64,000 nucleotides of DNA from a virus. Made by a program: the position numbers and the translations under genes. Below are positions 1-64,000 of this stretch, one piece after another (positions within the stretch are counted from its first letter, which is position 1; each line of letters starts with the position of its first letter). The stretch covers positions 39,450-103,449 of IMG/VR virus record IMGVR_UViG_3300022752_000032; one strand, given 5' to 3'. The notes beneath the pieces are model-generated. The model was not told the origin of the DNA. It ran no database searches and saw only the letters and a list, made by a program, of their open reading frames with translations.

Positions 1-635
1 TCGTTTGTTCTTTCCACATACATACGCCTTACTTTATAAGGAGGCTGTAGTGGGTCTGGATTTGCCATTTGCTCTACTGTCAACGCACCAAGAATGTCGT
101 AAAAATATGGTGCTTGAATTGCTAGTTGACCTTGTAGATATGGACGGTGTCTTCCATCCTGGCTTGTTCTTGACATAGCAGTAAGTACAACTGCTTCAAG
201 AGGATTTGTAGCATGCATAGTTAGATCGCGAAGATCACGAAGAAGCCCACCCATGTGACGAAGAAGTTCGCCCCACTGTTGCATCTTCATTTGTTCTGTA
301 CCTGCGATGCTATCCATACATTTAACTTGTAGTTCAGAGATTGAATCAATAATCAAACTCTTGAAATGATGCTTTCCAAGTTGTAACCACTGATAAACCT
401 TGATAACAGTGTCATAGTCACGAACTGTAACTACAACAGTGTCCCAAGTTCCATCAGCGATTGGTGGTTCCTCGCGAAGAGGATCCCAATACTTAACAAC
501 GATAGGTAGGAATCGGTGCCCACCCTCGACGTCAAGCATGAGTCGTGGGTATGGAGCAGTTACAGCAAAAGTAGATTTACCTACCTTGCTTTCTCCGTAC
601 ACCATAACCGTAAGAGAGCGTTGGATCTCACTCAT
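1..635 (-). CDS. RecA-fold ATPase, Sak4/AAA_24-like (3' end cut by window)
   Basis: The first 211 residues of a P-loop ATPase are visible; the 3' end lies beyond base 1. The protein starts MSEIQRSLTVMVYGESKVGK, giving Walker A GESKVGKST at about residues 15-23. A hydrophobic strand ending in Asp (SLIIDSISE) fits Walker B. The spacing fits the AAA_24/Sak4 single-strand-annealing ATPases of phages, which assist recombination and replication. The ATG at 635 has a GGAGG ribosome site nine bases upstream and follows the Cas4-like gene by three bases, so the two are probably co-translated. Context (nuclease, SNF2 helicase, resolvase, polymerase) supports a recombination role. Family identity is inferred from motif layout only. 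Confidence 0.75.
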   Translation of the reverse strand, partial: MSEIQRSLTVMVYGESKVGKSTFAVTAPYPRLMLDVEGGHRFLPIVVKYWDPLREEPPIADGTWDTVVVTVRDYDTVIKVYQWLQLGKHHFKSLIIDSISELQVKCMDSIAGTEQMKMQQWGELLRHMGGLLRDLRDLTMHATNPLEAVVLTAMSRTSQDGRHRPYLQGQLAIQAPYFYDILGALTVEQMANPDPLQPPYKVRRMYVERTN

Positions 636-638
636 ACG

Positions 639-1565
639 TCACTCGCCTCCTTTTTTCTCTGTGTCGTAATATGCATAAGGATCAGTCTCCTCATACATTT
701 CACTAAGTGCTTGTTCAGCGGCGCTTCCGTCGTCAAACATTGGGCAGATAGCAAAAAATTGGCATTTCCATTTACAGTCACGACTTGGTTTTGGATAAGC
801 ATTAAAGGCATGACTCTCGCCAGCATCTAACGCTTGTCTTACTCTCATTAAATCTGTGATTGTTCCGTGAATTCTATTCCAGAAGGAACGTAAAGTAAAT
901 ATGTTATGGCGAATTTCTACTTGATCATAGAACGGAGGTTTAGCAGCCGCAGTTCTACGAACTTTTTTAAGAAGAGTAAATATTCCGCCTTCACTTCTTT
1001 CTTTTTCATCTGTTTTAGTAGACTCTAAAAGCATGTATGTCATAACCTGCTCATTCATGTGAGCCATATTTGCAAACTCAGATAGAGAGCCTCCTACAGT
1101 TTTAAAATCTCTAAACATTCTTACGCCATCGGCTTTACGACGAACACGCATATCAAGTTTTCCTTGAAGTTCTACTTCCCCATTAAACAGTGGAGCAATA
1201 ATTGTTTCTTCAGTTGAAATCATCTCAAGCTCTGCATCAATACCATTTTCTTCTACCCATTGCTCATAGCCCTCGAGCATGATGCGACCTAACTCTCCTT
1301 CTGTTTCAAGGTTAGACACATCTCTAAAATCTTGTAGTAAAAGTTGTTTATCTTGTTCAATTAATTCAGAGTGTGCAGTTAGTAGAGGAACACCTTTTGC
1401 GTAGTGAGCATCTAAAGCGGCGTGAATTCTACTTCCCATAGCAAGTGGACCAGTCATATCTTGATGCTTAGGTTTTAATGAACGGTAGTAAGTTAGCCAC
1501 CAACGACGGCGACAATCTTTAAATGTCTGTATTTCCGAGTTAGATAGTCTTATGACTCCACTCAT
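639..1565 (-). CDS. Cas4/RecB-type PD-(D/E)XK nuclease with Fe-S cysteines
   Basis: 308 aa. Nuclease signatures are visible in order: His48 in GSRIHAALD, Asp138 in KLDMRV, Asp153 and Lys155 in RDFKT, and a QVMTY motif at 173-177. Four cysteines (C18, C264, C268, C274) are placed as in Cas4/AddB-type [4Fe-4S] nucleases: one near the N-terminus and three at the C-terminus. Such phage nucleases resect DNA ends for recombination. The gene overlaps the SNF2 helicase upstream by four bases (ATGA) and is followed at once by a RecA-fold ATPase, so nuclease, helicase and annealing ATPase probably work together. Confidence 0.85.
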   Translation of the reverse strand: MSGVIRLSNSEIQTFKDCRRRWWLTYYRSLKPKHQDMTGPLAMGSRIHAALDAHYAKGVPLLTAHSELIEQDKQLLLQDFRDVSNLETEGELGRIMLEGYEQWVEENGIDAELEMISTEETIIAPLFNGEVELQGKLDMRVRRKADGVRMFRDFKTVGGSLSEFANMAHMNEQVMTYMLLESTKTDEKERSEGGIFTLLKKVRRTAAAKPPFYDQVEIRHNIFTLRSFWNRIHGTITDLMRVRQALDAGESHAFNAYPKPSRDCKWKCQFFAICPMFDDGSAAEQALSEMYEETDPYAYYDTEKKGGE

Positions 1566-3361
1566 AGGTTTCCTGTCTTATCATCTTGTAGTAGTTTTAG
1601 AAGTTGATCTTTATCTTTAACAATTTGTTCAAAGTTATCGGCTTTAGTTTCTAAAACTTGGATAACTCTCTCTTCTATAGTTCCTTCCGTAACATAGTCG
1701 GTAATTACTATAGAGTCATGTATTTCACTTCCAATTCTGTGTACGCGATCTAATACTTGCTTATAATCAACTAAAGACCAAGGTCTTTGAAGCATTATCA
1801 GACGACGAGCAGCGGTCAGTGTGATTCCAACTCCTCCCGCTTGGGCTGTAAACAGAATCCATTTTATTGCTCCAGACTGAAAATCGTCAATAGCCTTCTG
1901 ACGTTCATCCTCATCTTGATCTCCTGTAATTAATCCGTGAGAAATTTTTTTCTTTGTTAACTCAGCGCTCAGCAGATTAATAAGTTGTTTAGAGACGGCG
2001 CTTACCGCTACAGAGTCATCTCCAAAGTCTCCGTTTTCAATATCATCCATCAGAGCATCAATTTTGCATGAAGGAGCATCTAATACTGCTCTAGGCTCAC
2101 CAGTAACTTCATTGGTGGCAATAGTTGCATAAGAACTAGCAAATTGAAGAAGTCTAATTGTTTGAGTTAGAACGCTAGGTGCTGCGAGAGTATCGCCAGA
2201 CTCAAGTTCAGAGATCATTAAGTCTCTCATCTGCTCATAAGCTTTTTTCTGCTTAGTAGACATCTCTACATCTCTGCGCTCTTTTAGAACTGGAGGCAGG
2301 TTTGGTAGTACAACCTTTTTAAGCATGCGTCTCATGTATGGATTTACGCTTTTATAAAACTCATCCTGCATCTGAGGCTTAACTCCTAGAACCATCATTC
2401 CACCAAAAGCATTAAGCATTACATCAACCATTCGATCAATCCATTTTGTCTTGCTAGGCCAGTCCTTTGGAGAGATCCAGTGAAGTATTGACCAAAGATC
2501 TACAACATTGTTAGCAATAGGTGTTCCAGTTAATGCAAAGCGAATCTCAGAAGTGCCAGAGGCAGACCAAAGAGCACGAGACTGTTTTGACTTGGGGTCT
2601 TTACTTCTATGAATCTCATCTGCAACTACTGCTTTAAATTTAAAGTTGTTTAACTCTCTTAAATGTACTTCGCAACGATTCTCGCTAATCTTTTCATCTT
2701 GACCACCACAAGCACGGCATCTTGTTAAAGAGATAGATCCGTAAGGAGAAAGTCTTGAGTGAGAACGGAGTGACTCCCAGTTAATAATAAAAATTTGCGC
2801 TGGTTGTTCAAATTGTTTTTTGCGTTGAACAGCAGATCCTTTAATAACTTGTGTACTTACATCTGGCCACCATCTAGCAAACTCTCTTGCCCAGTTATTC
2901 TTTAAAGTGTTAGGGCAAACAATAAGGATAGGGAAAACCTCTTCTCCTTTATCGTTTAACTCTTTTAAAGCTCTAATAGCCTGAGCAGTCTTACCTAAGC
3001 CAGGTTCATCGGCTAGAAGGGCTCTTTTAGCGGTTGCTAGGAAGGCAACTCCTGCTCTTTGATGAGGGAATAGCACCTCATCGCCTTCATAGGTCTCTAA
3101 CTCTCTTAAAGCGTTAGCAGGGGCAATTCTTGTCTCTAACTGATTAGCTGCCCAAGCGCCTAAAGTAGGTTTTATCTCTAAATCACTGCGGAAAGTGGAG
3201 CGTAAGGCTAAACAGGTTGTCCAACTTAGGGGGACTCTCCAAACCTGCTCAGAAGCGCTCCAGGAGGCTCCTGGGAGGCTTTTACAGAGTTCTTTGTAGC
3301 GCCAGTCAGCACTTATAAGGATATGTTCGCCTTGGGCATCTATATCTACAGATACTGCCAC
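1562..3361 (-). CDS. SNF2-family DNA helicase/translocase
   Basis: 599 aa, a full-length SNF2 motor. Motif I is DEPGLGKTAQ (about 118-127), motif II is DEIH (248-251), motif III is ALTGTPIANN, and motifs V and VI are in AQAGGVGITLTAA and QVLDRVHRIGS. Just before motif II there is a CxxC-x11-CxxH group (C215, C218, C230, H233), which looks like an inserted zinc knuckle. The N-terminal ~90 residues are a small beta-rich region ahead of the motor. Many phages carry SNF2 motors in the replication module. The start follows a poorly conserved spacer of 60 bases after the resolvase gene. Confidence 0.92.
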   Translation of the reverse strand: MAVSVDIDAQGEHILISADWRYKELCKSLPGASWSASEQVWRVPLSWTTCLALRSTFRSDLEIKPTLGAWAANQLETRIAPANALRELETYEGDEVLFPHQRAGVAFLATAKRALLADEPGLGKTAQAIRALKELNDKGEEVFPILIVCPNTLKNNWAREFARWWPDVSTQVIKGSAVQRKKQFEQPAQIFIINWESLRSHSRLSPYGSISLTRCRACGGQDEKISENRCEVHLRELNNFKFKAVVADEIHRSKDPKSKQSRALWSASGTSEIRFALTGTPIANNVVDLWSILHWISPKDWPSKTKWIDRMVDVMLNAFGGMMVLGVKPQMQDEFYKSVNPYMRRMLKKVVLPNLPPVLKERRDVEMSTKQKKAYEQMRDLMISELESGDTLAAPSVLTQTIRLLQFASSYATIATNEVTGEPRAVLDAPSCKIDALMDDIENGDFGDDSVAVSAVSKQLINLLSAELTKKKISHGLITGDQDEDERQKAIDDFQSGAIKWILFTAQAGGVGITLTAARRLIMLQRPWSLVDYKQVLDRVHRIGSEIHDSIVITDYVTEGTIEERVIQVLETKADNFEQIVKDKDQLLKLLQDDKTGNL

Positions 3362-3422
3362 TTTTACTCCCTACCTATATATGGACTGAAATAGTTTTTA
3401 AATTATTTTTTTCTGTCCATAC

Positions 3423-3902
3423 CTATTTTAACAGAACTAATGGCTTCCAACCGATCTTAACCAACTTTAAAAGGGCGTGTCGTATGGCGTCATTTGCATG
3501 GCCTTCTCCGCCTTTATGCCAAGTGCCTAACTTCTTTAAAGCATCATTAGGAAACATAGTTTTGGCATCAACAGGGGATTGAAAAATAATTTTTTCAGGG
3601 TCATATTCTTTAGTTCGACACATATGCTTTAAAACCCCTATCTGTTCAAGGCTAAATGGCGCTTGTGAGTTTCTCACTGTCTGAGCAGTAATAACAAATC
3701 GCTCACAAACCACCAAAACATTATCGTAGGACGCAGCCGAGGAAAAAGCAATAGACATAGCCGTGTCTATCCAAGAAGCAAAAGTTTCTGGATCAACTTC
3801 TGCTGACATCTTTACTACTGGAGCCTCTTCTGGCAAGCCAGACCATTCAACTAAACAAACTCCTGTTGCTTTACCAGGATCTACAGAAACTATATATTTC
3901 AT
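3423..3902 (-). CDS. RuvC-like Holliday junction resolvase
   Basis: 159 aa from the ATG at 3902; the open frame runs further upstream but the first conserved strand begins at this Met, and ATGA overlap with the polymerase stop favours it. RNase H-fold acidic residues are visible: Asp8 in VSVDPGKATG, Glu67 in VVCERF, and His135/Asp138 in GEGHANDAIRHAL. This is the catalytic pattern of RuvC-type resolvases that cut four-way junctions before packaging. It sits between polymerase and helicase, as is usual in actinophages. Confidence 0.85.
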   Translation of the reverse strand: MKYIVSVDPGKATGVCLVEWSGLPEEAPVVKMSAEVDPETFASWIDTAMSIAFSSAASYDNVLVVCERFVITAQTVRNSQAPFSLEQIGVLKHMCRTKEYDPEKIIFQSPVDAKTMFPNDALKKLGTWHKGGEGHANDAIRHALLKLVKIGWKPLVLLK

Positions 3903-5722
3903 CAGTACTTTTGTCCCCAGTTCTCTAATGGACCATCTATTCCAGCAGTTAGTGGAACATCCCAACCTTCAGTGGTTGTCATACACTCCTGAACTACTTT
4001 TTTTACTTCCTCTGCTTCATCCCTAGGTGCTTGTAAAACAATTTCATCATGTACAGGGACGATAAGGTACTCGGTCAAGTCTGCTTGATCAAGTTTTATT
4101 AGATTACTTTTAAATATTTCTGCAGCCCCGCCTTGGATTAAGTAATTAATTAGCGTGTAGACACGTCCTTCATCGCAAGGAATCTTACGACCAGTCCAAG
4201 TGTAAATGTAACCCTGACCTTCATCCCTCTCCCTACGAGCACCAAGATTTTCAATATCTCTTTGAAACTTAATCATTCCTGGATAACGCTTATCAAAAGC
4301 ATCTGATACAGATTTCATCTGAGACTCTAGAACTCCAGCAGTAAGTGCTTGTTTAGCAACACCAGCGCCATAGAGACGACCATAAACCATTCCCTTAATT
4401 AGGTTACGTCTTTTATCTGCACGAGTCATCTTTGGTTCTTGATAAACCTCTCGACCAATTTCAGTAAAGGGATCTGAGCCAGTTGCATCAGCGCGATTAA
4501 AAAGATTAATTAAATTAGGATCTTTAGATAAAGAAGCAAACATACGAAACTCAACTTGGTCAAGGTCTGAGGTAATAATTACGTGATCTTTATCTTTAGG
4601 TATAAATGCTCTGCGAACAGTGTCATCTCCTTTTGGCAGGGTTTGTAGCGCTGGATCGGTGATAGACATGCGAGATGTACGAGCACCTAAGGTCTTTACA
4701 GAAGGGTGAACAATGCCATCAATGGACTTATTTAAAAAGTTAAGGAAGTAGGTGTTTGCCAGTTTATCTGCTTTACGTTGTTTTAAAATTGTCTCAGCAA
4801 GGTTTTTAACCTCATCATTGCCATGAATTGTTAGTAGGTGAAGTTGATCTTTACTTGCAGACTTTTGACCAGAAGGGGTGGTTTCAGTTATCTCTGCGCC
4901 AAGTTTTTCAAATAACCTAACTAGTTGAATATTACTAGTTATGCTAGTTCCAGCATAGGTTTTAGCAGCCCAATCTTTTACCGACTCTGTGTAATCAATA
5001 AGTTCTTCGTACTTACGTTTTGAATACTCTAAATCAACTCTTGCCCCGTTTATCTCCATACGGGTAACTATTTTTCTAGCAGCCATCTCGATCTCATAGG
5101 CTTTGTGATAAGGCTGATTAGGGCCGCACTTCTCGTAAAACTTTTCCCAAAGACGCATTGTTAAAATAGTATCGAGTGCTCCGTAAGACCAATAAGGCTC
5201 AAAGTTTGTAGGAACAGTTCCCCAAGTCCAACCATTTTTTGCTAGGTCAACATCTAACTTATCTTGAAGGTGCGCAGCATGGCCATCTACAAGTCTTGCT
5301 GATAAAGGCTTTAACCCGCCAGGACCTAGAGGATCAATAAGATGAGCCATAATCATTGTGTCATGTGCTCGATGCCAAGGCATTTCCCAATTAGATTTAA
5401 TTGCAAACCATCTTGCTTCAAATGCAATGTTGTGGCACACAATAGGTCCATCAAATTTATTCATTGCTTCATAAAAAACTCCAGACCATTCTGCCCAAGG
5501 AATAGACCAGCCATGCATACCATCACCAACTTGAACCAAACGAAGGTCACCATGCCAAGGAGATAAAGCATGATCTCTAGGTGAACCTAATTTTTCTCCA
5601 GTCTCGGTGTCGATTGCAATTGCATCATGAGGACGTCGCTGGCCCAACCAAAAAATAAATTCATTTGCCTTTTCTACAGAATCAACAAGGCTTACTTGAA
5701 TTCCATCTAATCCGTTTGTCAT
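3902..5722 (-). CDS. DNA polymerase I-type (family A) with 3'-5' exonuclease
   Basis: 606 aa with a 3'-5' exonuclease domain and a polymerase domain but no 5' nuclease. Exonuclease residues: D38/E40 (AIDTETGE), D121, Y180 and D184 (YGALD). Polymerase motif A has D386 (SDLDQVEFR), motif B has R439, K443 and Y447 (RRNLIKGMVYG), motif C has H558-D559-E560 (VHDE). All catalytic residues are present, so it is probably an active proofreading replicase. Tyr447 occupies the position of E. coli Phe762 and T7 Tyr526, which controls dideoxynucleotide discrimination. The ATG at 5722 is about 35 bases after the next gene upstream. Confidence 0.95.
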   Translation of the reverse strand: MTNGLDGIQVSLVDSVEKANEFIFWLGQRRPHDAIAIDTETGEKLGSPRDHALSPWHGDLRLVQVGDGMHGWSIPWAEWSGVFYEAMNKFDGPIVCHNIAFEARWFAIKSNWEMPWHRAHDTMIMAHLIDPLGPGGLKPLSARLVDGHAAHLQDKLDVDLAKNGWTWGTVPTNFEPYWSYGALDTILTMRLWEKFYEKCGPNQPYHKAYEIEMAARKIVTRMEINGARVDLEYSKRKYEELIDYTESVKDWAAKTYAGTSITSNIQLVRLFEKLGAEITETTPSGQKSASKDQLHLLTIHGNDEVKNLAETILKQRKADKLANTYFLNFLNKSIDGIVHPSVKTLGARTSRMSITDPALQTLPKGDDTVRRAFIPKDKDHVIITSDLDQVEFRMFASLSKDPNLINLFNRADATGSDPFTEIGREVYQEPKMTRADKRRNLIKGMVYGRLYGAGVAKQALTAGVLESQMKSVSDAFDKRYPGMIKFQRDIENLGARRERDEGQGYIYTWTGRKIPCDEGRVYTLINYLIQGGAAEIFKSNLIKLDQADLTEYLIVPVHDEIVLQAPRDEAEEVKKVVQECMTTTEGWDVPLTAGIDGPLENWGQKY

Positions 5723-5759
5723 TTATCCTTCTGTCGTTTTGATTTAGTTTAGTTCTTTT

Positions 5760-6230
5760 TTATGGAATTGTCTCTACTCTATAGATAAGATCTATATTCT
5801 CGTCATTCTTAGCGGCAATGTCTAGAAGTTTCTGAGCAACATAGGTGAGGTATCTTGCCCCATTCTCGTTATATTTGTAAAGTGCGTCTAATACTGGCTG
5901 AGGATTATCACTTACCTGAGCCCAGTAGCGATACTTTTCTGGAAAAATAATAGGTAAAGATCTATTAGGGGAGCACTCTTCACAAGGAATGGCGTCATCT
6001 TCAAGGTTTTCGGTGAACTCGTCAACTAAATTATATCGATCTACCTTTTCACAGGTTGCGCCGTGATAAATTAAAGAAACTCCGATACGAGAAAGTACAT
6101 AAGAACCGTTTTCAGTTTTATAAAGAGCAAACTCAATCCAGCGAACAGATCCCTTACGCCATGAAGAAGATTTACTCAGTAGTGTTCCATTAAACTGTAA
6201 AGTTCTAGAACTATCTTTTACCTCAAACAT
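5760..6230 (-). CDS. Hypothetical protein, 156 aa
   Basis: No family recognised. The protein is soluble, mixed alpha/beta and mildly acidic, with a C-x(n)-CEEC group in the middle (PCEECSPNRS) that could bind a metal. The ATG at 6230 shares its first base with the stop of the 54-aa gene upstream (TAATG), so the two are translationally coupled. It is the last gene before the polymerase, at the junction of the virion and replication modules. Confidence 0.7.
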   Translation of the reverse strand: MFEVKDSSRTLQFNGTLLSKSSSWRKGSVRWIEFALYKTENGSYVLSRIGVSLIYHGATCEKVDRYNLVDEFTENLEDDAIPCEECSPNRSLPIIFPEKYRYWAQVSDNPQPVLDALYKYNENGARYLTYVAQKLLDIAAKNDENIDLIYRVETIP

Positions 6231-6394
6231 TATGTTTCTTTAGTTTCAGTTTCAGTAATCTTTGCTATCTCCATAAGTTGAGTTAGGTCAGCACGAAGGG
6301 AGGCAATCTGTCCTTCATAGTTTGCAGTAATTTCACCAATACGTTGTTGAAGGGCAATAATCATTAATTCGTTTTTTGTCTTTGGAGTATCCAT
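6230..6394 (-). CDS. Small coiled-coil protein, 54 aa
   Basis: Starts MDTPKTKNELMIIALQQRIG and ends ITETETKET. Almost the whole length is predicted by eye as one amphipathic helix (heptads in QQRIGEITANYEGQIASLRA). It has a TAATG stop/start junction with the gene downstream and sits ten bases after the gene upstream. It resembles the short coiled-coil neighbours at 6404-6871 in size and composition; function unknown. Confidence 0.65.
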   Translation of the reverse strand: MDTPKTKNELMIIALQQRIGEITANYEGQIASLRADLTQLMEIAKITETETKET

Positions 6395-6403
6395 GTAGAT
6401 ATA

Positions 6404-6646
6404 TTACTCTGCCTGAATAGAGCTGTACTGAGCCTCAAGCGCTGTAATCTGAGCAATTGCTCTTGTTATAATTTTGTTTGCACTTGCTATCACGCTCTCT
6501 TCGGGCTCCTCTAAAGCATTCTGCTCTAAAATGCTTAACTCAGCGCTAAATTTGTCAATTTCTATATCGCGTATACGGGCCTCAACAAGGTTTAACTTAT
6601 CTTCTTTGCTTACAGTGGCTACTAATTGTTGCGATGTTTCCGTCAT
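6404..6646 (-). CDS. Small coiled-coil protein, NALEEP family copy 1
   Basis: 80 aa, acidic, helical. It shares the block NALEEPE followed by a helix rich in I/A and ending QYSSIQ with the next gene upstream (NALEEPDQE ... QYSLLN). The two are therefore tandem paralogues. Position after the tail fibre suggests a late gene, but no function can be given. Confidence 0.75.
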   Translation of the reverse strand: MTETSQQLVATVSKEDKLNLVEARIRDIEIDKFSAELSILEQNALEEPEESVIASANKIITRAIAQITALEAQYSSIQAE

Positions 6647-6658
6647 TTTATCTTTACC

Positions 6659-6871
6659 CTATCCGTTTAATAATGAATACTGATTCATTAATGCTGCTTT
6701 TTTCTGTTCTTCTTTGCTTAGTTGAGTATTTAGGTTAGTTATTAGTTCTTGATCTGGTTCTTCTAAAGCATTTGCAGATATTATTGATATATTTATATTG
6801 TAAATAGATGTATTTATGCCTTTAATGTGTTGCGACACAATTGCCTTTTTTTCATTATTACTTAGTTCCAT
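6659..6871 (-). CDS. Small coiled-coil protein, NALEEP family copy 2
   Basis: 70 aa from the ATG at 6871 (MELSNNEKK), chosen over an in-frame ATG 33 bases upstream because ACGGAGGACAAA places a strong ribosome site just ahead of it. It overlaps the upstream zinc protein by 14 bases. It is a paralogue of the gene at 6404-6646 through the NALEEP block and the C-terminal helix. Confidence 0.75.
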   Translation of the reverse strand: MELSNNEKKAIVSQHIKGINTSIYNINISIISANALEEPDQELITNLNTQLSKEEQKKAALMNQYSLLNG

Positions 6872-7175
6872 TTTGTCCTCCGTATATGTCATTTCCATTA
6901 TCATCTATAACATCTTCTACCTGTTGGATTGCTCCCCATTTTCCAATCGGGCAACTCGCATGCGGTAACTTGGCTTTTTCTGTCATAAAACAACCACATT
7001 TTTTACAGGTGTTTGTTAATTTAATTAACGAAGGGCAATTTAGGCAGTTATCTTTAAACCTATAATTAAAAGTTTCTTCATCTACTCTGCCTATATTTGG
7101 ATTTAACAAGTCCCATGGTCTAACAGAATCCCCAGATTGTTTTTCTTTCCAAAGTTGCCAAGCAGTCTTAGACAT
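6858..7175 (-). CDS. DUF6171-like zinc-binding protein
   Basis: 105 aa. The centre has CLNCPSL, then CKKCGCFM, KAKLPHASCPIGKW. This C-x2-C ... C-x2-C-x-C ... CPxGKW pattern is typical of a small family found in many phages near tail and lysis genes (DUF6171-like), presumably zinc-binding. The N-terminus (AWQLWKEKQSG) is helical and the C-terminus is acidic and disordered. Function is unknown. Confidence 0.75.
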   Translation of the reverse strand: MSKTAWQLWKEKQSGDSVRPWDLLNPNIGRVDEETFNYRFKDNCLNCPSLIKLTNTCKKCGCFMTEKAKLPHASCPIGKWGAIQQVEDVIDDNGNDIYGGQNGTK

Positions 7176-7178
7176 TAA

Positions 7179-7430
7179 CTACCCCTGCGCTACTTGTGGC
7201 TCTGGAGCAGAAAATTGCTGTGTTTCGGAGTTGTATGCGCTTCCTATTCCTACTATTCCACCGTTTCCAGCCAAATTGTCACTAACATCTACTATTATTG
7301 GATTGCTTGTAAAAATTGCTGACAATCTTTCATCGGTGTGTAGTATGTCTACAACTTCTCCATCCAAAATAAAGGCTAATTTAATTGGCGGTAGCACTGG
7401 TTGCTGTTCTTGTTGCACTTCTTCTGACAT
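7179..7430 (-). CDS. Small virion-associated-type protein, 83 aa
   Basis: Contains FILDGEVVDILHTDERLSAI, a block seen in short proteins next to tail-fibre genes in several environmental phages. The C-terminus is Q/P/E-rich and looks disordered. A good ribosome site (AGGAGGAATA) precedes the ATG at 7430, after a 52-base gap containing TATAAT on the minus strand, which may be a weak late promoter. Function unknown. Confidence 0.7.
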   Translation of the reverse strand: MSEEVQQEQQPVLPPIKLAFILDGEVVDILHTDERLSAIFTSNPIIVDVSDNLAGNGGIVGIGSAYNSETQQFSAPEPQVAQG

Positions 7431-7482
7431 TATTCCTCCTTGTTTTTATTGATTGTATTATACATAGTTTTCCTATTTTTGT

Positions 7483-9483
7483 TTAATATATACTTAAATT
7501 ATCATAGAGTGTTCCTACATTGTTTGGGCTGTACGCTTTAACTACCCCCGCTGAGGTTTCTCCATTTGCATTTTGTTTAGTAGGGCTAGATACTGTTTTT
7601 CCTACTGTTTGTCCAATAACACCTCCTCCAGAATCATATGCTGTAGCCGTTACAGTGTTTCCACTTGTAGAAGCTGTTATGTTGTAAATACCTGTCCATC
7701 GAGTATTATCAAATGAGCCTGCTACTAAATTAGAGGCCACCTGTCCTGATGAATAAGGTGCGTCCCAAGACTGAACTGCTACTGTTCCAGAAATTGCTGA
7801 AAACAATTTTATTTTGCTGTTGTAAGAATATGCACTAACTGTCGCAAGTTCATTGATATTGTAAGTGTAACTGTATTGTGTGCCTCTAACTTGGTAATTT
7901 GAAGTATATGTTGTTACATCTTCATATGCGTAAACAGGGTAAGTATATGCTTGTTGCCTAATAGAATAGCTCTGTGTATAAGTTGTTACGCTACTATAAT
8001 TTGGATTACATGCACCGCATCGATCTCCACTATTAGGTCCAGTATCTGGGCAACCCACTGTTGTTGCCGATCCAGTACAAGTATTAGATACAGTTGTTGT
8101 TCGACACCTCCATCTTGTAGCACTACCTGAGCAACCAGTAGATACAATTGAAAGAGTTCCTCCTGGACAGGATGGTGCCACTGGATCAAAGTTTCTGCAT
8201 AATCCAAAAGTATCCACTGTGCTAGAAGAACTTTGCCTAATAGAATATGTATATCCAGTTAAAGTGTTAACTGTCGAGGAAGTTTCCGTACAAGCTCCGC
8301 ATCTATCTCCGACATTTGGTCCAGTATCTGGGCAAGTTCTACCTGAGTTAGAACCTGAACCAGTACATGTTGTAGTAGAGGTACAACTTCCGCATCTGGC
8401 GCCTACGGTTGATCCTGTACTTGGACAGGATGAGCCAGAAGACGATCCTGAACATGTTAAAAGTTGTGTTGTTGAAGAAGTATTGGAATTAGTGCAATTG
8501 CAATAATCTCCAGCCAGTGATCCTAAATTATTTGTACAACAATTAAAGCCACTGCAGGTATATGTAACTCCATTTTGTCCGCATGGATAAGTTATTGTTG
8601 CTGCTGGACAAGAACTGCATCTTTGTCCTGTTAGACTTCCAAAAGTAACGCCACTACAACAATTTAAACCAGTGCAAGTCTCTGTACCAGTACATGATAC
8701 TTGGGTTGTGGTAGTTGAGTCATAATCATAATAGGATGTAACGGCATACCAAGAGTTTGCAGATGTAGTCCAAAAAGCAACTCCTTGCCCTCCCTTTCCA
8801 TCTGGTAAGTCGATTGAATAGTTTTTGTTCGGACCACCTGTTTCAATTGTTTGAAGTGGATGGCTACTTGCCACAGCACCAGAAGAGACTGCAGTTGAGT
8901 TCACTGCACGAGCCCCGTTTGTTGACCAAGAGCCCGTTGAGTTGCTGTAAGAACTATAAATATATCCACTACTTGAAGTTCCTAAACCACCTGAAGTTGT
9001 TCTATTAAAATTATCTGTTATGTCGCCAATGTACGCTGACAATGGAGTACTGTAAAAATAGTATGTTGTTCCGTTTAACCCGACTACCGCATCCCTTGTA
9101 TAAAAAACATAACTTGGTGTACTAGCATCTAGTTGGGTAACTGTATATGTTGAAGTTAAAACTGTACTAACGGTATCTGTTGTTGAAGCATCTGACACTG
9201 TATCTGTTGCTAAGGCTTTAACTAGCGAGTGTGTTTTTGAGGAAAAACTTGTATAGGACCCAGCCGTGCCTCTAGTAATTGATGTAAAAGCTTTTCCAGT
9301 TCCACCAGGAATGGAAGGAGCAGAGGTTTGTGGTGGCACTGATACAGCTGAAAAAAACAAGTTCCAAGCCCCAGATATATTTATATACGCACTTTGCATG
9401 CTTTGCCAAGAAGAGCCTATTTTCATAGCAATTGCGCTTATTGAATTACTCCAACTACTTGCAATCTTTACTCTAAAATCCAT
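7483..9483 (-). CDS. Cysteine-rich tail fibre/adhesin
   Basis: 666 aa. The N-terminal ~70 residues carry repeated SSW/NIS strands like a fibre base. Residues ~70-250 form a Ser/Thr/Gly-rich beta region. Residues ~255-520 hold repeated cysteine units such as CPDTGPNVGDRCGAC, CPDTGPNSGDRCGAC and CPSTGSTVGARCGSC, plus two TCxGxNCC units. The C-terminal ~150 residues are again Ser/Thr/Tyr-rich. Position downstream of the tail tip genes and the composition fit a receptor-binding fibre. The cysteine units suggest disulphide or metal cross-linking; this is inference. Confidence 0.75.
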   Translation of the reverse strand: MDFRVKIASSWSNSISAIAMKIGSSWQSMQSAYINISGAWNLFFSAVSVPPQTSAPSIPGGTGKAFTSITRGTAGSYTSFSSKTHSLVKALATDTVSDASTTDTVSTVLTSTYTVTQLDASTPSYVFYTRDAVVGLNGTTYYFYSTPLSAYIGDITDNFNRTTSGGLGTSSSGYIYSSYSNSTGSWSTNGARAVNSTAVSSGAVASSHPLQTIETGGPNKNYSIDLPDGKGGQGVAFWTTSANSWYAVTSYYDYDSTTTTQVSCTGTETCTGLNCCSGVTFGSLTGQRCSSCPAATITYPCGQNGVTYTCSGFNCCTNNLGSLAGDYCNCTNSNTSSTTQLLTCSGSSSGSSCPSTGSTVGARCGSCTSTTTCTGSGSNSGRTCPDTGPNVGDRCGACTETSSTVNTLTGYTYSIRQSSSSTVDTFGLCRNFDPVAPSCPGGTLSIVSTGCSGSATRWRCRTTTVSNTCTGSATTVGCPDTGPNSGDRCGACNPNYSSVTTYTQSYSIRQQAYTYPVYAYEDVTTYTSNYQVRGTQYSYTYNINELATVSAYSYNSKIKLFSAISGTVAVQSWDAPYSSGQVASNLVAGSFDNTRWTGIYNITASTSGNTVTATAYDSGGGVIGQTVGKTVSSPTKQNANGETSAGVVKAYSPNNVGTLYDNLSIY

Positions 9484-9484
9484 A

Positions 9485-10474
9485 TTAATACACTATAACT
9501 ATGTCGCCGTCATCAAAACTCGCTGCGCTTGGAAGACTTGCATAAGCGTATATGTTTCTTATGCCAGCCCCTCCAGCAACTGTACCTGAAGCTGCAGAAG
9601 GCATGGTTATGTTGTAAAAAGATACCATTTCAGGAGCCTGAAATTCAATTTTCACCGCTGCATTAATAAATAAATATCCATCGTTTGACGGGCCGTCGGC
9701 GTTAATAATAGTTCCACTACCTCCAGCAAACTGATAAATCTCAAAATATGGAGAGGCTGTTGGACCCCAGGTTAAACTTGGACTGTTATACAGCAAGGTA
9801 TTTGTAAGTGTAAACTGACCGCCTAAAGCTCCAGCAGCAAGTTGAATAGTGGCTCCTGTTATGGTTCCTCCGCTGATGGTTCTTCCAGTCAAAGTTCCAG
9901 TTGTTATGTTTCCTGCATCAAGATTTGAAACTGTAATAACAGAAGCATCAATTGTTCCAGCGGTAATTTTATTTGCAGAGATACTTGCAAGGGCATTATT
10001 TCCTAAAGTAAATCCTACCCAAGTTGAAGTTGCCGAACTGTAACGATATATTTTATTATCGTCATCAGTGTCAAACCAAACATCGCCAGTAACATATGTA
10101 CCACCTGTAGGCTGTGTTGTCTGACGATAAATAGTATTTTTTCCATCTGCAGATGCTTGCGCATTGACATCTTTTATCTCTAAATAATCTCCTTCTTCTT
10201 CCGAGTAAATAGAAGCAGCATTATCATCTGGATTTATAACTAATAATCCATCTTTTGGATTGAGTACGTCATTTTCAGGATCACTGCTAACTACTGCAGT
10301 ACCAAACCCAACCTCATCCGCCGTAATACTGCTAGGGGCTATAGCAGCACCCTTAATAACTCTATTTTGAAGCCTAGTTCTTATAGGCTTTCTTTCCATA
10401 CGTCGCAGACGTCTTTGTATGTCAGATAGATTAGTTCCTAAATTTTTCTTACTGTTACGTCTTCTACTAGACAT
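9485..10474 (-). CDS. Minor tail protein with triplet-beta repeat
   Basis: 329 aa. The first 50 residues are strongly basic (MSSRRRNSKKN ... RRLRRMERKPIRTR). The middle has a TAGTIDAS-x-ITVSNLDAGNITTGTL-type run, a repeat seen in tail fibres that make triple-beta-helix stems. The C-terminus is glycine-rich. It overlaps the gp37-like tail gene upstream by eight bases and abuts the fibre gene, so it is probably a fibre-base or connector protein of the tail tip. Confidence 0.75.
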   Translation of the reverse strand: MSSRRRNSKKNLGTNLSDIQRRLRRMERKPIRTRLQNRVIKGAAIAPSSITADEVGFGTAVVSSDPENDVLNPKDGLLVINPDDNAASIYSEEEGDYLEIKDVNAQASADGKNTIYRQTTQPTGGTYVTGDVWFDTDDDNKIYRYSSATSTWVGFTLGNNALASISANKITAGTIDASVITVSNLDAGNITTGTLTGRTISGGTITGATIQLAAGALGGQFTLTNTLLYNSPSLTWGPTASPYFEIYQFAGGSGTIINADGPSNDGYLFINAAVKIEFQAPEMVSFYNITMPSAASGTVAGGAGIRNIYAYASLPSAASFDDGDIVIVY

Positions 10475-13121
10475 TTTTTCTATCCTCCTTCCATTCAGTT
10501 TGAAGAGTTAATGTTACTTTTTCTGGAAAAGATGGAGTTTCTGGAACACTAACTGTGTACGCAATAATTTTACGAACAATTACATCACCTCTAGGCTCTA
10601 AATCAGTTGCTAAACGCATTCTAACAAACTCATCATCAAGAATTATTGAGCACCAGTCCCCTGGGTAGTAAGACCCAACAACAGGATCTAAAGATCCATT
10701 AACCTCTATGTTAAAAGTTGCCTCTGGGGGTCTAGATTCTCCTAAAAAGTCTAAAGCATAGTTATACAAAGCCTCTTTACCAGCAGCAACAGTGTCTACA
10801 TCATTTTTTTCTTCAATTTCATCTAATAGTGGCCAGCCTTGATTTAATAAATCTTTTGAAGCAGCTGCTGCGTAAGGCTGGCTAGCAGTGCCGTCTAATC
10901 CATCAGCAGATCCGCCTACCCACATTCTAGTGGCAGAGTCTTCTGCATTTTCATTTAAAGTAAATTGAAAAATATTGCCTGGATACTCAAAAACATATTG
11001 ATCAGCGCCTAAAACACTTAACGGATGAACCACTCCTATATATCCTGTAGATGCAGTAGAGGGGACATTGTTGTTGTAAGAGTAAAAAGTAAAGGTAGTT
11101 GCGGTAGGAGCGCTAACAACAGTGACTGTTCCATCAAATGATGAGCCAACCTCTGTAATAACAATTTCATCCCCTGCAACTAACCCATGGGCAGTGCTTG
11201 TAGTTATTGTTGCAATATTAGATGTTAGTTGTTTAAATGTTACAGGTATTCTTACAGGTGGATCAATAAAGGGAACAAAAGTAAATGTTCTAGTAAAAGC
11301 ATCATTTTCAAAATCACAATCTATTCTGTACTCAAAACCTTCAAGTTCTTTAGAAAAATCTTCTAATATATCTCCAAAAGATCTTAAATCAGAGCCTCTA
11401 AATACTTTACTACTTGACCCTAAATATTTTGCACTTAATTCTTGGGTAGAGTCTATTCCTATATCAGAGTTAGAAGAGTATGAACCATAAGTACCAGCAA
11501 CTAATCTGCCTCCCCAAGAAACAGTGCCGCCAGAAACTCCTGTGGTAACATAATTTAAAGTAGAAAAAACTGTGTATTTTATAGTTTTAACATCTGGCAC
11601 CGATGCTACTACATAATTACCATCATAATCACTTCCTATATTCTCAACAATAATACTAGTGCCCGCAACTATTCCGTGATTAGTGGATGTAGTTAAGGTA
11701 ACAGTTTTATAAGAAGCCTCACCTGTATTTGCAGCGACAGCGGTAGTACCAATATCAGCACTGTCTACTGGTATTGTAAAAGTTGTGCTAGTTGGTATTG
11801 AAATAACGTTAGTAGTTCCATTTAGTACAGATTGATTTGTAAAACTTACAGTTTCAGAAGTTATAGCAGATAAAGTAGGTTTGTTTAAAGTAACAGTAGT
11901 TCCAACTATTTTTTCAACAATAGTATTAGCGCTAAGTTTCCCAGCTATAGAAACTAACATTCCTGCTACTAAGTTAGTAGCACTTGTAACCGTAAGGGTA
12001 GTAGAGGCACTAGATGCAGAGGCTGTCTTACTGTAAGAAACGCTGTTATCTAATTTTGCTATGCTCACATAATCTCCTACTGCAAGCCCATGAGCAGAAC
12101 CTGTAGTTATTGTTGCAATATTAGATGAAACTGCCTTAAATGTTATAGGTAGAGTAGTAGTAGATATGCTTTTTGAAGTTACATCATAACTTGTATACGG
12201 GGTTACAGCAGCAGTTGAAATATTTACAGAACCAGTAACGTTGTATTTAATAGTTGTGCTGGTTGGGACGGCTGTAATAGTTTGGTAGCCGTCTAGTAGA
12301 TCATCTACAGCTGCAATTTCAACTAGTTGACCTACTATTAAATCATGCGGCCTATTTAAAGTTAGAGTAACACTGTTTGAAACACAAAGTTTATTGGTAA
12401 CTGTGTACTCTTCGTCCGTGGCTGGGAAATTTATACGTCTATCGCCATAAGCCTCATCATTTAAAAAATCATTTGTAACAAAATCCTCATTTAACCAGCC
12501 TAAAATATCTCTAGCAACATCATATGAATCAACAACAGAACGAGCCTGACCTATATCAGAAGGGCTTAAAGAGAGCGTCGCAGCGGAGGCAAAAGAAAAA
12601 CTTGAAGCAGATGGGATTGCTGTTATTACATGAGTACCATTTAAAGCATTATTTAATGCATAAACCTTTACAACATCTCCTACTTCAAATTCATGCTCTG
12701 TACTAGTATAAATAGTTGCTGTACCAGATGCTGCTTGGTATTTGCTACAGTAGTAAGGCTCACTTCCATAATAAAGAGTTTGCCATACCATTCTATGATA
12801 CAAATAACTTATAAACTCTGCACCATCTACAGTTAACTCTTTATTAATGGGAGAGTAACTTCTGCTCCATATAATTCCGCCCCAGACGCAGACACCGTTT
12901 CTAAGAATATATATTGCTGTTTTTCCTGGCATAGTGTTTTCATATAAATTTAAATGAGCATTTGCTTCAACTATAGGAATTGACCCAGAAAAAGAGCCTG
13001 CTTTACTTAGAGCCCTTCCATAAGTAACATCTACAAACGGAATTTCTACCAACAAGGTGTTTGTAAGTAAATCTACAGCGTAGTATCTGTAATCAGCTGG
13101 GTTAATTTCATTAGTTGTCAT
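10467..13121 (-). CDS. Tail tip protein, ReqiPepy6 gp37-like, with inserted beta repeats
   Basis: 884 aa. The N-terminal ~110 residues (VTYGRALSKAGSFSGSIPI, then VWGGIIWSRSY and a tyrosine-rich stretch) and the C-terminal ~200 residues (QFTLNENAEDSATRMWVGG, PGDWCSIIL) match the layout of siphovirus gp37-like tail proteins, the Tal/hub position. Between them sit at least five copies of a ~50-residue beta unit with core TxxAHGLxxGDxVxIxxV and a TTFTxxS strand. The same unit occurs in the Dit and major tail genes. Probably host-surface contact at the tail tip. Confidence 0.8.
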   Translation of the reverse strand: MTTNEINPADYRYYAVDLLTNTLLVEIPFVDVTYGRALSKAGSFSGSIPIVEANAHLNLYENTMPGKTAIYILRNGVCVWGGIIWSRSYSPINKELTVDGAEFISYLYHRMVWQTLYYGSEPYYCSKYQAASGTATIYTSTEHEFEVGDVVKVYALNNALNGTHVITAIPSASSFSFASAATLSLSPSDIGQARSVVDSYDVARDILGWLNEDFVTNDFLNDEAYGDRRINFPATDEEYTVTNKLCVSNSVTLTLNRPHDLIVGQLVEIAAVDDLLDGYQTITAVPTSTTIKYNVTGSVNISTAAVTPYTSYDVTSKSISTTTLPITFKAVSSNIATITTGSAHGLAVGDYVSIAKLDNSVSYSKTASASSASTTLTVTSATNLVAGMLVSIAGKLSANTIVEKIVGTTVTLNKPTLSAITSETVSFTNQSVLNGTTNVISIPTSTTFTIPVDSADIGTTAVAANTGEASYKTVTLTTSTNHGIVAGTSIIVENIGSDYDGNYVVASVPDVKTIKYTVFSTLNYVTTGVSGGTVSWGGRLVAGTYGSYSSNSDIGIDSTQELSAKYLGSSSKVFRGSDLRSFGDILEDFSKELEGFEYRIDCDFENDAFTRTFTFVPFIDPPVRIPVTFKQLTSNIATITTSTAHGLVAGDEIVITEVGSSFDGTVTVVSAPTATTFTFYSYNNNVPSTASTGYIGVVHPLSVLGADQYVFEYPGNIFQFTLNENAEDSATRMWVGGSADGLDGTASQPYAAAASKDLLNQGWPLLDEIEEKNDVDTVAAGKEALYNYALDFLGESRPPEATFNIEVNGSLDPVVGSYYPGDWCSIILDDEFVRMRLATDLEPRGDVIVRKIIAYTVSVPETPSFPEKVTLTLQTEWKEDRKNV

Positions 13122-13145
13122 TTTAGTTCCTTAAGTTTTTTAAGT

Positions 13146-15287
13146 TTAAGCAAGCCATCCAGAACGATAGTCTACAGATAAAGTAGCCGTTGAATTGGCA
13201 GCATCGCCTATGTCATAAAAACTAATTGTGTTATTGCCTGGGTATAAATTAATCCATTCGTTATACACTTCTAATTTTGCTCTTGCTCCTAAATACTCTC
13301 CATTTAAAAATACAGATCTATCATATGTGTTGATTTCTAAAGTATCTGGACCATAGGCAAGGCTCCCACTACCAGCTCCATAAGCGACGTTAGAACCAGT
13401 TGCTGCATATGTAAATGTGCTAGTTGTAGGAACACTAAGTACTACAAAATCCCCGTCATACGGTGAACCAAGACCAGAAACAGTAACAACATCACCAACA
13501 ACTAATCCGTGAGTGGTAGTAGTTGAGAGGGTTACTAAATTATCAGTTAAGCCTCTGTTATTAATTGTTTTAGTAGTAGCAGCTCTTAGAGCACCTGTTA
13601 TATTAATTTGTTCCTCGGAAGTGTCATTAGATATTACCGCTGGACCAACTAGCGGACCAGTAATAGTTAAATATACGCTAACAGGGTAGTTACCTTCATT
13701 TTCTATAATCTCGGTTCCATCCGCGGCTGTAGATGTTGCTTCACACGGTATTAATACGTTTTCATAGCCGTAGATTGGGTCTTCTGTATTCCACTTGTAC
13801 TTTATAGGATCTGCTGCTCTAAGTCCGATAGAAAACTCAGTACGCCCGCGAGCATTTACTGTTTGTATTTCTGGGTCTCCGCTTAATCTTACATAAGATG
13901 CTTTAATGTAAGAGCCTTCATTTGTCTTAAGCCATCCACCTGTATAAACTAAATTTGTAGCCGCAACAAATCTATCTCTAGCAGCAGCAAGTAGAGAAGG
14001 ATCTGGGGTCAAAATGACACCTTCAAAAGTTATATCTCTTGCGTTGTATTTACCTTTAACATCGTATGAACCATCGCCCCATCCTCTAGAGACCTCAGGG
14101 ATTTCAGGAGAGGGATGTTGCCACCAGCCACCAATATCAGTGACTACCCAAATAACTCCGTATTCATCAATTGTATTAAAAGTAAAGTCATTCAGCGATA
14201 TATCTGCCTGTAACTTCATTCCCGTCAAATGAGGCTGTGGAAGTGGGGCTAAAGCAAGGTTTACCTTTGAAGTTTCATTGGCTTGATTAGAGTTAACAAA
14301 AAAGCCCTCTACTGAGTCAGACTGCTCTAATAAAACAGCATCAAGTAAAAATGTTTCGGCTTTAGTACCAGCGGTGCTTTGAATAAAAGCAAAGTTTGCA
14401 TGAGTTGAAGTGGCTGGTGCGGTGAATACTGCCGTGATTCTTTGCCAACCTGAGGAACTAGTTAAATCTCTTGCAGTATTACTACTTATTGAAACTATGC
14501 TTCCAGCAGTAGATGCGTTATACCAAATAGCTTTAATACTAAAAGAGCCTTCTTCTGCGCTGGTAGGAACTTTTACATACCCAGAAACTGCATAACTAGA
14601 TAACGCTGTAGTAGCAATTCTGTCGGTAGTAATTACTCCAGAGTTAGCCTGAGCAGACTTGGTTATTTCTAAAGAAGAAGAGCCTACAAAATAATCAGAG
14701 GTGACTCTTGCTAAAGATGTAGTGGCAATTACTGCGGTTCCAGTGTCGGCAGCGGATGTAATAGTTCCAGAGGTAGAGGTTGTGTAGGTAAAGGTAGTAT
14801 CGCTAGGAACTCCTGTAATTGTGTAAGTACCGTGTAATGGGGTGTTGCCATTAGTTCCAGCAATGGTTACAACATCTCCTACTACAAAGCCGTGAGAGGC
14901 TGAAGTAGTAATTAATGCTGTTGTAGTACTCCTTTGAGAGTTGCTAATAGTTTTTGTATTTGCAGAAGGTGCTAGCCCAAAAACAGTGGCAGTTCCTGTA
15001 TCGGCTGCTGAAGTTATGGTTCCAGAGGTTGAAGTTGTGTATCTAAATGTTGTTGAAGTTGGTACTGCTGTTATTGTATAAGTACCGTGTAAAGCAGAGT
15101 TCCCATTAGTTCCAGAAATAGTTACAGTATCGCCAACTAAAAAGCCGTGAGCAGTGCTTGTAGTTATGGTTGCAGTAGTAGAACTTCTTTGAGAGTTAGT
15201 AATTCTTTTATTTATATTTTGAGCAGCAGACCAGCCAGTAGTGTTAGTTTGATAGGTAGGGTTTGTAAATAAATTTGAGCGACTCAT
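13146..15287 (-). CDS. Distal tail (Dit)-like protein with CBM-like and repeat domains
   Basis: 713 aa. Residues ~25-165 hold two tandem copies of the beta repeat (TITTSTAHGFLVGDTVTISG and a near-identical second copy). Residues ~170-325 look like a carbohydrate-binding jelly roll of the CBM4/9 type (SGYVKVPTSAEEGSFSIKA, then SSGWQRITAVFTAPA). Residues ~340-500 look like the Sipho_tail/Dit domain (GMKLQADISLNDF ... RGRTEFSIGLRAADP). Another beta repeat follows near residue 600. Dit forms the hub ring under the tube. Start ATG overlaps the tape-measure stop. Confidence 0.75.
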   Translation of the reverse strand: MSRSNLFTNPTYQTNTTGWSAAQNINKRITNSQRSSTTATITTSTAHGFLVGDTVTISGTNGNSALHGTYTITAVPTSTTFRYTTSTSGTITSAADTGTATVFGLAPSANTKTISNSQRSTTTALITTSASHGFVVGDVVTIAGTNGNTPLHGTYTITGVPSDTTFTYTTSTSGTITSAADTGTAVIATTSLARVTSDYFVGSSSLEITKSAQANSGVITTDRIATTALSSYAVSGYVKVPTSAEEGSFSIKAIWYNASTAGSIVSISSNTARDLTSSSGWQRITAVFTAPATSTHANFAFIQSTAGTKAETFLLDAVLLEQSDSVEGFFVNSNQANETSKVNLALAPLPQPHLTGMKLQADISLNDFTFNTIDEYGVIWVVTDIGGWWQHPSPEIPEVSRGWGDGSYDVKGKYNARDITFEGVILTPDPSLLAAARDRFVAATNLVYTGGWLKTNEGSYIKASYVRLSGDPEIQTVNARGRTEFSIGLRAADPIKYKWNTEDPIYGYENVLIPCEATSTAADGTEIIENEGNYPVSVYLTITGPLVGPAVISNDTSEEQINITGALRAATTKTINNRGLTDNLVTLSTTTTHGLVVGDVVTVSGLGSPYDGDFVVLSVPTTSTFTYAATGSNVAYGAGSGSLAYGPDTLEINTYDRSVFLNGEYLGARAKLEVYNEWINLYPGNNTISFYDIGDAANSTATLSVDYRSGWLA
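14736..14955 (-). repeat. Beta-repeat unit 2 in the Dit gene
   Basis: Second tandem unit of the same coding repeat (SHGFVVGDVVTIAGTNGN), ending in the ADTGTA block, next to the unit at 14991-15210. Confidence 0.78.
14991..15210 (-). repeat. Beta-repeat unit 1 in the Dit gene
   Basis: First unit at the N-terminus of the Dit-like protein, with TAHGFLVGDTVTISGTNGNS. Differs from the unit at 21226-21446 in only a few residues. Confidence 0.8.
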
Positions 15288-18112
15288 TAGGCGGCTCCCT
15301 TACGAAGTTGGAAGGCAATCTGACGAGAGACAATAGAAGCAAGTTCTCTTTCATCCATGCCAGCAGAAGGATTAATTGTTATGTTTATCCCAGAACCTGC
15401 TCCGCCAGACAGCATTTGAATCATTGCTTTATCACGCTTTGACAGACCATCGGGGTCAAGTGGTTCAATACGCTCTGGTCGACCTGCTTCACCGATTGTG
15501 GCAAGAGTTCCTTCAGCGCTTGGCATTACAACTCCACCTTTTGCAAGAGGAGTAATTTTTGGGAATCCAATGGTTCCGCCGCCGAATGGCCCAATTTTAG
15601 GTAGCGTAATCTTTAAATTACCAAGACTATTATTCCAAACTGATATTAATGCATTTATTGCACCTTTAACTACTGAAATTACGATACTAAAAGCCTTGCT
15701 TACAGCACCTGCAATTCCGCTAAATGCATTTGTTAAAAGACCTACTACATTTATCAGTGAGGAAATTACACCAGCAACAGTTTTTATAGCAGTAACTAAA
15801 ACTACACTAATTATTGGAACTATAAATTTTCCTAAAAAATCACCAAGCATTTTAAATACATTCATAATTCCAGAAAGATCAAAACCATCTATAGCAGTTT
15901 TTATTGTTGTAAATGCACCTGTTAACGCACCACCAACAGCAGAAACTAGCTTTCCAATAGATTCTCTAAATATCTCGCTATTTTGATAAAGAAGAACAAA
16001 CACAGCTACAACAGCTGCGGCAATTGCAATTGGTGCAGCAAACTGCGCTGCAAGTGCTCGTAGCGCCGGGGCTAAAAATTGAACTTCCTTAACAAACTTA
16101 ATAATCGAAAATAAAGGTCCTAAAAGTACTTTTCCAAAAAATACTACCACTTTAGATATTAATCCAAAGGCTGCTAATAAAGGAAGTATTTGAGCAGATA
16201 TTCTAAGCAATGATTGACCAAATTCACTATTTAAAAAATCATTTAATTTTTTAAGAGCTCCAGATAAAGTGTCAAAAAATATTGTTATAGACCCAGAATC
16301 TGTAACTGTTTTTACAAGGGTTGAAAACTCTATTAAAAAATTACCAAAAGAAGGTAAAGAAGAGTCTAAACTTTCACCTATATCGCCGAAGATACCATTT
16401 ACTACTTTAAGTTGATCTAAGAAAATTCCTAGACCTTTATTGTCGGCTAATTTGATAAAGCCACCAATAATATCTCCTAGAAGTCCTAGAAGTTTTGTGC
16501 CGTTTACTGCTGCATCTGCAAAAAAGTCTTTTAGAGGGCGTCCATCTATTGTTTGTAAATTTTTAAATGCTAAAGATATTTTCTTAAAATAATCAAGAAA
16601 TATTTGACCACCGCTGCCAGGGCCTACATTTGCTTTTACAAGATTCTTAAATCCACCAAAAACGTTTCCAAGAATAGTGCCTAAATCTTTTAATATTCCT
16701 TTAGCAATTTTAAAACGCTCTCCAAGTTTTCCAGTTGCTTCATCAAGTTTTAAAGTTTCTTTCCATGAGCCAGTAACATTCTTTAGCCATTCACCAAAAG
16801 CATCAATTAAAGGTTTAGCAGCGTTTAAAAGAATTAAAAATCCTTCATAAAGATTGGCTATTGCACTACCAAAATTGTCTATAAATTTATTATTTGTCTT
16901 CCATATGGACTCTAGTCTTTTTATGTTTTCTGATTTTGTTATTACTTCAGATATTCTTATTGCTACTTTACCTAAAACATCTCCAGTTTCGGTAAGAAGA
17001 GGTCTTAAAGCAGGAAATAAATTTTTTACTAGGTTATCTATTGCTTTTTCTAGTTGAGGGAAAAGTTCTTGTCCAGCAGCTGCCTTTAGTTTTTTAAACT
17101 CTCCCTGTATAGAAACTAAATATCGAACAAAACTTTGGGCTTCTTTTGACAAGTTAGAGAGGGCATCGGCGTAAGCATCTGCTCCAGATCCTTGTAAAGC
17201 AGCATCTCTTGCTTCTGTTGCTTTTATTAAGTTTCTTTCAGCATCTAATTCTGCTTTTTTAGCGTTGACAACTACTTTACTTGCTTCAACTTGAGAGGCT
17301 AAATCAGGACCTGCTTTTGCATTTTCTGCTTCTGCCTTCTTTAAATCATTGTTACGATCAACCGCTCTTCTAAGATTTAAATCTGCCTCAGCAAACGCAA
17401 GTTGAGCCTCTTTACGAGCACGAGAGTTAGGTGGAAGATCTGAAACACGAGCAAGGGTCTCGCGAGCTTTTTCAAGTTCTAGTGCGGCTTTTTGTTCATT
17501 AATTGCAGCATCTTCAGAATCAAAACCTAATTGTTGTATCTGCTCAATTGCAGTTTCTCTAGCATCATTTACTCCTTTTTGAGCATCTGCCAGATCTTCA
17601 TATGCTTTTGCTAAATTTCTTTGAGCATCTATTTCTGATTTTGCAGCAGAAGCACTTTTTTTGGAGTTTTTAGTTCCTGCTTGTACTGCTTTAGCCACCC
17701 CAGAAAATGCTAATTTTAATGTCAGTGCGGCTTGACCAGCGGCTGTAAATGCTCCAGCTAAAGTAATTAATGCTGGAGTAGCAGCGGCTCCAATTATTGA
17801 AGTTAAAGAGATAAGTCCTGTACCAAGAAGACCGATAATTCCACCTAATGCTGTAAGTGCTGGCGCTAACGCATATCCCGCTCTTGTTAAAGATGAAAAT
17901 TGTTCTTTAGCAGCTATTGATTCTGTTATAAATGTTGAAGGAAATATCCCTCTTCTATTAGATCTACTAAAACCTCTTTGTATTCCATTAGATATATCTA
18001 CTCCAGCTTTTTCACCTACTGCGTCCACACCTTTGAAAGATTTTTGAATATCTCTTTCAACACTAGTAGTGATGGCGCGAACTACTACATATGCATCACC
18101 AACAATTGCCAT
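15287..18112 (-). CDS. Tape measure protein
   Basis: 941 aa. Long Ala/Lys/Glu coiled coil at about 145-330, hydrophobic membrane-like segments near 75-130 and 690-830, and repeated LGDxLxxFxxLI segments between. It is preceded by the frameshifted tail-assembly chaperones, the standard order. It sets tail length and probably forms the channel for DNA entry. No lytic domain was seen in it. The C-terminus (GGAGSGINITINPSAGMDE) is typical of tape measures of Gram-positive phages. Confidence 0.93.
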   Translation of the reverse strand: MAIVGDAYVVVRAITTSVERDIQKSFKGVDAVGEKAGVDISNGIQRGFSRSNRRGIFPSTFITESIAAKEQFSSLTRAGYALAPALTALGGIIGLLGTGLISLTSIIGAAATPALITLAGAFTAAGQAALTLKLAFSGVAKAVQAGTKNSKKSASAAKSEIDAQRNLAKAYEDLADAQKGVNDARETAIEQIQQLGFDSEDAAINEQKAALELEKARETLARVSDLPPNSRARKEAQLAFAEADLNLRRAVDRNNDLKKAEAENAKAGPDLASQVEASKVVVNAKKAELDAERNLIKATEARDAALQGSGADAYADALSNLSKEAQSFVRYLVSIQGEFKKLKAAAGQELFPQLEKAIDNLVKNLFPALRPLLTETGDVLGKVAIRISEVITKSENIKRLESIWKTNNKFIDNFGSAIANLYEGFLILLNAAKPLIDAFGEWLKNVTGSWKETLKLDEATGKLGERFKIAKGILKDLGTILGNVFGGFKNLVKANVGPGSGGQIFLDYFKKISLAFKNLQTIDGRPLKDFFADAAVNGTKLLGLLGDIIGGFIKLADNKGLGIFLDQLKVVNGIFGDIGESLDSSLPSFGNFLIEFSTLVKTVTDSGSITIFFDTLSGALKKLNDFLNSEFGQSLLRISAQILPLLAAFGLISKVVVFFGKVLLGPLFSIIKFVKEVQFLAPALRALAAQFAAPIAIAAAVVAVFVLLYQNSEIFRESIGKLVSAVGGALTGAFTTIKTAIDGFDLSGIMNVFKMLGDFLGKFIVPIISVVLVTAIKTVAGVISSLINVVGLLTNAFSGIAGAVSKAFSIVISVVKGAINALISVWNNSLGNLKITLPKIGPFGGGTIGFPKITPLAKGGVVMPSAEGTLATIGEAGRPERIEPLDPDGLSKRDKAMIQMLSGGAGSGINITINPSAGMDERELASIVSRQIAFQLRKGAA

Positions 18113-18133
18113 GCGCCATCACCTCCTAATCTC

Positions 18134-18580
18134 TTAGCCCAAAGGGGCATCTAGTACTGATCCAAACGGCTTTTGCATGTCTGGATTAAAATCTGTTGGC
18201 GGAACAAACGGCTTCACTGATTGACTGCTTGGGTCAAACGGAGTGATGTCGCTGTAGTCAAAATCTCCAACAGAGTTGTCAAAACCTGCGTTTTGACTTT
18301 TTTTAGTTGTCTTATATTTATAAGTAGTTTCATAGAAATCCCTATAAATAATTTCTCTTACTTTGTCTTTGACGTCAACTTGTTCTGCACTAGCGACGGA
18401 GGTCATGTCATCTTCAAAAATTACATGGATAACATCTAGCATTTCTGCTAGTTCCATAGAAGATAGTTGTAGGCCGTTCATCAGTGCTTTCCCGTTAACA
18501 TAAGGCCAGAGATCTACTGCCCACTCTGCGAGTCCTCTAGCCCCGGTATAGGACGGCTTGAGTACTGCTCGACCAACCAA
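18134..18580 (-). CDS. Tail assembly chaperone, C-terminal part (gpT-like), made by -1 frameshift
   Basis: 148 codons in the -1 frame relative to the gene at 18514-18867. Its only possible initiator here is a TTG with no ribosome site, and its reading frame is open back to a stop near 18587, so it is expected as the C-terminal part of a frameshift fusion. The ORF starts 67 bases inside the upstream gene. Content (helical, charged, DWPYVNG-like start and acidic Pro-rich tail) fits gpT-like chaperone extensions that bind the tape measure. It is directly upstream of the tape measure. Confidence 0.78.
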   Translation of the reverse strand: MVGRAVLKPSYTGARGLAEWAVDLWPYVNGKALMNGLQLSSMELAEMLDVIHVIFEDDMTSVASAEQVDVKDKVREIIYRDFYETTYKYKTTKKSQNAGFDNSVGDFDYSDITPFDPSSQSVKPFVPPTDFNPDMQKPFGSVLDAPLG

Positions 18581-18867
18581 GAAGTTATTTCACCTAATTT
18601 TTCAACAGTTACAATTTTGCTAGGATCATCTACCAGTTTTAGAAAACGATCTAAACTTTCTGGCAATAAAACCTTTGCAAAGAACTTGTCAATAAGAGCA
18701 GCTGCCATTCCGTTTGAGTCAGAACCAGCGTCTGCAACCATGTCTAAAAGAACTTTACCTTGAAGAGCCGTCTTACATTGGAAATCTTCTCCGTAAAGTT
18801 TGAAAGATAAAGGTTGCGTGTTTACATCACCACCGCTACCAAAATCCTTAAACCTACCTGTTGTCAT
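18514..18867 (-). CDS. Tail assembly chaperone, N-terminal part (gpG-like)
   Basis: 117 aa, MTTGRFKDFGSGGDVNTQPL start; position and size match the gpG-type chaperone of siphophages. It ends at 18514, while the overlapping -1 frame continues as gpT. The overlap usable for slipping runs from about 18586 to 18514; the most likely slip point by eye is the G-run in ccGGGGcta (18541-18544), but it is not a classic X-XXY-YYZ heptamer. Confidence 0.85.
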   Translation of the reverse strand: MTTGRFKDFGSGGDVNTQPLSFKLYGEDFQCKTALQGKVLLDMVADAGSDSNGMAAALIDKFFAKVLLPESLDRFLKLVDDPSKIVTVEKLGEITSWLVEQYSSRPIPGLEDSQSGQ

Positions 18868-18898
18868 GTTGATATTCCTCTTTTCTCATTTGTCTTTT

Positions 18899-18920
18899 AT
18901 TTACTATTTTTATAGTAAAT
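18899..18920. repeat. Inverted repeat upstream of tail chaperone gene
   Basis: Perfect 8-bp arms ATTTACTA / TAGTAAAT around a six-base AT loop, between the head-completion gene and the chaperone gene. It could be a weak hairpin or an operator; it is not followed by a strong T-run on the minus strand. Confidence 0.5.
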
Positions 18921-18927
18921 ATTGTTA

Positions 18928-19311
18928 CTATTTTACCAACTTTAAGTTATCTGATAGATAGCGATTTGCTTTAGTTCCAGGATGCATAACCGAAGTCGTG
19001 TAAATAATCCTTGAACCTCTAACAAATCTCAGCACTTTTGCCCTATCTGGTCGAATAACATGAGGCTTAGTTCCTTGATGGTGTAGCAAAGCGTAGTCCA
19101 GATTTGATCCAATTTTTACATACTGACCCCGAGAGTCTCGTAAATGTCTCATGTGGATTGAAGAACGAAGTGCTCCTGTTCTTACGCCAACTTGAGCCTT
19201 AGCAGCAGCGGTTATTAGACGACCTTTTTTTGCTAAGTATTTTCCTACATCACCTTCAGGAGAGTTAAGTAAAAAATCTAACTCTGCCCTGCGAAATACT
19301 ACTGTTGCCAT
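18928..19311 (-). CDS. HK97 gp10-like head-tail/neck protein
   Basis: 127 aa. GVRTGALRSSIHM followed by YALLHHQGTKPHVI and a basic C-terminal half is the recognisable HK97 gp10-like pattern (tail completion or neck protein). It is two bases from the next gene and lies between the terminator-like protein and the chaperones, where such proteins usually are. Confidence 0.8.
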   Translation of the reverse strand: MATVVFRRAELDFLLNSPEGDVGKYLAKKGRLITAAAKAQVGVRTGALRSSIHMRHLRDSRGQYVKIGSNLDYALLHHQGTKPHVIRPDRAKVLRFVRGSRIIYTTSVMHPGTKANRYLSDNLKLVK

Positions 19312-19312
19312 T

Positions 19313-19819
19313 TTATGGAACGGCTGCAGTCAGGGTAAGAGTTACAGTTTGAAAGCCACCCTCAGGGGCTTGAACTTCAACAGTTGCAATAACTCCGAGA
19401 CCAAAACCAGAAGACTCCCAAGTATCTAATTGAGAAGCGCTATCTAATAAAATCCATGCATCATACGCAGCAATTTCTGAAGCACTCTCTATTGTTTCAG
19501 CAGAAGGTGGTCTACCGTTCTGACCAACTACTGGCACCGCTCTTGATACGGAAACATTAATTGTTGCACTCCTTGGATCACTACATCTACGAGGCTGAGT
19601 TGCTTCATCCCCAGGGGCACCAACATACATTTGTACAAAAGAAACAACTACTTGTTCGCAATCAACTACAGGCTGTCCTAATGTGTAGTATCTACGCAGA
19701 GGGAGCGGCATACTGTAAGAAGCGTAAGAAGTAACAACTTGAGCAAGTACTGCATCTAAAAATACAGCAAGATTTTTGGCGTCACTACTAACAGTTGCCT
19801 TATTTATCGTTGTCGACAT
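19313..19819 (-). CDS. Tail terminator-like protein
   Basis: 168 aa. Synteny (connector, terminator, gp10-like, major tail) and a beta-rich body with CEQVVVSFVQMYVG and a central SATINVSVSRAVPVVG strand fit tail terminator proteins of actinophages, which cap the tube and join it to the neck. No catalytic motif. Assignment rests mainly on position. Confidence 0.65.
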   Translation of the reverse strand: MSTTINKATVSSDAKNLAVFLDAVLAQVVTSYASYSMPLPLRRYYTLGQPVVDCEQVVVSFVQMYVGAPGDEATQPRRCSDPRSATINVSVSRAVPVVGQNGRPPSAETIESASEIAAYDAWILLDSASQLDTWESSGFGLGVIATVEVQAPEGGFQTVTLTLTAAVP

Positions 19820-19846
19820 TTGTCTCTCCTACTTGTTGTCTATATC

Positions 19847-20989
19847 CTACAGTGTGTAAATTGGCTCTACTCTTGTGTAAAGTTCAAATGATACGTTTGC
19901 TGTAAGTAGGTTAATTACTTCATCAACAGCAGGGTTTGCCAAACTAGGTCTAGTGCAATAGATGTCATAAACACCAGGCTCTCTTGGACCAATAATATCT
20001 AATATTTGACTATAAGTTGGAGAGATAGTTATTGTTCCATTAACACGACTTAGGCTAATAGAATTTTCTAAGTTCTCTGACTTTGTATAAGAGTGATCAG
20101 AAACTGTTAAAGATACATCCCATGCTGGATCATCTTCTAAGAAACTTCCATTTATTTCACTTAAATAAAGAACTAGTGCTGAACCAGATGTAAGTACCTT
20201 TAAATCATAAGGAGTCTCTGTCAATTGATATGGCTTAGGAATAGGACGACGTGCTCTAGGAGTATCTGGACTAAATACTTTTGCTTTTGCTCTTGCTCTG
20301 TCTGGGTTAGTTGTTTTTAGGAAAAGATCTACAGCATATAAACCAGTTCTAAGTTCATCAATAAAATCTTGATTATCAAGAATTGTGTATGAAACACCTT
20401 GACGAGCAACAGAGGTTACACGTTGAGGTAAGGCGCAAGTATCATCATTTTCATATAACTTAACAAGTTCAATGGCAAGTAAGCGAGCAGCAGCTTTTCC
20501 TGCTAATGGTGGTGGTGTTCCATATGAATAAGTAACTTCAATATTAGAAGATGTCCAACTAGCCCCTGGCGTAGCAAGAATTGTAGAGTGCTCTACTAAA
20601 TAATAATCTCTTGGATCTATTACGTTACCATCTCTATCCCTTAGAGTATGAACTCTTATTACTTTACGACCACGAAGACGTACACGAGTGCTTGCAGATG
20701 TTCCATCCCCTGAGAAATCATCTTGTTGATATGGTCCTGAACCATTTAATCTAATATTTTCAACATTTCCTCTAACTAAAGTAGGAGAGTATGTAAGCAT
20801 AGAGGCGCCTGTGCGGATGTAAGGATCATAAGAAGATACATATCGCTCAGTAACAGTTGTTACTCCAGAGTATTTTCTTCCAGACATACCCCAAAGTAGG
20901 TAGGAAGCTGTTTTTACAGCATCATATGCGTACTGAGACTCTGCATAAGTAGATCCAAGTTCGTTAACATCTACCCAAAGACTGCTCAT
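19847..20989 (-). CDS. Head-to-tail connector/adaptor
   Basis: 380 aa. The N-terminal ~220 residues have the helix-loop-helix adaptor look (AYDAVKTASYLLWGMSGRKY, then long helix KAAARLLAIELVKLYENDD) as in gp6/gp15-type adaptors of actinophages. The C-terminal ~150 residues form a beta-sandwich-like extension (LTVSDHSYTKSENLENSI). It is the first gene after the tail-tube gene and is separated from it by 90 bases. Confidence 0.7.
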   Translation of the reverse strand: MSSLWVDVNELGSTYAESQYAYDAVKTASYLLWGMSGRKYSGVTTVTERYVSSYDPYIRTGASMLTYSPTLVRGNVENIRLNGSGPYQQDDFSGDGTSASTRVRLRGRKVIRVHTLRDRDGNVIDPRDYYLVEHSTILATPGASWTSSNIEVTYSYGTPPPLAGKAAARLLAIELVKLYENDDTCALPQRVTSVARQGVSYTILDNQDFIDELRTGLYAVDLFLKTTNPDRARAKAKVFSPDTPRARRPIPKPYQLTETPYDLKVLTSGSALVLYLSEINGSFLEDDPAWDVSLTVSDHSYTKSENLENSISLSRVNGTITISPTYSQILDIIGPREPGVYDIYCTRPSLANPAVDEVINLLTANVSFELYTRVEPIYTL

Positions 20990-21080
20990 TATTTATACCA
21001 ATCCTAAAGAGTAAGGGCGAACAACGGTTAGTGGTATCAATGATACGACCAGCACGTCGTCCGCCCTTCTTTTACTTATA

Positions 21081-22130
21081 TTAAGAGGTTGGATCCTCTG
21101 ATGAAGCAATAATGAAGTCAACAGCGTTGTCAGCATTATATGTACTGCTACCAGGTACGTTGTACGCAGTAGTAGATCCTTGAGAGGTGAAGTCTGTAAC
21201 TGCCCAGTATCCATAATCAACAAATGCAGTTCCAGTATCAGCAGCAGAGGTGATAGTTCCGCTTGTTGTAGTGGTGTATGTAAATGTTGTTGTTGTTGGA
21301 ACTGCAGTAATTGTTTTAGTACCGTGAAGTGCAGAGTTTCCGTTGGTACCAGCAATAGTTACAGTATCTCCTACACGGAATCCGTGAGCAGTAGATGTTG
21401 TAATAGTTGCAGTAGTTCCAGTGCGTTGTGAGTTACTAATAGTCTTAGTAATTTCAGGATGCCACTCGTAGAAGCCCTTTAGACCAGTTGGTGCCCATGA
21501 ATCGCGAGCGTATGAGTATGGACGCTCTGCTGCAACTGGGAACTCCCAGCGGCCGTCTGGACCTGCATCAAAGAACTCATTTCCAAGACCGTAGCCTTCA
21601 AAAGTGTTTGCAAGTAATCCGTTTTCAATTACACGATCACCTGATTGACGCAATTTAACATATGGGAAAACCCAGTGGAAGTATGGACGAGTTGTTGCAC
21701 GCTTTCCATCCTTCACAGCAAATGACCAAACTTCAAGAGCAACGCCGTTTCCAGCAGGGTCATCTCCAACGGCTGGTGCGGCCCAACCAATTGATGTGCG
21801 ATCTGGTGCAGCATAAGTTCCTAGATTCTTACGAAGCAGTAAACCTCCTGCTAACAAAGCAGTAAGTTCTGTATCTGGCTCACAAATTGCCAGTTCCATA
21901 GTAATTCTTTTAAGAGTGTCTGGGGCTTTGTAGGAAACGCAAACTGTACCGTTTGCTGACTTCTCTACGATTTCATCGCCCTCTTCGTACTCTGGTGTAA
22001 ATGAAGCGCGAAGGAACGCCGAGGTTGTATAACTATCACCTGGTTGGGTGAGTAGGTTACCTGAGGCGTCCAGTCTAGTGACACGGATCGCCACACCTTG
22101 GACGCTTGCCGCGTAGTCCTGAGTGGCCAT
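21081..22130 (-). CDS. Major tail (tube) protein with inserted beta repeat
   Basis: 349 aa. The body (residues 1-230) is a tube-protein-like beta fold with KLRQSGDRVIENGLL, PYFHWVFPYV and a GLGNEFFDAGPDGRWEF segment as in actinophage major tail proteins. Residues ~235-300 are an inserted copy of the HGF-x-VGDTVTIAGTNGNS repeat that also occurs twice in the Dit gene. A C-terminal tail ends SSEDPTS. The start has a good ribosome site. Confidence 0.82.
   Translation of the reverse strand: MATQDYAASVQGVAIRVTRLDASGNLLTQPGDSYTTSAFLRASFTPEYEEGDEIVEKSANGTVCVSYKAPDTLKRITMELAICEPDTELTALLAGGLLLRKNLGTYAAPDRTSIGWAAPAVGDDPAGNGVALEVWSFAVKDGKRATTRPYFHWVFPYVKLRQSGDRVIENGLLANTFEGYGLGNEFFDAGPDGRWEFPVAAERPYSYARDSWAPTGLKGFYEWHPEITKTISNSQRTGTTATITTSTAHGFRVGDTVTIAGTNGNSALHGTKTITAVPTTTTFTYTTTTSGTITSAADTGTAFVDYGYWAVTDFTSQGSTTAYNVPGSSTYNADNAVDFIIASSEDPTS
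21226..21446 (-). repeat. Beta-repeat unit in the major tail gene
   Basis: One unit of a ~215-bp coding repeat (core TAHGFRVGDTVTIAGTNGNS, ending TSAADTGTA). Nucleotide similarity with 14736-14955 and 14991-15210 is obvious by eye, so the copies are recent relatives. Confidence 0.8.
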
Positions 22131-22169
22131 ACTGATTTCTCCTTTAGTTGGTTTTTACTTGTTCTTATT

Positions 22170-23036
22170 TTACGCTGTTAAATCAACTCTGATTGCTAAA
22201 TGTATAGATGTATCAAAGTAAACCGCCGCTGGGCGAATTGCTTTAATACGCATATCATTTTGATTTCCCGCTACATCATAGCTTTGAGCCAGATTGTCAG
22301 CTACGACATCAACATCACCAATAAGTGTCTTGATTGTGCCAGTGCCGTACATCCATTTGTTTGTCGCTGACGCTGTTGCGCCTGTCTGTGAATCTGGACC
22401 ATTTCCGGTGTAACCAGAGCCAACAATAATTTTAGTTCCACTAACTGTCTGAAGGTGGCCTTTTTCTTTATTATCAAAAATCATATAGTTAGCAGATAGA
22501 AGACCAGCCATATCCTTTGTCATGTGAATGACACCGTTTTCTCCACAAGGGGAGGTATCAGACAATTCATAGTCAAGTAATGCAAGTGCACGTTGAACAG
22601 AAAGTGCTGTAGTTCCATTAACAAGTGTTGCACTTGCGGCACTAAGTGCTTTATTTTCGTGGGATTCGCCTTTTCTAATCGCGCCATCCCATAACTCACG
22701 CTCCATTGCTTTCTGTGTTCCACCTTCGAGTTGACGCTTAACTCTTGCAACGTAGTCAAATCCAGTAAAACCTAATGTTGAGCGATAATCTTCAGCTTCA
22801 ATAAAAAATGGTTTAATTTCTGTGTAACGCTTAGGGGTAGCATTAGATACTAACGCACTTGACGTTGTATCAGTATCGTCATAGTTAACAAGACCACGGA
22901 GAGTTGTGTCCCATTCTTGTGAGAATCCTCTGATCCATTGATCTTCTTTTATTTTAGTATCAGGCTTTGCTACGGTGAATAGACCGAACTCTGAAGGTGT
23001 GATCTTTGGAGCTTCAAATATTCCGGTAAAAGCCAT
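22170..23036 (-). CDS. Second capsid-type protein (pentamer-like)
   Basis: 288 aa. The internal pattern (YVARVKRQLEGGTQKAMEREL, a central NGVIHMTKDMAGLLSANYMI, and VASA/IRPAAVYFDTSIHLAI at the C-terminus) resembles HK97-like coat proteins annotated as pentamer capsid proteins in some actinophages. It follows the large capsid gene by 88 bases. That a separate pentamer protein exists here is inference; it could also be another head protein. Confidence 0.6.
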   Translation of the reverse strand: MAFTGIFEAPKITPSEFGLFTVAKPDTKIKEDQWIRGFSQEWDTTLRGLVNYDDTDTTSSALVSNATPKRYTEIKPFFIEAEDYRSTLGFTGFDYVARVKRQLEGGTQKAMERELWDGAIRKGESHENKALSAASATLVNGTTALSVQRALALLDYELSDTSPCGENGVIHMTKDMAGLLSANYMIFDNKEKGHLQTVSGTKIIVGSGYTGNGPDSQTGATASATNKWMYGTGTIKTLIGDVDVVADNLAQSYDVAGNQNDMRIKAIRPAAVYFDTSIHLAIRVDLTA

Positions 23037-23124
23037 GTTCTCTATTCCTAACTTAAATCTAGTTTTTGTTTATTGTATCGGGGGAGCCTATTTCTAGGCC
23101 CCCCTTCAACAAATGGGTTACGGC

Positions 23125-25260
23125 TTAGTACTCGATTGTTGCTGCAGTCAATCCACCAAGTGTATCGCGAAGAGCAGCTGCTACTCCGTTTACATTGATG
23201 GTTGATGTTACCTGTAGAGACTCGACGCCAACAAGGGCAACGTTCTCGAAGGTTTCAACGAACATCTTGTAGTCGTTGGTGCCGACAAGTGTTGAGTCAC
23301 GGATAACTCCGAGATCCAAAGTGCCGCCATCAAGGAACAAGAATGATCCTTCAGCAAAGATGTACCAAACAAATGTGTCTGGGAATTCAACCATTGCGCC
23401 AGAACCCTGTGCACCGAAAGGAGAAGCTCCTGCTGCGGTGTCTAGAGCAAATGTAGCGATGATTCCGCGAGATGCGATATAAGCATCAATCTCTGCATAT
23501 GCATTGAGAGTTGAATCTCCAGGCATTGAAAGAGTTAGATCTGCTGCCATTGCGTCTTTAACCCATGCTGGGATAATTGCGCGAAGTGGAGCATCTGCAT
23601 CTAGACGGTGACGTGCACGGTAAGCAGCAGAAGCACGACCTAGTTGAACTAGGAAGTCACGACCCATTCCAATTACGGAAGTTGAAGTAACGGCTGTTGA
23701 TGCTGAACCGATTTTTGCCATAAGATTTCCTTCAGCCTCGCGAGCATGTTGAATTAAACCAAGCTCGTTGTGACGAGCAATTAATTCAGGATATGCACGG
23801 CTTAGAAGGTTACCGAATTGTAGTTGCAAAGTAACAGCATCAGTTGAGACAGTTGTCTCAGCAGCTGCGGCTACAGTTAAGCTCAACTTTGAAGCTGGGC
23901 TTGGTGTTTCTGCTGAATCGTTAGCAGCAGTCCATACACCAACAGCGCTAGCATATGAGCTAAGTACTGGTGGAGTGATGTAGCGAATACCGCCACGGTC
24001 TGCTTGGAAACGAGGTAGTGAATCGCGGACTGGGCGCACTGCTGAGCCAAGACCGAAGATGTCGTACTTAACCTCGAAAGGTGCTTGATGTCCACCAGAA
24101 GCAACAAGTGCCTCAGGTCCGACTACAGCTTGTACCTTGTCCCAGTTAGCTTGTGCATCCTGATTAAGGGTGCGAGCCTCTGGAAATTGTGTAGAAATAG
24201 AAGCAACAATGTGTTGTTCTCCATCTCCACCATTTACACGGCGTAGGCCATGTAGACGCTTGGCCATTGCTTCTGCAACTTCTGCCATGCTTGAAATTGA
24301 GCTGCCTGCTGTATATCCAGGAATGTCAGCGCCCGCAGTGATTGCCACTGTTGCTTCTGTTGTCCGAGATGTTGGGCGGCGGTCAGCCGGTACCTCAATG
24401 TTGAGGTTATCTGCGTTATCTGCAGCGGCGGTCACGGGTGCCTCCATAGTTTCTTGTGCTGTTTGCACAGTTTCTGTTTGTGTTGGTGTTTCAATGATTG
24501 CTGCTTCAGCACCTTCAGTAACAACAACTGCTGCTTCAGCTGCAGGAGCATCTTGCGATACTGCTACCTCTTCTACAACTGCTGCTTCTGCTACTACTGG
24601 TACTTCTGCTGTTGTTGTTGCTGGTGCTTCTTCAGCAGCTGCAACAACTGTTTCTTCCACAGCTACTGCTGCTTCAGTTTTTTCTTTAACTTCAGTCGAA
24701 AATTCAGATTTCTTATCTGCTTCGGTTGACGCTTCAGTCATAGTTTTTTCCATTTCCTTTTCTTCCTTTTTGTCTTCTTCCATGTCTGCAGGAGATTTTT
24801 CATCTTCTACTTCTGGAGTAACTTCTGGAGTTGCAGGCATTGCTGCTGCTTCTTCCATTTTTTTCTCCTCTTCCATGGTTGGGGCAGGAGTTTCAGAAAC
24901 AGGTGCTTCTTCAGTTACAGGTGCTTCTTCAGCAGGAGCGGCAGGAGCCTCTTCATGCATTGCAGCATCTTTAACTTCAGTAGTTTCCATGTCTTTATTT
25001 TCGTCTTCTTTTCCGTATACGCGATTAGTTGCTTCTGCTGCTTTTTGAGCAAGTTCTACAGTTGCTACCTCACGACGCTTGATTTCGTTTCTAACTCCAT
25101 CGAGCATGTCGGCAAGTGACGTCATAGCGTCAACTGTCTGCGGAGTAGGATCCTCCTTCTCGACCGATTCAAATTCGCTGAGGATAGATGCCTGAAGTTC
25201 ACTAACTTGTTCGTCAGTGATGTCAGACAACTGATCCATCATTTGTTTGATTTGGTCCAC
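23125..25260 (-). CDS. Major capsid protein with long N-terminal scaffold-like region
   Basis: 711 aa. Residues ~1-290 are an Ala/Glu/Pro/Val-rich scaffold-like segment with long acidic repeats and no fixed fold. Residues ~295-711 are a HK97-type coat domain (DIPGYTAGSSISSMAEVAEA, then YDIFGLGSAVRPVRDSLPRF, GIRYITPPVLSSY). VTAAA at 276-280 and VAITAG at 305-310 lie at the boundary, where prohead protease would act. GTG start with AAGGAGGG six bases upstream. It is preceded by a structured 170-base leader. Confidence 0.82.
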   Translation of the reverse strand: MDQIKQMMDQLSDITDEQVSELQASILSEFESVEKEDPTPQTVDAMTSLADMLDGVRNEIKRREVATVELAQKAAEATNRVYGKEDENKDMETTEVKDAAMHEEAPAAPAEEAPVTEEAPVSETPAPTMEEEKKMEEAAAMPATPEVTPEVEDEKSPADMEEDKKEEKEMEKTMTEASTEADKKSEFSTEVKEKTEAAVAVEETVVAAAEEAPATTTAEVPVVAEAAVVEEVAVSQDAPAAEAAVVVTEGAEAAIIETPTQTETVQTAQETMEAPVTAAADNADNLNIEVPADRRPTSRTTEATVAITAGADIPGYTAGSSISSMAEVAEAMAKRLHGLRRVNGGDGEQHIVASISTQFPEARTLNQDAQANWDKVQAVVGPEALVASGGHQAPFEVKYDIFGLGSAVRPVRDSLPRFQADRGGIRYITPPVLSSYASAVGVWTAANDSAETPSPASKLSLTVAAAAETTVSTDAVTLQLQFGNLLSRAYPELIARHNELGLIQHAREAEGNLMAKIGSASTAVTSTSVIGMGRDFLVQLGRASAAYRARHRLDADAPLRAIIPAWVKDAMAADLTLSMPGDSTLNAYAEIDAYIASRGIIATFALDTAAGASPFGAQGSGAMVEFPDTFVWYIFAEGSFLFLDGGTLDLGVIRDSTLVGTNDYKMFVETFENVALVGVESLQVTSTINVNGVAAALRDTLGGLTAATIEY

Positions 25261-25429
25261 TACTGTCCCTCCTTAGGGTCAGTTAGGATAGGGCTTTTCC
25301 CCATCTCGCTGATCAGTCGAGGCTGAGGGACTCGCGGACGCAATAGATGCGTGGAGGCACTCCACCTAATACTGAATACTACATTAGTTCTTATAGTGTG
25401 ATTTTCTTTTTTTGTACTGTTTTTACCGA
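25261..25429 (-). other. Leader/gap upstream of the capsid gene
   Basis: 169 bases without a gene. On the minus strand there is a TATAAG hexamer and further downstream a GTGGAG-TGC-CTCCAC hairpin (25352-25366) followed by GC-rich sequence with CGAG...CTCG pairing. This could be a late promoter and a structured 5' leader for capsid mRNA. No -35 match was found. Confidence 0.4.
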
Positions 25430-28400
25430 TCAGGTAAGTAGTCTAAGTAGCTTAGACATTTGACTAGATATCTCACTCTGGCTGTATACCTCTTGACCTG
25501 ACATGAAGTCCTTCATACCTTTAGTAGCGATATCTGCGTCTTTTTGACCAATTTTATTCTCAACCCTAGTGATCATTTTTTCCATTAGATCCTGTAGGGC
25601 AGGTGGTACATCACTAAATCTGATCTTCTGAGCATCTTCTCCAAAGGCAAAAGGTAGGTTAGCAATAACCTTGCCTAACTCTCCAGCACTGTTTCTAACA
25701 TTGCCTATAGCCTCAGCGTTAAGTGCTCCTGTATCTAATCTATCTACAATATCTAGCAAATCGCCAGCAGCCTTGGCTGCTTCAGCGTAGTTACCAGCAT
25801 TATCTAGATTATCAACCTCTTCAATCTTCTTTAATGCAGCATCTGATCCAGCATCACCTAGGTCCAGTTTCAACCGAGCAAGCACTTGTCGAAACTTCCC
25901 TGTGGCATCACGGGGTTGGGTTTTAGGTGTGTATTTAGCTCTGGACTTTTCTGCGTCTTGCTTACTCTTAACTTCTTTTTTTAGTATATCTGTTTCTTCA
26001 TCTGTAAGACCTTTTAGATCTTCTTTTGTTAAATCAGGTGTACCAACAGGCTCACTTTGATCTACTACATAAGGATCTTTTTCAGCAAATGTTTCAGAAT
26101 TGGCTAAAAAATCTGCTTCTGAAGCCTCTCCCATTTCATTTAAAATGACAACAATCATATCTTCTGGCTCCCATTGAGCGTCATATAGATCATCTGGTTG
26201 TTGAATAATTTTGCTTATAGGCATTTGTAGTTGATCCTGTGGAATCTCCATCTGCTCCATTGTCTCTGGCATGTAATCACTAGAAAATTCTTCTACAGAA
26301 TTATTCTTAGCTCTATCACGCTTAGCATGTGTTGCAGTGTAAATACCTAAAGCATCTTTATGACGTAGTTGACAGTAACCCTTAGCACGAGGACCTAGAT
26401 ACTTTGCTAAATGCTTTACGCATCTACTCCAGTCACCAGGTGCTCCCCAACGGATTTTTGCAGCTCCTTCGCCTCTTGTCCAGTAGCGACGAAGCGTTTC
26501 AGCGTTTCCCCGGTTACGATCCAAACCGCCAGCGGCAACAACTGATTCAACAATAGAGATTCTTGCTCTTAAACTAGCAGCAATACTATCTGTATCGTTT
26601 ACGGATGCTTCTTTCCAGTTCTCTGGAATTAGATCTTTTCGATCTAACTGACGAGCCATCTTTACAATATGACGGCGAACCAAACCACGATTTCCTGGCT
26701 TAGCACGTCCATATGCATGAACAGCATTTTTTAGATCAGAAACATTTCTAATTGGGAATGACCCATCTGGAAGTGCTTTTTTATCTTTTGCTAATTCCAT
26801 ACGTTGTTTGCGAGTAATGACTGCTAACTCTGAATCTGAGTTATCAATACTTTGAAGCATATAAGAAGAAGATTCTTCTTTCATCTTATTTACTCTATTA
26901 GATAATTCAGATGCTTTAATAGCAGCAGTAATTGTTCTCATTCTATCTTTAGCACTATTACTAGCCGCAATTAATGGTGCTTCTAGTTTATCAATTCGAG
27001 TATGTAACTCTGCTAAAGGATCGTTCTTTAGTTGAGCAAGAACGCTTGCACCAGCAGCAACAAGTGCCATAACTTGACCTGATGCAACACGAGCACGAGC
27101 AATTGGGAAGCCAGGAACATTTACCTGACAAATTGCTACAAGCTCTAAAGCACCTTTAATTGGTCTCCAATCTCCTGACGGAGCAGAGGCACGTAAAGCA
27201 CGAATTTGTTCTGGAGTTGTGCCAGGGCGAAGTGCTCCTGATACCCAGATACCATAAGCATCTTCTCCAGCATGTACATCTGCTACTGCAGATGCTGTGT
27301 CGTCATAATGACGAACTGCTTCTGAAGCACTTGCTTCAAGAGAAGCATGTCCTCCAGCTAAAGTTAATTGTCCAACTGGAACATCTGTTCCATCGTCAGC
27401 ACGTACAGCACCAGTGTGGAAGTATGCATAACTGCTCTTACTCCGAGGAGGACGAGTTCCATAAGACATTCCAATATGATCTACATGCCATGCAGCAATG
27501 TGACCATACACTTGACCTTCATCAGTTACTGTTAGTGCGGTTGGTTTTTTTAATTTTGGGTTAGCAAACCAATCTTTCGGCGGAGTAACTGGTATTGACC
27601 CAGCCACAATTCCACACGCTACTAACGCTGATGCGTCTAAAGGATTTAATCCTTCGACATACACTCCATCAGATATCACTTCTTCCTCCTGCATTTCTCC
27701 GCTTTGGTCTGCGAGTTCTACTCGACATTCCTGAAAAGCGGGCTTGGGGACAAGAGTTACAGCCATAACCCTTGCCTTAGTTATGTTCATTTTACCTGCT
27801 CCAACTTTTTTGTTAGAGTCATTTTCAGCATTTTCTTTTTCTTCATCTGCTTCAAACATGTCCATATCAGCAGAAACTCCACGGATGAAGCCTCCACGAA
27901 CTAATCTTTCCGCTTCTTTTCCGTATTCTCCAGTATCAAAATATCCTCTGGCATTTCCAATACCTTGTTCTACTCTTTCCATCTGAAGAATTGTTCCAAT
28001 TACAACTGATCCAGAATGACCCTCGCCAGTCTTAATTTGCCATAAAAATGGAAGAGGAAGTTCACGCATAGTAATAGCGCCTTTTTCAAACTTACGACCA
28101 TCTCCAGACTCTATGTCTTCTGGGATAACTAAAGGAATAACAAACTCTGCTCCTTTAAAATCTTCTATCTCTGCTCCTGCTAAGACAACTCTGTTTCTGG
28201 CATCCGCTGCTCTTGCTTTAAGAGAGGTTGCTTCGAGTATGGCTTCAGAAGGAAGTATAAAATCTGTGCTAAACGCGTCCGCTCTAACTCCTTTTTTGCC
28301 ATAAAGTTGACGATGCTCCTTATCTCCAGTCCACATGCCAGTTGCTTCTTTATGACGCAATGCACAGTAGCCTTTTGCTCGAGGACCCATGTATTTTGAA

Positions 28401-30622
28401 AGTTGGCGAACGCAGCGGGTCCAATCACCTGCGGTATTCCAACGAATTTTTGCTGCACCTTTTCCATATAACCAATAACGACGAAGTTTTTCAGCATTTC
28501 CTTTGTTACGGTCAATTCCTCCAGCAGCAATTAAGGAAGAAATTATTGAATCTGTAATATATGCAGATGCAGTTTTAGCAGCTGAATCTATTTGATCCAA
28601 AACTATTTTTAAGGTGTCATCATCTAAGACAACAACTGGTGGAGGTGTAGGACTCTTTAAATCAGAAAGAATTGAGTCATCTTTTTCCCATACTCCTGGC
28701 TTACGCTTCCATGTAGAAGTTACAACAGAGTCTTTACTAGTAGGTATTAATGAAACTAATTCCATTACCGCTTGAGGGTCATCAGGTGAAACAATTGCCA
28801 TATAAATTGGTGGAACATCTGAAGTATCTGGCGTTAATGCTACAGATGCAGCAGAGGTAAGACCTTTAGCAGGTTGTCGAAAAGCAGGTGGAACTTTTAA
28901 TCCAGGGGAAGGAGTTAAGTCTTTAGTTGGCTTGTAGCCTTCTATTGAAGAAGGATCTACTTTTGGTTGATACCAAATTGAATTAGGATAAGTAGTTTCT
29001 CCATTTACTACAACTTTTTTCTCTAAAAACTTTCTTAAACTTGGATCGTTATAAGCATTAGGAGTTTTTGTTTCTGTGCTAACAGCCGTAGGAGCGATAG
29101 GAGAAGATGCTTTTAATCTTTGATCAGTGCTCCACGCTGGAAGATCATTTAATATTGTTTGAACTTGAGCAGTGTTTAATTGAGGAAGTTTTCCAGGAAG
29201 AGTGGCATTAGGGGAATCAATAGGAACTCTAGGCTCTCCTAAAATTCCTTTAGTAAGTTGCTTAGTAGATGTTAAAGTTTTTTCTTGTGGAAGTGGTTTA
29301 AAAGTATCTGCAGGCTCTGTAGTATTAGCAGGAACATCAACATACTTTCCATTATCTAACTTAACCTTAACGCTTTGAGTAGCAGGGTTAATAGATTCAA
29401 TAGTTCCTGAATACTCTGGCTTTTTACCAATAACAACTCGTCCACCAGACTTGGCAAACTTACCTATAGCATCTCTTACCTGAGAACGTGCTTTCTGAGA
29501 GCGCTCTTCTGGAGTGTAATTTCCATCTTGATTAGTTACAGGAGTTCCTGCTGTCGGAGCAGTGGCAGCAGTTAAAGAAGAGTCTGAAAACTCCTCATAC
29601 TCGCTATACATATTTTCATCATAAGAAATCTCATTAATTAAATCCCAATCAATTTTATCCATCTCATCTACAAATATGTCAGACTCTTCTTGATTAATTT
29701 GAGATATAGAAATTGATTTCATAGGATTAGAGTCTAAGTTTCCTGAAACAATAATTGCAGTTTCTGTGTCTACAGGAACATGTATTTTCTCAACCATGTC
29801 ATAGGGATCATCGAGGCTTTTATCGTAAGTGTGAAAATCATAGTTAATATTTCCAAGATCTTCCCACATTGCATCGTCCCAAACAAAGACTGATCCATCT
29901 GTATTTACTTTGTATAATCGATCAATACCACTACCATCTAAACGAATACGAATAAAGAACTGAGGAGCCATATCTTCTGGCAACATCTCTGACTCTATAA
30001 AAGAGTTAAGTTCTACCTTTTCTGGAGACTCATAGTCGGTCATAACAAATTTATACGAAGCAGTAATTGAGTTTGCCTGAGCCTTCTTATTTTCACGAGC
30101 AACTATTGCACTAGCCCAACGCTCTCCTGCATCTCCACCCCAGAGCGCCCAAGCGATACGTCCATTTGAAGGATAGCCAGGTTCTGAAGGCTCGTAGCCT
30201 TTTCCTTTTTTATCTACTTGATGACGTGGAAAGTATTTAGCAATGTGACGAACTTTTCTAATACCAATTTGACCACCACGAGCAAGAGTTCTAGCAGTAT
30301 TTAAACCTACAGGTGTACCACCACGATCATGCTTTTTACGCCACTCTAAGGCACGTTTTGCCTCTGATTGAACTGATTTTGGAATTGTGTATAAACGATC
30401 ATTATTTGAAAAAATTTTTATATCTAAATCTGATATTGCAGCGGTTGCTAACTCGTAAGTAACAGAGGATGGATTCTCTTGGCTATCATCAAGAGTAAAG
30501 GAGGCAATAAGCGCATCTGCATAGTCAATAGAAGAAACTAAATTTCTTTTCTCGTCAATTACTACAGCCTTGTTTTCAAGCACAAATAAAGCGTTATTCC
30601 CACTACGACCTATAAATTGCAA
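25430..30622 (-). CDS. Giant virion polyprotein with capsid maturation protease and duplicated module
   Basis: 1730 aa from a TTG start (ACGGAG six bases ahead). Residues ~60-165 are an N-terminal unit ending GRIAWALWGGDAGERWA. Residues ~375-435 start with RDAIGKFAKSGG and continue as an SH3-like beta segment. Residues 699-765 and 1363-1428 are two copies of an AAGG[IL]DRN[KR]GNAE[KT]LRRYW...GPRAKGYCxLRHK module. The protease is ~810-970 with His869 (GEGHSGSVVIG) and Ser917 (GVSADMDMF), like HK97-type prohead serine proteases. A DWF...GHIAAWH beta domain follows, then a DUF6582-like segment (~1285-1335). RDATGKFR occurs again near the C-terminus. Confidence 0.75.
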   Translation of the reverse strand: MQFIGRSGNNALFVLENKAVVIDEKRNLVSSIDYADALIASFTLDDSQENPSSVTYELATAAISDLDIKIFSNNDRLYTIPKSVQSEAKRALEWRKKHDRGGTPVGLNTARTLARGGQIGIRKVRHIAKYFPRHQVDKKGKGYEPSEPGYPSNGRIAWALWGGDAGERWASAIVARENKKAQANSITASYKFVMTDYESPEKVELNSFIESEMLPEDMAPQFFIRIRLDGSGIDRLYKVNTDGSVFVWDDAMWEDLGNINYDFHTYDKSLDDPYDMVEKIHVPVDTETAIIVSGNLDSNPMKSISISQINQEESDIFVDEMDKIDWDLINEISYDENMYSEYEEFSDSSLTAATAPTAGTPVTNQDGNYTPEERSQKARSQVRDAIGKFAKSGGRVVIGKKPEYSGTIESINPATQSVKVKLDNGKYVDVPANTTEPADTFKPLPQEKTLTSTKQLTKGILGEPRVPIDSPNATLPGKLPQLNTAQVQTILNDLPAWSTDQRLKASSPIAPTAVSTETKTPNAYNDPSLRKFLEKKVVVNGETTYPNSIWYQPKVDPSSIEGYKPTKDLTPSPGLKVPPAFRQPAKGLTSAASVALTPDTSDVPPIYMAIVSPDDPQAVMELVSLIPTSKDSVVTSTWKRKPGVWEKDDSILSDLKSPTPPPVVVLDDDTLKIVLDQIDSAAKTASAYITDSIISSLIAAGGIDRNKGNAEKLRRYWLYGKGAAKIRWNTAGDWTRCVRQLSKYMGPRAKGYCALRHKEATGMWTGDKEHRQLYGKKGVRADAFSTDFILPSEAILEATSLKARAADARNRVVLAGAEIEDFKGAEFVIPLVIPEDIESGDGRKFEKGAITMRELPLPFLWQIKTGEGHSGSVVIGTILQMERVEQGIGNARGYFDTGEYGKEAERLVRGGFIRGVSADMDMFEADEEKENAENDSNKKVGAGKMNITKARVMAVTLVPKPAFQECRVELADQSGEMQEEEVISDGVYVEGLNPLDASALVACGIVAGSIPVTPPKDWFANPKLKKPTALTVTDEGQVYGHIAAWHVDHIGMSYGTRPPRSKSSYAYFHTGAVRADDGTDVPVGQLTLAGGHASLEASASEAVRHYDDTASAVADVHAGEDAYGIWVSGALRPGTTPEQIRALRASAPSGDWRPIKGALELVAICQVNVPGFPIARARVASGQVMALVAAGASVLAQLKNDPLAELHTRIDKLEAPLIAASNSAKDRMRTITAAIKASELSNRVNKMKEESSSYMLQSIDNSDSELAVITRKQRMELAKDKKALPDGSFPIRNVSDLKNAVHAYGRAKPGNRGLVRRHIVKMARQLDRKDLIPENWKEASVNDTDSIAASLRARISIVESVVAAGGLDRNRGNAETLRRYWTRGEGAAKIRWGAPGDWSRCVKHLAKYLGPRAKGYCQLRHKDALGIYTATHAKRDRAKNNSVEEFSSDYMPETMEQMEIPQDQLQMPISKIIQQPDDLYDAQWEPEDMIVVILNEMGEASEADFLANSETFAEKDPYVVDQSEPVGTPDLTKEDLKGLTDEETDILKKEVKSKQDAEKSRAKYTPKTQPRDATGKFRQVLARLKLDLGDAGSDAALKKIEEVDNLDNAGNYAEAAKAAGDLLDIVDRLDTGALNAEAIGNVRNSAGELGKVIANLPFAFGEDAQKIRFSDVPPALQDLMEKMITRVENKIGQKDADIATKGMKDFMSGQEVYSQSEISSQMSKLLRLLT

Positions 30623-30639
30623 CTTAAACTCCGTCTCTT

Positions 30640-30924
30640 TTACTTCGCTGACTCGTACTCTTTTAGTTCGTTTATTCCAATAGCCTCACTGGAACCTTCG
30701 GCTTCGTCGTATACGGCTATAAAGGCGGGGTCAACATATATGACCATTAAACCATCAAAATCAAAGTGGTCATCCTCGTCAGATAGCTCAATCCAGTCAC
30801 CATTCTGTCTGTAGAAAGTGCCTTCATCTGACTCGTAAATTACTACTACTACCTCATCAAATTCTGTATCAATCAGTGCATACAAATCTGAAATGTTTTT
30901 TGGTTTATCTGGTGTGAAAGCCAT
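30640..30924 (-). CDS. Acidic hypothetical protein, 94 aa
   Basis: Strongly acidic, mixed alpha/beta, start MAFTPDKPKNISDLYAL. It sits between the 260-aa Cys protein and the giant protease polyprotein. No family recognised. The gap to the polyprotein is short and holds its ribosome site. Confidence 0.7.
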   Translation of the reverse strand: MAFTPDKPKNISDLYALIDTEFDEVVVVIYESDEGTFYRQNGDWIELSDEDDHFDFDGLMVIYVDPAFIAVYDEAEGSSEAIGINELKEYESAK

Positions 30925-30926
30925 AA

Positions 30927-31709
30927 CTACTCCTTTGCCTTAGAGTCATCAATTGGACCACCTGCAACCCAAGCGTTACAAGTCCTGGAAGCGGCGCATT
31001 TAAAATCAAATGCTTCGCAGTAACCAAGTTCAGCAGCATCTACAGCGTCCCAAGCGTTATCTTTACTTGATCCACCTTGCTCAATGCCTTGAGCAATGCA
31101 GTCTTTCATTTTAGTAGTTGTAATAAACATTACGCAGTTTCCGCAACGTGACTTTTTTGCTTCATCTATTGTTATAGACCAGCGTGTTGATTTTTCTTGC
31201 CAAAACTCTTCATTTGGTTCTGCTGGATTTAGTGGACCATAAGCAGCATCTTTAATTGCCTTCTCGCGGTTGGCAAGATTGATGGAGATATCTTGTGTTG
31301 CAGGAGGACAAGCATCTGTTGCAGCAGCAGCAGCAGTTACGGGTTCTACTGATTGATTTTCATTTCTTATTTCTAATGAATCTTGAGTATCACTAGTCTC
31401 GTCAATAACTGCCTGCTCAATTGTGTCATAAGGCTCTGATACATCAAAAGGCATAACAGAGACTCGACTCATATTTTCTGAAGCAAGTACTGCCCAGTCT
31501 GTTGGAGTTGTAGGTAATTCTAAATTAGAAGCAGTGTATAAATCTTTTGCCATATCAATTCTTTCTTGAGTAAGGCCATATAAGTCCACAACTTCTTGCG
31601 GTGCAGCAAAAGCAACATCAGTATTAGAAGCAACAATGGAGAATATATGATCTCCGTCTTGAATAGGCAGGTCAGAGTTTATGTATGCTCTAAATATTTC
31701 TATAGCCAT
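30927..31709 (-). CDS. Virion-module protein with Cys-rich C-terminus
   Basis: 260 aa. Residues 1-130 are acidic with a short VTAAAAATDAC stretch. The C-terminal ~100 residues have many cysteines (RCGNCVMFIT, DCIAQG, GYCEAFDFKCAASRTCNAW), placed like a small Fe-S or zinc domain of the sort seen in head-module proteins of environmental phages. It starts MAIEIFRAYINSDLP. Possibly a structural protein; its catalytic role is unknown. Confidence 0.65.
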   Translation of the reverse strand: MAIEIFRAYINSDLPIQDGDHIFSIVASNTDVAFAAPQEVVDLYGLTQERIDMAKDLYTASNLELPTTPTDWAVLASENMSRVSVMPFDVSEPYDTIEQAVIDETSDTQDSLEIRNENQSVEPVTAAAAATDACPPATQDISINLANREKAIKDAAYGPLNPAEPNEEFWQEKSTRWSITIDEAKKSRCGNCVMFITTTKMKDCIAQGIEQGGSSKDNAWDAVDAAELGYCEAFDFKCAASRTCNAWVAGGPIDDSKAKE

Positions 31710-31718
31710 TTTTATCTC

Positions 31719-34700
31719 CTAATTCCTTCCCGCTAAACCAGTACGCCATTTTTCTTTACTTATACCTCTTAGTGCTTCTAAACGACTAATAACCTCGTCT
31801 AAAGTTTCTTTACTAATATCAGAACCATACATTCTTTTTAGTGCTTGGATCGCTTGTTGAGCAGTCATGTCTATTAATTCTTTATATGCAGTTGCTCCAA
31901 TTTGTTTAGCTACTGCCCTATTAATCTCTCCACCTGATCTAGCATCCCTGCCCTTCATGTGGGTAAATGGATCTGTAACACTTCTACTACCACCACCATT
32001 TAGAAGTTGAGCGTATCCGTGATCAATTGGTAAAAGTTGAATTTCTTCATAACCATTTTTATCTACGCCTTTATTGTCAACGACTCCTGCTAAGAAATTT
32101 TGTACATGTCTATCAGTATTGTAAATAACAGCATCAAGGACTGCTAAACCAACTACATCTGCAAGAGAGGCTCTTTTAGCAATAGTCTCGGTTGAAGATT
32201 TACCAGGGAATTCATCAAATAACACTGGCTTATTCTTAAAATCTATTCCGTCGCCAGCATTTGTGATTATAACTGTTCTAGAATCATTTGGGTGCTTTTG
32301 AACATATGCTGCACCTGCAATACCCAAAGATTGAGCTATCTTTGAAGAAATATACTCTGCATTAGCTGTTCCCTCTGTTTTTTCTCTCTTAAAGTAAACA
32401 ACTTGACCACTCTGTCTATGTATAAGTCTAAAGTTGCTACCGCTATTTATACCTTGAGAAACTCTTTGAATATCAAAGCCAGTGTCATTTCCATCTATAA
32501 CTAACTTTTTACGAACTCCTGAATTAAGAGCTTTTCCAAAATTTAAAATTTTAGTAGGATCTACGTTTAATAAAGCATCTGCTGGTCCAATATTAGATCT
32601 GTTTGGACTATAAACCATTTTTTCATCGTGCAGTGCTTTTACTAAAGTAGCAATTTCATTTATATTCTTTTCTGTCTCAGCCTCATCTGCGCCCTGCATA
32701 CCTTCAGGATTTCTAATCTCCTGACTTGCATACTGAGCCAAAGCCTGACGAGCCTTTTGATCTAGTTTTGCTAAAGAAGCACCGCCTTCTAGAGCAAAGA
32801 ATTCTTTTAGTTGCTCTTTGTGAGGATCTAGATAAGAGTTCTGTTGATAAATTTCATCTGAGGCAAAGGCAGAGCGTAGTTTGTTAGAGGCGTTGAATTC
32901 ATTATCTTTATTATTAACTCTTTTTTCTGCTTCAGCAACAGGATCAATAAACTCCATGTTTGCTTTAGCAAAAGGCTTCTGGTTTGCTGCTTGTTTTTGT
33001 TTAATAAGTTCATTAAGTTGATCTATCTTATCGCCCAAAGCCTCATACCTAGCATCGCCTGAATTTTTTAAGTATGTAGATACTCGAAGTAAATCAGAGG
33101 GATCAATTCCTTCAATAACTTGACCTTGATCTATCTCTCTAGCAAAACTATCTAGATAATAAGCAGCCTCACTTGCTTTTCGATTAGCGCCTCTTTCATT
33201 CCACTTAGGAAGTTTGATAGAGATTACTTTTATAGCCTCTTTAATTTTTTCTTCATCGAGACCGTTTACATCTGCTGGAATTAAGTCATCTGGTATTGGC
33301 TCATTTAATATTTTTTCAAATTCAGCACGTCTTGCTTTATCTTTTTCATTCTTGTATTTTTCTATTTCCTTCTTAAAGTTTTCTACATAGTCAGCAAGAA
33401 CTAATGCATTAGGGTTATTTTCTAAATCTCTCACTCTGCGTAGTTTACGAATTGCTGAATCTAAAGGAGATGTGGAAAGATCTTCTATTTTTTCTCCAGC
33501 ATTTAGTCTATTAACTAGTTCATCTAGTTTTTTACCAGCATTACGGACTTCATCGTTTGCTGCATAATCTCTTGCTTTAGGGAAATACTTAACTCTAACT
33601 CTCTTAAGTTCTTTTTGAACAAGTTCTTCATTCATATCAGCAGCGTCAGGAATTTTTTCTGCTATTGGCTCTGCTTTAGGAACCTCTACCTTAGGAGCAT
33701 CTGGTGCAACATCTCTAGCCTCAGGTGCAACGCGAGCAGGACCTGCGCCGTCTGCTTGCTTAACAATCATTCTTGACTTCCACAAACGTGGACCGTCTTC
33801 ACCAGGGACTTGTACCCAAACATAGTCTTTGTAAACTTTTCCGTTACGACCAATTCCACCAACCTTTTTGGCTTCATCAATTTGGTCTCCAGCGCGAACA
33901 ACAACTACACCCTCGCCGTACATCTCATTCTTTTTTGCGTTTCCATGACGAACTCTGTCACCAGGTTTTAAAACAATTCCATTTTTATCTTTATAGAAGC
34001 CTTCTCTGTATGCAAATCCTCCTACATCGCGACCAGCAACTACTTCAACTCTTTGTTCTAGTGGCTGTCTTAGGGCGCGACCACGCTTTGGTCCGTCTCC
34101 TTTATTTTCTTCTGACGGAACTCTAAAATCTTCAGGTACTTCTCCAGTACCAAGACGACGCATGTTGCGAATAGGAGAGCGACGATCAAAGAAACGGAAA
34201 TACTCTTTTTGATTTCTTGGATCTTTAATTAAGAATCTGACTCGACCAAAAGGTGCTGGTTGAATATCAAGAATTTCTTCATAAACTTTATTAAAGTTAT
34301 TCCACAAGAAGTCACCAATTTTTACATCTCTTGCTTTAGTAGGAGCAAGACGTCCAGCATTTGCTTCAACAAAAGCATTTACTTTAATTACTTCAGGGTT
34401 TTCTTCTACATAAGTTTTATCTTTTGGCTCTTGATTGTCGTCAAGTTTTGCCTGCTCAACAGGGACATTATTAATTTCTTGTGGTTGTTGATTATCTTGA
34501 TTATCACCAATACCTACTAAATCAGCATCAATAATTTCTTTTAAGCGATCAGCATATTTATCATATGCTGCTTGATCTTTCCATTCAAAGTTTCCATCTG
34601 AATCAATCTTTGCGAATGGACCATCTTCTGGTAAACCATTATCGTCATAGATTTCGATAGGTGCTTCTGCACGAGGACCGCCATCATCAGGCTTTAGGAA

Positions 34701-37700
34701 CATAATTCCGTTATCTAACCAGTCCATCTCTGCAACACCTTTTTGAAGTTTATCTATTTGATCAGCAGTAGGTTTGTAGTCTCCAACAACTGCTTCTGGC
34801 TTTGCTTCTGGATTCTCTCGAGCATACTTAGCCTCTCTTGCGCGAATCTCTTCACGAGGGATACCTGTAGCATCTGCAATGTCTTGTAATGACTCTCCAG
34901 CCATACGTCGGTCAAAAATCTCTTTATCAGTGATTTCAACTGCGACTGGTGAACCTTCTTTACTATTCTCAATCTTGCTGAGAGTAAATGTTCTTCTGTC
35001 TCCGTTTGCGTCAATTGCTCTTACATTTACATTTGAATTTCTAGGGTTCTCGAATACTTCTACAGGAAGAACTAAACGCTCAGTGCCGTTATAAAGGAAT
35101 GCAATTTTTTGTTTAGCAGCAATTGCATCTTTAATTTGAGTCTCTAGTGGAACATCTCCATCAACAATAAGACGTATAGCATCATCAGCAGGGATATTTA
35201 CATCGGCTACATCCTCTACTTGACCAACTAATCCTTCTTCAGCAATTTTTCTTAACTCAGCGTTAGTGTCTATGCCTTTAAGTTGAAGAGCATCTCTAAC
35301 TGCTTCTCCTGGCACGTTTGCAACAAAATCTTCTCCATCATCTGTAGGAAGGGCTATTACAGCAGCACCTGGAACCTCGTTACCTGGTTCTACAGATCGA
35401 CGTAACTCTTTTAATAAATCATTTGTAGAAATTTCTTGCGCTAAGAAAACAGGATTATCTGAGAATCCTTCAGGAAGAATTGCATCAGGATTTTCTGCAG
35501 TTACATCTTTCCATGCTGCAAATGGCTCTGGGCTAAGAGGGTTATAGCCTTCTGGCATCTGAATCTCTTCATTTTTAGGCAAGTATGGAATGTGATCTTT
35601 TGTTTCATTAAATTGATCTAACTCTTTTTGGCTAAGACCTTCTAGAAGCGGAGGAAGTGGAATCAAATCCATCTCTTTAGCATCAAACTTTGGTTCTTGA
35701 GTAGGAGGCTCTAAATCAGGATTTTGTTCTGTAACTTTTTTAAATGACTCGGCAAGTTCTGGAGTATTGCCAGAAATAATTTCTGCTTTCTTTCTAAAAT
35801 CATTTAATGCTTTTTCATTGTTATCAGCACCAAGTTTTTTATCATAAATCTTTGCTAACTCCATAGGAGCATCAATTCCTGCTTCTTCTAAAGCAAAGAA
35901 AAGTGCTTCAGCAGGAACAAACTCATCGCCTTTAGCAAAAGGAAGAGCGCCTACTCCTAAAGCATTCTCCCCGTTTTCTCCTGGAGAAACTGCTTGCTCT
36001 AATGCAACAAGTATGTCTCTTTCATCTTGCTTTTGAGCAAGTTCAATAGGGTCATCTGTAAAGTCTGGACTATCTTCATCTACGCGCCCTTGAGGATCAT
36101 ATGCAGAACCTTGCTTAATTTTATATGCCCCAGGTGGGTAGTTAAATTCAAAACCACCTTTAGTTTCAACTGGAGCATCTGGTTGTTTAGGAAGATCTGC
36201 CTTCTTTTTATTATTGCCAGGGAAATCTCCAGCATCATTTATAATTTTTAATTTTTGACCAAAACTCTTCCACTTTTCTTCTTGTTGCTTAGATGGAGCA
36301 TCTACCATAGCTGAGTTCATGTAGTCATCTAATGCACTAGCAAATCCTTCTGGTTGAAGTTTTTCATCTAAAAAGAAACTAGCAATCTCATCAGCAGACA
36401 TTGCATCAATCTTGTTTAGATCTTCTTCTTTATACCCATAAGCAGGAGCAAAGTTTTTAATCTCTTCACGAGCCTTTTGAGCATACTCTGTAGCTCTAGC
36501 ATCTTTATCTTTATCTACATAAGCCCAGTTCTGATAAACCTTATCTTCTAAAAGATTGTTTACATCTTTAACTGAAATCTCGCCTTGCTCTACAACTCTT
36601 GCTACAAAGTTATCTTGCTTGTATACGTTCTCTAAATCTGCTGGCTCTGTTGCTCTGCGTAACATAAGAGCATTGTTCTTCTCTTCAATATCCCAGCCTT
36701 CAGGAACAGTGCGATCTAAAGCATCTACTCTGTCATCAGCATTCTTCTTTAACTCTGCTTTACGATTTGCAAGAGCGTTTTCTTTATCCTTTTTCTCAGC
36801 CATAAGTTTTTCATATGCATTTGGCCCTGGTCTATCTTCAGCAGGAATTAAGCCTTGTCTAAATGGAAGATTTGCTTTTGGATTTAATAGTTTATCTTCA
36901 TTTCCTTCTAATTTATCTTGAACATCTGCCCAAGTCTTTACTACACCAATTTGCTCAGCGGACTTAGCGTTTAGTATTTGATAATCTTTTGTACCGTCAT
37001 CTTGTTTAGACACAAAAACTACAAATTCTTTGTTAGAATCTACATATCTCTCTACTTTATCGCCAAACTCTTTATATTTTTCATCTTTTTCCCAGCCGTT
37101 AGGGGCATCAAGAAATACTAAATCTTTTTCATTTATAACTTCATCAGTTACGCTTGGAATTATAGGTTCAGGAGAGTAGCCATCTGGAGTAGGTAGAACT
37201 GCTTTTATATATTCACCTTTAGCAGGATTTATTTCAGCGATTTTTCCATCTGGAAACTCTACTTCTACATCTTTACTATTTTTAGCGTTGGCAACTACTC
37301 TTCCACTAAGACTAAATACATTTCCGTCAAGGCGTCGAATGAGAGCACGAATGCCTCCACCTTCATAAGCAAATCTTCCTTTACGATCACGACGTTGACG
37401 TCTAGCACGAGCACTACGTGACTCAAAAGAGTTTCCATCAGATGCTGCAATTAAAGCCTCGCCTGGAATCATTCCTTGAGGAAGTGAAAGTAGTATTGAA
37501 GTGTAGTAAAGATGCTCCACAGACCCTGGTATAGATTCAAATGCTGAAGCAAGAACTGCTTTTGCTCTTTCATCTGTAATCCTTGGATCAGCAGCAAACC
37601 AACGAGAGCGTGCAATTCTTAATGCACTAGCAGTCATTGAATGCTCGCGAGTTGAGCGTGGGTGAGAGATTGGTAATAAATCTGTATTAGTTGCGTAGAA

Positions 37701-37982
37701 AAAATCACTTTTATTATGTTTAGCAAGTGATATGTACTTATTAAGTTCTTTCATTGCTAAGTGCTCGCGGAGAGATAGTGGCAATCCTTTGCTCTCTTCT
37801 AGAGAGCGCATAACTACAGAAAAAGCAGCTTTTTTAGTAATCTTTCTTGCAGTAGATGTTGAAAAGTTAGCATTATCTACAACTGACAAAACTTTATCTC
37901 TTAAATCTACTGCTTGCTTAATAGCAACAGCACGACGACCTTCAGGAGTGATGGCATAACTAATTCTTCTTATTCTACTCAT
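31719..37982 (-). CDS. Giant virion polyprotein with C-terminal kinase-like domain
   Basis: 2087 aa. Residues ~1-120 end with NTDLLPISHPRST and MTASAL, the same block as in the neighbour upstream. RRDRKGRFAYEGGG (about 197-210) precedes an SH3-like beta segment. The middle is long acidic helical repeats with a KOW/SH3-like segment (about 1350-1430). The last ~270 residues look like an atypical kinase: K1865 (VVYFKREK), E1876, NTDRHVQN at 1955-1962 and IDHG at 1986-1989. That set of residues fits PI3/4K- or HipA-type folds. Start ATG overlaps the stop of the gene upstream by four bases. A virion-delivered effector is inference. Confidence 0.7.
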   Translation of the reverse strand: MSRIRRISYAITPEGRRAVAIKQAVDLRDKVLSVVDNANFSTSTARKITKKAAFSVVMRSLEESKGLPLSLREHLAMKELNKYISLAKHNKSDFFYATNTDLLPISHPRSTREHSMTASALRIARSRWFAADPRITDERAKAVLASAFESIPGSVEHLYYTSILLSLPQGMIPGEALIAASDGNSFESRSARARRQRRDRKGRFAYEGGGIRALIRRLDGNVFSLSGRVVANAKNSKDVEVEFPDGKIAEINPAKGEYIKAVLPTPDGYSPEPIIPSVTDEVINEKDLVFLDAPNGWEKDEKYKEFGDKVERYVDSNKEFVVFVSKQDDGTKDYQILNAKSAEQIGVVKTWADVQDKLEGNEDKLLNPKANLPFRQGLIPAEDRPGPNAYEKLMAEKKDKENALANRKAELKKNADDRVDALDRTVPEGWDIEEKNNALMLRRATEPADLENVYKQDNFVARVVEQGEISVKDVNNLLEDKVYQNWAYVDKDKDARATEYAQKAREEIKNFAPAYGYKEEDLNKIDAMSADEIASFFLDEKLQPEGFASALDDYMNSAMVDAPSKQQEEKWKSFGQKLKIINDAGDFPGNNKKKADLPKQPDAPVETKGGFEFNYPPGAYKIKQGSAYDPQGRVDEDSPDFTDDPIELAQKQDERDILVALEQAVSPGENGENALGVGALPFAKGDEFVPAEALFFALEEAGIDAPMELAKIYDKKLGADNNEKALNDFRKKAEIISGNTPELAESFKKVTEQNPDLEPPTQEPKFDAKEMDLIPLPPLLEGLSQKELDQFNETKDHIPYLPKNEEIQMPEGYNPLSPEPFAAWKDVTAENPDAILPEGFSDNPVFLAQEISTNDLLKELRRSVEPGNEVPGAAVIALPTDDGEDFVANVPGEAVRDALQLKGIDTNAELRKIAEEGLVGQVEDVADVNIPADDAIRLIVDGDVPLETQIKDAIAAKQKIAFLYNGTERLVLPVEVFENPRNSNVNVRAIDANGDRRTFTLSKIENSKEGSPVAVEITDKEIFDRRMAGESLQDIADATGIPREEIRAREAKYARENPEAKPEAVVGDYKPTADQIDKLQKGVAEMDWLDNGIMFLKPDDGGPRAEAPIEIYDDNGLPEDGPFAKIDSDGNFEWKDQAAYDKYADRLKEIIDADLVGIGDNQDNQQPQEINNVPVEQAKLDDNQEPKDKTYVEENPEVIKVNAFVEANAGRLAPTKARDVKIGDFLWNNFNKVYEEILDIQPAPFGRVRFLIKDPRNQKEYFRFFDRRSPIRNMRRLGTGEVPEDFRVPSEENKGDGPKRGRALRQPLEQRVEVVAGRDVGGFAYREGFYKDKNGIVLKPGDRVRHGNAKKNEMYGEGVVVVRAGDQIDEAKKVGGIGRNGKVYKDYVWVQVPGEDGPRLWKSRMIVKQADGAGPARVAPEARDVAPDAPKVEVPKAEPIAEKIPDAADMNEELVQKELKRVRVKYFPKARDYAANDEVRNAGKKLDELVNRLNAGEKIEDLSTSPLDSAIRKLRRVRDLENNPNALVLADYVENFKKEIEKYKNEKDKARRAEFEKILNEPIPDDLIPADVNGLDEEKIKEAIKVISIKLPKWNERGANRKASEAAYYLDSFAREIDQGQVIEGIDPSDLLRVSTYLKNSGDARYEALGDKIDQLNELIKQKQAANQKPFAKANMEFIDPVAEAEKRVNNKDNEFNASNKLRSAFASDEIYQQNSYLDPHKEQLKEFFALEGGASLAKLDQKARQALAQYASQEIRNPEGMQGADEAETEKNINEIATLVKALHDEKMVYSPNRSNIGPADALLNVDPTKILNFGKALNSGVRKKLVIDGNDTGFDIQRVSQGINSGSNFRLIHRQSGQVVYFKREKTEGTANAEYISSKIAQSLGIAGAAYVQKHPNDSRTVIITNAGDGIDFKNKPVLFDEFPGKSSTETIAKRASLADVVGLAVLDAVIYNTDRHVQNFLAGVVDNKGVDKNGYEEIQLLPIDHGYAQLLNGGGSRSVTDPFTHMKGRDARSGGEINRAVAKQIGATAYKELIDMTAQQAIQALKRMYGSDISKETLDEVISRLEALRGISKEKWRTGLAGRN

Positions 37983-39142
37983 GATTGATCCTCCTCTTCT
38001 AGTACTGGAAGCAAATCTGCATCTAAACTACCTTTTCCTAGTGAAGCAAGAAGTGATGCTCTTAAGAATGGATCTTCTCCATTTTTAACTGCTCTTAACC
38101 AACTTGCTCTAATTGCAGGCTCTGCTTCATATCCATAACCTAGATACTCAGTCATAGCAAAAATTGCATCTTCTACAGTTTCATAATCTTCTTTGTTCTT
38201 TAGTAGAACATTTAACTCTTGATCTATTACGTACTCATCTAATTCATCTTTTACTTCAGTTAGATTTTTACTGCCTTCTACATTAACAACTCCGTCAGGT
38301 ATTACGGCAAATCTACATTTTCCTGTTGGCTCAACTGGGAGAGCAATGATTTTACAATTCGAACCCCCAGCATATAGAACGCAATTGGCGCAAGTAACAC
38401 CAATAGAAGCAACTTCATTTTCCGCTGGCGGCGTGTAGCCTGCCCAAATACCTTCTTCGTCTTCATTAAATTTTCCATACTTCTGCGAGATCTCAATCAA
38501 TGCATTTGCTAAATCTTGTTCTTCAGGAACTAAACCTGCTGCAGTAATAGAGTTTGATTTTTTAGTGCTACGAGGATGAGAAGATGGTAGCAAATCATTG
38601 TCTGACTTATAAGCAGCATTTGTTGGTCTGCCAGACTTAAGTAGTTTTAGAAAAGCATTTACTCTTCCCATTGCCCACTGATTACGGTTCATACCAGGAC
38701 GATGAGAAACAGAAAATGCTCCAGCGCCACGACGATAAACTGCTTTTAACATACCTAAAGTTGCTCTTCTTCCTTTAGGACTTTTCTCGTTATGATTAGA
38801 GACTTTCTCTTTAAGAGAGTTCTCTACTGCTTTAGAAAAAACAACTTTACGAGAACCTGATGCAGATCCTTTTTTATTTTTACTAGAACCCTTAACTTGA
38901 TCTTTCTTAGGAGCAGGAGTCTGAGAAATTGTTCTTTTATTTTTTGCTGCAAACTCTGAATCATCTGAAGCATCGATAGGAACGCAGTTGGGTACCATAT
39001 TTCCATTCTTACCTTTTTTCATTCCAACCTGCTTATAACCATCCCAACATGGACCTTTACCAGCAGCAGAAATACCTGAAAAAGGGATGTAGTCCCTATT
39101 TTCATCTTTTACCCAATCTAATGGATTAATCTGCTTTGACAT
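37979..39142 (-). CDS. Virion-module protein with CWxGYKQVG motif and Cys domain
   Basis: 387 aa. The N-terminus has CWDGYKQVGMKKGKNGNM followed by VPNCVP, a motif seen in head-module proteins of environmental phages. Residues ~140-180 have RRGAGAFSVSHRPGMNRNQW, then DNDLLPSSHPRSTKK and SITAAGL. The C-terminal part holds CANCVLYAGGSNCKI, which with a later Cys resembles an Fe-S or zinc site. Overlaps the giant kinase-like gene by four bases. Structural function is likely; the exact role is unknown. Confidence 0.65.
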   Translation of the reverse strand: MSKQINPLDWVKDENRDYIPFSGISAAGKGPCWDGYKQVGMKKGKNGNMVPNCVPIDASDDSEFAAKNKRTISQTPAPKKDQVKGSSKNKKGSASGSRKVVFSKAVENSLKEKVSNHNEKSPKGRRATLGMLKAVYRRGAGAFSVSHRPGMNRNQWAMGRVNAFLKLLKSGRPTNAAYKSDNDLLPSSHPRSTKKSNSITAAGLVPEEQDLANALIEISQKYGKFNEDEEGIWAGYTPPAENEVASIGVTCANCVLYAGGSNCKIIALPVEPTGKCRFAVIPDGVVNVEGSKNLTEVKDELDEYVIDQELNVLLKNKEDYETVEDAIFAMTEYLGYGYEAEPAIRASWLRAVKNGEDPFLRASLLASLGKGSLDADLLPVLEEEDQS

Positions 39143-39145
39143 TTA

Positions 39146-39601
39146 TTACATTCCTTGATTAGTGGTTGCTTTTAATTGCCAATCCCATTTGGCATGCATA
39201 TCAATACGCTCTGCAATAAAGTTTGCAATACCTTGCTCATTTGCTTGGTTTGCTATATCAAATGCTTTTCTTAAATCGTTAAGCATTACAGCATTATAGA
39301 TAAGAATGTCTCTAGCAAGATCTAAACACATATAACCTACATCTGTGTCTTCAATGTTTGACATACGAGCAAACTCAACTAATCGATATGGAGATATGGC
39401 TCCAAGTTTTCTTATGTTTTCAGCAAAAGGATCTATAGATCCATCAATGTCTTCATATATTTCACCAAAGAACTCATGAAACTCTGGGAAGTCAGATCCC
39501 ATAACATTCCAGTGCGCTCCTTGCACTTTATGAGAAAGTACTACAGCATCACTAAGACCAACTGCTAGAGCATTAACTAGTTCTGGTTTTTCTACGTTCA
39601 T
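39146..39601 (-). CDS. Dps-like ferritin
   Basis: 151 aa, the usual Dps length. GAHWNVMGSDFPEFHEFF and DPFAENIRKLG give ferroxidase ligands H30, H42, D57 and E61, with exactly the spacing of L. innocua Dps (H31, H43, D58, E62). Dps binds iron and can protect or compact DNA. Here it lies inside the virion operon between the portal and the Cys-rich head gene and overlaps the portal stop by four bases. It may be packaged in the head or made late; whether it binds DNA cannot be told, since no basic tail is visible. Confidence 0.9.
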   Translation of the reverse strand: MNVEKPELVNALAVGLSDAVVLSHKVQGAHWNVMGSDFPEFHEFFGEIYEDIDGSIDPFAENIRKLGAISPYRLVEFARMSNIEDTDVGYMCLDLARDILIYNAVMLNDLRKAFDIANQANEQGIANFIAERIDMHAKWDWQLKATTNQGM

Positions 39602-41379
39602 TGTGTAACTCCTTGTTGCTCAGTGGGGGGTTGTGTTGCTTGTTGTAAAACTTGTTCTACCTCTGGTGGCAGAGGAGCAACAGAATTTTCTTGCTGTGTA
39701 TCTCTAACTGCATTCATCATTTCTGGAGCAACAGTGTTCAACATTGCTTCTGTTAACTCTGGACCAATTGAGCCCTTCTCGGAAAGCATACGGATAGCAA
39801 GTTCATTCGGTGTTGGCGCATCCATAGATGAGAATCCATGAGCACGTCTCCATGAGTCGTAAGAAATAGCACCACGATCAAATCCTGAGTCAGCATCGGC
39901 TGCTTTATCATTTCTAGTAGCAACTGCTGAAGGGTCATACCAAACAACAATTCGATCTACCTCTGATTCAGTAAATCCTTGTGCCTTAAGGTATGGACGT
40001 AAGTAAACAACTGTTAAAGCATCAGCAATTAATAGCATTAATGGTTCGATATGTGCCTTATATAGTGACTCATCGATTTGAAGTGCATTTGAATACTTAA
40101 CGTTTGCTAGACCAGTAACAACATCCTTAGGAACATCTAGTCCTTGAAGGATTCGCTCTAACACTCTGTCGGCGCGAGAAGCAAGTGCTGGATCAAATGA
40201 ACGCTCAAACTTAAATTGTTTAATCTTGTCGCCAAGTTCGGCAGGACCGCGAATAATAAGTGGAACTACTGCGCTAGCAGACTCCTCATCACGAATAGGA
40301 GTTGTCATAGCGTCAATTAATTGTTCTTCAAACTCATCCTCTGCTTCTTCTGCAGTAAATCCTGGGTTTGCTTCGCTATCTGTGTCATATGGATAATCTG
40401 GGTCGCCACCTGCTGCAACTGACAAGCCGTCTGGTAAATAAAGTGCACCAGCGTTTAGACGTGAACGTGCTGTAGCACGGAATGTTCTATTAAGAAGTAA
40501 AAGTTCTGCGCAAAGATCTAGTAAGCCACGAAGAGATGAATCTGCTTCATCTGAGTAACGAGGATGTGAACGCCAAATGCGTCCTACAAATGCACTCTTA
40601 GAAAGTTTATTATTGGCTGTCATATTTCCACCAATACTTTGTTCTCTACGACCAACAACATTAAATCCACCACGAGTGTCAGTCATAATCTCATCTACGG
40701 ATTTAATATCCCAAGACTCTGGAATTCCTGAACCAGCACGTTCTGGCATTTGAACTAAGTAACATTCACCAGCAACTGAAATGTTTAATGCAGCATCGCG
40801 AAGAAGTCCTGCTTGTCCACCGTACGCGGAATCTAAACGAGCAAGTGCTCGCTCGGCTGCCGCTGCTAAACGTGGATCAATAACACTAGATAGCGCAACT
40901 GGTGCTGGTGCTTCTGCAGCGTTGTCAACAGCAGCAGCGTAAATACGAATACGAGAAACAACGGAGGCAACTAAGTTAAATGCGTATTTGATTTCTCCGA
41001 TGGCATCATAATATTCCCACGCTTCGGATTGCCATGCGCTAGATCCAGCAGAGCGACGTTGTTTGAATTGTTCAAACTCGCCTTTATCATTAATTTTAAT
41101 TTGTACTGCAGCAGCAGTTAAAGTTCTAGGTGTTGAGTAGGAAACTGATTGAGCATTAGAGGAAATAAATATTCCAGCAGCGCCTGTAAGTTTTGGTTTA
41201 ATGTTTCTAACTATCTGAGTTGAACGAGTAGTAGACTTTTTTCTTTTTCTAATTTTCTTTGGAGCAATTTCAGACGCAACAATAGGGGTAGGCTCTATCG
41301 GCTCTTGGTGTTTAAAAACACTCACCCTTGAAACTCCTCGTCTCTGTGGCGGAGTAGAAGAACTATCACTTTTCTTCAT
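39598..41379 (-). CDS. Portal protein
   Basis: 593 aa from the ATG at 41379 (MKKSDSSSTPP); the longer frame begins with TTG and is less likely. The portal body is recognised by order, size and the wing/stem segments (EIKYAFNLVASVVSRIRIYA, IKSVDEIMTDTRGG, IGRIWRSHPRYSD-type stretch, FERSFDPALASRADRVLERI, LYKAHIEPLMLLIAD). LTAAAVQI at about 87-94 follows a basic N-terminal arm. The start overlaps the DUF1360-like gene by 14 bases. Confidence 0.88.
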   Translation of the reverse strand: MKKSDSSSTPPQRRGVSRVSVFKHQEPIEPTPIVASEIAPKKIRKRKKSTTRSTQIVRNIKPKLTGAAGIFISSNAQSVSYSTPRTLTAAAVQIKINDKGEFEQFKQRRSAGSSAWQSEAWEYYDAIGEIKYAFNLVASVVSRIRIYAAAVDNAAEAPAPVALSSVIDPRLAAAAERALARLDSAYGGQAGLLRDAALNISVAGECYLVQMPERAGSGIPESWDIKSVDEIMTDTRGGFNVVGRREQSIGGNMTANNKLSKSAFVGRIWRSHPRYSDEADSSLRGLLDLCAELLLLNRTFRATARSRLNAGALYLPDGLSVAAGGDPDYPYDTDSEANPGFTAEEAEDEFEEQLIDAMTTPIRDEESASAVVPLIIRGPAELGDKIKQFKFERSFDPALASRADRVLERILQGLDVPKDVVTGLANVKYSNALQIDESLYKAHIEPLMLLIADALTVVYLRPYLKAQGFTESEVDRIVVWYDPSAVATRNDKAADADSGFDRGAISYDSWRRAHGFSSMDAPTPNELAIRMLSEKGSIGPELTEAMLNTVAPEMMNAVRDTQQENSVAPLPPEVEQVLQQATQPPTEQQGVTQ

Positions 41380-41656
41380 ACGCAGCCAACAAACCAGCAA
41401 TAGCAGAGATTGCTAGAACAACCTCTACTGGATGTACTACATTAGGGATAATGATACGTGATATTTCAAGTAGTGATGCGACCCAAATTGCAGTACACCA
41501 CATACAGGTAAATAGATAACCAAACTTAGATCTCTCTGGAGGAAACTTTTTCCAAATTGCATTTCTTAATTTAGAGAATATCTCGTCTTTAACAATAAGC
41601 CTTGCTATTCTATAGGTCGCAAGACCAGCCACTGATAACTCAAATAAGTTATCCAT
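41366..41656 (-). CDS. DUF1360-like membrane protein
   Basis: 96 aa. TYRIARLIVKDEIF plus YLFTCMWCTAIWVAS and a C-terminal hydrophobic helix match the DUF1360 layout. This is a small integral membrane protein family present in many phages beside portal or holin genes. Role unknown. Confidence 0.78.
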   Translation of the reverse strand: MDNLFELSVAGLATYRIARLIVKDEIFSKLRNAIWKKFPPERSKFGYLFTCMWCTAIWVASLLEISRIIIPNVVHPVEVVLAISAIAGLLAAYEEK

Positions 41657-42016
41657 TTACTCTTCCCCTCCAACAGTAATTATTGACCCGTATGGGTTCC
41701 AAGACCTAAGCCTAGAGCCACATCCGCAGTTATCGTCTTTAGTAAATGCAATAAGTTTTCCAGACTCGGTGGTAACCCTATGGACTCTATCTATTTTGCT
41801 ATGAGAAACATAAGTTTCATTGAAGACTACATTGGCTCCTGTAGGGGTATCTACAGCAATTAAGAGTTTATTATTCAGCAAGATTGCTCTACATCTATCT
41901 ACATGCCTAGTGCCTGCAGGAGATGCGCCCTTAGGTAGAAGTTCATTTATATCCTCTAAAGATCCTGGTAAGGCTAAGGCGACCATCGCTGGAAATACAT
42001 CAGCTACCACGTTCAC
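41657..42016 (-). CDS. Hypothetical protein with CGCGSRLR motif
   Basis: 119 aa; contains DDNCGCGSRLRSWNPYG, a short cysteine motif found in small proteins near portal genes of some actinophages. Otherwise beta-rich. The start overlaps the gene upstream by four bases (ATGA). No function can be given. Confidence 0.65.
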   Translation of the reverse strand: MNVVADVFPAMVALALPGSLEDINELLPKGASPAGTRHVDRCRAILLNNKLLIAVDTPTGANVVFNETYVSHSKIDRVHRVTTESGKLIAFTKDDNCGCGSRLRSWNPYGSIITVGGEE

Positions 42017-42360
42017 ACAACCTCCTTATACTCGGAAGGTATGTGAAAATCTTCCCAGCCGAAATATGATTTAGCGATTGTTAGAGGTACTAGAAGAGGT
42101 TTTTCTCTGGAAGCACCTTTAGGAGTTAACCATACATCTATGTCCTCTACTTTAACTACAACGGGGCATAGAGCCCAGACTTTATTTTTCTTAAGAAGAT
42201 TTAATGGAAAAGCAATTGGATTAGGAGATTCCTTGGAAGTAATTGTTTCTAGACGTCTAGCGTTTGGTCTAGCACCTTGCTTCTCTGGGTTTAGCCATAT
42301 GGCAACAACTAGGTCTTTATCTAAGTATGTTCCAGAAGAGTTCTTATATGTTTTAGCCAT
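42013..42360 (-). CDS. Hypothetical protein, 115 aa
   Basis: Basic N-terminus (MAKTYKNSSGTYLDKD), beta-rich body with VWALCPVVVKVEDIDVWLT. It overlaps both neighbours by a few bases, so it is part of the late operon leader block. No family recognised. Confidence 0.65.
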   Translation of the reverse strand: MAKTYKNSSGTYLDKDLVVAIWLNPEKQGARPNARRLETITSKESPNPIAFPLNLLKKNKVWALCPVVVKVEDIDVWLTPKGASREKPLLVPLTIAKSYFGWEDFHIPSEYKEVV

Positions 42361-42853
42361 TGCTTATTCTTCTAGCCATGGCTCGATATGTAACGCCAGC
42401 GGATTCAGCGATAGCGGCGGTTGAAACTCCTTGATTATGCAGACTCCTTGCAAGTTCAGTTAAAGCAACATTTGCTAAGGCTGGTTCACTATTTGCTGCG
42501 CTCTTTGATCTATAGCGTCTAGAAAGGCTAGAAAGGTGTTTTAAACGTGCTCTAATCTCAGGAGGTACACCAAGAGATATAGAACGAAGTCTAGGCGTAT
42601 CAGCAATAGGGGAAAGAACCGTTAAAGACTTGGATGGAGTTTCTGGGATAGGTTTTATTTGTTCCTGCTGAGTAGCATTTTTAACCCAGAAATGAACAGT
42701 TGATTTTGGTCTAGGCGGAGTAAAAGACTCAGCGATAATCCCAAGTGACCAGCCTGCTTCCCAGAGGGAGCGAAGGCGAGCAGTAAAGGCATCTTGGGAA
42801 AGAGAGAGTAAAAACTTAATCTCTTCTTTAGGTAGTTTTGGTTTGTTTTTCAC
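42353..42853 (-). CDS. HTH protein at head of virion operon
   Basis: 166 aa. Start is GTG (the only reasonable initiator, directly after AAAGGA; a stop lies just upstream in frame). Two helix-turn-helix segments are visible: an N-terminal one (LRSLWEAGWSLGIIAESFT) and a C-terminal one (VSTAAIAESAGVTYRAMARR). It is the first gene of the virion operon, so it could be a late regulator or a small-terminase-type protein. The TerS-like candidate at 63383-64000 competes for the latter role. Confidence 0.6.
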   Translation of the reverse strand: MKNKPKLPKEEIKFLLSLSQDAFTARLRSLWEAGWSLGIIAESFTPPRPKSTVHFWVKNATQQEQIKPIPETPSKSLTVLSPIADTPRLRSISLGVPPEIRARLKHLSSLSRRYRSKSAANSEPALANVALTELARSLHNQGVSTAAIAESAGVTYRAMARRISNG

Positions 42854-42862
42854 TCCTTTATT

Positions 42863-42976
42863 TTACATTGTTTTTAAATGTCGTACAGGAAGAGGGCATT
42901 GCTTATTGGACGAAAAGACAAAAATATGAAGGTTTCCATTATTTGCTTTTGGCCTGTGAGAAGGCTCTGCATGCAT
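42863..42976 (-). CDS. Possible small CDS without canonical start
   Basis: From the ATG at 42976 this is a 37-aa frame (MHAEPSHRPKANNGNL). The same frame stays open back to about 43069 without ATG, GTG or TTG and would give a basic N-terminus with KKLSGNDLENVE. The residue pattern looks protein-like, so this may be a real gene with a non-standard start, or a decayed one. Ribosome site weak. Confidence 0.35.
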   Translation of the reverse strand: MHAEPSHRPKANNGNLHIFVFSSNKQCPLPVRHLKTM

Positions 42977-43097
42977 TTCGACATTTTCTAAATCGTTTCC
43001 GGAAAGTTTTTTAATGACACTAGGCTTTTTTACTTTTTTAGGTTTTAAGGCAAGAAATACTTTTATTTTTTATATCTATGTTTAGTATTGTTCTATA

Positions 43098-43127
43098 GGT
43101 ATAGGCTTGTAGTCAAGGTTGAGTCAA
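43098..43127 (-). promoter_or_regulatory. Candidate late promoter for virion operon
   Basis: Minus strand TTGACT, 18-base spacer, TATACC. Sits inside the direct-repeat block and points at the HTH gene 42353-42853, whose leader would be about 240 nt. Match to consensus is moderate. Confidence 0.4.
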
Positions 43128-43143
43128 GGTGGATCAAGTTTGG
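43111..43143. repeat. Three 11-bp direct repeats
   Basis: AGTCAAGGTTG, AGTCAAGGTGG, ATCAAGTTTGG in tandem with an 11-base period. Two copies are 9/11 or better identical. They overlap the -35 of the candidate late promoter, so they could be an activator or repressor site. Confidence 0.6.
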
Positions 43144-43320
43144 TTAGCCTAGATATATCAGGGCTTAGATGTTTCACAACTAAAAAAATTGTTCTAATGT
43201 TGAATGCACCAAAGCCAATGTTTATGGTTTGACTGCTCTTGCCTTTAAGTCTAACTATCAACCTTTACTCTAGATATTCTTAGAATATTTGCCTGATTAA
43301 GACACGCCTATATTAGATAC

Positions 43321-43349
43321 TTGACAACTAAAAATATGTGTAATATCTT
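43321..43349 (+). promoter_or_regulatory. Strong sigma70-like promoter for the plus-strand gene
   Basis: TTGACA at 43321-43326, 17-base spacer, TATCTT at 43344-43349. It reads into the ribosome site AAAGGGAAACAA and ATG at 43397, giving a leader of about 40 nt. Confidence 0.75.
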
Positions 43350-43396
43350 TATGCTTATAAGCACAAGGGGTGCTTAGGAATACGAAAGGGAAACAA

Positions 43397-43618
43397 ATGA
43401 CACAACATGGAGTGAGTATCACAACAGAAGGACACCACTACAACTTTGTAGTAGATACCACCGCACAGGTTAGAGAATTACTACTTGACACCACCGCACC
43501 CATCTCTGAGGTTATTGTTATGGAGGAAGGCTACGGCAAGGAAGCCCGTATGCTAAACGCTGAGGAAATCTTGGCTATTGTTCTCAATCACCCAAAAACA
43601 GCCTTATCTCTAGCCTAA
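43397..43618 (+). CDS. Lone plus-strand small protein, 73 aa
   Basis: MTQHGVSITTEGHHYNFVVD...; the ATG at 43397 has AAAGGG six bases upstream, better than the upstream ATG at 43370. Beta strands then an acidic helix and a helical end (AEEILAIVLNHPKTALSLA). It has its own near-consensus promoter and ends at a terminator shared with the lysis genes. Being the only gene on this strand, with its own switch region, it could be a repressor or lysogeny-type regulator, but no HTH is visible. Confidence 0.75.
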   Translation: MTQHGVSITTEGHHYNFVVDTTAQVRELLLDTTAPISEVIVMEEGYGKEARMLNAEEILAIVLNHPKTALSLA

Positions 43619-43630
43619 AAAGGCTTGATA

Positions 43631-43657
43631 AAAGCCCCCCGCATAGGGGGGCTTTTT
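43631..43657. terminator. Bidirectional rho-independent terminator
   Basis: GCCCCCC / GGGGGGC stem with a short AT-rich loop and TTTTTT (plus) or AAAAA-side T-run (minus). It ends both the plus-strand gene and the leftward lysis operon. Confidence 0.85.
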
Positions 43658-43662
43658 TAATT

Positions 43663-44151
43663 CTAGTAGGCTATTGCTACCTTTGTATTAGCAAACAACT
43701 TCTTTAATGTGGCTTGGTTAATACCTTCACTACCGCAGAACTCTAATAATGCCTTATGGGTATTTTCCTTATACCAACCTCGTTTATCTATATCGGCATC
43801 GGCATATCCTTTTGATATCAATTGCTCTTGAACTAAAGCAACTGACCTAGAGTTTCTTTCTTTGTTGCTAAGAATTAACTTAGACAAGACAACAACTTCT
43901 CCATCTTGATAACTGGCTGCTGTTGTAAATTTTTTACTTTTTGCTTCTTCAGCCGCAGGTGTTTCAACTTCAGCCGCAGGCTCTGGAGTAGCAACAACTT
44001 CAACAACTGGCTCTGGCTCTGGAACTACAACTGGCTCTGGCTCTGGCTCTGGCTCTGGTGGAGTATAAACAACTTCAACAACCGCAGGGGCTTCAGCCTC
44101 GGCAGGTGCTTCCCAACTGAGTGGGGCTTCTTGATTTAATTCATCGCTCAC
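43663..44151 (-). CDS. Proline-rich protein with peptidoglycan-binding-type domain
   Basis: 162 aa from the GTG at 44151, chosen because AGAAGGAGC lies seven bases upstream and the start overlaps the transglycosylase stop by one base (TAGTG); an ATG at 44184 is possible but less well supported. Residues ~20-75 are a Pro/Glu linker (EPEPEPEPVVVPEPEP). The C-terminal ~65 residues (SVALVQEQLISKGYADADI, then THKALLEFCGSEG) resemble a PG_binding_1 unit. Probably a wall-binding partner of the lysin next door. Confidence 0.68.
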   Translation of the reverse strand: MSDELNQEAPLSWEAPAEAEAPAVVEVVYTPPEPEPEPEPVVVPEPEPVVEVVATPEPAAEVETPAAEEAKSKKFTTAASYQDGEVVVLSKLILSNKERNSRSVALVQEQLISKGYADADIDKRGWYKENTHKALLEFCGSEGINQATLKKLFANTKVAIAY

Positions 44152-44753
44152 TAGATTGCTCCTTCTGGGAACTTGGTAATCCATAAGTTATACATGGCTT
44201 GGTCGGTATCACCATTATAAGGGAACTTACCTACCCCCCATGATGACCAATCGCTTCCTTCGTTGCTCATGTAGTAAGCAATCTGGGCATTAACAACTGG
44301 GTCGAATAAGTCTTTATTAGAGTCAAGACCAAACTTATCACGCCGTGCTACGCCTAATCCACCAATCATGTTGATTTGGAATATGCCGTATGAGTTATCT
44401 CCTGTTTTAACATTGCCATTAAAGGCTAGGGGGCGTCCATTTGATTCTTTCTTCACAACTGCCCACGCTACTTTGAGTGCCTTACCTTCGAACCCAACTG
44501 CGCTTAACATCTTGACTAACTCTTCGTCAGAGAAAGAACCCTTCTGTTGAGAGAACTTCTTTAACTCTAGAGTCTTAATTTTTACTTTATGCTCTTCTAT
44601 TTCTTTGTCAATCTGGATTTTTACTGCATCTTTTGTTTGTATTGCTTGCTGTGCAACAGATGACTGAATATAAGTAGAGAAGATCGAAACAAACATCACC
44701 GCAATTAGTATGCTTGCTATTTGTTCGACAACTCTATTACTGGGTTTGTGCAT
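44151..44753 (-). CDS. Membrane-anchored lytic transglycosylase (lysin)
   Basis: About 200 aa from the ATG at 44753 (MHKPSNRV, AAAGGA seven bases upstream). The N-terminus has a single hydrophobic segment (IASILIAVMFVSIFSTYI), then a coiled coil, then a lysozyme-like/SLT domain with VVKKESNGRPLAF (catalytic Glu) and NSYGIFQINM. The uncleaved-type anchor suggests a SAR-endolysin mode. It follows a 125-nt leader and precedes the PG-binding protein by one base. Confidence 0.85.
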   Translation of the reverse strand: MHKPSNRVVEQIASILIAVMFVSIFSTYIQSSVAQQAIQTKDAVKIQIDKEIEEHKVKIKTLELKKFSQQKGSFSDEELVKMLSAVGFEGKALKVAWAVVKKESNGRPLAFNGNVKTGDNSYGIFQINMIGGLGVARRDKFGLDSNKDLFDPVVNAQIAYYMSNEGSDWSSWGVGKFPYNGDTDQAMYNLWITKFPEGAI

Positions 44754-44883
44754 TGATTTTCCTTTGTTAGGGGACAGAGACAAGGTTGCTTAACTAGCCA
44801 ACCCGTGCCACCCGCTTTGGGGAGACAGGTATTACAACTACCTTTCTAATGCGTCCGTAAGTCGTTCGGTCTTTATAGGTATT
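44754..44883 (-). other. Long structured leader of the lysin gene
   Basis: About 125 nt between the candidate promoter (TAATCT at 44884-44889, CTGACT at 44908-44913, 18-base spacer) and the lysin ATG. It contains a GTT/AAC plus GCT/AGC hairpin around AGTTA and a GCGGGTGGCACGGGT element that looks like a T-box antiterminator core. A complete T-box structure was not recognised. Confidence 0.4.
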
Positions 44884-44921
44884 AGATTACCATAAATAGT
44901 GCAGGAAAGTCAGGTTTTGGG

Positions 44922-45032
44922 TCAGCAACTCTCGCAAATGAGCCCATTTCGGTAGTCAATCTCCGCTACAGCCATAGATTTGCCACATTTCCAGCAAGAA
45001 ATGTAAATGATTTGCTTTTTGATCGTTTTCAT
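44922..45032 (-). CDS. 36-aa zinc-ribbon microprotein
   Basis: MKTIKKQIIYISCWKCGKSM ... GLICESC: two CxxC pairs 17 residues apart. ATG at 45032 has AAAGGGGG eight bases upstream and a promoter at 45056-45084. One of at least six tiny CxxC proteins in this window. Confidence 0.7.
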   Translation of the reverse strand: MKTIKKQIIYISCWKCGKSMAVAEIDYRNGLICESC

Positions 45033-45055
45033 CTAAATATCCCCCTTTAGGTCAA

Positions 45056-45084
45056 ATAGTATCACCTTCCTGACAAATAGTCAA
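45056..45084 (-). promoter_or_regulatory. Promoter of class with GTCAGGAAGGTG spacer
   Basis: TTGACT (45079-45084), 17-base spacer containing GTCAGGAAGGTGA, TACTAT (45056-45061). The same spacer motif occurs in two other promoters. Confidence 0.7.
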
Positions 45085-45104
45085 AGACACGCCGATACAG
45101 CAAA

Positions 45105-45138
45105 AAACCCCCTAGTAGCAACCATTTCTAGGGGGCTC
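45105..45138 (-). terminator. Terminator of the tiny-gene cassette
   Basis: CCCCCTAG / CTAGGGGG stem with a 12-base loop and TTTTTTG on the minus strand, right after the gene at 45161-45313. Confidence 0.82.
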
Positions 45139-45160
45139 TTGTTAAACCTATCTTTTTGGC

Positions 45161-45313
45161 TTACTTCTCTCGACTAGCCAAAGTAGCAGAAGCAATTGAT
45201 AAAAGACCAAATGCCACTACATAAGTCATATCACCCTGCCATGCTGACAGTAGGGTCGCAAGTCCTAAGACTATTGTTCCTACGGCAGTCCATACTATGT
45301 TTAAGTTATTCAT
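45161..45313 (-). CDS. Two-segment small membrane protein, holin candidate
   Basis: 50 aa. Two hydrophobic helices (IVWTAVGTIVLGLATLLSAW and YVVAFGLLSIASATLA) joined by QGDMT, ending ASREK. The start overlaps the HTH gene by four bases (ATGA). Size and topology fit class II holins, and it is near the lysin, but no homologue is recognised. Confidence 0.55.
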   Translation of the reverse strand: MNNLNIVWTAVGTIVLGLATLLSAWQGDMTYVVAFGLLSIASATLASREK

Positions 45314-45510
45314 TTCTTGCCCTTCGTTTTGTTAGGTTTAGTCCGACCTCTCAAACGAGAAGAAGGATCTCTTAATTGCACTCCACCATTACGGATAGCC
45401 TTCCTAGCAGTTCTATAACAAACTCCTAGTTCAGCCGCAACACTATCGATAGCCAGACCAGATGTATACAGTTCTGCAGCCTGACTTTCTAGTTTTTTAC
45501 TTTTTGCCAT
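45310..45510 (-). CDS. Small HTH protein, 66 aa
   Basis: MAKSKKLESQAAELYTSGLA then SVAAELGVCYRTARKAIRNG: a clear helix-turn-helix of the type in small phage regulators. The start codon and next four codons are formed by a copy of the A-rich 16-mer. It overlaps the upstream membrane gene by 14 bases. Probably a regulator of this cassette or of lysis. Confidence 0.75.
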   Translation of the reverse strand: MAKSKKLESQAAELYTSGLAIDSVAAELGVCYRTARKAIRNGGVQLRDPSSRLRGRTKPNKTKGKK

Positions 45511-45673
45511 TAAAACCAGATCCCTGTTTTCTCTTAACTGCTCTGTAAATCAGGACTCCAAACAACACTACAAGTGCCGCGGGAGTATAAACAGAGATAT
45601 CAAAGAAGTTGCTAGATAAATCAATCCACTCGAACTGACATCTGAAGGTGTTGCACTCTGGAAATTGTTCCAT
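45497..45673 (-). CDS. Single-segment small membrane protein, 58 aa
   Basis: MEQFPECNTFRCQFEWIDLS ... TPAALVVLFGVLIYRAVKRK ... NGKK. One transmembrane helix with basic C-side. The stop (GGC AAA AAG TAA) is made by a copy of the A-rich motif, and the ATG sits three bases after another copy. Possible antiholin or pinholin-type protein. Confidence 0.55.
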   Translation of the reverse strand: MEQFPECNTFRCQFEWIDLSSNFFDISVYTPAALVVLFGVLIYRAVKRKQGSGFNGKK

Positions 45674-45675
45674 TT

Positions 45676-45822
45676 TTACTTTTTACCCTTCTGTAGTTTC
45701 TCGGTTAGTTCTTGGTTCTCTCTAAATAAAGCACCATACTTTACGATAGAGAGCACCATTACAAAGCATGAACAAGCAAGCGCAATAATAATAGCGACCA
45801 TTGTTCCCGTGTCAAGTATCAT
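45676..45822 (-). CDS. Small membrane/coiled-coil protein, 48 aa
   Basis: MILDTGTMVAIIIALACSCF then helix and RENQELTEKLQKGKK. One N-terminal hydrophobic segment followed by a heptad helix, like Rz-type or antiholin proteins. Ends in GKK-stop formed at the A-rich motif, two bases before the next ATG. Confidence 0.55.
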   Translation of the reverse strand: MILDTGTMVAIIIALACSCFVMVLSIVKYGALFRENQELTEKLQKGKK

Positions 45823-45823
45823 A

Positions 45824-46111
45824 TTATTTCTCACTTCCTACTAGTTGTGGGGCTATATCTATTTCCTCTAGGTGAAAGATATACCCTTCTCTGTCTTTTT
45901 TCCTCGTGGCGCAGTAGATAAAAGTCCTACTTTCTTTGTTTTCCTCTAAGCAATAGAACGGTGCATGCTCTCCTGTTCTATCTTCATAAATCTTAAAATA
46001 GAACTTATTACTTTCTTTCCCTTTCCCTTTCCAAGACTCAAGAACTGTCCAGTTAGGAACTTCGTTCCATTTCTCAGTTAGTTTTTCAAGGTGATTATGC
46101 GTATCAGACAT
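45824..46111 (-). CDS. Hypothetical protein, 95 aa
   Basis: Soluble; mid segment has GKGKESNKFYFKIYEDRTGE followed by FYCLEENKESRTFIYCATRK. Start ATG shares a base with the stop of the gene upstream (TAATG). No family recognised; it lies between coiled-coil and membrane genes of the cassette. Confidence 0.7.
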   Translation of the reverse strand: MSDTHNHLEKLTEKWNEVPNWTVLESWKGKGKESNKFYFKIYEDRTGEHAPFYCLEENKESRTFIYCATRKKDREGYIFHLEEIDIAPQLVGSEK

Positions 46112-46323
46112 TAGTTTGCCTTCATTTCTGACTGCAATTTTTCTATTTCTTGTTTTAACAGTTCTATCTTTTCTTGAGTAGTCGGCTTTGGAGTGCCACC
46201 TAACTCAATCATTTTTGCTCGGTATATTTCATCATATTCAGCACGGTGGCGCTTGATTAGTTCTACCCTTGCAAAACTTTGTGCCGCTACACCCGGTTGA
46301 AATTTCTTTGGCTCTATATTCAC
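46111..46323 (-). CDS. Small helical protein, 70 aa
   Basis: GTG start overlapping the stop of the next gene upstream (GTGA). C-terminal coiled coil (EKIELLKQEIEKLQSEMKAN). Function unknown. Confidence 0.68.
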   Translation of the reverse strand: MNIEPKKFQPGVAAQSFARVELIKRHRAEYDEIYRAKMIELGGTPKPTTQEKIELLKQEIEKLQSEMKAN

Positions 46324-46475
46324 GGATAGAGCAAATCTAGGCAGAATTGGTTCATCTGCTCTGTCGGCACTTTACACATATCAGGTGTAGTTGCGTTGTT
46401 AGCCCAAACAATAAGACCAACTACCACAAGTGCTACTACCACTCTGCGTCTAATATACTTTGCCTTCGTTTTCAT
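46320..46475 (-). CDS. 51-aa signal-anchor protein
   Basis: MKTKAKYIRRR then a strong hydrophobic helix (VVVALVVVGLIVWAN) and a short outside tail with two cysteines (DMCKVPTEQMNQFCLDLL). ATG at 46475 with AAGGGGAC upstream and a good promoter at 46517-46544. A possible spanin-like or signal-anchor protein of the lysis cassette. Confidence 0.62.
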   Translation of the reverse strand: MKTKAKYIRRRVVVALVVVGLIVWANNATTPDMCKVPTEQMNQFCLDLLYP

Positions 46476-46516
46476 TTAGGTCCCCTTAGTCCTATTGACA
46501 ATTTGCCAATAAGATA

Positions 46517-46544
46517 ATTATACAGACTTTCCTGACAAAATCAA
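46517..46544 (-). promoter_or_regulatory. Promoter of the tiny-gene/lysis cassette
   Basis: -10 TATAAT (perfect, 46517-46522), -35 TTGATT (46539-46544), 16-base spacer containing GTCAGGAAAGTC. A second GTCAGGAAGG copy lies just upstream. Confidence 0.68.
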
Positions 46545-46571
46545 CCTTCCTGACTTTCGGCGTGTCGCCTA

Positions 46572-47102
46572 TTAGTTTCTCCAAGCCTCAACGCTTGCCT
46601 CTTTAAGCCACTTCTCAAAGCGACCATTAAATAGGGCGTGCTTGCTTCTCTTGGTTCTAATCAAGTTAATGGCTTCATCTGCCGTATAACCTTCACGAAT
46701 AAGAACTAGAGCCATGATTAAACCTGAGCGGTTCATACCTGCTTGGCAACGAATTAAGACACGCTGACCACGCTTCCAATCCTCATGTGCCATGCGAACA
46801 ATTCCTTGTAGGTCATTTGGGTCAAAGTCTGCCATGTCGCTGTCATAAAATCCGAAACGGATTTCTTTGACAAACCAATCAACAGGATTAGCCCAAGCGT
46901 ATGCCGTAATTACCAAATCAAAATCCTTCTTAGTAATTGCTGGAGTTGCTAGTTGGTCGTGTATGTCATCATCATCAGTTCCACCCTGCCATAAGCCGGG
47001 AAGAACCTCTGACCATAACTCTTTTGGATAGTCAATCGTATAAGAGCGTGGTGCTATTTTTGTTTCTAATAGTTCTATTGCTTCATCTTGTAAAGAAAAC
47101 AT
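46572..47102 (-). CDS. Dual-specificity phosphatase-like protein
   Basis: 176 aa. PTP signature CQAGMNRS (C119, R125, S126) after VLIR; N-terminal LWSEVLPGLWQGG and a conserved Asp-containing FYDSDMADFDP loop fit dual-specificity phosphatases. Good start at 47102 with AAAGAAAGGGGGG upstream and a promoter at 47126-47154. Phage-encoded DSPs are uncommon; it may act on host phospho-signalling. Confidence 0.82.
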   Translation of the reverse strand: MFSLQDEAIELLETKIAPRSYTIDYPKELWSEVLPGLWQGGTDDDDIHDQLATPAITKKDFDLVITAYAWANPVDWFVKEIRFGFYDSDMADFDPNDLQGIVRMAHEDWKRGQRVLIRCQAGMNRSGLIMALVLIREGYTADEAINLIRTKRSKHALFNGRFEKWLKEASVEAWRN

Positions 47103-47125
47103 TTAGTTCCCCCCTTTCTTTTTGT

Positions 47126-47154
47126 ATTTTAGTAAATAATTAGACTTTTGTCAA
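47126..47154 (-). promoter_or_regulatory. Promoter for phosphatase gene
   Basis: TTGACA (47149-47154), 17-base spacer, TAAAAT (47126-47131). Confidence 0.7.
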
Positions 47155-47316
47155 ATTACTTTTTTTATCTAATTGTTTTTGTATTGCCTTGTTTATTATA
47201 TTGTTTAAGAAATCAGCAGTTGCTTGATACTCCTTAGCACTACGGCGTCTTTTGTGCCTCATGTGTTTAATACGACCATAAGTTCCTACTATCGCACTAT
47301 CAGGTAAGCCTCTCAT
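47140..47316 (-). CDS. Basic small protein, 58 aa
   Basis: Start chosen at ATG 47316 (MRGLPDSAIVG), with AAAGGGGG seven bases upstream; the longer frame begins further up without a ribosome site. Rich in Lys/Arg (KHMRHKRRRSAKEYQ). Possible nucleic-acid binding; unknown. Promoter at 47348-47376. Confidence 0.68.
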   Translation of the reverse strand: MRGLPDSAIVGTYGRIKHMRHKRRRSAKEYQATADFLNNIINKAIQKQLDKKSNLTKV

Positions 47317-47347
47317 TGAGTCCCCCTTTCTCCTACCTTGTTTCGTA

Positions 47348-47376
47348 AGATTAGCACCTTCCTGACTTTTTGTCAA
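47348..47376 (-). promoter_or_regulatory. Promoter with GTCAGGAAGGTG spacer
   Basis: TTGACA (47371-47376), 17-base spacer AAAAGTCAGGAAGGTGC, TAATCT (47348-47353). Confidence 0.72.
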
Positions 47377-47494
47377 GAAGGCAACAATTTCCATAGTTGA
47401 CCTTCAGAAAAAGCGCTGACTTCCTACGCTCACTTTGAGCCCGCTTTGAAATCTACAAACAACTTACGCAGCGGCAAATAGCCAGGCTGCTGTA

Positions 47495-47550
47495 TTTTTT
47501 TACTTTTTGCTATGACCATGCTGTTGTCAGTCCAGATTTACAAACAACTT
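47495..47550 (-). repeat. Composite intergenic repeat, site A
   Basis: Minus strand: AAGTTGTTTG box (5' T of TTGTTT at 47547) and AGCAAAAAGTAAAAAA box (TAGC 5' T at 47512) with 35-base spacing. A third AAGTTGTTTGTA copy is at 47454-47463. It lies after a terminator, between two transcription units. Confidence 0.75.
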
Positions 47551-47597
47551 TTGGATCTGCATACCGCCTAGACGAAAAAAATGTAAAGGTTTTTACA

Positions 47598-47630
47598 ATA
47601 AAAAAACTCCCTGCCGTAAGGCAAGGAGTT
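47598..47630 (-). terminator. Rho-independent terminator
   Basis: AACTCCTTGCC / GGCAGGGAGTT stem followed by TTTTTTTA on the minus strand, after the genes at 47645-48045. Confidence 0.85.
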
Positions 47631-47644
47631 AGTTTGATTTTATG

Positions 47645-47737
47645 TTAGGCAGATTCGCAGTCGTGTCCGTAGGCGTATTCCTCACGAGTCATTGTTTGTG
47701 AGCACTCTACGCACTTTATTGTTAGTAGATTTATCAT
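47645..47737 (-). CDS. 30-aa CxxC...GHxC microprotein
   Basis: MINLLTIKCVECSQTMTREE ... GHDCESA. Zinc-type C-x2-C ... H-x-C. TAATG coupling with 47737-48045. Confidence 0.55.
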   Translation of the reverse strand: MINLLTIKCVECSQTMTREEYAYGHDCESA

Positions 47738-48045
47738 TAGTTCCCCTCGTATTCTTCATGTTCACCCTGTCCTATTAGGATTTCGAAGCCAGCGTTTGGA
47801 TCTATGTGGTTAGTAGTAACCGCTTGAATAAATCTAAGCCCGCAAGAATTTGAATACCAGTTTTGCAAGGTTGTTAGCATTTCTTCAGGTGTGCAATATG
47901 TGCTTCTAATTAGTGGGTCATACTCGTAGCCACGCATTGTTTCTACCTGCTCATCGTCCATTAGCAAGTAAATCTTGTGGCAACTATCCCAAGCGATAGC
48001 CTTAGCATCGCCAACTCTTTCTTTTACTAGGTCGAAGTTCGCCAT
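47737..48045 (-). CDS. Hypothetical protein, 102 aa
   Basis: MANFDLVKERVGDAKAIAWD; two cysteines and helix-rich body. AAAGAGGGGGAAATAAA ribosome site and promoter at 48071-48099. No family recognised; a small regulator or inhibitor is possible. Confidence 0.7.
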   Translation of the reverse strand: MANFDLVKERVGDAKAIAWDSCHKIYLLMDDEQVETMRGYEYDPLIRSTYCTPEEMLTTLQNWYSNSCGLRFIQAVTTNHIDPNAGFEILIGQGEHEEYEGN

Positions 48046-48070
48046 TTTATTTCCCCCTCTTTCAATACAG

Positions 48071-48099
48071 ATACTATCATGTTAATAAGTTGTTGGCAA
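48071..48099 (-). promoter_or_regulatory. TTGCCA-17-TAGTAT promoter
   Basis: TTGCCA (48094-48099), 17-base spacer, TAGTAT (48071-48076). The same hexamers, spacing and downstream CTG occur at 51197-51225. Confidence 0.6.
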
Positions 48100-48141
48100 G
48101 TATGTTGCTCTGGTGTTTCTTCCTAGCAAAAAGTAAAAAAA
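48090..48141 (+). repeat. Composite intergenic repeat, inverted copy
   Basis: Here the pair is on the plus strand: AAGTTGTTGG (TTGTT 5' T at 48090) then TAGCAAAAAGTAAAAAAA (TAGC 5' T at 48124), spacing 34. All other pairs found are on the minus strand. Confidence 0.65.
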
Positions 48142-48182
48142 TATATCTTCAGGTGTCAGTTGAGTCAGATCGAAACAACTTT

Positions 48183-48755
48183 TTAAGATCCGAAGTGCTG
48201 TACCGCAATATTGATCGGCAGCCCTGTGCTTGGATCTAACTTGGCAGCGATAGTTATTGCTTGTCTAATAACATTCTTGGCTGTGCCTAAGGTTTTCTTT
48301 TTGCTGTCTAGGCTTGCCAGCATTGCTCCCATTGCGTATCCACCACCAGAACCTATGGCATATACGCCTGTTTCATCATGTGCCCAAGAATAGTCATCAC
48401 CAATTTCGTAGATAGTTCCATTAACCGCAACCATTACTTGAGAGTCATGCTCTCCATCTTTGCTGTAAGAGTTTTCCTCGAAGCAGTGTTTCATATCTTG
48501 GATAAAGACTGAGGAGATAAACTTGTCTAACTTTGCCCCGTAAAGGTTTGGATTTATGGCAGGTGGCTTAAAAACATGTGTAAGTATGTTAATGGCACGC
48601 ATATCTCCAGCCGCGCCAATTAAGTATGGACCGTTTCTATTTACTTTTCCATTGTCTTTAGGCAGCGTATAGATCTTGCTATTGTCTTCAGTCAGTCTTG
48701 CGTCATACCCTATGGCAGCCCAGTTCTCTCCCTGTATCGCTGCAATAGTTGTCAT
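48183..48755 (-). CDS. Proteasome-beta/HslV-like Ntn peptidase
   Basis: 190 aa. After the initiator Met comes T-T-I (nucleophile Thr1 = residue 2), then Asp17 (GYDARL) and Lys at 32 or 36, and GVYAIGSGGGYAMGA as in HslV/20S beta subunits. HslV-type fold and length. No cognate AAA unfoldase is adjacent, although the MoxR pair lies elsewhere. ATG at 48755 with a weak GGGGAAAAG leader; preceded by an A-rich 16-mer. Confidence 0.85.
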   Translation of the reverse strand: MTTIAAIQGENWAAIGYDARLTEDNSKIYTLPKDNGKVNRNGPYLIGAAGDMRAINILTHVFKPPAINPNLYGAKLDKFISSVFIQDMKHCFEENSYSKDGEHDSQVMVAVNGTIYEIGDDYSWAHDETGVYAIGSGGGYAMGAMLASLDSKKKTLGTAKNVIRQAITIAAKLDPSTGLPINIAVQHFGS

Positions 48756-48787
48756 AGTCTTTTCCCCAATTGTTTTTTACTTTTTGC

Positions 48788-49033
48788 TTAGTCTAAAAAC
48801 CCGTCCCACAAGTCTTCTCTAAGTTTTTCATACTTATCTCCGTGATATCCATTGTTTCTTGCAGAAATATCTTCATCTCTAAGTAGAGAGTCTAGCGAAA
48901 GAACAGCAGTAAAGTCCCTCTCGTCAAACATGATAACAATTTTTGTATCTCCATCAGCGGGATCATCAACAAGGGCGGCAATAAAGGGAACGGCAGAACC
49001 ATTTGAGTGGTAATACTTATCTACAATCTCCAT
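48788..49033 (-). CDS. Hypothetical acidic protein, 81 aa
   Basis: Acidic, beta then helix; MFDERDFTAVLSLDSLL. No family. The stop is directly followed by AAGCAAAAAGTAAAAAA. Confidence 0.65.
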   Translation of the reverse strand: MEIVDKYYHSNGSAVPFIAALVDDPADGDTKIVIMFDERDFTAVLSLDSLLRDEDISARNNGYHGDKYEKLREDLWDGFLD

Positions 49034-49086
49034 GGTTAAAAAATACCCTACTCTCGAAAGGGTGATTTTGTTGGATTAAACACCAA

Positions 49087-49108
49087 ACCCCCCAGATCGG
49101 TGGGGGGT
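49087..49108 (-). terminator. Candidate terminator
   Basis: Perfect ACCCCCCA / TGGGGGGT hairpin with a six-base loop, followed on the minus strand by TTTGGTGTTT. T-run is interrupted. Confidence 0.6.
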
Positions 49109-49227
49109 CGGCGGAGCAAGAAGGGGTGTTTTCTGCTCTCAACTCGGGACGGAAAAGGGGATTAACCGCTACCCAAGGTGAGAATTAGTTTAGCCTGATT
49201 TTTTACTTTTTATTTGCTCAGGTGCTC

Positions 49228-49575
49228 TTAAATCTTATCAACTATGGATATAGGGACTACGGCATTGGCAGAGTAAATCTCCCCCTTCGAGTTTGTTCTA
49301 GCGAACCTACCTTTAGGTTTATCAAAAGTAATAGTGATTTTACTTCTCCTAATAGCAACCACAGTTCCCTCATCTCCTATCAAAGACTTAGTTCCGCAAC
49401 TACTATTTAGAACAATCCTATCTCCAACTACAAAATCCTTTATATCCGCATCTGCCCTCACGATACTTAATCGCTCCTCTATAAGTTTTTTAAGGGGAAC
49501 TAGTTGTTTGTCTAGTTCTCCTCTAGAAACGGCATTACAGGTTTCATCAAACAAGTCTATGGAAGTCTTAATCAT
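49228..49575 (-). CDS. SH3/KOW-like protein, 115 aa
   Basis: The C-terminal half is beta-rich with FVVGDRIVLNSSCGTKSL and EGTVVAIRRSKITITF, like a KOW/SH3 barrel. N-terminal helix. Overlaps the gene upstream by eight bases. Role unknown. Confidence 0.68.
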   Translation of the reverse strand: MIKTSIDLFDETCNAVSRGELDKQLVPLKKLIEERLSIVRADADIKDFVVGDRIVLNSSCGTKSLIGDEGTVVAIRRSKITITFDKPKGRFARTNSKGEIYSANAVVPISIVDKI

Positions 49576-49816
49576 CTTTTATTTTCATCTCCTCTTCTAA
49601 CATCACTTTTAAGATTTCTAATTTTATTATGTGATACCTGCTTCTCTTCTTGTCAAAGTTGTCCGCAATCAAAAATTCTGTGTGATACTTAATCATTTCA
49701 AGTATCCTTTCTTTCTTAGAAAGTTTTCCAAATCTGTCGTATTCGTCTTTAGCAGGTCTTGTTAATTGTGCCTTTGTTTGCGACCTTATTGATATGCTTT
49801 GTTTTGTTTCGCTCAT
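49568..49816 (-). CDS. Helical hypothetical protein, 82 aa
   Basis: Basic, helix-rich: KDEYDRFGKLSKKERILEMI ... LEILKVMLEEEMK. Overlaps both neighbours by a few bases; operon gene of unknown role. Confidence 0.66.
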   Translation of the reverse strand: MSETKQSISIRSQTKAQLTRPAKDEYDRFGKLSKKERILEMIKYHTEFLIADNFDKKRSRYHIIKLEILKVMLEEEMKIKDD

Positions 49817-50034
49817 ACTTCTACCCCTTCTTCATCTACAACCCCAATACTATTAGCAACTGACGCTACATCAAAGCCGTAGTATTCGTTCATGAATACA
49901 GACGCAACACGAACCGCAAAGTCATTATCTACTTCGCCCTCATTTCTTAGTTTCTCATCTAAGACTACAGTAGTCATTAGCGTAAAAAAATCACCAACAA
50001 ACATTACTGTTCGGCTTGGAAGTATGTTATCCAT
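49813..50034 (-). CDS. Hypothetical protein, 73 aa
   Basis: MDNILPSRTVMFVGDFFTLM; acidic C-terminus. Overlaps the 55-aa gene upstream (ATGGATAA). No family recognised. Confidence 0.66.
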   Translation of the reverse strand: MDNILPSRTVMFVGDFFTLMTTVVLDEKLRNEGEVDNDFAVRVASVFMNEYYGFDVASVANSIGVVDEEGVEV

Positions 50035-50194
50035 CTATTCCCTTTTCATAGTCAATCAAAGCCTTGAGTTGTTTCTCAGTTATCACACTAGTTAATCTAC
50101 CAACTAGATACTCAACAGCGTTCTTTCCGTAGTTATCTCTTACCAACTTAGCAAGAGTATCTACTGTGTATTCCAACTCTACTTCTTTAATCAT
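50027..50194 (-). CDS. Small helical protein, 55 aa
   Basis: MIKEVELEYTVDTLAKLVRD ... ITEKQLKALIDYEKGI. Amphipathic helices. Stop overlaps the next start by eight bases. Function unknown. Confidence 0.62.
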   Translation of the reverse strand: MIKEVELEYTVDTLAKLVRDNYGKNAVEYLVGRLTSVITEKQLKALIDYEKGIDG

Positions 50195-50199
50195 AGTTA

Positions 50200-50412
50200 T
50201 TACACCCTTTCCTTAACTGTCTGATAAATCATGTCGTAAGAATTTGTTAGACATGGAATTACAGACTCATACTCGTTAGCAACTTCAGCAAATACTTTAT
50301 CCGAAACCTCAAAGTGTTCGCCAATATAATACTGATAGATAACAGGCGAGTCTAAATTCTCTACCTTCATCAAGTTGTCAATCAACTCTCTAACTGTAAT
50401 GTGCCCAGCCAT
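50200..50412 (-). CDS. Hypothetical protein, 70 aa
   Basis: MAGHITVRELIDNLMKVENL then VIYQYYIGEHFEVSDKVF; resembles small phage proteins with a TVxEL/LI-N-L-x helix. Close to both neighbours. Confidence 0.66.
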   Translation of the reverse strand: MAGHITVRELIDNLMKVENLDSPVIYQYYIGEHFEVSDKVFAEVANEYESVIPCLTNSYDMIYQTVKERV

Positions 50413-50414
50413 GA

Positions 50415-50666
50415 TTACTCCTGCTCTCTTAAATGTTCAGCAATTGTTTCGGGGTCAGCCCCAGCGGTGATAAGCACCTTGCGCCAAAGGTTAGCAACTC
50501 CAATTTTGGTATCCATTAGAAAGAATAATTTATCCATAGAAGTATCCTTTTTATTTTTCCAGCCATCTATATCAGAGCCAAGCATTTCTAATAGCAATGC
50601 CAAACCCATATTTACGAAGCCCGCTTCCTCTTCGTTTAACTTTAGTTCTAATACCTCAGAGTTCAT
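50415..50666 (-). CDS. Hypothetical protein, 83 aa
   Basis: LKLNEEEAGFVNMGLALLLE ... DPETIAEHLREQE. Acidic and helical. Ribosome site AAAGGGGAAAC before ATG 50666; promoter at 50693-50721. Confidence 0.66.
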   Translation of the reverse strand: MNSEVLELKLNEEEAGFVNMGLALLLEMLGSDIDGWKNKKDTSMDKLFFLMDTKIGVANLWRKVLITAGADPETIAEHLREQE

Positions 50667-50692
50667 TTGTTTCCCCTTTCCCTGATATCCGT

Positions 50693-50721
50693 ATTATTAC
50701 ATACTTTAGTCAATAAGTCAA
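50693..50721 (-). promoter_or_regulatory. TTGACT-17-AATAAT promoter
   Basis: TTGACT (50716-50721), 17-base spacer ending TATGT, AATAAT (50693-50698). The TATGxAATAAT element recurs at 56.3 and 57.9 kb. Confidence 0.6.
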
Positions 50722-50733
50722 ACTACCTAATAA

Positions 50734-51189
50734 CTATATATTCCATTGACCCATCATTTTTCTAGATAATTCAATTCCGTCGTTGTCTAATTCCCAACAG
50801 CCCCAACTAATTGGCTCTGCTTGAGAATCAAATGTTAAATACAACTCATAATTTAAGTTATCGCCCAACCATAAACAAGCCTTATCCATCCATTCAGAGG
50901 CTTCATCTTCGTATCTTGCGGGAAGAGTTTCATCAAATTGTCTAGCGGTTAAATCAATTATCACTCCGCTTAATCCATAACTGTATAAAAATCTTTCATT
51001 ACCCTCTTGACCTATATCGGTGTAGATAGCCCAATGCTCTCTTTTTCCATAATTTGCACCAGTAATTCTAATTAAACCTTGATTATGTTTTTTTGCATAA
51101 AGTTTTGATTGCCACAAGCATTGACCAAACGCTTTAACCGGGTCGGCTATGCCTCTCGACATCAATCTTGGTGTTTTATTTATTTTCAT
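50734..51189 (-). CDS. Hypothetical protein, 151 aa, probably leaderless
   Basis: Start chosen at ATG 51189 (MKINKTPRLMSRG) because a promoter at 51197-51225 would place transcription start at this codon; an ATG at 51210 lies inside the spacer. The protein has a WGCWELDNDGIELSRKMMG end and a KREHWAIYTDIGQE segment and looks like an actinophage conserved protein. Function unknown. Confidence 0.68.
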   Translation of the reverse strand: MKINKTPRLMSRGIADPVKAFGQCLWQSKLYAKKHNQGLIRITGANYGKREHWAIYTDIGQEGNERFLYSYGLSGVIIDLTARQFDETLPARYEDEASEWMDKACLWLGDNLNYELYLTFDSQAEPISWGCWELDNDGIELSRKMMGQWNI

Positions 51190-51196
51190 AAAGCAG

Positions 51197-51225
51197 ATAC
51201 TAACAGACATGTCCTACTTTGGCAA
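51197..51225 (-). promoter_or_regulatory. Leaderless-type TTGCCA-17-TAGTAT promoter
   Basis: TTGCCA (51220-51225), spacer 17, TAGTAT (51197-51202), then seven bases to ATG 51189. Confidence 0.62.
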
Positions 51226-51263
51226 GTTGTTCTTAGTCGTGTCGCACTGGGCATCTTGGTAAA

Positions 51264-51279
51264 TTTTTACTTTTTGCTA
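51264..51279 (-). repeat. A-rich 16-mer copy
   Basis: TAGCAAAAAGTAAAAAT on the minus strand, just after the terminator at 51292-51316. A plus-strand AAGTTGTTC box lies 35 bases away on the other side. Confidence 0.6.
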
Positions 51280-51291
51280 TTACCGCATAAA

Positions 51292-51316
51292 GAAAAACCC
51301 CGCACTCAAGCGGGGC
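51292..51316 (-). terminator. Rho-independent terminator
   Basis: GCCCCGC / GCGGGGT stem with a six-base loop and TTTTTC, after the TPR-like gene. Confidence 0.82.
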
Positions 51317-51329
51317 TTCTCCTTTTATT

Positions 51330-51794
51330 TTAGATTTCTTTTTCTGCGTGTTTCTTTGTGTCGGCAATTACTTTACTGTGGATAGCACTTCTCATCTCGG
51401 AGAAAGCACTTGCTTCCCAAGCGGTTTCATAAACACGAACTAAAAGTTTTGTTAGTGGGTGTTTATCATCTATCTCTAACGCTTTATTTAGGTTATCTAA
51501 AGCAAGTTCGCTTTCCTCGTTCTCATATAAAAACGCTGAATAAATTGCGTATAGGTCAAGAAGTTCTGAACTATCCACTTCACTTATCATTTTTTTACAT
51601 AGAGAAATCATAAAAGGTAGTCCAAAGTCTTTCGGCATACCCATAAAGTAATCACGAAGTAGTAAATTTTTACTTAATGCTTTACTAGATATTTCTAACG
51701 CTTCTTTGTCTAACTCATTTGTTTCCATAAAGTTAGTGGCAAGAAAGTTAAAAGATTTTACTGCTTCACCTATTGTTATTGTCTTTGTAGTCAT
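51330..51794 (-). CDS. TPR-like helical protein, 154 aa
   Basis: The C-terminal half has a TPR-like block (LLDLYAIYSAFLYENEESEL then ALDNLNKALEIDDKHPL). The N-terminal half is helical. May be a protein-interaction or chaperone-type subunit. Family assignment uncertain. It ends at a strong terminator and begins just before another. Confidence 0.6.
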   Translation of the reverse strand: MTTKTITIGEAVKSFNFLATNFMETNELDKEALEISSKALSKNLLLRDYFMGMPKDFGLPFMISLCKKMISEVDSSELLDLYAIYSAFLYENEESELALDNLNKALEIDDKHPLTKLLVRVYETAWEASAFSEMRSAIHSKVIADTKKHAEKEI

Positions 51795-51815
51795 TTTTCC
51801 CCTTGTTGTTGGGAA

Positions 51816-51838
51816 ACCCCCGCAATTAAGCGGGGGCT
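51816..51838. terminator. Bidirectional terminator
   Basis: CCCCCGC / GCGGGGG stem with T-rich flanks on both strands, between two genes of the same direction. Confidence 0.78.
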
Positions 51839-51850
51839 TCTTTTTAATTA

Positions 51851-52255
51851 TTACCGAGTTGTTTTTAGAATTGTGTTGGTGCTTTGTGAAGTGAAAGCCT
51901 CAACAAGTGGTAGAAGTTCAGGATTTTCCTGTAAAAACTTTTCTTTATCAAAGTTCGTGCGAGTTTGTGTTCCTACTTTGATAACGGAAACTCCGTCAAT
52001 AGTGCCTTCCTCTGCGACACCTATCCATTTATCGCCTACCTTCTTGTATCCAAGAAGTGAGTAGATTTCGGATTGTAGTTCTTTGTATTGGGCTTCTAAG
52101 GTTGCCTTGTCTGCCTTGTTTGCCTCGAACTTCGCTAGAAGTTCTTTAGCATTAGTTTCGTCAAGAGCGATTACTTTTGTATCGTTCTTGATAGTTGTAG
52201 TTGTAGAGCGAATTGCTACTACTGTATCTACAACACCTTTGACTTTATTAGTCAT
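51851..52255 (-). CDS. Phage accessory protein with QTRTNFD block
   Basis: 134 aa. Helical N-terminal half; then GTIDGVSVIKVGTQTRTNFD and an LLPLVEAFTSQSTN end. This block is like the C-terminal segment seen next to phage recombination nucleases (YqaJ-type neighbourhoods). Start with AAAGGAAAA. Promoter at 52310-52338. Confidence 0.65.
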   Translation of the reverse strand: MTNKVKGVVDTVVAIRSTTTTIKNDTKVIALDETNAKELLAKFEANKADKATLEAQYKELQSEIYSLLGYKKVGDKWIGVAEEGTIDGVSVIKVGTQTRTNFDKEKFLQENPELLPLVEAFTSQSTNTILKTTR

Positions 52256-52309
52256 TGTGTCTTTTTTCCTTTCGTTTTTGTAAGAGAGAGTTTCTCACTT
52301 ACATAACGC

Positions 52310-52338
52310 ACAATACGCCCTTGTTCTAGGAAAGTCAA
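52310..52338 (-). promoter_or_regulatory. TTGACT-17-TATTGT promoter
   Basis: TTGACT (52333-52338), 17-base spacer, TATTGT (52310-52315). Confidence 0.65.
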
Positions 52339-52397
52339 GTCTAAAAGTCAGGAAAGTCTAAAATATTTTTATGGACCTGGCAGCGGCAGCCAAGTGA

Positions 52398-52450
52398 TTT
52401 TTTTACTTTTTGCTATGTTAGAGCCGCCAGGGCCGCAGACTTCCAAACAA
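52398..52450 (-). repeat. Composite intergenic repeat, site B
   Basis: TTGTTTGG box (5' T 52450) and TAGCAAAAAGTAAAAAAA (5' T 52415), 35 bases apart, after a GC-rich spacer. Confidence 0.75.
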
Positions 52451-52455
52451 CTTTT

Positions 52456-52500
52456 ACAAAAAAAAAGAAGATCCAGCGTTAGCCAGATCTTCTTTTGTGG
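52456..52500 (-). terminator. Rho-independent terminator
   Basis: GAAGATC / GATCTTC stem with inner GGC/GC pairs and an eight-base T-run on the minus strand; ends the DUF3846 gene. Confidence 0.82.
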
Positions 52501-52508
52501 GAAGTTTA

Positions 52509-52883
52509 TTATCTATACATGCTACTCATTAGATAGGCGGTAGGTATAACTTTTTTGTCATAGCCCAGCCAGTAAGCGACTTGCTCGTCAGTAAGACCTA
52601 AAGTCTCACCCTCAGCATCAACGCTTCCAGTAATAATTACATTACCTAGAATTGGATTACTCGCATTGAAAGCATCTGAGTAGATAGCCGAAGCAATCAT
52701 GTTTAACTCCAGACCTTCAGCGATGCCATTTTCATTGCACCATAAGTCCGCATCTTTTAAACTAACACACTCAATCATGCCACCTACGGCATCACTAAGT
52801 AGTTGATAAGACTTTTGAAACTCAAACTCAACGACGGACTTGTGTCCTTCTGTTGAAATGATTACTGCTTTTTGCTTTTCCAT
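52509..52883 (-). CDS. DUF3846-like protein
   Basis: 124 aa. SYQLLSDAVGGMIECVSLKD, GLELNMIASAI and a GNVIITGSVDAEGETLGLT tail match the DUF3846 layout common in actinophages. Role unknown. AAAAGGGGAAAA ribosome site before ATG 52883. Confidence 0.75.
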   Translation of the reverse strand: MEKQKAVIISTEGHKSVVEFEFQKSYQLLSDAVGGMIECVSLKDADLWCNENGIAEGLELNMIASAIYSDAFNASNPILGNVIITGSVDAEGETLGLTDEQVAYWLGYDKKVIPTAYLMSSMYR

Positions 52884-52910
52884 TTTTCCCCTTTTCTTAC
52901 TGTTGATCTA

Positions 52911-52938
52911 ATAATATCAGTTTAAAATAAAAAGTCAA
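52911..52938 (-). promoter_or_regulatory. TTGACT-16-TATTAT promoter
   Basis: TTGACT (52933-52938), spacer 16, TATTAT (52911-52916). Confidence 0.68.
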
Positions 52939-52955
52939 GCAGCAACAACCACCTG

Positions 52956-52970
52956 ATTTTTACTTTTTGC
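52956..52970 (-). repeat. A-rich 16-mer copy
   Basis: GCAAAAAGTAAAAAT on the minus strand, a few bases after the stop of 52973-53110. Confidence 0.6.
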
Positions 52971-52972
52971 TT

Positions 52973-53110
52973 TTACGCTGAAACCAATACTCGTGGGTAG
53001 TGTGGTTTTTCTACTCCTTTGTCCCAGAAGCAAACCGCACCGCCCATACTGTCTATCCACAAATCAAAATCAGTTGTAATCTCCCAACCGCAACTTTGGC
53101 AAGTTATCAT
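52973..53110 (-). CDS. 45-aa CxxC protein
   Basis: MITCQSCGWEITTDFDLWID ... KGVEKPHYPRVLVSA. Possible zinc knuckle. TAATG coupling with the gene upstream. Confidence 0.55.
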   Translation of the reverse strand: MITCQSCGWEITTDFDLWIDSMGGAVCFWDKGVEKPHYPRVLVSA

Positions 53111-53334
53111 TACTCGTTCTCCAATCCGGCTGTCATACTCTCCCAGCACTTTGGGTGAGTTCCCGAAATAATTTGTTCTCTTAAAGATTTGTCTAGTTCA
53201 GGAAAAGCCTCTTGTATTGCCGCACCTCTTTTGTATTTCATATATCCTTCAGAAAAAACTTCTACAAACCCACCAGCACTACACATTAAACATGTTGGTG
53301 TCCGCATTAAAACTGTTGTATTACTTGTCATCAT
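53110..53334 (-). CDS. Small actinophage-type CxxC protein, 74 aa
   Basis: VLMRTPTCLMCSAGGFVEVF, then YMKYKRGAAIQEAFPELDKS and ISGTHPKCWESM. This block is shared by small actinophage proteins. Presumably zinc-binding; function unknown. TAATG overlap with the 45-aa gene. Confidence 0.7.
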   Translation of the reverse strand: MMTSNTTVLMRTPTCLMCSAGGFVEVFSEGYMKYKRGAAIQEAFPELDKSLREQIISGTHPKCWESMTAGLENE

Positions 53335-53345
53335 TACCCCTTATC

Positions 53346-53879
53346 TTAAAAGTGAAAGTCTACTGGAACAAGATATTGCTTTTCAGGATTTTTGTCAAGC
53401 CTATCCTTAAAGTATTGCAAGTTAGCCGTATGCTCTTGTAAGTCATATACGCCAGTATCAGAACACCAATCATTATTTAGTATCTTGGAAATTCTTTGTA
53501 GTCGCCACATATTCATACCACTATCGTCAAATCTTTGTTCGTAAGGATTATATTCAGATATTGATTTCTCTACATCAAACCCAATTCCTTTTTTCATTTC
53601 GTCCCAAAGGTTTTTGGCTTCAGTTATTCGGTAAGAAACAAACTCTTTAATAATGTCATCTGCTAAAACTTTATTCTCGGCGTAGCAAAGAACATCTCGG
53701 TTCTCTTCCCAGCCTAGAAACAATCCAGACCAGCGTCCAGCCAAACCCTCACCTAAACCTCCGTGCCAATCAGACCAAGCAGGGTAAGGAGTTTCCGCAT
53801 GGGTAATCGTGCCTCTTACATAACTCAGAGCCTCCTCTGCGCTATCAGCCTCTACTAACATAATCTGACATGTATGCAT
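53346..53879 (-). CDS. Hypothetical protein, 177 aa
   Basis: N-terminus ADSAEEALSYVRGTI, then SDWHGGLGEGLAGRWSGLFL; the C-terminal part is helical. Similar small proteins occur in environmental actinophages. The ATG follows GAAAGGGGAAAAAGTAAAAA, so the A-rich motif lies between the ribosome site and start. Promoter at 53911-53939. Confidence 0.68.
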   Translation of the reverse strand: MHTCQIMLVEADSAEEALSYVRGTITHAETPYPAWSDWHGGLGEGLAGRWSGLFLGWEENRDVLCYAENKVLADDIIKEFVSYRITEAKNLWDEMKKGIGFDVEKSISEYNPYEQRFDDSGMNMWRLQRISKILNNDWCSDTGVYDLQEHTANLQYFKDRLDKNPEKQYLVPVDFHF

Positions 53880-53910
53880 TTTTTACTTTTTCCCCTTTCG
53901 CTTTAAATAT

Positions 53911-53939
53911 ATTATTTCATAATAGTCTTTATTTGTCAA
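53911..53939 (-). promoter_or_regulatory. TTGACA-17-AATAAT promoter
   Basis: TTGACA (53934-53939), 17-base spacer, AATAAT (53911-53916); overlaps the 3' end of 53929-54381. Confidence 0.62.
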
Positions 53940-54381
53940 GCATGTCAGGCATGCCAAGAAGTGTCTCCGCATTGAAATACTCCGCATAGACATACTCTTT
54001 TGCCATATCAATAGCCTCGTTCAACATGTGACTTGGCATATCAAAGTGTTCTCCGTAGCAGTAAAGGTCAAACCAAGAGTTCATATCCATAACTAGGCTC
54101 TCGTCCTCAGTTGCTTTATGAAACTTAGTGTCCGTATCAAAGCCGCCTAATATTAAATCCGCACCGCCCGTGTAATACTGATCTGTGCTTCGGTTATATA
54201 TTTTTGTATCTCCGTCGCAATAAATATCAACGGCAAAGCCTTCATATAAAACTGTGGCTATATGACCTTCACCAGCATAGAAACAAGCATCAAATCTTGT
54301 GATGCCATAAGTTTTAAGTCCAGCCGAAGGCAACATGTGAGATGCGTATTTAATAACAAACTTGCTTTCATCTCTTTCCAT
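53929..54381 (-). CDS. Hypothetical protein, 150 aa
   Basis: Start chosen at ATG 54381 (MERDESKFVI), where the A-rich 16-mer ends two bases upstream; no standard ribosome site. GITRFDACFYAGEGHIATVL and a C-terminal helix. No family recognised. Confidence 0.65.
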   Translation of the reverse strand: MERDESKFVIKYASHMLPSAGLKTYGITRFDACFYAGEGHIATVLYEGFAVDIYCDGDTKIYNRSTDQYYTGGADLILGGFDTDTKFHKATEDESLVMDMNSWFDLYCYGEHFDMPSHMLNEAIDMAKEYVYAEYFNAETLLGMPDMLDK

Positions 54382-54382
54382 A

Positions 54383-54398
54383 TTTTTTACTTTTTGCT
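54383..54398 (-). repeat. A-rich 16-mer copy, start-associated
   Basis: GCAAAAAGTAAAAAAT directly before ATG 54381, replacing a ribosome site. Confidence 0.65.
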
Positions 54399-54471
54399 TT
54401 CGCCGCTGCCGCAAATAACTAGCAGAGTGAAACCCCAAAGGGGTGGAAGGAGTTCCACTCGTTCTTTTTGG

Positions 54472-56247
54472 TTAAGCACTTTCACGCTCACCAATTCTTG
54501 TCATAACTGCTTGCGCTGACCTGCCAATAACTTCGGCAGTTTCAGCAGGTTGATTTATATTTAGAACAATCTCGGCGTAATCTCCACCAATATCTTTCGC
54601 ACTTCTGCCTTCATCAAAGGGCAACCATAAAACCGCAACGCCTGACGCTTTACATTTTTCCATAACTTCTCTTGCTCTTTTGTTTTCCTCAGGAGTGTAT
54701 TCGCCGTCAGAAACAATTACTAGAAGTCTTGCGCCAGTTCCGTGAAGTAAGTTTAGTGAGCCGTCTAGTGCTTGGAAGGCTTTCTGAAACTTTTCAGTTC
54801 CGTCCGAAGCAGAATAAACATTTACTTTACTTAATCTTTGTCCAGCAGATAAAGTTGGGAATACATCATTTCCGTAATAAACCATAGCGCAGTTTCCCTG
54901 AATACGATTTACTGCTTCACTCATTACCCACGCAGTTGTAGCCATTGGGTTCATAGCACTTCCCATAGAACCTGAAATATCAACCATTACACCAACATTA
55001 AGAGTTGGTTCGTCTGTGTGTTTGCGAACTGTTCTACGGAAAGGTTTTGCTTGTGCCATTTGTCCTCTAGCACGATAAGCAGTATTTTGGACAATAGCAC
55101 GAGAGCGAAGTCGTCCGGGTGGAACGGAACTAGAAACTTGTAATTCATCTCTCTCACGATACTTGGCTTTTTCTAACGCTTCACCAATAATTAAAGAAGC
55201 ACGCAATTCCTCAAAGGTAGGTTCTCTACTCTCAATTAAAGTGCTGTTAGTATCTGATTGACCCGGACCTGAACTCTTACTGAATACTTTCTGAGCCACC
55301 ACTTCATTTTCTTTCTGCTCATTAGCGTCAGAAGCCTTAGCCTTAACTTCCTCTTTCCAATCCTCAGATTGTTCTTGCTCGGCAAGTTCGCCAAAGTTAT
55401 TTAGTTCTACTGAACCACTTGCTTCTCCAAGTGCGCCCATGATTGCTTTAAGAAGTTCTTTAGGCATTTTCATACCTTCACCAGCGTTTTCATCTCCACG
55501 CTCTTTAGCAGTATCACGAACAATCTTTGCCCACTCTTTTGCTAGTGGATAAAGTTCTGTTGCGTCCCTGTGGTTATCATGAAGTTGTGCTTTACGAACT
55601 ACTTCTCTTAATTTAGAAATAACATCAAGACCAAGTTGCTTCTCAATAATTGTAGTTACATCTTTTACTTCATGTTCATCTAAGATACCAGCGTCAATAC
55701 GAGCATGAACAAGTCCAACAAGATTAGTTAGCGATTGCGTTTGTGTTTCATTTTCCATATCTTTTGTATCACCAATAACAATTTCCATAGCGCAAGAGCG
55801 AAGGAAGGCACGAGCCTTTGGATTAGCAACAACACCCTGATACTCAATACGACTTTCCTCTAATAAAATTAAGGCTTTGTATTCATCTTTTTCTAATTCC
55901 TCATACGCTTTAGGCATAGACCAACCTGAGAAGCGAGCATGAAAGGCTTCATGAATAATTGCGCCAGTTGCTTTAGGAAACTCATACTGAGTAGAGCGAT
56001 TAGAAATATCACCAATCTCTAGTGGAGTAACTCCTTTTCCGAAAGCGACATCAACATTTACTTCTACTTCTGCTGTCATTGGGTTGTAACACGCAGGCGC
56101 AGAGCCACCAGCACCCGGACCAACATAAGCAACCAAGTCCTCACGAAGCGACCATTTGTTTGCTAACTGCCCAACATCTCTACCAATCCCTAACCACTCT
56201 TTAGGTGTGGCTTCGGCACGAGTTTCACTCATTTTTATATGAGCCAT
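54472..56247 (-). CDS. VWA-domain protein with HEXXH motif (MoxR partner)
   Basis: 591 aa. Zinc-peptidase-like HEAFH at 99-103 in an N-terminal domain; a long helical, acidic middle; a C-terminal VWA domain with MIDAS DISGS at 423-427, and IVSDGEY near 510-517. This resembles CobT/VWA-type partners of MoxR AAA+ ATPases, which load or remodel metalloproteins or other complexes. The upstream MoxR gene is next but one, with its own promoter and hairpin between. Confidence 0.85.
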   Translation of the reverse strand: MAHIKMSETRAEATPKEWLGIGRDVGQLANKWSLREDLVAYVGPGAGGSAPACYNPMTAEVEVNVDVAFGKGVTPLEIGDISNRSTQYEFPKATGAIIHEAFHARFSGWSMPKAYEELEKDEYKALILLEESRIEYQGVVANPKARAFLRSCAMEIVIGDTKDMENETQTQSLTNLVGLVHARIDAGILDEHEVKDVTTIIEKQLGLDVISKLREVVRKAQLHDNHRDATELYPLAKEWAKIVRDTAKERGDENAGEGMKMPKELLKAIMGALGEASGSVELNNFGELAEQEQSEDWKEEVKAKASDANEQKENEVVAQKVFSKSSGPGQSDTNSTLIESREPTFEELRASLIIGEALEKAKYRERDELQVSSSVPPGRLRSRAIVQNTAYRARGQMAQAKPFRRTVRKHTDEPTLNVGVMVDISGSMGSAMNPMATTAWVMSEAVNRIQGNCAMVYYGNDVFPTLSAGQRLSKVNVYSASDGTEKFQKAFQALDGSLNLLHGTGARLLVIVSDGEYTPEENKRAREVMEKCKASGVAVLWLPFDEGRSAKDIGGDYAEIVLNINQPAETAEVIGRSAQAVMTRIGERESA

Positions 56248-56272
56248 TTTTACTACCCCCTTTGTTAATCTA

Positions 56273-56301
56273 ATTATTGCATACTAGGTATTTATTGTCA
56301 A
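56273..56301 (-). promoter_or_regulatory. TTGACA-17-AATAAT promoter
   Basis: TTGACA (56296-56301), spacer 17 ending TATGC, AATAAT (56273-56278); drives the VWA gene. Confidence 0.65.
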
Positions 56302-56311
56302 GTTAATAGGG

Positions 56312-56345
56312 GAGAGCGAGTTTCACCTAGAGAAACACGCTCTCG
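56312..56345 (-). terminator. Hairpin between MoxR and VWA genes
   Basis: GAGAGCG-T-GTTTC / GAAAC-T-CGCTCTC stem (12 pairs, one mismatch) with a seven-base loop; no good T-run follows, so termination may be partial. Confidence 0.5.
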
Positions 56346-56369
56346 ACCCTACCCAGCCAATCTAATAAA

Positions 56370-57422
56370 TTAGATTTTGGCAGGCTTTGCTTCTACCCCA
56401 TACGCTCGGGTTAGAACATCTGCGACTACTGCCCTATCGTCAGTTGGGGCTGACGCAATCATGTTGGCAATAGCAAACTCAGTTCCGAAAGTTGTTGCTA
56501 TATCACGAAAGGCGAGAAGTTCTCGCATTTGTGGCGACCAACTTATTCTTTCTTTATTCAGAACTTTGCGATACAAGTTTTGTGCGCAAGTTACCATTTG
56601 TGTTGGCACTCCTAAACTGCGAGCCAAGTTCCAATCAGTTGTCATTTCTGCTTGGACAACAAAGCGAGATAGTAATGCTTCGCTAAGTCTTACACCCGGA
56701 GCCTTTGGATTAGTTGCGGCAACTACATAAAAATCAGGGTGAGATTTTACTGTTCCTCTTTCAGGATTAGCAGTAATTGTTATCTCTCTTTTTCCGTCCA
56801 TAAGATTGTAAATAACTGAAAGAACCTTAGGGTCAATCAGACCAATCTCATCTATGAAATAAACTTCCCCATTTTCTGCTGACTTAACTAGGTCGCCATC
56901 AACCCACTCAAAGTTTCCACTTGGAGTTTGGACATAAGAACCAATTAGGTCGGCAACTTCTACATCACCATTTCCAAGTAGTGTGCGAACACCTTCGCCA
57001 AAAGAAGCCTCAACCAGCGCAGTTTTACCTGTTCCGGGAACTCCATAAAGCATGGCGAACATTGGTTGTCCAACACCAGTTAGAACTGATTGCTTTGTTG
57101 CTTCTCTTGCTTTGCGTAAAACTTCTACATCTTTGTTTTGACCCCATATACGAGCATGGTAGGCAGAACCATTAGGACGCAAGTAAATACTTTCGCCACC
57201 CAAAGCCTCAACACTCACGAGAGCGTCTGCCTTTGTTTTGCGTGCTTTTCTGTCAGAGCCAATCGCTCTCTCAACATAGCGTCCTTGCGGAAGCACATTG
57301 GTAGATAATTGCTTTGACGCATTTTCATTTACTCCTTGCGTTGCTACATCTATAATCATTTCCCAATAAGTCGGTGAAAGATTAGGACTTAGTTCTTTGT
57401 ATTTCTCTTTTAGAGTAGTCAT
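56370..57422 (-). CDS. MoxR-type AAA+ ATPase
   Basis: 350 aa. Walker A GVPGTGKT (127-134), Walker B VYFIDEIG (187-194), sensor-1 ATNP and an arginine-finger SRFV segment. Family member of MoxR, which usually works with VWA proteins as a chaperone or chelatase-type machine. The VWA partner follows downstream. Confidence 0.9.
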   Translation of the reverse strand: MTTLKEKYKELSPNLSPTYWEMIIDVATQGVNENASKQLSTNVLPQGRYVERAIGSDRKARKTKADALVSVEALGGESIYLRPNGSAYHARIWGQNKDVEVLRKAREATKQSVLTGVGQPMFAMLYGVPGTGKTALVEASFGEGVRTLLGNGDVEVADLIGSYVQTPSGNFEWVDGDLVKSAENGEVYFIDEIGLIDPKVLSVIYNLMDGKREITITANPERGTVKSHPDFYVVAATNPKAPGVRLSEALLSRFVVQAEMTTDWNLARSLGVPTQMVTCAQNLYRKVLNKERISWSPQMRELLAFRDIATTFGTEFAIANMIASAPTDDRAVVADVLTRAYGVEAKPAKI

Positions 57423-57440
57423 AGTTTATCCCCTTTCCCC

Positions 57441-57896
57441 TTATACCAATTCAGGAAAGGCGAGTGCTTTCCTAGAAATATGAATACGATAAATAACCTT
57501 GTTAGGTGTTTTGCTCTTACCAATATCATCTGCGTCATGACGAGAGATTTCAGTAAGGATAGGAGTTTTCTCCATAGTCCAACCATGAGAAATAAGGTTG
57601 TCAAAATAGGAAGTTGTATAGCGCATACGATTTTCCGTAAAATCATCTTTAGCACTATCAGGTAAGACTTGACTATTATCAATCAAATCTTTTACTTCTT
57701 TAGAGTTAATGGAAGTAGTTCTCCATTGTTTCTTAGGTGTCGCAGGTGTAACTATTCTGCGGTGGAAAGACATTGGAACTAGGCTTCCCGAAGTGTTATA
57801 TGCGTCAGGTGTTACAAGTATCTGCATGACTTGTCCCGGCTTTCGGAACTCGGCATACACCGCAACTCCCTGAACTTTCTTTTCTTTATCCAGCAT
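57441..57896 (-). CDS. Hypothetical protein, 151 aa
   Basis: Basic/beta with PGQVMQILVTPDAYNTSGSL and HISRKALAFPELV. Lies immediately upstream of the MoxR gene in the same direction, so it may be a substrate or adaptor; this is guess. AAAGGAAAA ribosome site before ATG 57896. Confidence 0.65.
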   Translation of the reverse strand: MLDKEKKVQGVAVYAEFRKPGQVMQILVTPDAYNTSGSLVPMSFHRRIVTPATPKKQWRTTSINSKEVKDLIDNSQVLPDSAKDDFTENRMRYTTSYFDNLISHGWTMEKTPILTEISRHDADDIGKSKTPNKVIYRIHISRKALAFPELV

Positions 57897-57939
57897 TTCT
57901 TTTCCTTTCTAGGTTAAGGTTTCTTGCTAGGTGTAGTTA

Positions 57940-58341
57940 TTATTGCATACCTTTGACTATTTTGTCAAATTGCTCTTTTACCAGCGTTTCGTCTTGGCAG
58001 AAAGTTTCTAGGTTTATTTCCCCTAGAACATTTTCAGGATTACTTGTTTCCCGAATAGATACTTTTCCTTTATGCCACTCAACTACCTGAATTGTGTCGT
58101 AGTCAGGTGAGCAGAAAGTATTTACTGAGATGCCATGTCCCAAAGTATCGTTCCAACTATCACCAACAATTTGTGAAATACAAATACGAGTTGCGTAGTC
58201 GGCATCTGTCCAACGACTTTCTGATTTTTGTAAAGCATTTACTAGGATTTCTTTTTGTGCTTCTCCACCCCATTGGGAGTAGATATAAATTATTGGGTCG
58301 GCAGATTTTGCCTGAAACCCAACTACCATGCGGTCACCCAT
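57940..58341 (-). CDS. Conserved phage protein, GDRxVxGFxA family
   Basis: 133 aa. Begins MGDRMVVGFQAKSADPIIYI, then QWGGEAQK and W-x-D-x-Y-x-TRICIS, a layout seen in many actinophages. Unknown function. AAAGGGGAAATAAA before ATG 58341. Confidence 0.72.
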   Translation of the reverse strand: MGDRMVVGFQAKSADPIIYIYSQWGGEAQKEILVNALQKSESRWTDADYATRICISQIVGDSWNDTLGHGISVNTFCSPDYDTIQVVEWHKGKVSIRETSNPENVLGEINLETFCQDETLVKEQFDKIVKGMQ

Positions 58342-58372
58342 TTTATTTCCCCTTTTCTTTAGGCTTGATAGA

Positions 58373-58401
58373 ACTTTATCAAATTATTTTTCTTTTGTCA
58401 A
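58373..58401 (-). promoter_or_regulatory. TTGACA-17-TAAAGT promoter
   Basis: TTGACA (58396-58401), spacer 17, TAAAGT (58373-58378); overlaps the 3' end of the gene upstream. Confidence 0.65.
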
Positions 58402-59046
58402 TACCAGTTCTTGTTTGGCGTGGATTTCTATTGGCTTTAGATTTTCAGGACAATCTTGATAAAGGTCGCTAAAATCGCCATCAAAGTTTTCACATCTCCA
58501 GCAATCGCCATAATTGGCTTCTATTTCTTCGGCATGAGTTTCTGGTATGTCCCACTCTTTAATAACTTCAGCAGTAGAACCATTAAAAACAATCTCTCCA
58601 CCCCAACCCTGTTCTTCACGATATTCCAAGTTAATGTTTAGATTAGGATTTTGTTGTGCCAGTTTTTCTATTACTGGAGTTGGTGGCGACCAAGCAGTAT
58701 CAAACTTATAGCGAAGACATGTTTCATGTTCTTCTGTAAGTTCTACATCACGAGCATCCCACTTAGTTCCCCACTCACGAACATTAAAGTTATACCAGTT
58801 GTATTCAGTATCGCCTGTTTTTTCTCCATTGGCGTATCCATGAACAGCGTGATACTCATCTAACTTATCTTCTGGTGGTGGAAGTATGTTCATAAAAGAA
58901 AAGATAGGTTCTCTATCTACTTCTTCATTTATCTCATCTGCGCTTTTATATTTTGTTTTGACAGTTGCGCCAACCTGCGCTTTTAATTTTGCTATGTCTT
59001 CTTTAGAACCTTCTACTGTTAAATAGTTATATACCCAGTTAGGCAT
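58384..59046 (-). CDS. DUF1281/YubB-like ferredoxin-fold protein
   Basis: 220 aa. Starts MPNWVYNYLTVEG and continues with FSFMNILPPPEDKL, the MPNW family recognisable in phages and plasmids (DUF1281-like, ferredoxin-fold). Function unknown. Overlaps the gene upstream by eight bases. Confidence 0.78.
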   Translation of the reverse strand: MPNWVYNYLTVEGSKEDIAKLKAQVGATVKTKYKSADEINEEVDREPIFSFMNILPPPEDKLDEYHAVHGYANGEKTGDTEYNWYNFNVREWGTKWDARDVELTEEHETCLRYKFDTAWSPPTPVIEKLAQQNPNLNINLEYREEQGWGGEIVFNGSTAEVIKEWDIPETHAEEIEANYGDCWRCENFDGDFSDLYQDCPENLKPIEIHAKQELVLTKEK

Positions 59047-59305
59047 TTTTCCTCCCTAATAAATTTTCACGAAACTCAGGTAAAGTAAAATCAGGAAGTC
59101 CAAATAAAAATCCGCCATCATTACCTTCAGGGTCTTTAGAAACTTCCATCTCTATAATTTCCCCTGTTGAGAGTTTTACTAGAAACTGTGGAAAACCAGT
59201 TCCACCAAACTCTTCAGGAACAGTGCCAAGAAAACGAATAATCTTTGCCCCATTTAGAGCAGAGTAATATCCTTCGTTCCAGCGTTCTTGTATATCGTCT
59301 TTCAT
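59039..59305 (-). CDS. Hypothetical protein, 88 aa
   Basis: MKDDIQERWNEGYYSALNGA; beta-rich end. AAGGGGGAAAT ribosome site before ATG 59305; first gene under the consensus promoter at 59395-59423. Confidence 0.68.
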   Translation of the reverse strand: MKDDIQERWNEGYYSALNGAKIIRFLGTVPEEFGGTGFPQFLVKLSTGEIIEMEVSKDPEGNDGGFLFGLPDFTLPEFRENLLGRKNA

Positions 59306-59394
59306 ATTTCCCCCTTATTATTTTGTAGTCCGTGTTCGCAAGTAGCGGACTAACCCACCCTCACAAATCGCTCATATAAGCGGTGCGAAACGAC

Positions 59395-59423
59395 ATCATA
59401 TAAGAACCGCATCTTTTTGTCAA
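59395..59423 (-). promoter_or_regulatory. Strong TTGACA-17-TATGAT promoter
   Basis: TTGACA (59418-59423), 17-base spacer, TATGAT (59395-59400). Drives the block of genes from 59305 leftward; leader about 85 nt with a hairpin. Confidence 0.78.
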
Positions 59424-59514
59424 ACACCCTTGCCACTCGTTCAGATGACAAACGCTGGAATAGCACCACATCACAATAACTTCGGCATCTGCTCAGTTAA
59501 ATTAGCAGCGGCAA

Positions 59515-59530
59515 TTTTTTACTTTTTGCT
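59515..59530 (-). repeat. A-rich 16-mer copy
   Basis: AGCAAAAAGTAAAAAA, 31 bases downstream (minus sense) of the next copy. Confidence 0.65.
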
Positions 59531-59545
59531 TGCCCGCTGAGCCTG

Positions 59546-59598
59546 TTTTTTACTTTTTGCTAAGGAGTCTTCCAACTTGCGGAGTAGTGTATGAACAA
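59546..59598 (-). repeat. Composite intergenic repeat, site C
   Basis: TTGTTC box (5' T 59598) and TAGCAAAAAGTAAAAAA (5' T 59562), spacing 36. Confidence 0.75.
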
Positions 59599-59654
59599 CT
59601 TTTATAGATGCATTTTACATTTTTTTTGTCTAGGAAGAATGGGGGGTCTTTTTG

Positions 59655-59712
59655 AAAATACAAAAGGCGTGCCTTTGCCGCATTTCTATACGGGCTTAAA
59701 AGACACGCCTAA
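59655..59712 (-). terminator. Terminator after 59727-60113
   Basis: Long stem GGCGTG-CTTT-GCC / GGC-AAAG-CACGCC with bulges, then TTTTGTATTTTC. Confidence 0.7.
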
Positions 59713-59726
59713 GTAAGTTGAGAGTA

Positions 59727-60113
59727 TTACACAGTTGCTCTAGTTTTCCAACCCTCGCCAGTTATTTTTATATTGAATACCGCTTCAAAGGCGGTAGCAA
59801 CAAAGTCCGTTATATCTACCCACTTATCCGTTTCGCCCCAGAGCGAGCCAGCATTAGGGATATTAGGTAGATCCGCATCCGTTGTGTAATCACCAAGCAC
59901 TACAACCCTGTCGCCAGCCCAGCGACCTGAGATGCCTGTTTCGGGTAAATCTCCCCCGCCTCGGTTTGGAGAAGTCATGGTTAAAATATACTGAGCATCT
60001 GCTAGTGAAGCAGTTCCCCCGATATGTTCCCATTGCTTTAATCCCATGCCGAGCCCGTGTGGTGTTACAACTTCTTTTTTGTCTAGGTTTACTAGAACAT
60101 GATATTGACCCAT
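59727..60113 (-). CDS. Conserved phage protein, MGQYHVLVNLDK family
   Basis: 128 aa. Starts MGQYHVLVNLDKKEVVTPHG then GLGMGLKQWEH and SGRWAGDRVVVLGDY. A family seen in many actinophages; unknown function. AAAAGGGGCAATAAT before ATG 60113. Confidence 0.75.
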   Translation of the reverse strand: MGQYHVLVNLDKKEVVTPHGLGMGLKQWEHIGGTASLADAQYILTMTSPNRGGGDLPETGISGRWAGDRVVVLGDYTTDADLPNIPNAGSLWGETDKWVDITDFVATAFEAVFNIKITGEGWKTRATV

Positions 60114-60117
60114 TTTA

Positions 60118-60273
60118 TTATTGCCCCTTTTCTGTCGTAGAAACTACATCAAAGTTTGAATATATTTCATCTATAGAGTTCTCTAAAGAATCTATAAATA
60201 GGCTTAGTTGATTGTCATCTAACTTAGCGACCATGTCTTGTGTAATGGTATGTTGCCAAATTGCTTGACTCAT
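60118..60273 (-). CDS. Small acidic protein, 51 aa
   Basis: MSQAIWQHTITQDMVAKLDD ... STTEKGQ. Helical. ATG 60273 follows GAGGAGATTAAGTA. Unknown. Confidence 0.6.
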   Translation of the reverse strand: MSQAIWQHTITQDMVAKLDDNQLSLFIDSLENSIDEIYSNFDVVSTTEKGQ

Positions 60274-60276
60274 TAC

Positions 60277-60408
60277 TTAATCTCCTCTAATTTCAATTGC
60301 TTCAATATAGGCTTCTAACTCCTCATTAAACATTTGATCACAATTAAAGCAAGTTCTAGCCTTTGTAGATAATCGATAACCGCATTCACAAATTACTGTT
60401 TGACCCAT
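60277..60408 (-). CDS. 43-aa zinc-ribbon protein
   Basis: MGQTVICECGYRLSTKARTC then FNCDQMFNEE. C-x-C ... C-x2-C. Start overlaps the stop of the gene upstream by one base (TAATG). Confidence 0.6.
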   Translation of the reverse strand: MGQTVICECGYRLSTKARTCFNCDQMFNEELEAYIEAIEIRGD

Positions 60409-60584
60409 TACTTAATCTCCTCTAGTGAGATTTGTAAGTTTGATGTTGAGTATTCCTCATCATCTCCCTCACTTGTAATAGGTTCTTCAATTTGTGGTGC
60501 TACATGCCCTATTAAATTATCTTGCTCGTCAGATGAAAGTTCTTTATCTGTCTCGAAAGAAATCAGCATTTGATACTTAGCCAT
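60408..60584 (-). CDS. Small acidic protein, 58 aa
   Basis: MAKYQMLISFETDKELSSDE ... NLQISLEEIK. AAAGGGGTAGCCAA before ATG 60584. First gene under the operator-bearing promoter at 60611-60638. Unknown. Confidence 0.62.
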   Translation of the reverse strand: MAKYQMLISFETDKELSSDEQDNLIGHVAPQIEEPITSEGDDEEYSTSNLQISLEEIK

Positions 60585-60610
60585 TTGGCTACCCCTTTCT
60601 AGTTATCTTT

Positions 60611-60638
60611 ATCTTAACAGTTTTTAACTGTTTGTCAA
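60611..60638 (-). promoter_or_regulatory. Promoter with palindrome operator in spacer
   Basis: TTGACA (60633-60638), 16-base spacer, TAAGAT (60611-60616). The spacer is occupied by AACAGTTTTTAACTGTT (60616-60632), a perfect 7-bp arm palindrome, which looks like a repressor site. It overlaps the 3' end of the subtilase gene. Confidence 0.75.
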
Positions 60639-61547
60639 GTTAAACTGCTTAGGATAAAAGAGTGTCGTAGTTTTGTAAGCATTGACTAGAGAAGCATTAA
60701 CGCTAGCCAAAACCGCAGTTAGGTTTTCACCCGCAGATAATCTTTTAGTTAGGTAAGTAGCAAAAGCCACAGTTGAGTTAGAAGTTCCAAAAGAAACCTT
60801 TTTATTATCTGAAAGATCAGATGTTGTGTATTTACCATTTACAAAATAATCAACATCAGAGTTGTAGTTAGAAATAGCCATAATTGGATACACCCAACCT
60901 GACACCTCTTTCATGGCATACCTATCCTCAGTTGCGCCCACCGCAATCGCTTGTGGGATACAAGCAGGGTAGTCAATCTTGGTAGAGCCACCATTACCAA
61001 CCGCAATAGCAACAGGTATTCCTGAAGCCATTAAGTTAGTAATTTGTGTTTGTAGGTTTCCAACTATCGGACACTCAGTTGATTTGTAAGAGTTACCTAG
61101 CGAAATAGAAACCGCACCAACATTTAGTCGTGCCTTATTTGCTTCCACATAATCTAACGCCCAAGAAATTGCTTTGGCTGTGTAAGGATTAGGAACGCCC
61201 TTAGCAGTCATACCAGCAACTCGGATAGAAACAATTTTTACATTTGGATCAACCGCAACCGCAACTGAAGCCATTTGAGTTCCATGACTAAATGAACCAG
61301 CAGTTGTCATAGCAGGAGTAATCTTTGATGCACCAGCACCAATCATTTGTGAGAAGCCATTTGGACATCTATTAAACTCAACGAAGCATGCCTCATCTAT
61401 GACCGCACTTTTAGCCCAAGCCAAATCTGTATTTATGCCTGAGTCAATAATTACTAAAGTTTTTTCTCCAACTGCACTCGCAGTTTGAGTTGGAAGTAGA
61501 GTTGCTGATATCGCAACTACTATAAGTATAATTTTATTTTTTGTCAT
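60624..61547 (-). CDS. Secreted subtilisin-like serine protease
   Basis: 307 aa. N-terminal signal peptide (residues 1-25, ends TASA). Catalytic Asp35 (VIIDSGI), His88 (SHGTQM), oxyanion Asn185 (AVGNGG), Ser256 (FGTSNSTVAFA). Triad complete; the usual Pro after the Ser motif is Val. Length near a compact S8. ATG shares bases with the stop of the zinc microprotein (ATGA). A secreted S8 protease is unusual for a phage. Confidence 0.88.
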   Translation of the reverse strand: MTKNKIILIVVAISATLLPTQTASAVGEKTLVIIDSGINTDLAWAKSAVIDEACFVEFNRCPNGFSQMIGAGASKITPAMTTAGSFSHGTQMASVAVAVDPNVKIVSIRVAGMTAKGVPNPYTAKAISWALDYVEANKARLNVGAVSISLGNSYKSTECPIVGNLQTQITNLMASGIPVAIAVGNGGSTKIDYPACIPQAIAVGATEDRYAMKEVSGWVYPIMAISNYNSDVDYFVNGKYTTSDLSDNKKVSFGTSNSTVAFATYLTKRLSAGENLTAVLASVNASLVNAYKTTTLFYPKQFNLTNS

Positions 61548-61723
61548 TTGCTTAATACCAATCTTTGTCCTAGTCCTAATCCCAGCCCCTTGCCAAGACT
61601 TTCAAAACAAGACTGACACATATTTGCCCACGCTGAGCCAAGTATTGTCTGTCCATCATAATTTGCAACCTGTCCGCAAAAATCGCAGTTAGGTAAATTA
61701 GCCACCCTTACTTCCTTAGACAT
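61544..61723 (-). CDS. 59-aa zinc-ribbon protein
   Basis: CDFCGQ ... CQSCFE: two CxxC pairs. Overlaps the subtilase start by four bases and the next gene upstream by eight. Confidence 0.62.
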   Translation of the reverse strand: MSKEVRVANLPNCDFCGQVANYDGQTILGSAWANMCQSCFESLGKGLGLGLGQRLVLSK

Positions 61724-62033
61724 TTAGTTCCCTTGCGCTATCTGCCATTGCTTTGGCATCAACTAGATTATTCCAGTCTTCATCTCTAATGTCAAGTAAG
61801 AATTCCATTGGTTCAGAACTTCCACCAACACTAGCCAGCACAGACGCTCTGTGATGAATGATGTCTTTGTTCGTATGACCTTTGTGGTCTTGGACAACCA
61901 TTTCTAAAACATGGATGCCATTAGTACTGAAGTTGTGCGACTTCTCGGGATACTGATTGAAGTTGAGCATTTTTGCGGTATCGATCAGCCTTTTTAGAGT
62001 TTTCGAGTTTACTGCTTTGTATTCGTTTGTCAT
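61716..62033 (-). CDS. Hypothetical protein, 105 aa, leaderless
   Basis: MTNEYKAVNSKTLKRLIDTA ... AMADSARELNV. Helical. TATAAT lies six bases before the ATG, so the mRNA is probably leaderless. Confidence 0.72.
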   Translation of the reverse strand: MTNEYKAVNSKTLKRLIDTAKMLNFNQYPEKSHNFSTNGIHVLEMVVQDHKGHTNKDIIHHRASVLASVGGSSEPMEFLLDIRDEDWNNLVDAKAMADSARELNV

Positions 62034-62039
62034 AGAAAT

Positions 62040-62069
62040 ATTATAATCACACGATCAAACGTTTGTCAA
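62040..62069 (-). promoter_or_regulatory. Leaderless TTGACA-18-TATAAT promoter
   Basis: TTGACA (62064-62069), 18-base spacer containing palindrome CAAACGTTTG, TATAAT (62040-62045), six bases to ATG 62033. Confidence 0.78.
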
Positions 62070-62070
62070 A

Positions 62071-62289
62071 TCAATCTTCGATACGGCATTTCTCGTGTTC
62101 ATTCATACAACAGACACAATAGTTCTCATGACCATCATGGGTGCAACATCTATCAGGATCTGCTTTATCTAAACGATTATTTATCCAGCGATTTAATGTG
62201 TCAGCGATTCTATGATCCGACTCGGACGGGATTAATAGTTGTTTCTGTATCTGATTCACTTTGTACGCTATGTACCCAAGAAGTAGCAT
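62071..62289 (-). CDS. Small protein with C-terminal Cys/His cluster
   Basis: About 72 aa from the ATG at 62289 (GGGGA nine bases upstream); it overlaps whiB by 80 bases in another frame. The C-terminus CCTHDGHENYCVCCMNEHEK may bind metal. Start uncertain; a downstream GTG is also possible. Confidence 0.55.
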   Translation of the reverse strand: MLLLGYIAYKVNQIQKQLLIPSESDHRIADTLNRWINNRLDKADPDRCCTHDGHENYCVCCMNEHEKCRIED

Positions 62290-62623
62290 CCGCTTTAATC
62301 CCCGCTTTCTCTGCTCTGTCAATTGATCTCTTAAACTTAACAATAACCATCCGTTCGTCTTCTGTCAAGCCACCCCACACACCGAAGTTCTCGGGCACCG
62401 CTAATGCGTGCTCTAAGCACTCCGTCTTGATAGGGCATGCCGTACATATTTTTTTAGCGGCACTCTCCCGTGCCTGCTTCTCAACACCGCGAAGCATGTC
62501 ATCATTAAAGAACACCGTCGCGTCCACGCCGTTACTTTTGCACAGCGCTTTATCTTGCCAGGACCAGTTACGGGCAGACGGCACTAATGCATCGTTCGGA
62601 TTGAAGACGGGTTCCATAGGCAT
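62210..62623 (-). CDS. whiB: WhiB-family Fe-S transcription factor
   Basis: 137 aa from ATG 62623, or 135 from ATG 62617. Fe-S cysteines: ALC, CTACPIKTEC and GVWGG, the WhiB signature. WhiB-like proteins occur only in actinobacteria and their phages. The promoter at 62630-62659 places transcription at the ATG, so it is likely leaderless. Confidence 0.93.
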   Translation of the reverse strand: MPMEPVFNPNDALVPSARNWSWQDKALCKSNGVDATVFFNDDMLRGVEKQARESAAKKICTACPIKTECLEHALAVPENFGVWGGLTEDERMVIVKFKRSIDRAEKAGIKADATSWVHSVQSESDTETTINPVRVGS

Positions 62624-62629
62624 GCCGTT

Positions 62630-62659
62630 ATGGTAGCAATGGCTCAAGCCGTTTGTCAA
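62630..62659 (-). promoter_or_regulatory. Leaderless whiB promoter
   Basis: TTGACA (62654-62659), 18-base spacer, TACCAT (62630-62635), then six bases to ATG 62623. Confidence 0.68.
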
Positions 62660-62719
62660 CAACCGCTGTACCAAGCCGCTTGCCGATTAAATAACATCTA
62701 AACAATTTTCTGTTTTTAA

Positions 62720-62741
62720 CTTTTGGCAGTGCTGCCAAAAG
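62720..62741. repeat. 10-bp-arm inverted repeat
   Basis: CTTTTGGCAG / CTGCCAAAAG around TG. No T-run on the minus strand. Operator or hairpin. Confidence 0.65.
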
Positions 62742-62843
62742 CTACCCTACCAGTACTGTCAAGCCGTCGAGCCCGTTGAGCTAACCAGGTAGAGATGTAA
62801 ACAACTTCTGTAGATTGTCCTCACAGCTGCTGTACCAGGCCGC

Positions 62844-62895
62844 TTTTTTACTTTTTGCTATCCAGAGCTCCGCCGAGCTAGAAAGATGAGAACAA
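62844..62895 (-). repeat. Composite intergenic repeat, site D
   Basis: TTGTTC box (5' T 62895) and TAGCAAAAAGTAAAAAA (5' T 62860), spacing 35. Confidence 0.75.
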
Positions 62896-63062
62896 TTTCT
62901 TGATGTGCGGCTTCTATTTAATTTTCTGAGCGTGGAGCTCCAGGAAGAACCCGCATTTGCACACTACGAACAACTTTAGTTTCTACAGCCGCAGATCTCC
63001 AGACCGTAGCATCTATACACAGTTAGAATTAAGGCTGTACGAATCCGTTGAATCCCTGACGC

Positions 63063-63173
63063 TTAGACATCCTCTTCCGTTTGCGTTTTACATCTATGAG
63101 CACCGTCTAACTCTGCACTCTCGTACGACTCCTTACAGAAGTAGCACACCGTCACTATCCGTTCCATGTCCAC
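63063..63173 (-). CDS. 36-aa CxxC...HxxC microprotein
   Basis: VDMERIVTVCYFCKES ... GAHRCKTQ; GTG at 63173 with GGAGG upstream. Same pattern as 47645-47737. Confidence 0.6.
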   Translation of the reverse strand: MDMERIVTVCYFCKESYESAELDGAHRCKTQTEEDV

Positions 63174-63200
63174 AGCGTTACCTCCTATACCCCATGCCGC

Positions 63201-63216
63201 TTTTTACTTTTTGCTC
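63201..63216 (-). repeat. A-rich 16-mer copy
   Basis: AGCAAAAAGTAAAAAG; supplies SKK-stop of the gene at 63204-63386. Confidence 0.65.
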
Positions 63217-63386
63217 TCAATGGCCAAGCCGCTTGTCAACATCTTGATATTGTTTAGAAGTTCGACAGCTTCGTTAGCTCGAGCCGTTACCCGTATGTGT
63301 TCAGCACGAGTTGAGCACAGAACTATGTCCTCCTCAAGCCGCTTTGCCAGGCGAGCCGCTAGTTCTTCTAAGTTGTTTATACTCAT
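63204..63386 (-). CDS. Small coiled-coil protein, 60 aa
   Basis: MSINNLEELAARLAKRLEED ... GLAIESKK. Two heptad helices. ATGA overlap with the TerS-like gene. Stop is made by the A-rich 16-mer. Might be a TerS or capsid partner; unknown. Confidence 0.65.
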   Translation of the reverse strand: MSINNLEELAARLAKRLEEDIVLCSTRAEHIRVTARANEAVELLNNIKMLTSGLAIESKK

Positions 63387-64000
63387 GAGTAGGTTTCTTC
63401 TGAGCTTGCCGCTTCATCCTTTTTCTCAACGGGTGCTATATAGGCACCGTCTTTATCCATCTCTAGTTCAATCATGTGCTGTGCACCAGCGGCCAATCGG
63501 GCAAGCCGTTCTTTAATAACCTCATGTGGACTACGGACCGTTACATCCACGCCGACATCTAACTCCACGCCGCCTCGGACTCCAGCTCGGTCAAGGATCT
63601 CCGTCGATGCTTTTAATCTGACGGGTTCTGATTGGGCAGACTCCATTAGTTCCTCAAGGACATCAACTGCGTAGGGTGCAGATTGCAACAACTTCTGACG
63701 GGCCCGTTCGACATCTGCTCCAGGCCGTCTATTGGTACGAAGGTGGATACGACACAAGCCGTCATCTTTCGGACGCCCGCTACTCCAGAGTAGACATCTC
63801 AAGCCGTCTTGTTTAATGATCCGACATCTATGTGGTTGAGAGGCAGGGGCCCGTTTCGCGGACTTCGGCCCGCCGTTCTCTTGTTCTGCTAGGTAGGCAC
63901 GAGTCGCGCCGATAACCCAAGGGGGTGTGATTCGGCTGGCCTTATCGTCAACGATGAGATCTAGGCCCGTTAAGAAATCTGAGTTGTTGTTATCTGGTTC
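63383..64000 (-). CDS. Terminase-small-subunit-like protein (5' end beyond window)
   Basis: About 205 codons are visible; the frame is open to the window edge. N-terminal part: TPPWVIGATRAYLAEQ, then zinc-type CRIIKQDGLRC ... GLCRIHL. The C-terminal half is helical (RARQKLLQSAPYAVDVLEEL, then RLKASTEILDRAGVRGG), like small-terminase or capsid-associated helix pairs. Acidic end. The CAAGCCGY octamer occurs four times within or beside it. TerS call is by layout only. Confidence 0.5.
   Translation of the reverse strand, partial: EPDNNNSDFLTGLDLIVDDKASRITPPWVIGATRAYLAEQENGGPKSAKRAPASQPHRCRIIKQDGLRCLLWSSGRPKDDGLCRIHLRTNRRPGADVERARQKLLQSAPYAVDVLEELMESAQSEPVRLKASTEILDRAGVRGGVELDVGVDVTVRSPHEVIKERLARLAAGAQHMIELEMDKDGAYIAPVEKKDEAASSEETYS

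Follow-up and report, generated by a model that had tools for sequence, protein, structure and literature searches.

Many actinophages are known to carry repeats between their genes, mostly without an explained role. The window analysed here, the final 64 kb of an actinophage contig of 103 kb from IMG/VR (103,449 bp), raises the question of what an A-rich box scattered among its early genes is for, and whether its apparent pairing with a second box some tens of nucleotides away is real.

Two kinds of box and their spacing

The first component, the A-box, is short, asymmetric and A-rich (consensus TAGCAAAAAGTAAAAA, core AAAAAGTAAA). Allowing up to 3 mismatches, AGCAAAAAGTAAAAAA has 25 matches in the window, where 4.25 are expected and dinucleotide shuffles reach a maximum of 10. 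The core is intact at 17 sites in 42-64 kb (the final 22 kb of the window), and the 9 exact copies in the contig are all confined to its terminal 20.1 kb, which is the early region. Five of the 25 looser matches are at 14-39 kb, to be set beside the chance expectation of 4.25 for the whole 64 kb. The reversed pattern, taken as a control, has no exact match in the whole 103,449-bp contig. Sixteen of the 17 early-region copies are on the minus strand, that at 48125-48140 being the only plus-strand copy. In the clade, 25/125 A-boxes are opposed to the main gene direction; lone A-boxes are sense to transcription in 68 of 77 cases, and those with box 2 are sense in 32/48 and antisense in 16/48. The 5′ end is TAG in 60/126 clusters. 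Perfect inverted arms of at least 7 bp span the box at 9/125 sites, only a mild excess over the 3.9 of letter shuffles.

The second component, box 2, approximates T-N4-AAGTTGTTTGTAGTT and is of AAGTTRTT type. It stands on either side of the A-box, in either orientation, about 43 bp off, and the fullest unit is box 2, A-box, box 2 (Table 1). AAGTTRTT is present at 34-50 bp from 42/112 intergenic A-boxes of 7 contigs, against 5.1 at random intergenic points (sd 2.2, maximum of 400 = 13). For the window region alone the figures are 7 of 15 intergenic A-boxes and 0.80, and AAGTTGTT is present in 55/125 A-box flanks where 2.3 are expected. The multi-component, mostly intergenic element proposed by a first-pass annotation is, on these counts, genuine.

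All five pairs in that annotation are where it placed them, with centre-to-centre distances of 43 bp (A-box at 47496), 42 (48125), 43 (52399), 44 (59546) and 43 bp (62844); its spacing of 34-36 was counted edge to edge and agrees with 42-44 centre to centre. However, the inventory was incomplete. Six more flanking boxes lie at 42-48 bp (47458-47465, 48174-48181, 51224-51231, 59475-59482, 62800-62807 and, inside a gene, 43891-43898), so neither the side on which box 2 stands nor its orientation can be taken as set. Altogether, AAGTTRTT-type boxes centred at a distance of 42-48 bp number 11 and accompany 8 of the 17 early-region A-boxes. The spacing proves narrow but, beyond the window, not fixed, 104 of the 148 flanking boxes found at 25-62 bp (166 non-redundant clade sites) being at 36-48 bp, with a clade peak at 37-48 bp; it is spread over about 10 bp and helical phasing is not clear. 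By a lenient count, which has no control of its own, box 2 is on both sides of 45 of the 166 sites, on one side of 58 and absent from 63; by a strict one it is at 34-50 bp from 48/125 A-box sites. Orientations at the 45 two-sided sites are FF 21, FR 9, RF 8 and RR 7. The single fixed spacing and order of a phage sigma factor promoter are thus lacking, as box 2 is found on each side of the A-box and pointing either way. Sigma-70 region 4 matches exceed the cut-off in 3/11 records, those of the window's contig being below it.

Table 1. Boxes and units in the window, with their settings
Feature	Coordinates	Strand	Components and setting
Weak A-box, 3 mismatches	43026-43041	-	173 nt upstream of gene 42353-42853
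A-box within called gene 43663-44151	43930-43945	-	AAGTTGTT 43 bp and 59 bp off, also coding; may be chance
A-box in codons 1-6 of 66-aa gene 45310-45510	45493-45508	-	MAKSKK; HTH matches under Pfam cut-offs
A-box variant, 2 mismatches	45672-45687	-	Includes TAA, overlaps ATG
Three-part unit	47458-47550	-	Box 2 47543-47550, A-box 47496-47511, box 2 47458-47465, all minus; terminator-like hairpin upstream, promoter-like TTGACA-17-TAATCT downstream, both read by eye
Three-part unit	48087-48181	+	Box 2 48087-48094 (+), A-box 48125-48140 (+), box 2 48174-48181 (-)
Lone A-box	48773-48788	-	Overlaps stop of 48788-49033; 18 nt before start of HslV-like gene 48183-48755; 11 sites of the 25 loci (loci partly overlapping) fall in this A-box's cluster
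Lone A-box variant, 2 mismatches	49199-49214	-	
Two-part unit	51224-51278	-	A-box 51263-51278 (-), box 2 51224-51231 (+); terminator-like hairpin shortly before
Two-part unit	52399-52453	-	Box 2 52446-52453, A-box 52399-52414; terminator-like hairpin upstream, promoter-like TTGACT-17-TATTGT downstream
Lone A-box	52956-52971	-	Promoter-like TTGACT-16-TATTAT, belonging to gene 52509-52883, lies downstream
A-box variant	53879-53894	-	Fused to GGGG ribosome-site-like sequence
Lone A-box	54383-54398	-	2 nt before called start of 53929-54381
Double unit	59475-59601	-	Box 2 59594-59601, A-boxes 59546-59561 and 59515-59530, box 2 (AAGTTATT) 59475-59482
Three-part unit	62800-62898	-	Box 2 variant AAATTGTT 62891-62898, A-box 62844-62859, box 2 62800-62807; long gap upstream of WhiB gene 62210-62674; extra box 2 62969-62976
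Lone A-box	63200-63215	-	

Setting and conservation

Gene starts and stops are calls by a simple caller made for this analysis, and terminators and sigma-70-type promoters are predictions from consensus. The overlap with start and stop codons reported at first pass holds for the start of gene 45310-45510 (66 aa, beginning ATGGCAAAAAGTAAAAAA); clade-wide, a called start is within -3 to +2 nt of the box end at 17/126 non-orthologous sites and within 20 nt at 27/126. A translational role for the 27 copies near starts is possible. Twelve of the 126 A-boxes are inside called same-strand genes and one is inside an opposite-strand gene.

Copies tend to come after a terminator or stop codon and to have predicted sigma-70-type promoters on their downstream side, not upstream. 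A terminator is predicted in 19/96 junctions of at least 60 bp with an A-box versus 2/70 without (p = 8e-4). A -35 element is within 150 bp downstream of 45/132 intergenic A-boxes (32/97 non-redundant; 20% of random intergenic points), leaving 87/132 with none predicted there, and within 150 bp upstream of 6/132 (4/97 non-redundant; 19% of random points). For promoter-proximal box 2 it is within 120 bp downstream in 16/27 cases, against 17% of random intergenic points; 3/27 overlap a predicted promoter, the figure for random points being 6.8%. There seem to be two classes, lone A-boxes at stop/start junctions and, in longer gaps, units with box 2.

Relatives keep the element at corresponding junctions. 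At orthologous junctions the A-box agrees in 127/146 comparisons, 66 being shared presences and 61 shared absences, with the A-box in a single member of the other 19, these being pairwise comparisons of orthologous neighbours between divergent groups that share genomes and hence are not independent. In six clade orthologues of gene 45310-45510, beyond the window's own, AAAAAGTAAA is kept in the first codons even with a GTG or TTG start; it is absent from the first codons of the eight listed orthologues from other lineages.

Likeness to known repeats and rival readings

The analogy to stoperators and start-associated repeats (SAS) drawn at first pass is supported as the nearest likeness. In the available accounts, the SAS of cluster K mycobacteriophages and of Microbacterium cluster EF are short asymmetric boxes of 10-19 copies near starts, mostly in one orientation and at times overlapping the upstream stop; the box occupies the ribosome site and reads GGGATAGGAGCCC in K, where it usually precedes the start by 3-9 nt, and GGGAAAGGACCCC in EF (PMC3203893, PMC7302621). 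The cluster K sites are described as limited to the non-structural half, about half having a second repeat (PMC3203893); this extended SAS (ESAS) is, according to a further account, an inverted repeat of 17 bp immediately upstream with a putative SigA-like promoter inside it (PMC11373665). The A-box is similarly a short asymmetric repeated box confined, in its exact copies, to the non-structural region, with some copies at starts or stops and a partner repeat at part of the sites. However, it is A-rich, not a 13-bp Shine Dalgarno-like box 3-9 nt upstream of starts, and the majority of copies stand elsewhere than at called starts; its partner is a separate box some 43 bp away, flanking it on one side or on both, with predicted promoters mostly outside the units, not in an adjoining 17-bp inverted repeat with -35 and -10 elements.

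Two further sets of repeats invite comparison. As far as they are described, the 18-bp repeats of Microbacterium cluster EC are asymmetric, similarly oriented, in small intergenic regions about 21-30 bp upstream of starts and of unexplained function, and the 30-bp repeats of cluster EI are also in small intergenic regions of phages with no repressor or integrase identified (PMC7302621). The small intergenic location is shared, and in EC the asymmetry, but the EC consensus is unrelated by eye and a partner box does not figure in the descriptions found. Distant relatives of the window have promoter-like repeats (e.g. CCTGATATAATTATCC, CTAGGGATTGTATAAT, CCAGAGTTTATATAAT, and TTCTAAAGATGTTATA in Actinomycetia phage DSL-LC01) which, like the A-box, follow a stop or terminator in one orientation in related phages; those repeats, however, contain a -10 hexamer, occupy the place of the promoter and have no box 2 excess. 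The A-box/box 2 array resembles stoperators and SAS/ESAS, yet does not clearly show all of the features by which either is defined. Literature searches found no description of it, in keeping with the surmise that the family is undescribed.

Stoperator consensus differs between lineages, and the box sequence here is also lineage-specific. Cluster A mycobacteriophage stoperators are described as many asymmetric sites in short intergenic spaces, mainly oriented with transcription (PMC9283540). A stoperator system proper, in which an immunity-type repressor monomer on the asymmetric A-box halts transcription at many sites with box 2 as an accessory, would account for a site of about 15 bp with many copies in short gaps, its overlap with stop and start codons and the sense orientation of lone copies. 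The related DSL-LC01 encodes a 'recombinase family protein' and is given as lysogenic by BACPHLIP in the account available (PMC10611076). Nevertheless this reading is unlikely. There is no tyrosine integrase in 11 records (several incomplete), a small serine recombinase is in 5/11 and not in the window's contig, and 39 of the roughly 120 called proteins of that incomplete contig gave weak HTH-type matches only, with no convincing immunity-repressor family. The units have a second flanking box, and one third of them are reversed, whereas stoperators are described as losing function on reversal (PMC9283540).

The remaining readings fare less well. An A-rich, SAS-like translation signal at stop/start junctions, box 2 being an unrelated promoter motif, would suit the copies that merge with or closely precede called starts and the frequent TAG, but at 99/126 sites no called start follows within 20 nt, the A-box has no core complementary to the anti-Shine Dalgarno sequence, sites between terminator and promoter or on the opposite strand are outside the downstream mRNA leader, and the A-box is distance-linked to box 2; we consider it quite improbable. 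That the box-rich non-coding stretch upstream of WhiB is an origin or centromere, with other copies binding the same protein, is very unlikely: box 2 and A-boxes do cluster in a long gap there, at the same end of the early region in four relatives as in the window, but units are scattered over 20 kb, at many junctions and upstream of predicted promoters, and GC skew has no sign change in 56-64 kb except for one near-zero bin. Hot spots of early gene exchange at cassette boundaries seem scarcely credible either: BLAST alignments among relatives often stop at A-boxes and gene 47737-48045 is relocated in L130 to a place also with A-boxes, but alignments are expected to end at a conserved box anyway, and junction breakage with versus without A-box (0.52/0.60 for gaps <=30, 0.48/0.67 for 31-100, 0.72/0.66 for >100) has no clear excess of the kind that integron or recombination sites give. 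Chance in A-rich intergenic DNA can be virtually dismissed. The bare 16-mer is in at least 119 stretches of the viral collection, 12 of those listed having DNA similarity to the window, and single matches elsewhere are probably mostly fortuitous; for the pair, however, permutation and conservation refute chance, the reversed control is empty and the gapped pair is in 52 stretches, close relatives among them.

A candidate operator array and its turnover

The reading that we hold, with a little over even confidence, is that A-box/box 2 units (box 2 also being written TnnnnAAGTTGTTTGTAGTT) are double-stranded DNA sites controlling early transcription units, an operator or enhancer array. A site for a two-part protein or for RNA had been envisaged; DNA is favoured because both boxes occur in both orientations and RNA has no support, six folds of five units being no better than shuffles (z -0.72 to +1.07) and the units having no Rfam match to suggest a structured RNA or riboswitch. 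A phage-encoded DNA-binding protein would recognise the A-box and a second protein, or second domain, box 2; about 43 bp would put four helical turns between them. The bound complex might bend or loop DNA upstream of the promoter, so that the downstream early operon would be switched, by activation or repression, or insulated from read-through. Lone A-boxes at stop/start junctions could be weaker, roadblock-like sites for the same protein. In this group of uncultivated actinophages the array would seem to serve the early genes as a phage-wide switch or as a boundary marker.

Counting against this reading, two candidate binders of the A-box were not borne out, and the spread of spacing, the A-boxes with no predicted -35 downstream and the sites lacking box 2 tell against it as well. 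Lineages that lack the A-box also encode the 42353-42853 protein, whose C-terminal recognition helix is nearly invariant; a second double-HTH family extends beyond A-box phages, and no member turned up in the window's contig, itself incomplete.

Because its geometry can be measured (two box types about 43 bp apart, box 2 on both sides) and it turns over between lineages, the array is a defined DNA target in the search for the early-gene regulator of a large uncultivated phage group, and a means of asking whether regulators private to a lineage are kept by such phages. Distant relatives bear other, lineage-specific boxes. Tentatively, and with less confidence than the operator reading, the architecture of a central asymmetric box with AAGTTRTT about 43 bp off may be constant while the central box is replaced per lineage, which would give early units private regulators much as temperate phages have immunity specificity, here in an actinophage group with no tyrosine integrase found. 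Ten other lineages or groups, tested for AAGTTRTT near their own central box, yielded between 0 and 2 such sites apiece, not significantly more than expected. Partial support comes from the L145 group, in which the central box is ATTTTTTAGGGG and AAGTTRTT is at 34-50 bp in 7/17 sites, against 1.13 expected and 0/500 permutations.

A-box and box 2 in the window and the clade

The window (bases 39,450-103,449 of the 103,449-bp virus record) has at its right end small genes, called almost all on the minus strand and termed early from their gene content. The exact A-box, a short asymmetric A-rich 16-mer, is restricted to the final 20.1 kb of the contig. All the 16-mer copies and the five pairs with a second box listed by the first-pass annotation are where it had placed them, and in these five pairs box 2 (the AAGTTRTT-type partner) is 42-44 bp from the A-box, centre to centre. 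Though these five pairs are real, the list was incomplete, as six extra flanking boxes are present at 42-48 bp. In the 42-64 kb part of the window 8 of 17 A-boxes have a partner box 2, one of the 8 being in a gene, and three of the 17 have a box 2 on each side at 42-48 bp.

Across 84% of the portal protein, identity is 77% to the counterpart in Actinomycetia phage DSL-LC01, which was assembled from lake water (PMC10611076), and 60-64% to those of Microbacterium phages Pumpernickel and Zooman. Relatives were collected with the ATPase gene, the best 80 of 87 loci being retained, and also with the 16-mer (at least 119 loci, 12 of 119 being similar to the window). A-boxes are present in relatives with 70-100% ATPase identity; below about 65%, the retained ATPase loci have none except single core matches. 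In the 77.5 of 186 kb of Pumpernickel examined (terminal repeat counted twice) there is no copy of the A-box core and no 11-mer with five or more copies. Clustering by flank similarity reduced 228 A-boxes from 25 clade loci to 126 non-orthologous sites, a grouping that uses ungapped flanks and so may leave some orthologues separate. TAG-C is preferred ahead of the A-box core, with TAG there in 60 of the 126 clusters. Because the core was dictated by the pattern searched for, information content in the box middle does not count as independent evidence.

The strongest 8-mer in the flanks of 125 sites is AAGTTGTT, with 55 occurrences against 2.3 expected from first-order shuffles; other enriched 8-mers are pieces of promoters (TTGACA-like) and terminators (GGGGGTTT). 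The consensus of 111 instances of box 2 is T-N4-AAGTTGTTTGTAGTT, of which only the T at −5 is independent of their having been picked by similarity to AAGTTGTTTGTAGTT, and GTTTGTA and TTGTAGT pieces are enriched in the flanks also without that selection. The distance from A-box to box 2 peaks at 37-48 bp on either side and in either orientation. With a lenient score and a range of 25-62 bp, both flanks are occupied at 45 of 166 sites, at mean distances of 46 and 43 bp. The spacing also withstands a random control, AAGTTRTT occurring at 34-50 bp from 42 of 112 intergenic A-boxes, against 5.1 by permutation. Exact searching for the gapped pair in IMG/VR yielded 52 stretches, corresponding to 33 contigs; GTDB genomes had no match to AAGTTGTTTGTAG-N18-34-GCAAAAAGTAAAA, which has a longer form of box 2.

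Positions of features discussed
Feature	Position	Observation
Gene for a product with two HTH-like parts	42353-42853	
66-aa gene	45310-45510	
Early promoter-like sequences	47350-47378; ~45059-45086	Common spacer word GTCAGGAAGGTG between −35 and −10
Gene between two A-boxes	47737-48045	Located elsewhere in L130 (15894-16168), a relative ~85% identical in DNA, again adjoining A-boxes
ATPase gene	56370-57422	
GC-richer end	62640-63820	AAGCCGYTTG-like words (AAGCCGCTTGTCAA and similar) recurrent, coding and non-coding
Family A2 gene, related locus	L219:3651-4271	
DSL-LC01 repeat, examples	24792, 32497, 35356 (L209, DSL-LC01 1-50000)	Flanking inverted arms

Gene junctions and possible operator function

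The A-box recurs at the same sites in relatives. Where both genes are neighbours in each of two divergent groups, its presence is concordant in 127 of 146 pairwise junction comparisons (in both 66, in neither 61, discordant 10 and 9), though the comparisons share genomes. That it can form the start of a gene also holds, the first codons of the 66-aa gene being formed by the A-box. At six further clade loci of this gene AAAAAGTAAA persists at the gene start, including those with GTG or TTG start codons, and the eight listed orthologues from other lineages have different beginnings; conservation of the MAKSKK start possibly has a protein-level reason.

Among called junctions 60 bp or longer, a predicted terminator is present in 19 of 96 with an A-box versus 2 of 70 without. 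Predicted promoters are in 50 of the 96 versus 30 of the 70, so that promoters per se are not strongly enriched at A-boxes. Their position is another matter: of 132 intergenic A-boxes, 45 have a predicted −35 in the 150 bp downstream (34%, versus 20% for random points) and 6 have one in the 150 bp upstream (5%, versus 19%), the corresponding figures for 97 non-redundant A-boxes being 32 and 4. Sense orientation is found for 68 of 77 A-boxes that lack box 2 and 32 of 48 that have it; the bias of the former may be due in part to their also serving as stop and start codons.

The balance tips slightly towards the units, an A-box with box 2 on one or both sides, being double-stranded DNA operator sites that control early transcription units through putative binding proteins. 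In the simplest form, one protein would bind the A-box and another box 2, and the two would cooperate across about four DNA turns, upstream of early promoters. Of 27 promoter-proximal box 2 sequences, 3 overlap a predicted promoter; this disfavors simple occlusion and favors insulation or an effect exerted from upstream. That the A-boxes are instead stoperators seems improbable: the BACPHLIP prediction of DSL-LC01 as lysogenic (PMC10611076) would favor it, but no tyrosine integrase was found in 11 records, several of them incomplete.

Stoperators (PMC9283540) are nevertheless among the nearest described systems, with SAS/ESAS and the repeats of clusters EC, EF, EG and EI (PMC3203893, PMC7302621, PMC12699233, PMC11373665). 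In the passages on these repeats a function is either proposed or said to be unknown, stoperators being the exception. The A-box/box 2 element can be classed with these as a variant form; the open-licence PMC literature searched has no recognisable description of it, in line with the first-pass annotation, to which it had seemed undescribed. On the features tested, it is no SAS.

Other readings and candidate binding proteins

The annotation had proposed a two-part protein or RNA site. Its RNA part does not stand, since 6 folds of 5 units have z from −0.72 to +1.07 and the units are without match in Rfam. An inverted repeat across the A-box is weak (mean arm 4.29 versus 4.04; arms of at least 7 bp at 9 of 125 sites versus 3.9) and was rejected; by eye, CCTGGC..GCCAGG arms surround it at a few sites. 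Also by eye, a −10 at fixed downstream distance is absent, which speaks against the A-box as a core promoter. For a recombination boundary the BLAST ends are suggestive, yet gene-order breaks show no clear excess.

The 42353-42853 product was rejected as binder, its C-terminal recognition helix being near-identical in A-box and other lineages. So was double-HTH family A2: all 7 of the A-box records tested besides the window's own have it, but matches to it are also strong in five and weak in two records of other lineages. Each of these families has two HTH-like parts by sequence and predicted helices, and no convincing Pfam, PHROG or PDB match; in the models of both (pLDDT 76.5 and 81.2) the helices are ordered as in an HTH, and Foldseek gave no match to them below E 0.001. 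In G003, G004, G005, G016 and G017 the A2 gene and the 42353-42853 orthologue are on opposite strands. Pumpernickel gene 76 encodes an HTH protein and is between terminase genes, a position that hints at a packaging-linked role; its homology to 42353-42853 is putative. A serine recombinase was discarded as binder, as none was found in 6 of 11 records, several incomplete.

Repeats of other lineages

Many lineages whose ATPase is less than about 65% identical carry a directional intergenic repeat of their own, and some loci are without one. Some of these repeats are promoter-like, with TATAAT where the promoter of the VWA gene stands; others are not. Statistical support for box 2 around such boxes is confined to the L145 group, where it is at an A-box-like distance in 7 of 17 sites (0 of 500 permutations). 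L149, L140, L158, L199, L144, L142, L188, L176, L162 and DSL-LC01 have 0-2 box 2 sites each, with no significant excess. Shared geometry in the L149 group was rejected on stricter duplicate removal (2 of 18 sites versus 0.95 expected); looser removal gave 5 matches near versus 2 far. That the frame stays constant while its central box changes is thus a proposal based on two groups, the A-box clade and L145.

L176, L188, L162 and DSL-LC01 each carry 10-17 copies of a promoter-like repeat of their own, built in one piece from a TATAAT-type −10 and a conserved upstream half (CCTGA, GGATTG, CAGAGTT and CTAAAGATG); inspection by eye shows no −35. The arms of the DSL-LC01 repeat co-vary in some copies (GATTCTA..TAGAATC, AGATCTA..TAGATCT). 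TGTCAGG words are also close to promoter-like sequences of L144. In eight places L157 has promoter-like repeats in which CCGTAAAA is followed after about 17-20 bp by a ATACAATAAAGACA-like sequence, mostly downstream of hairpin-like GC-rich stretches.
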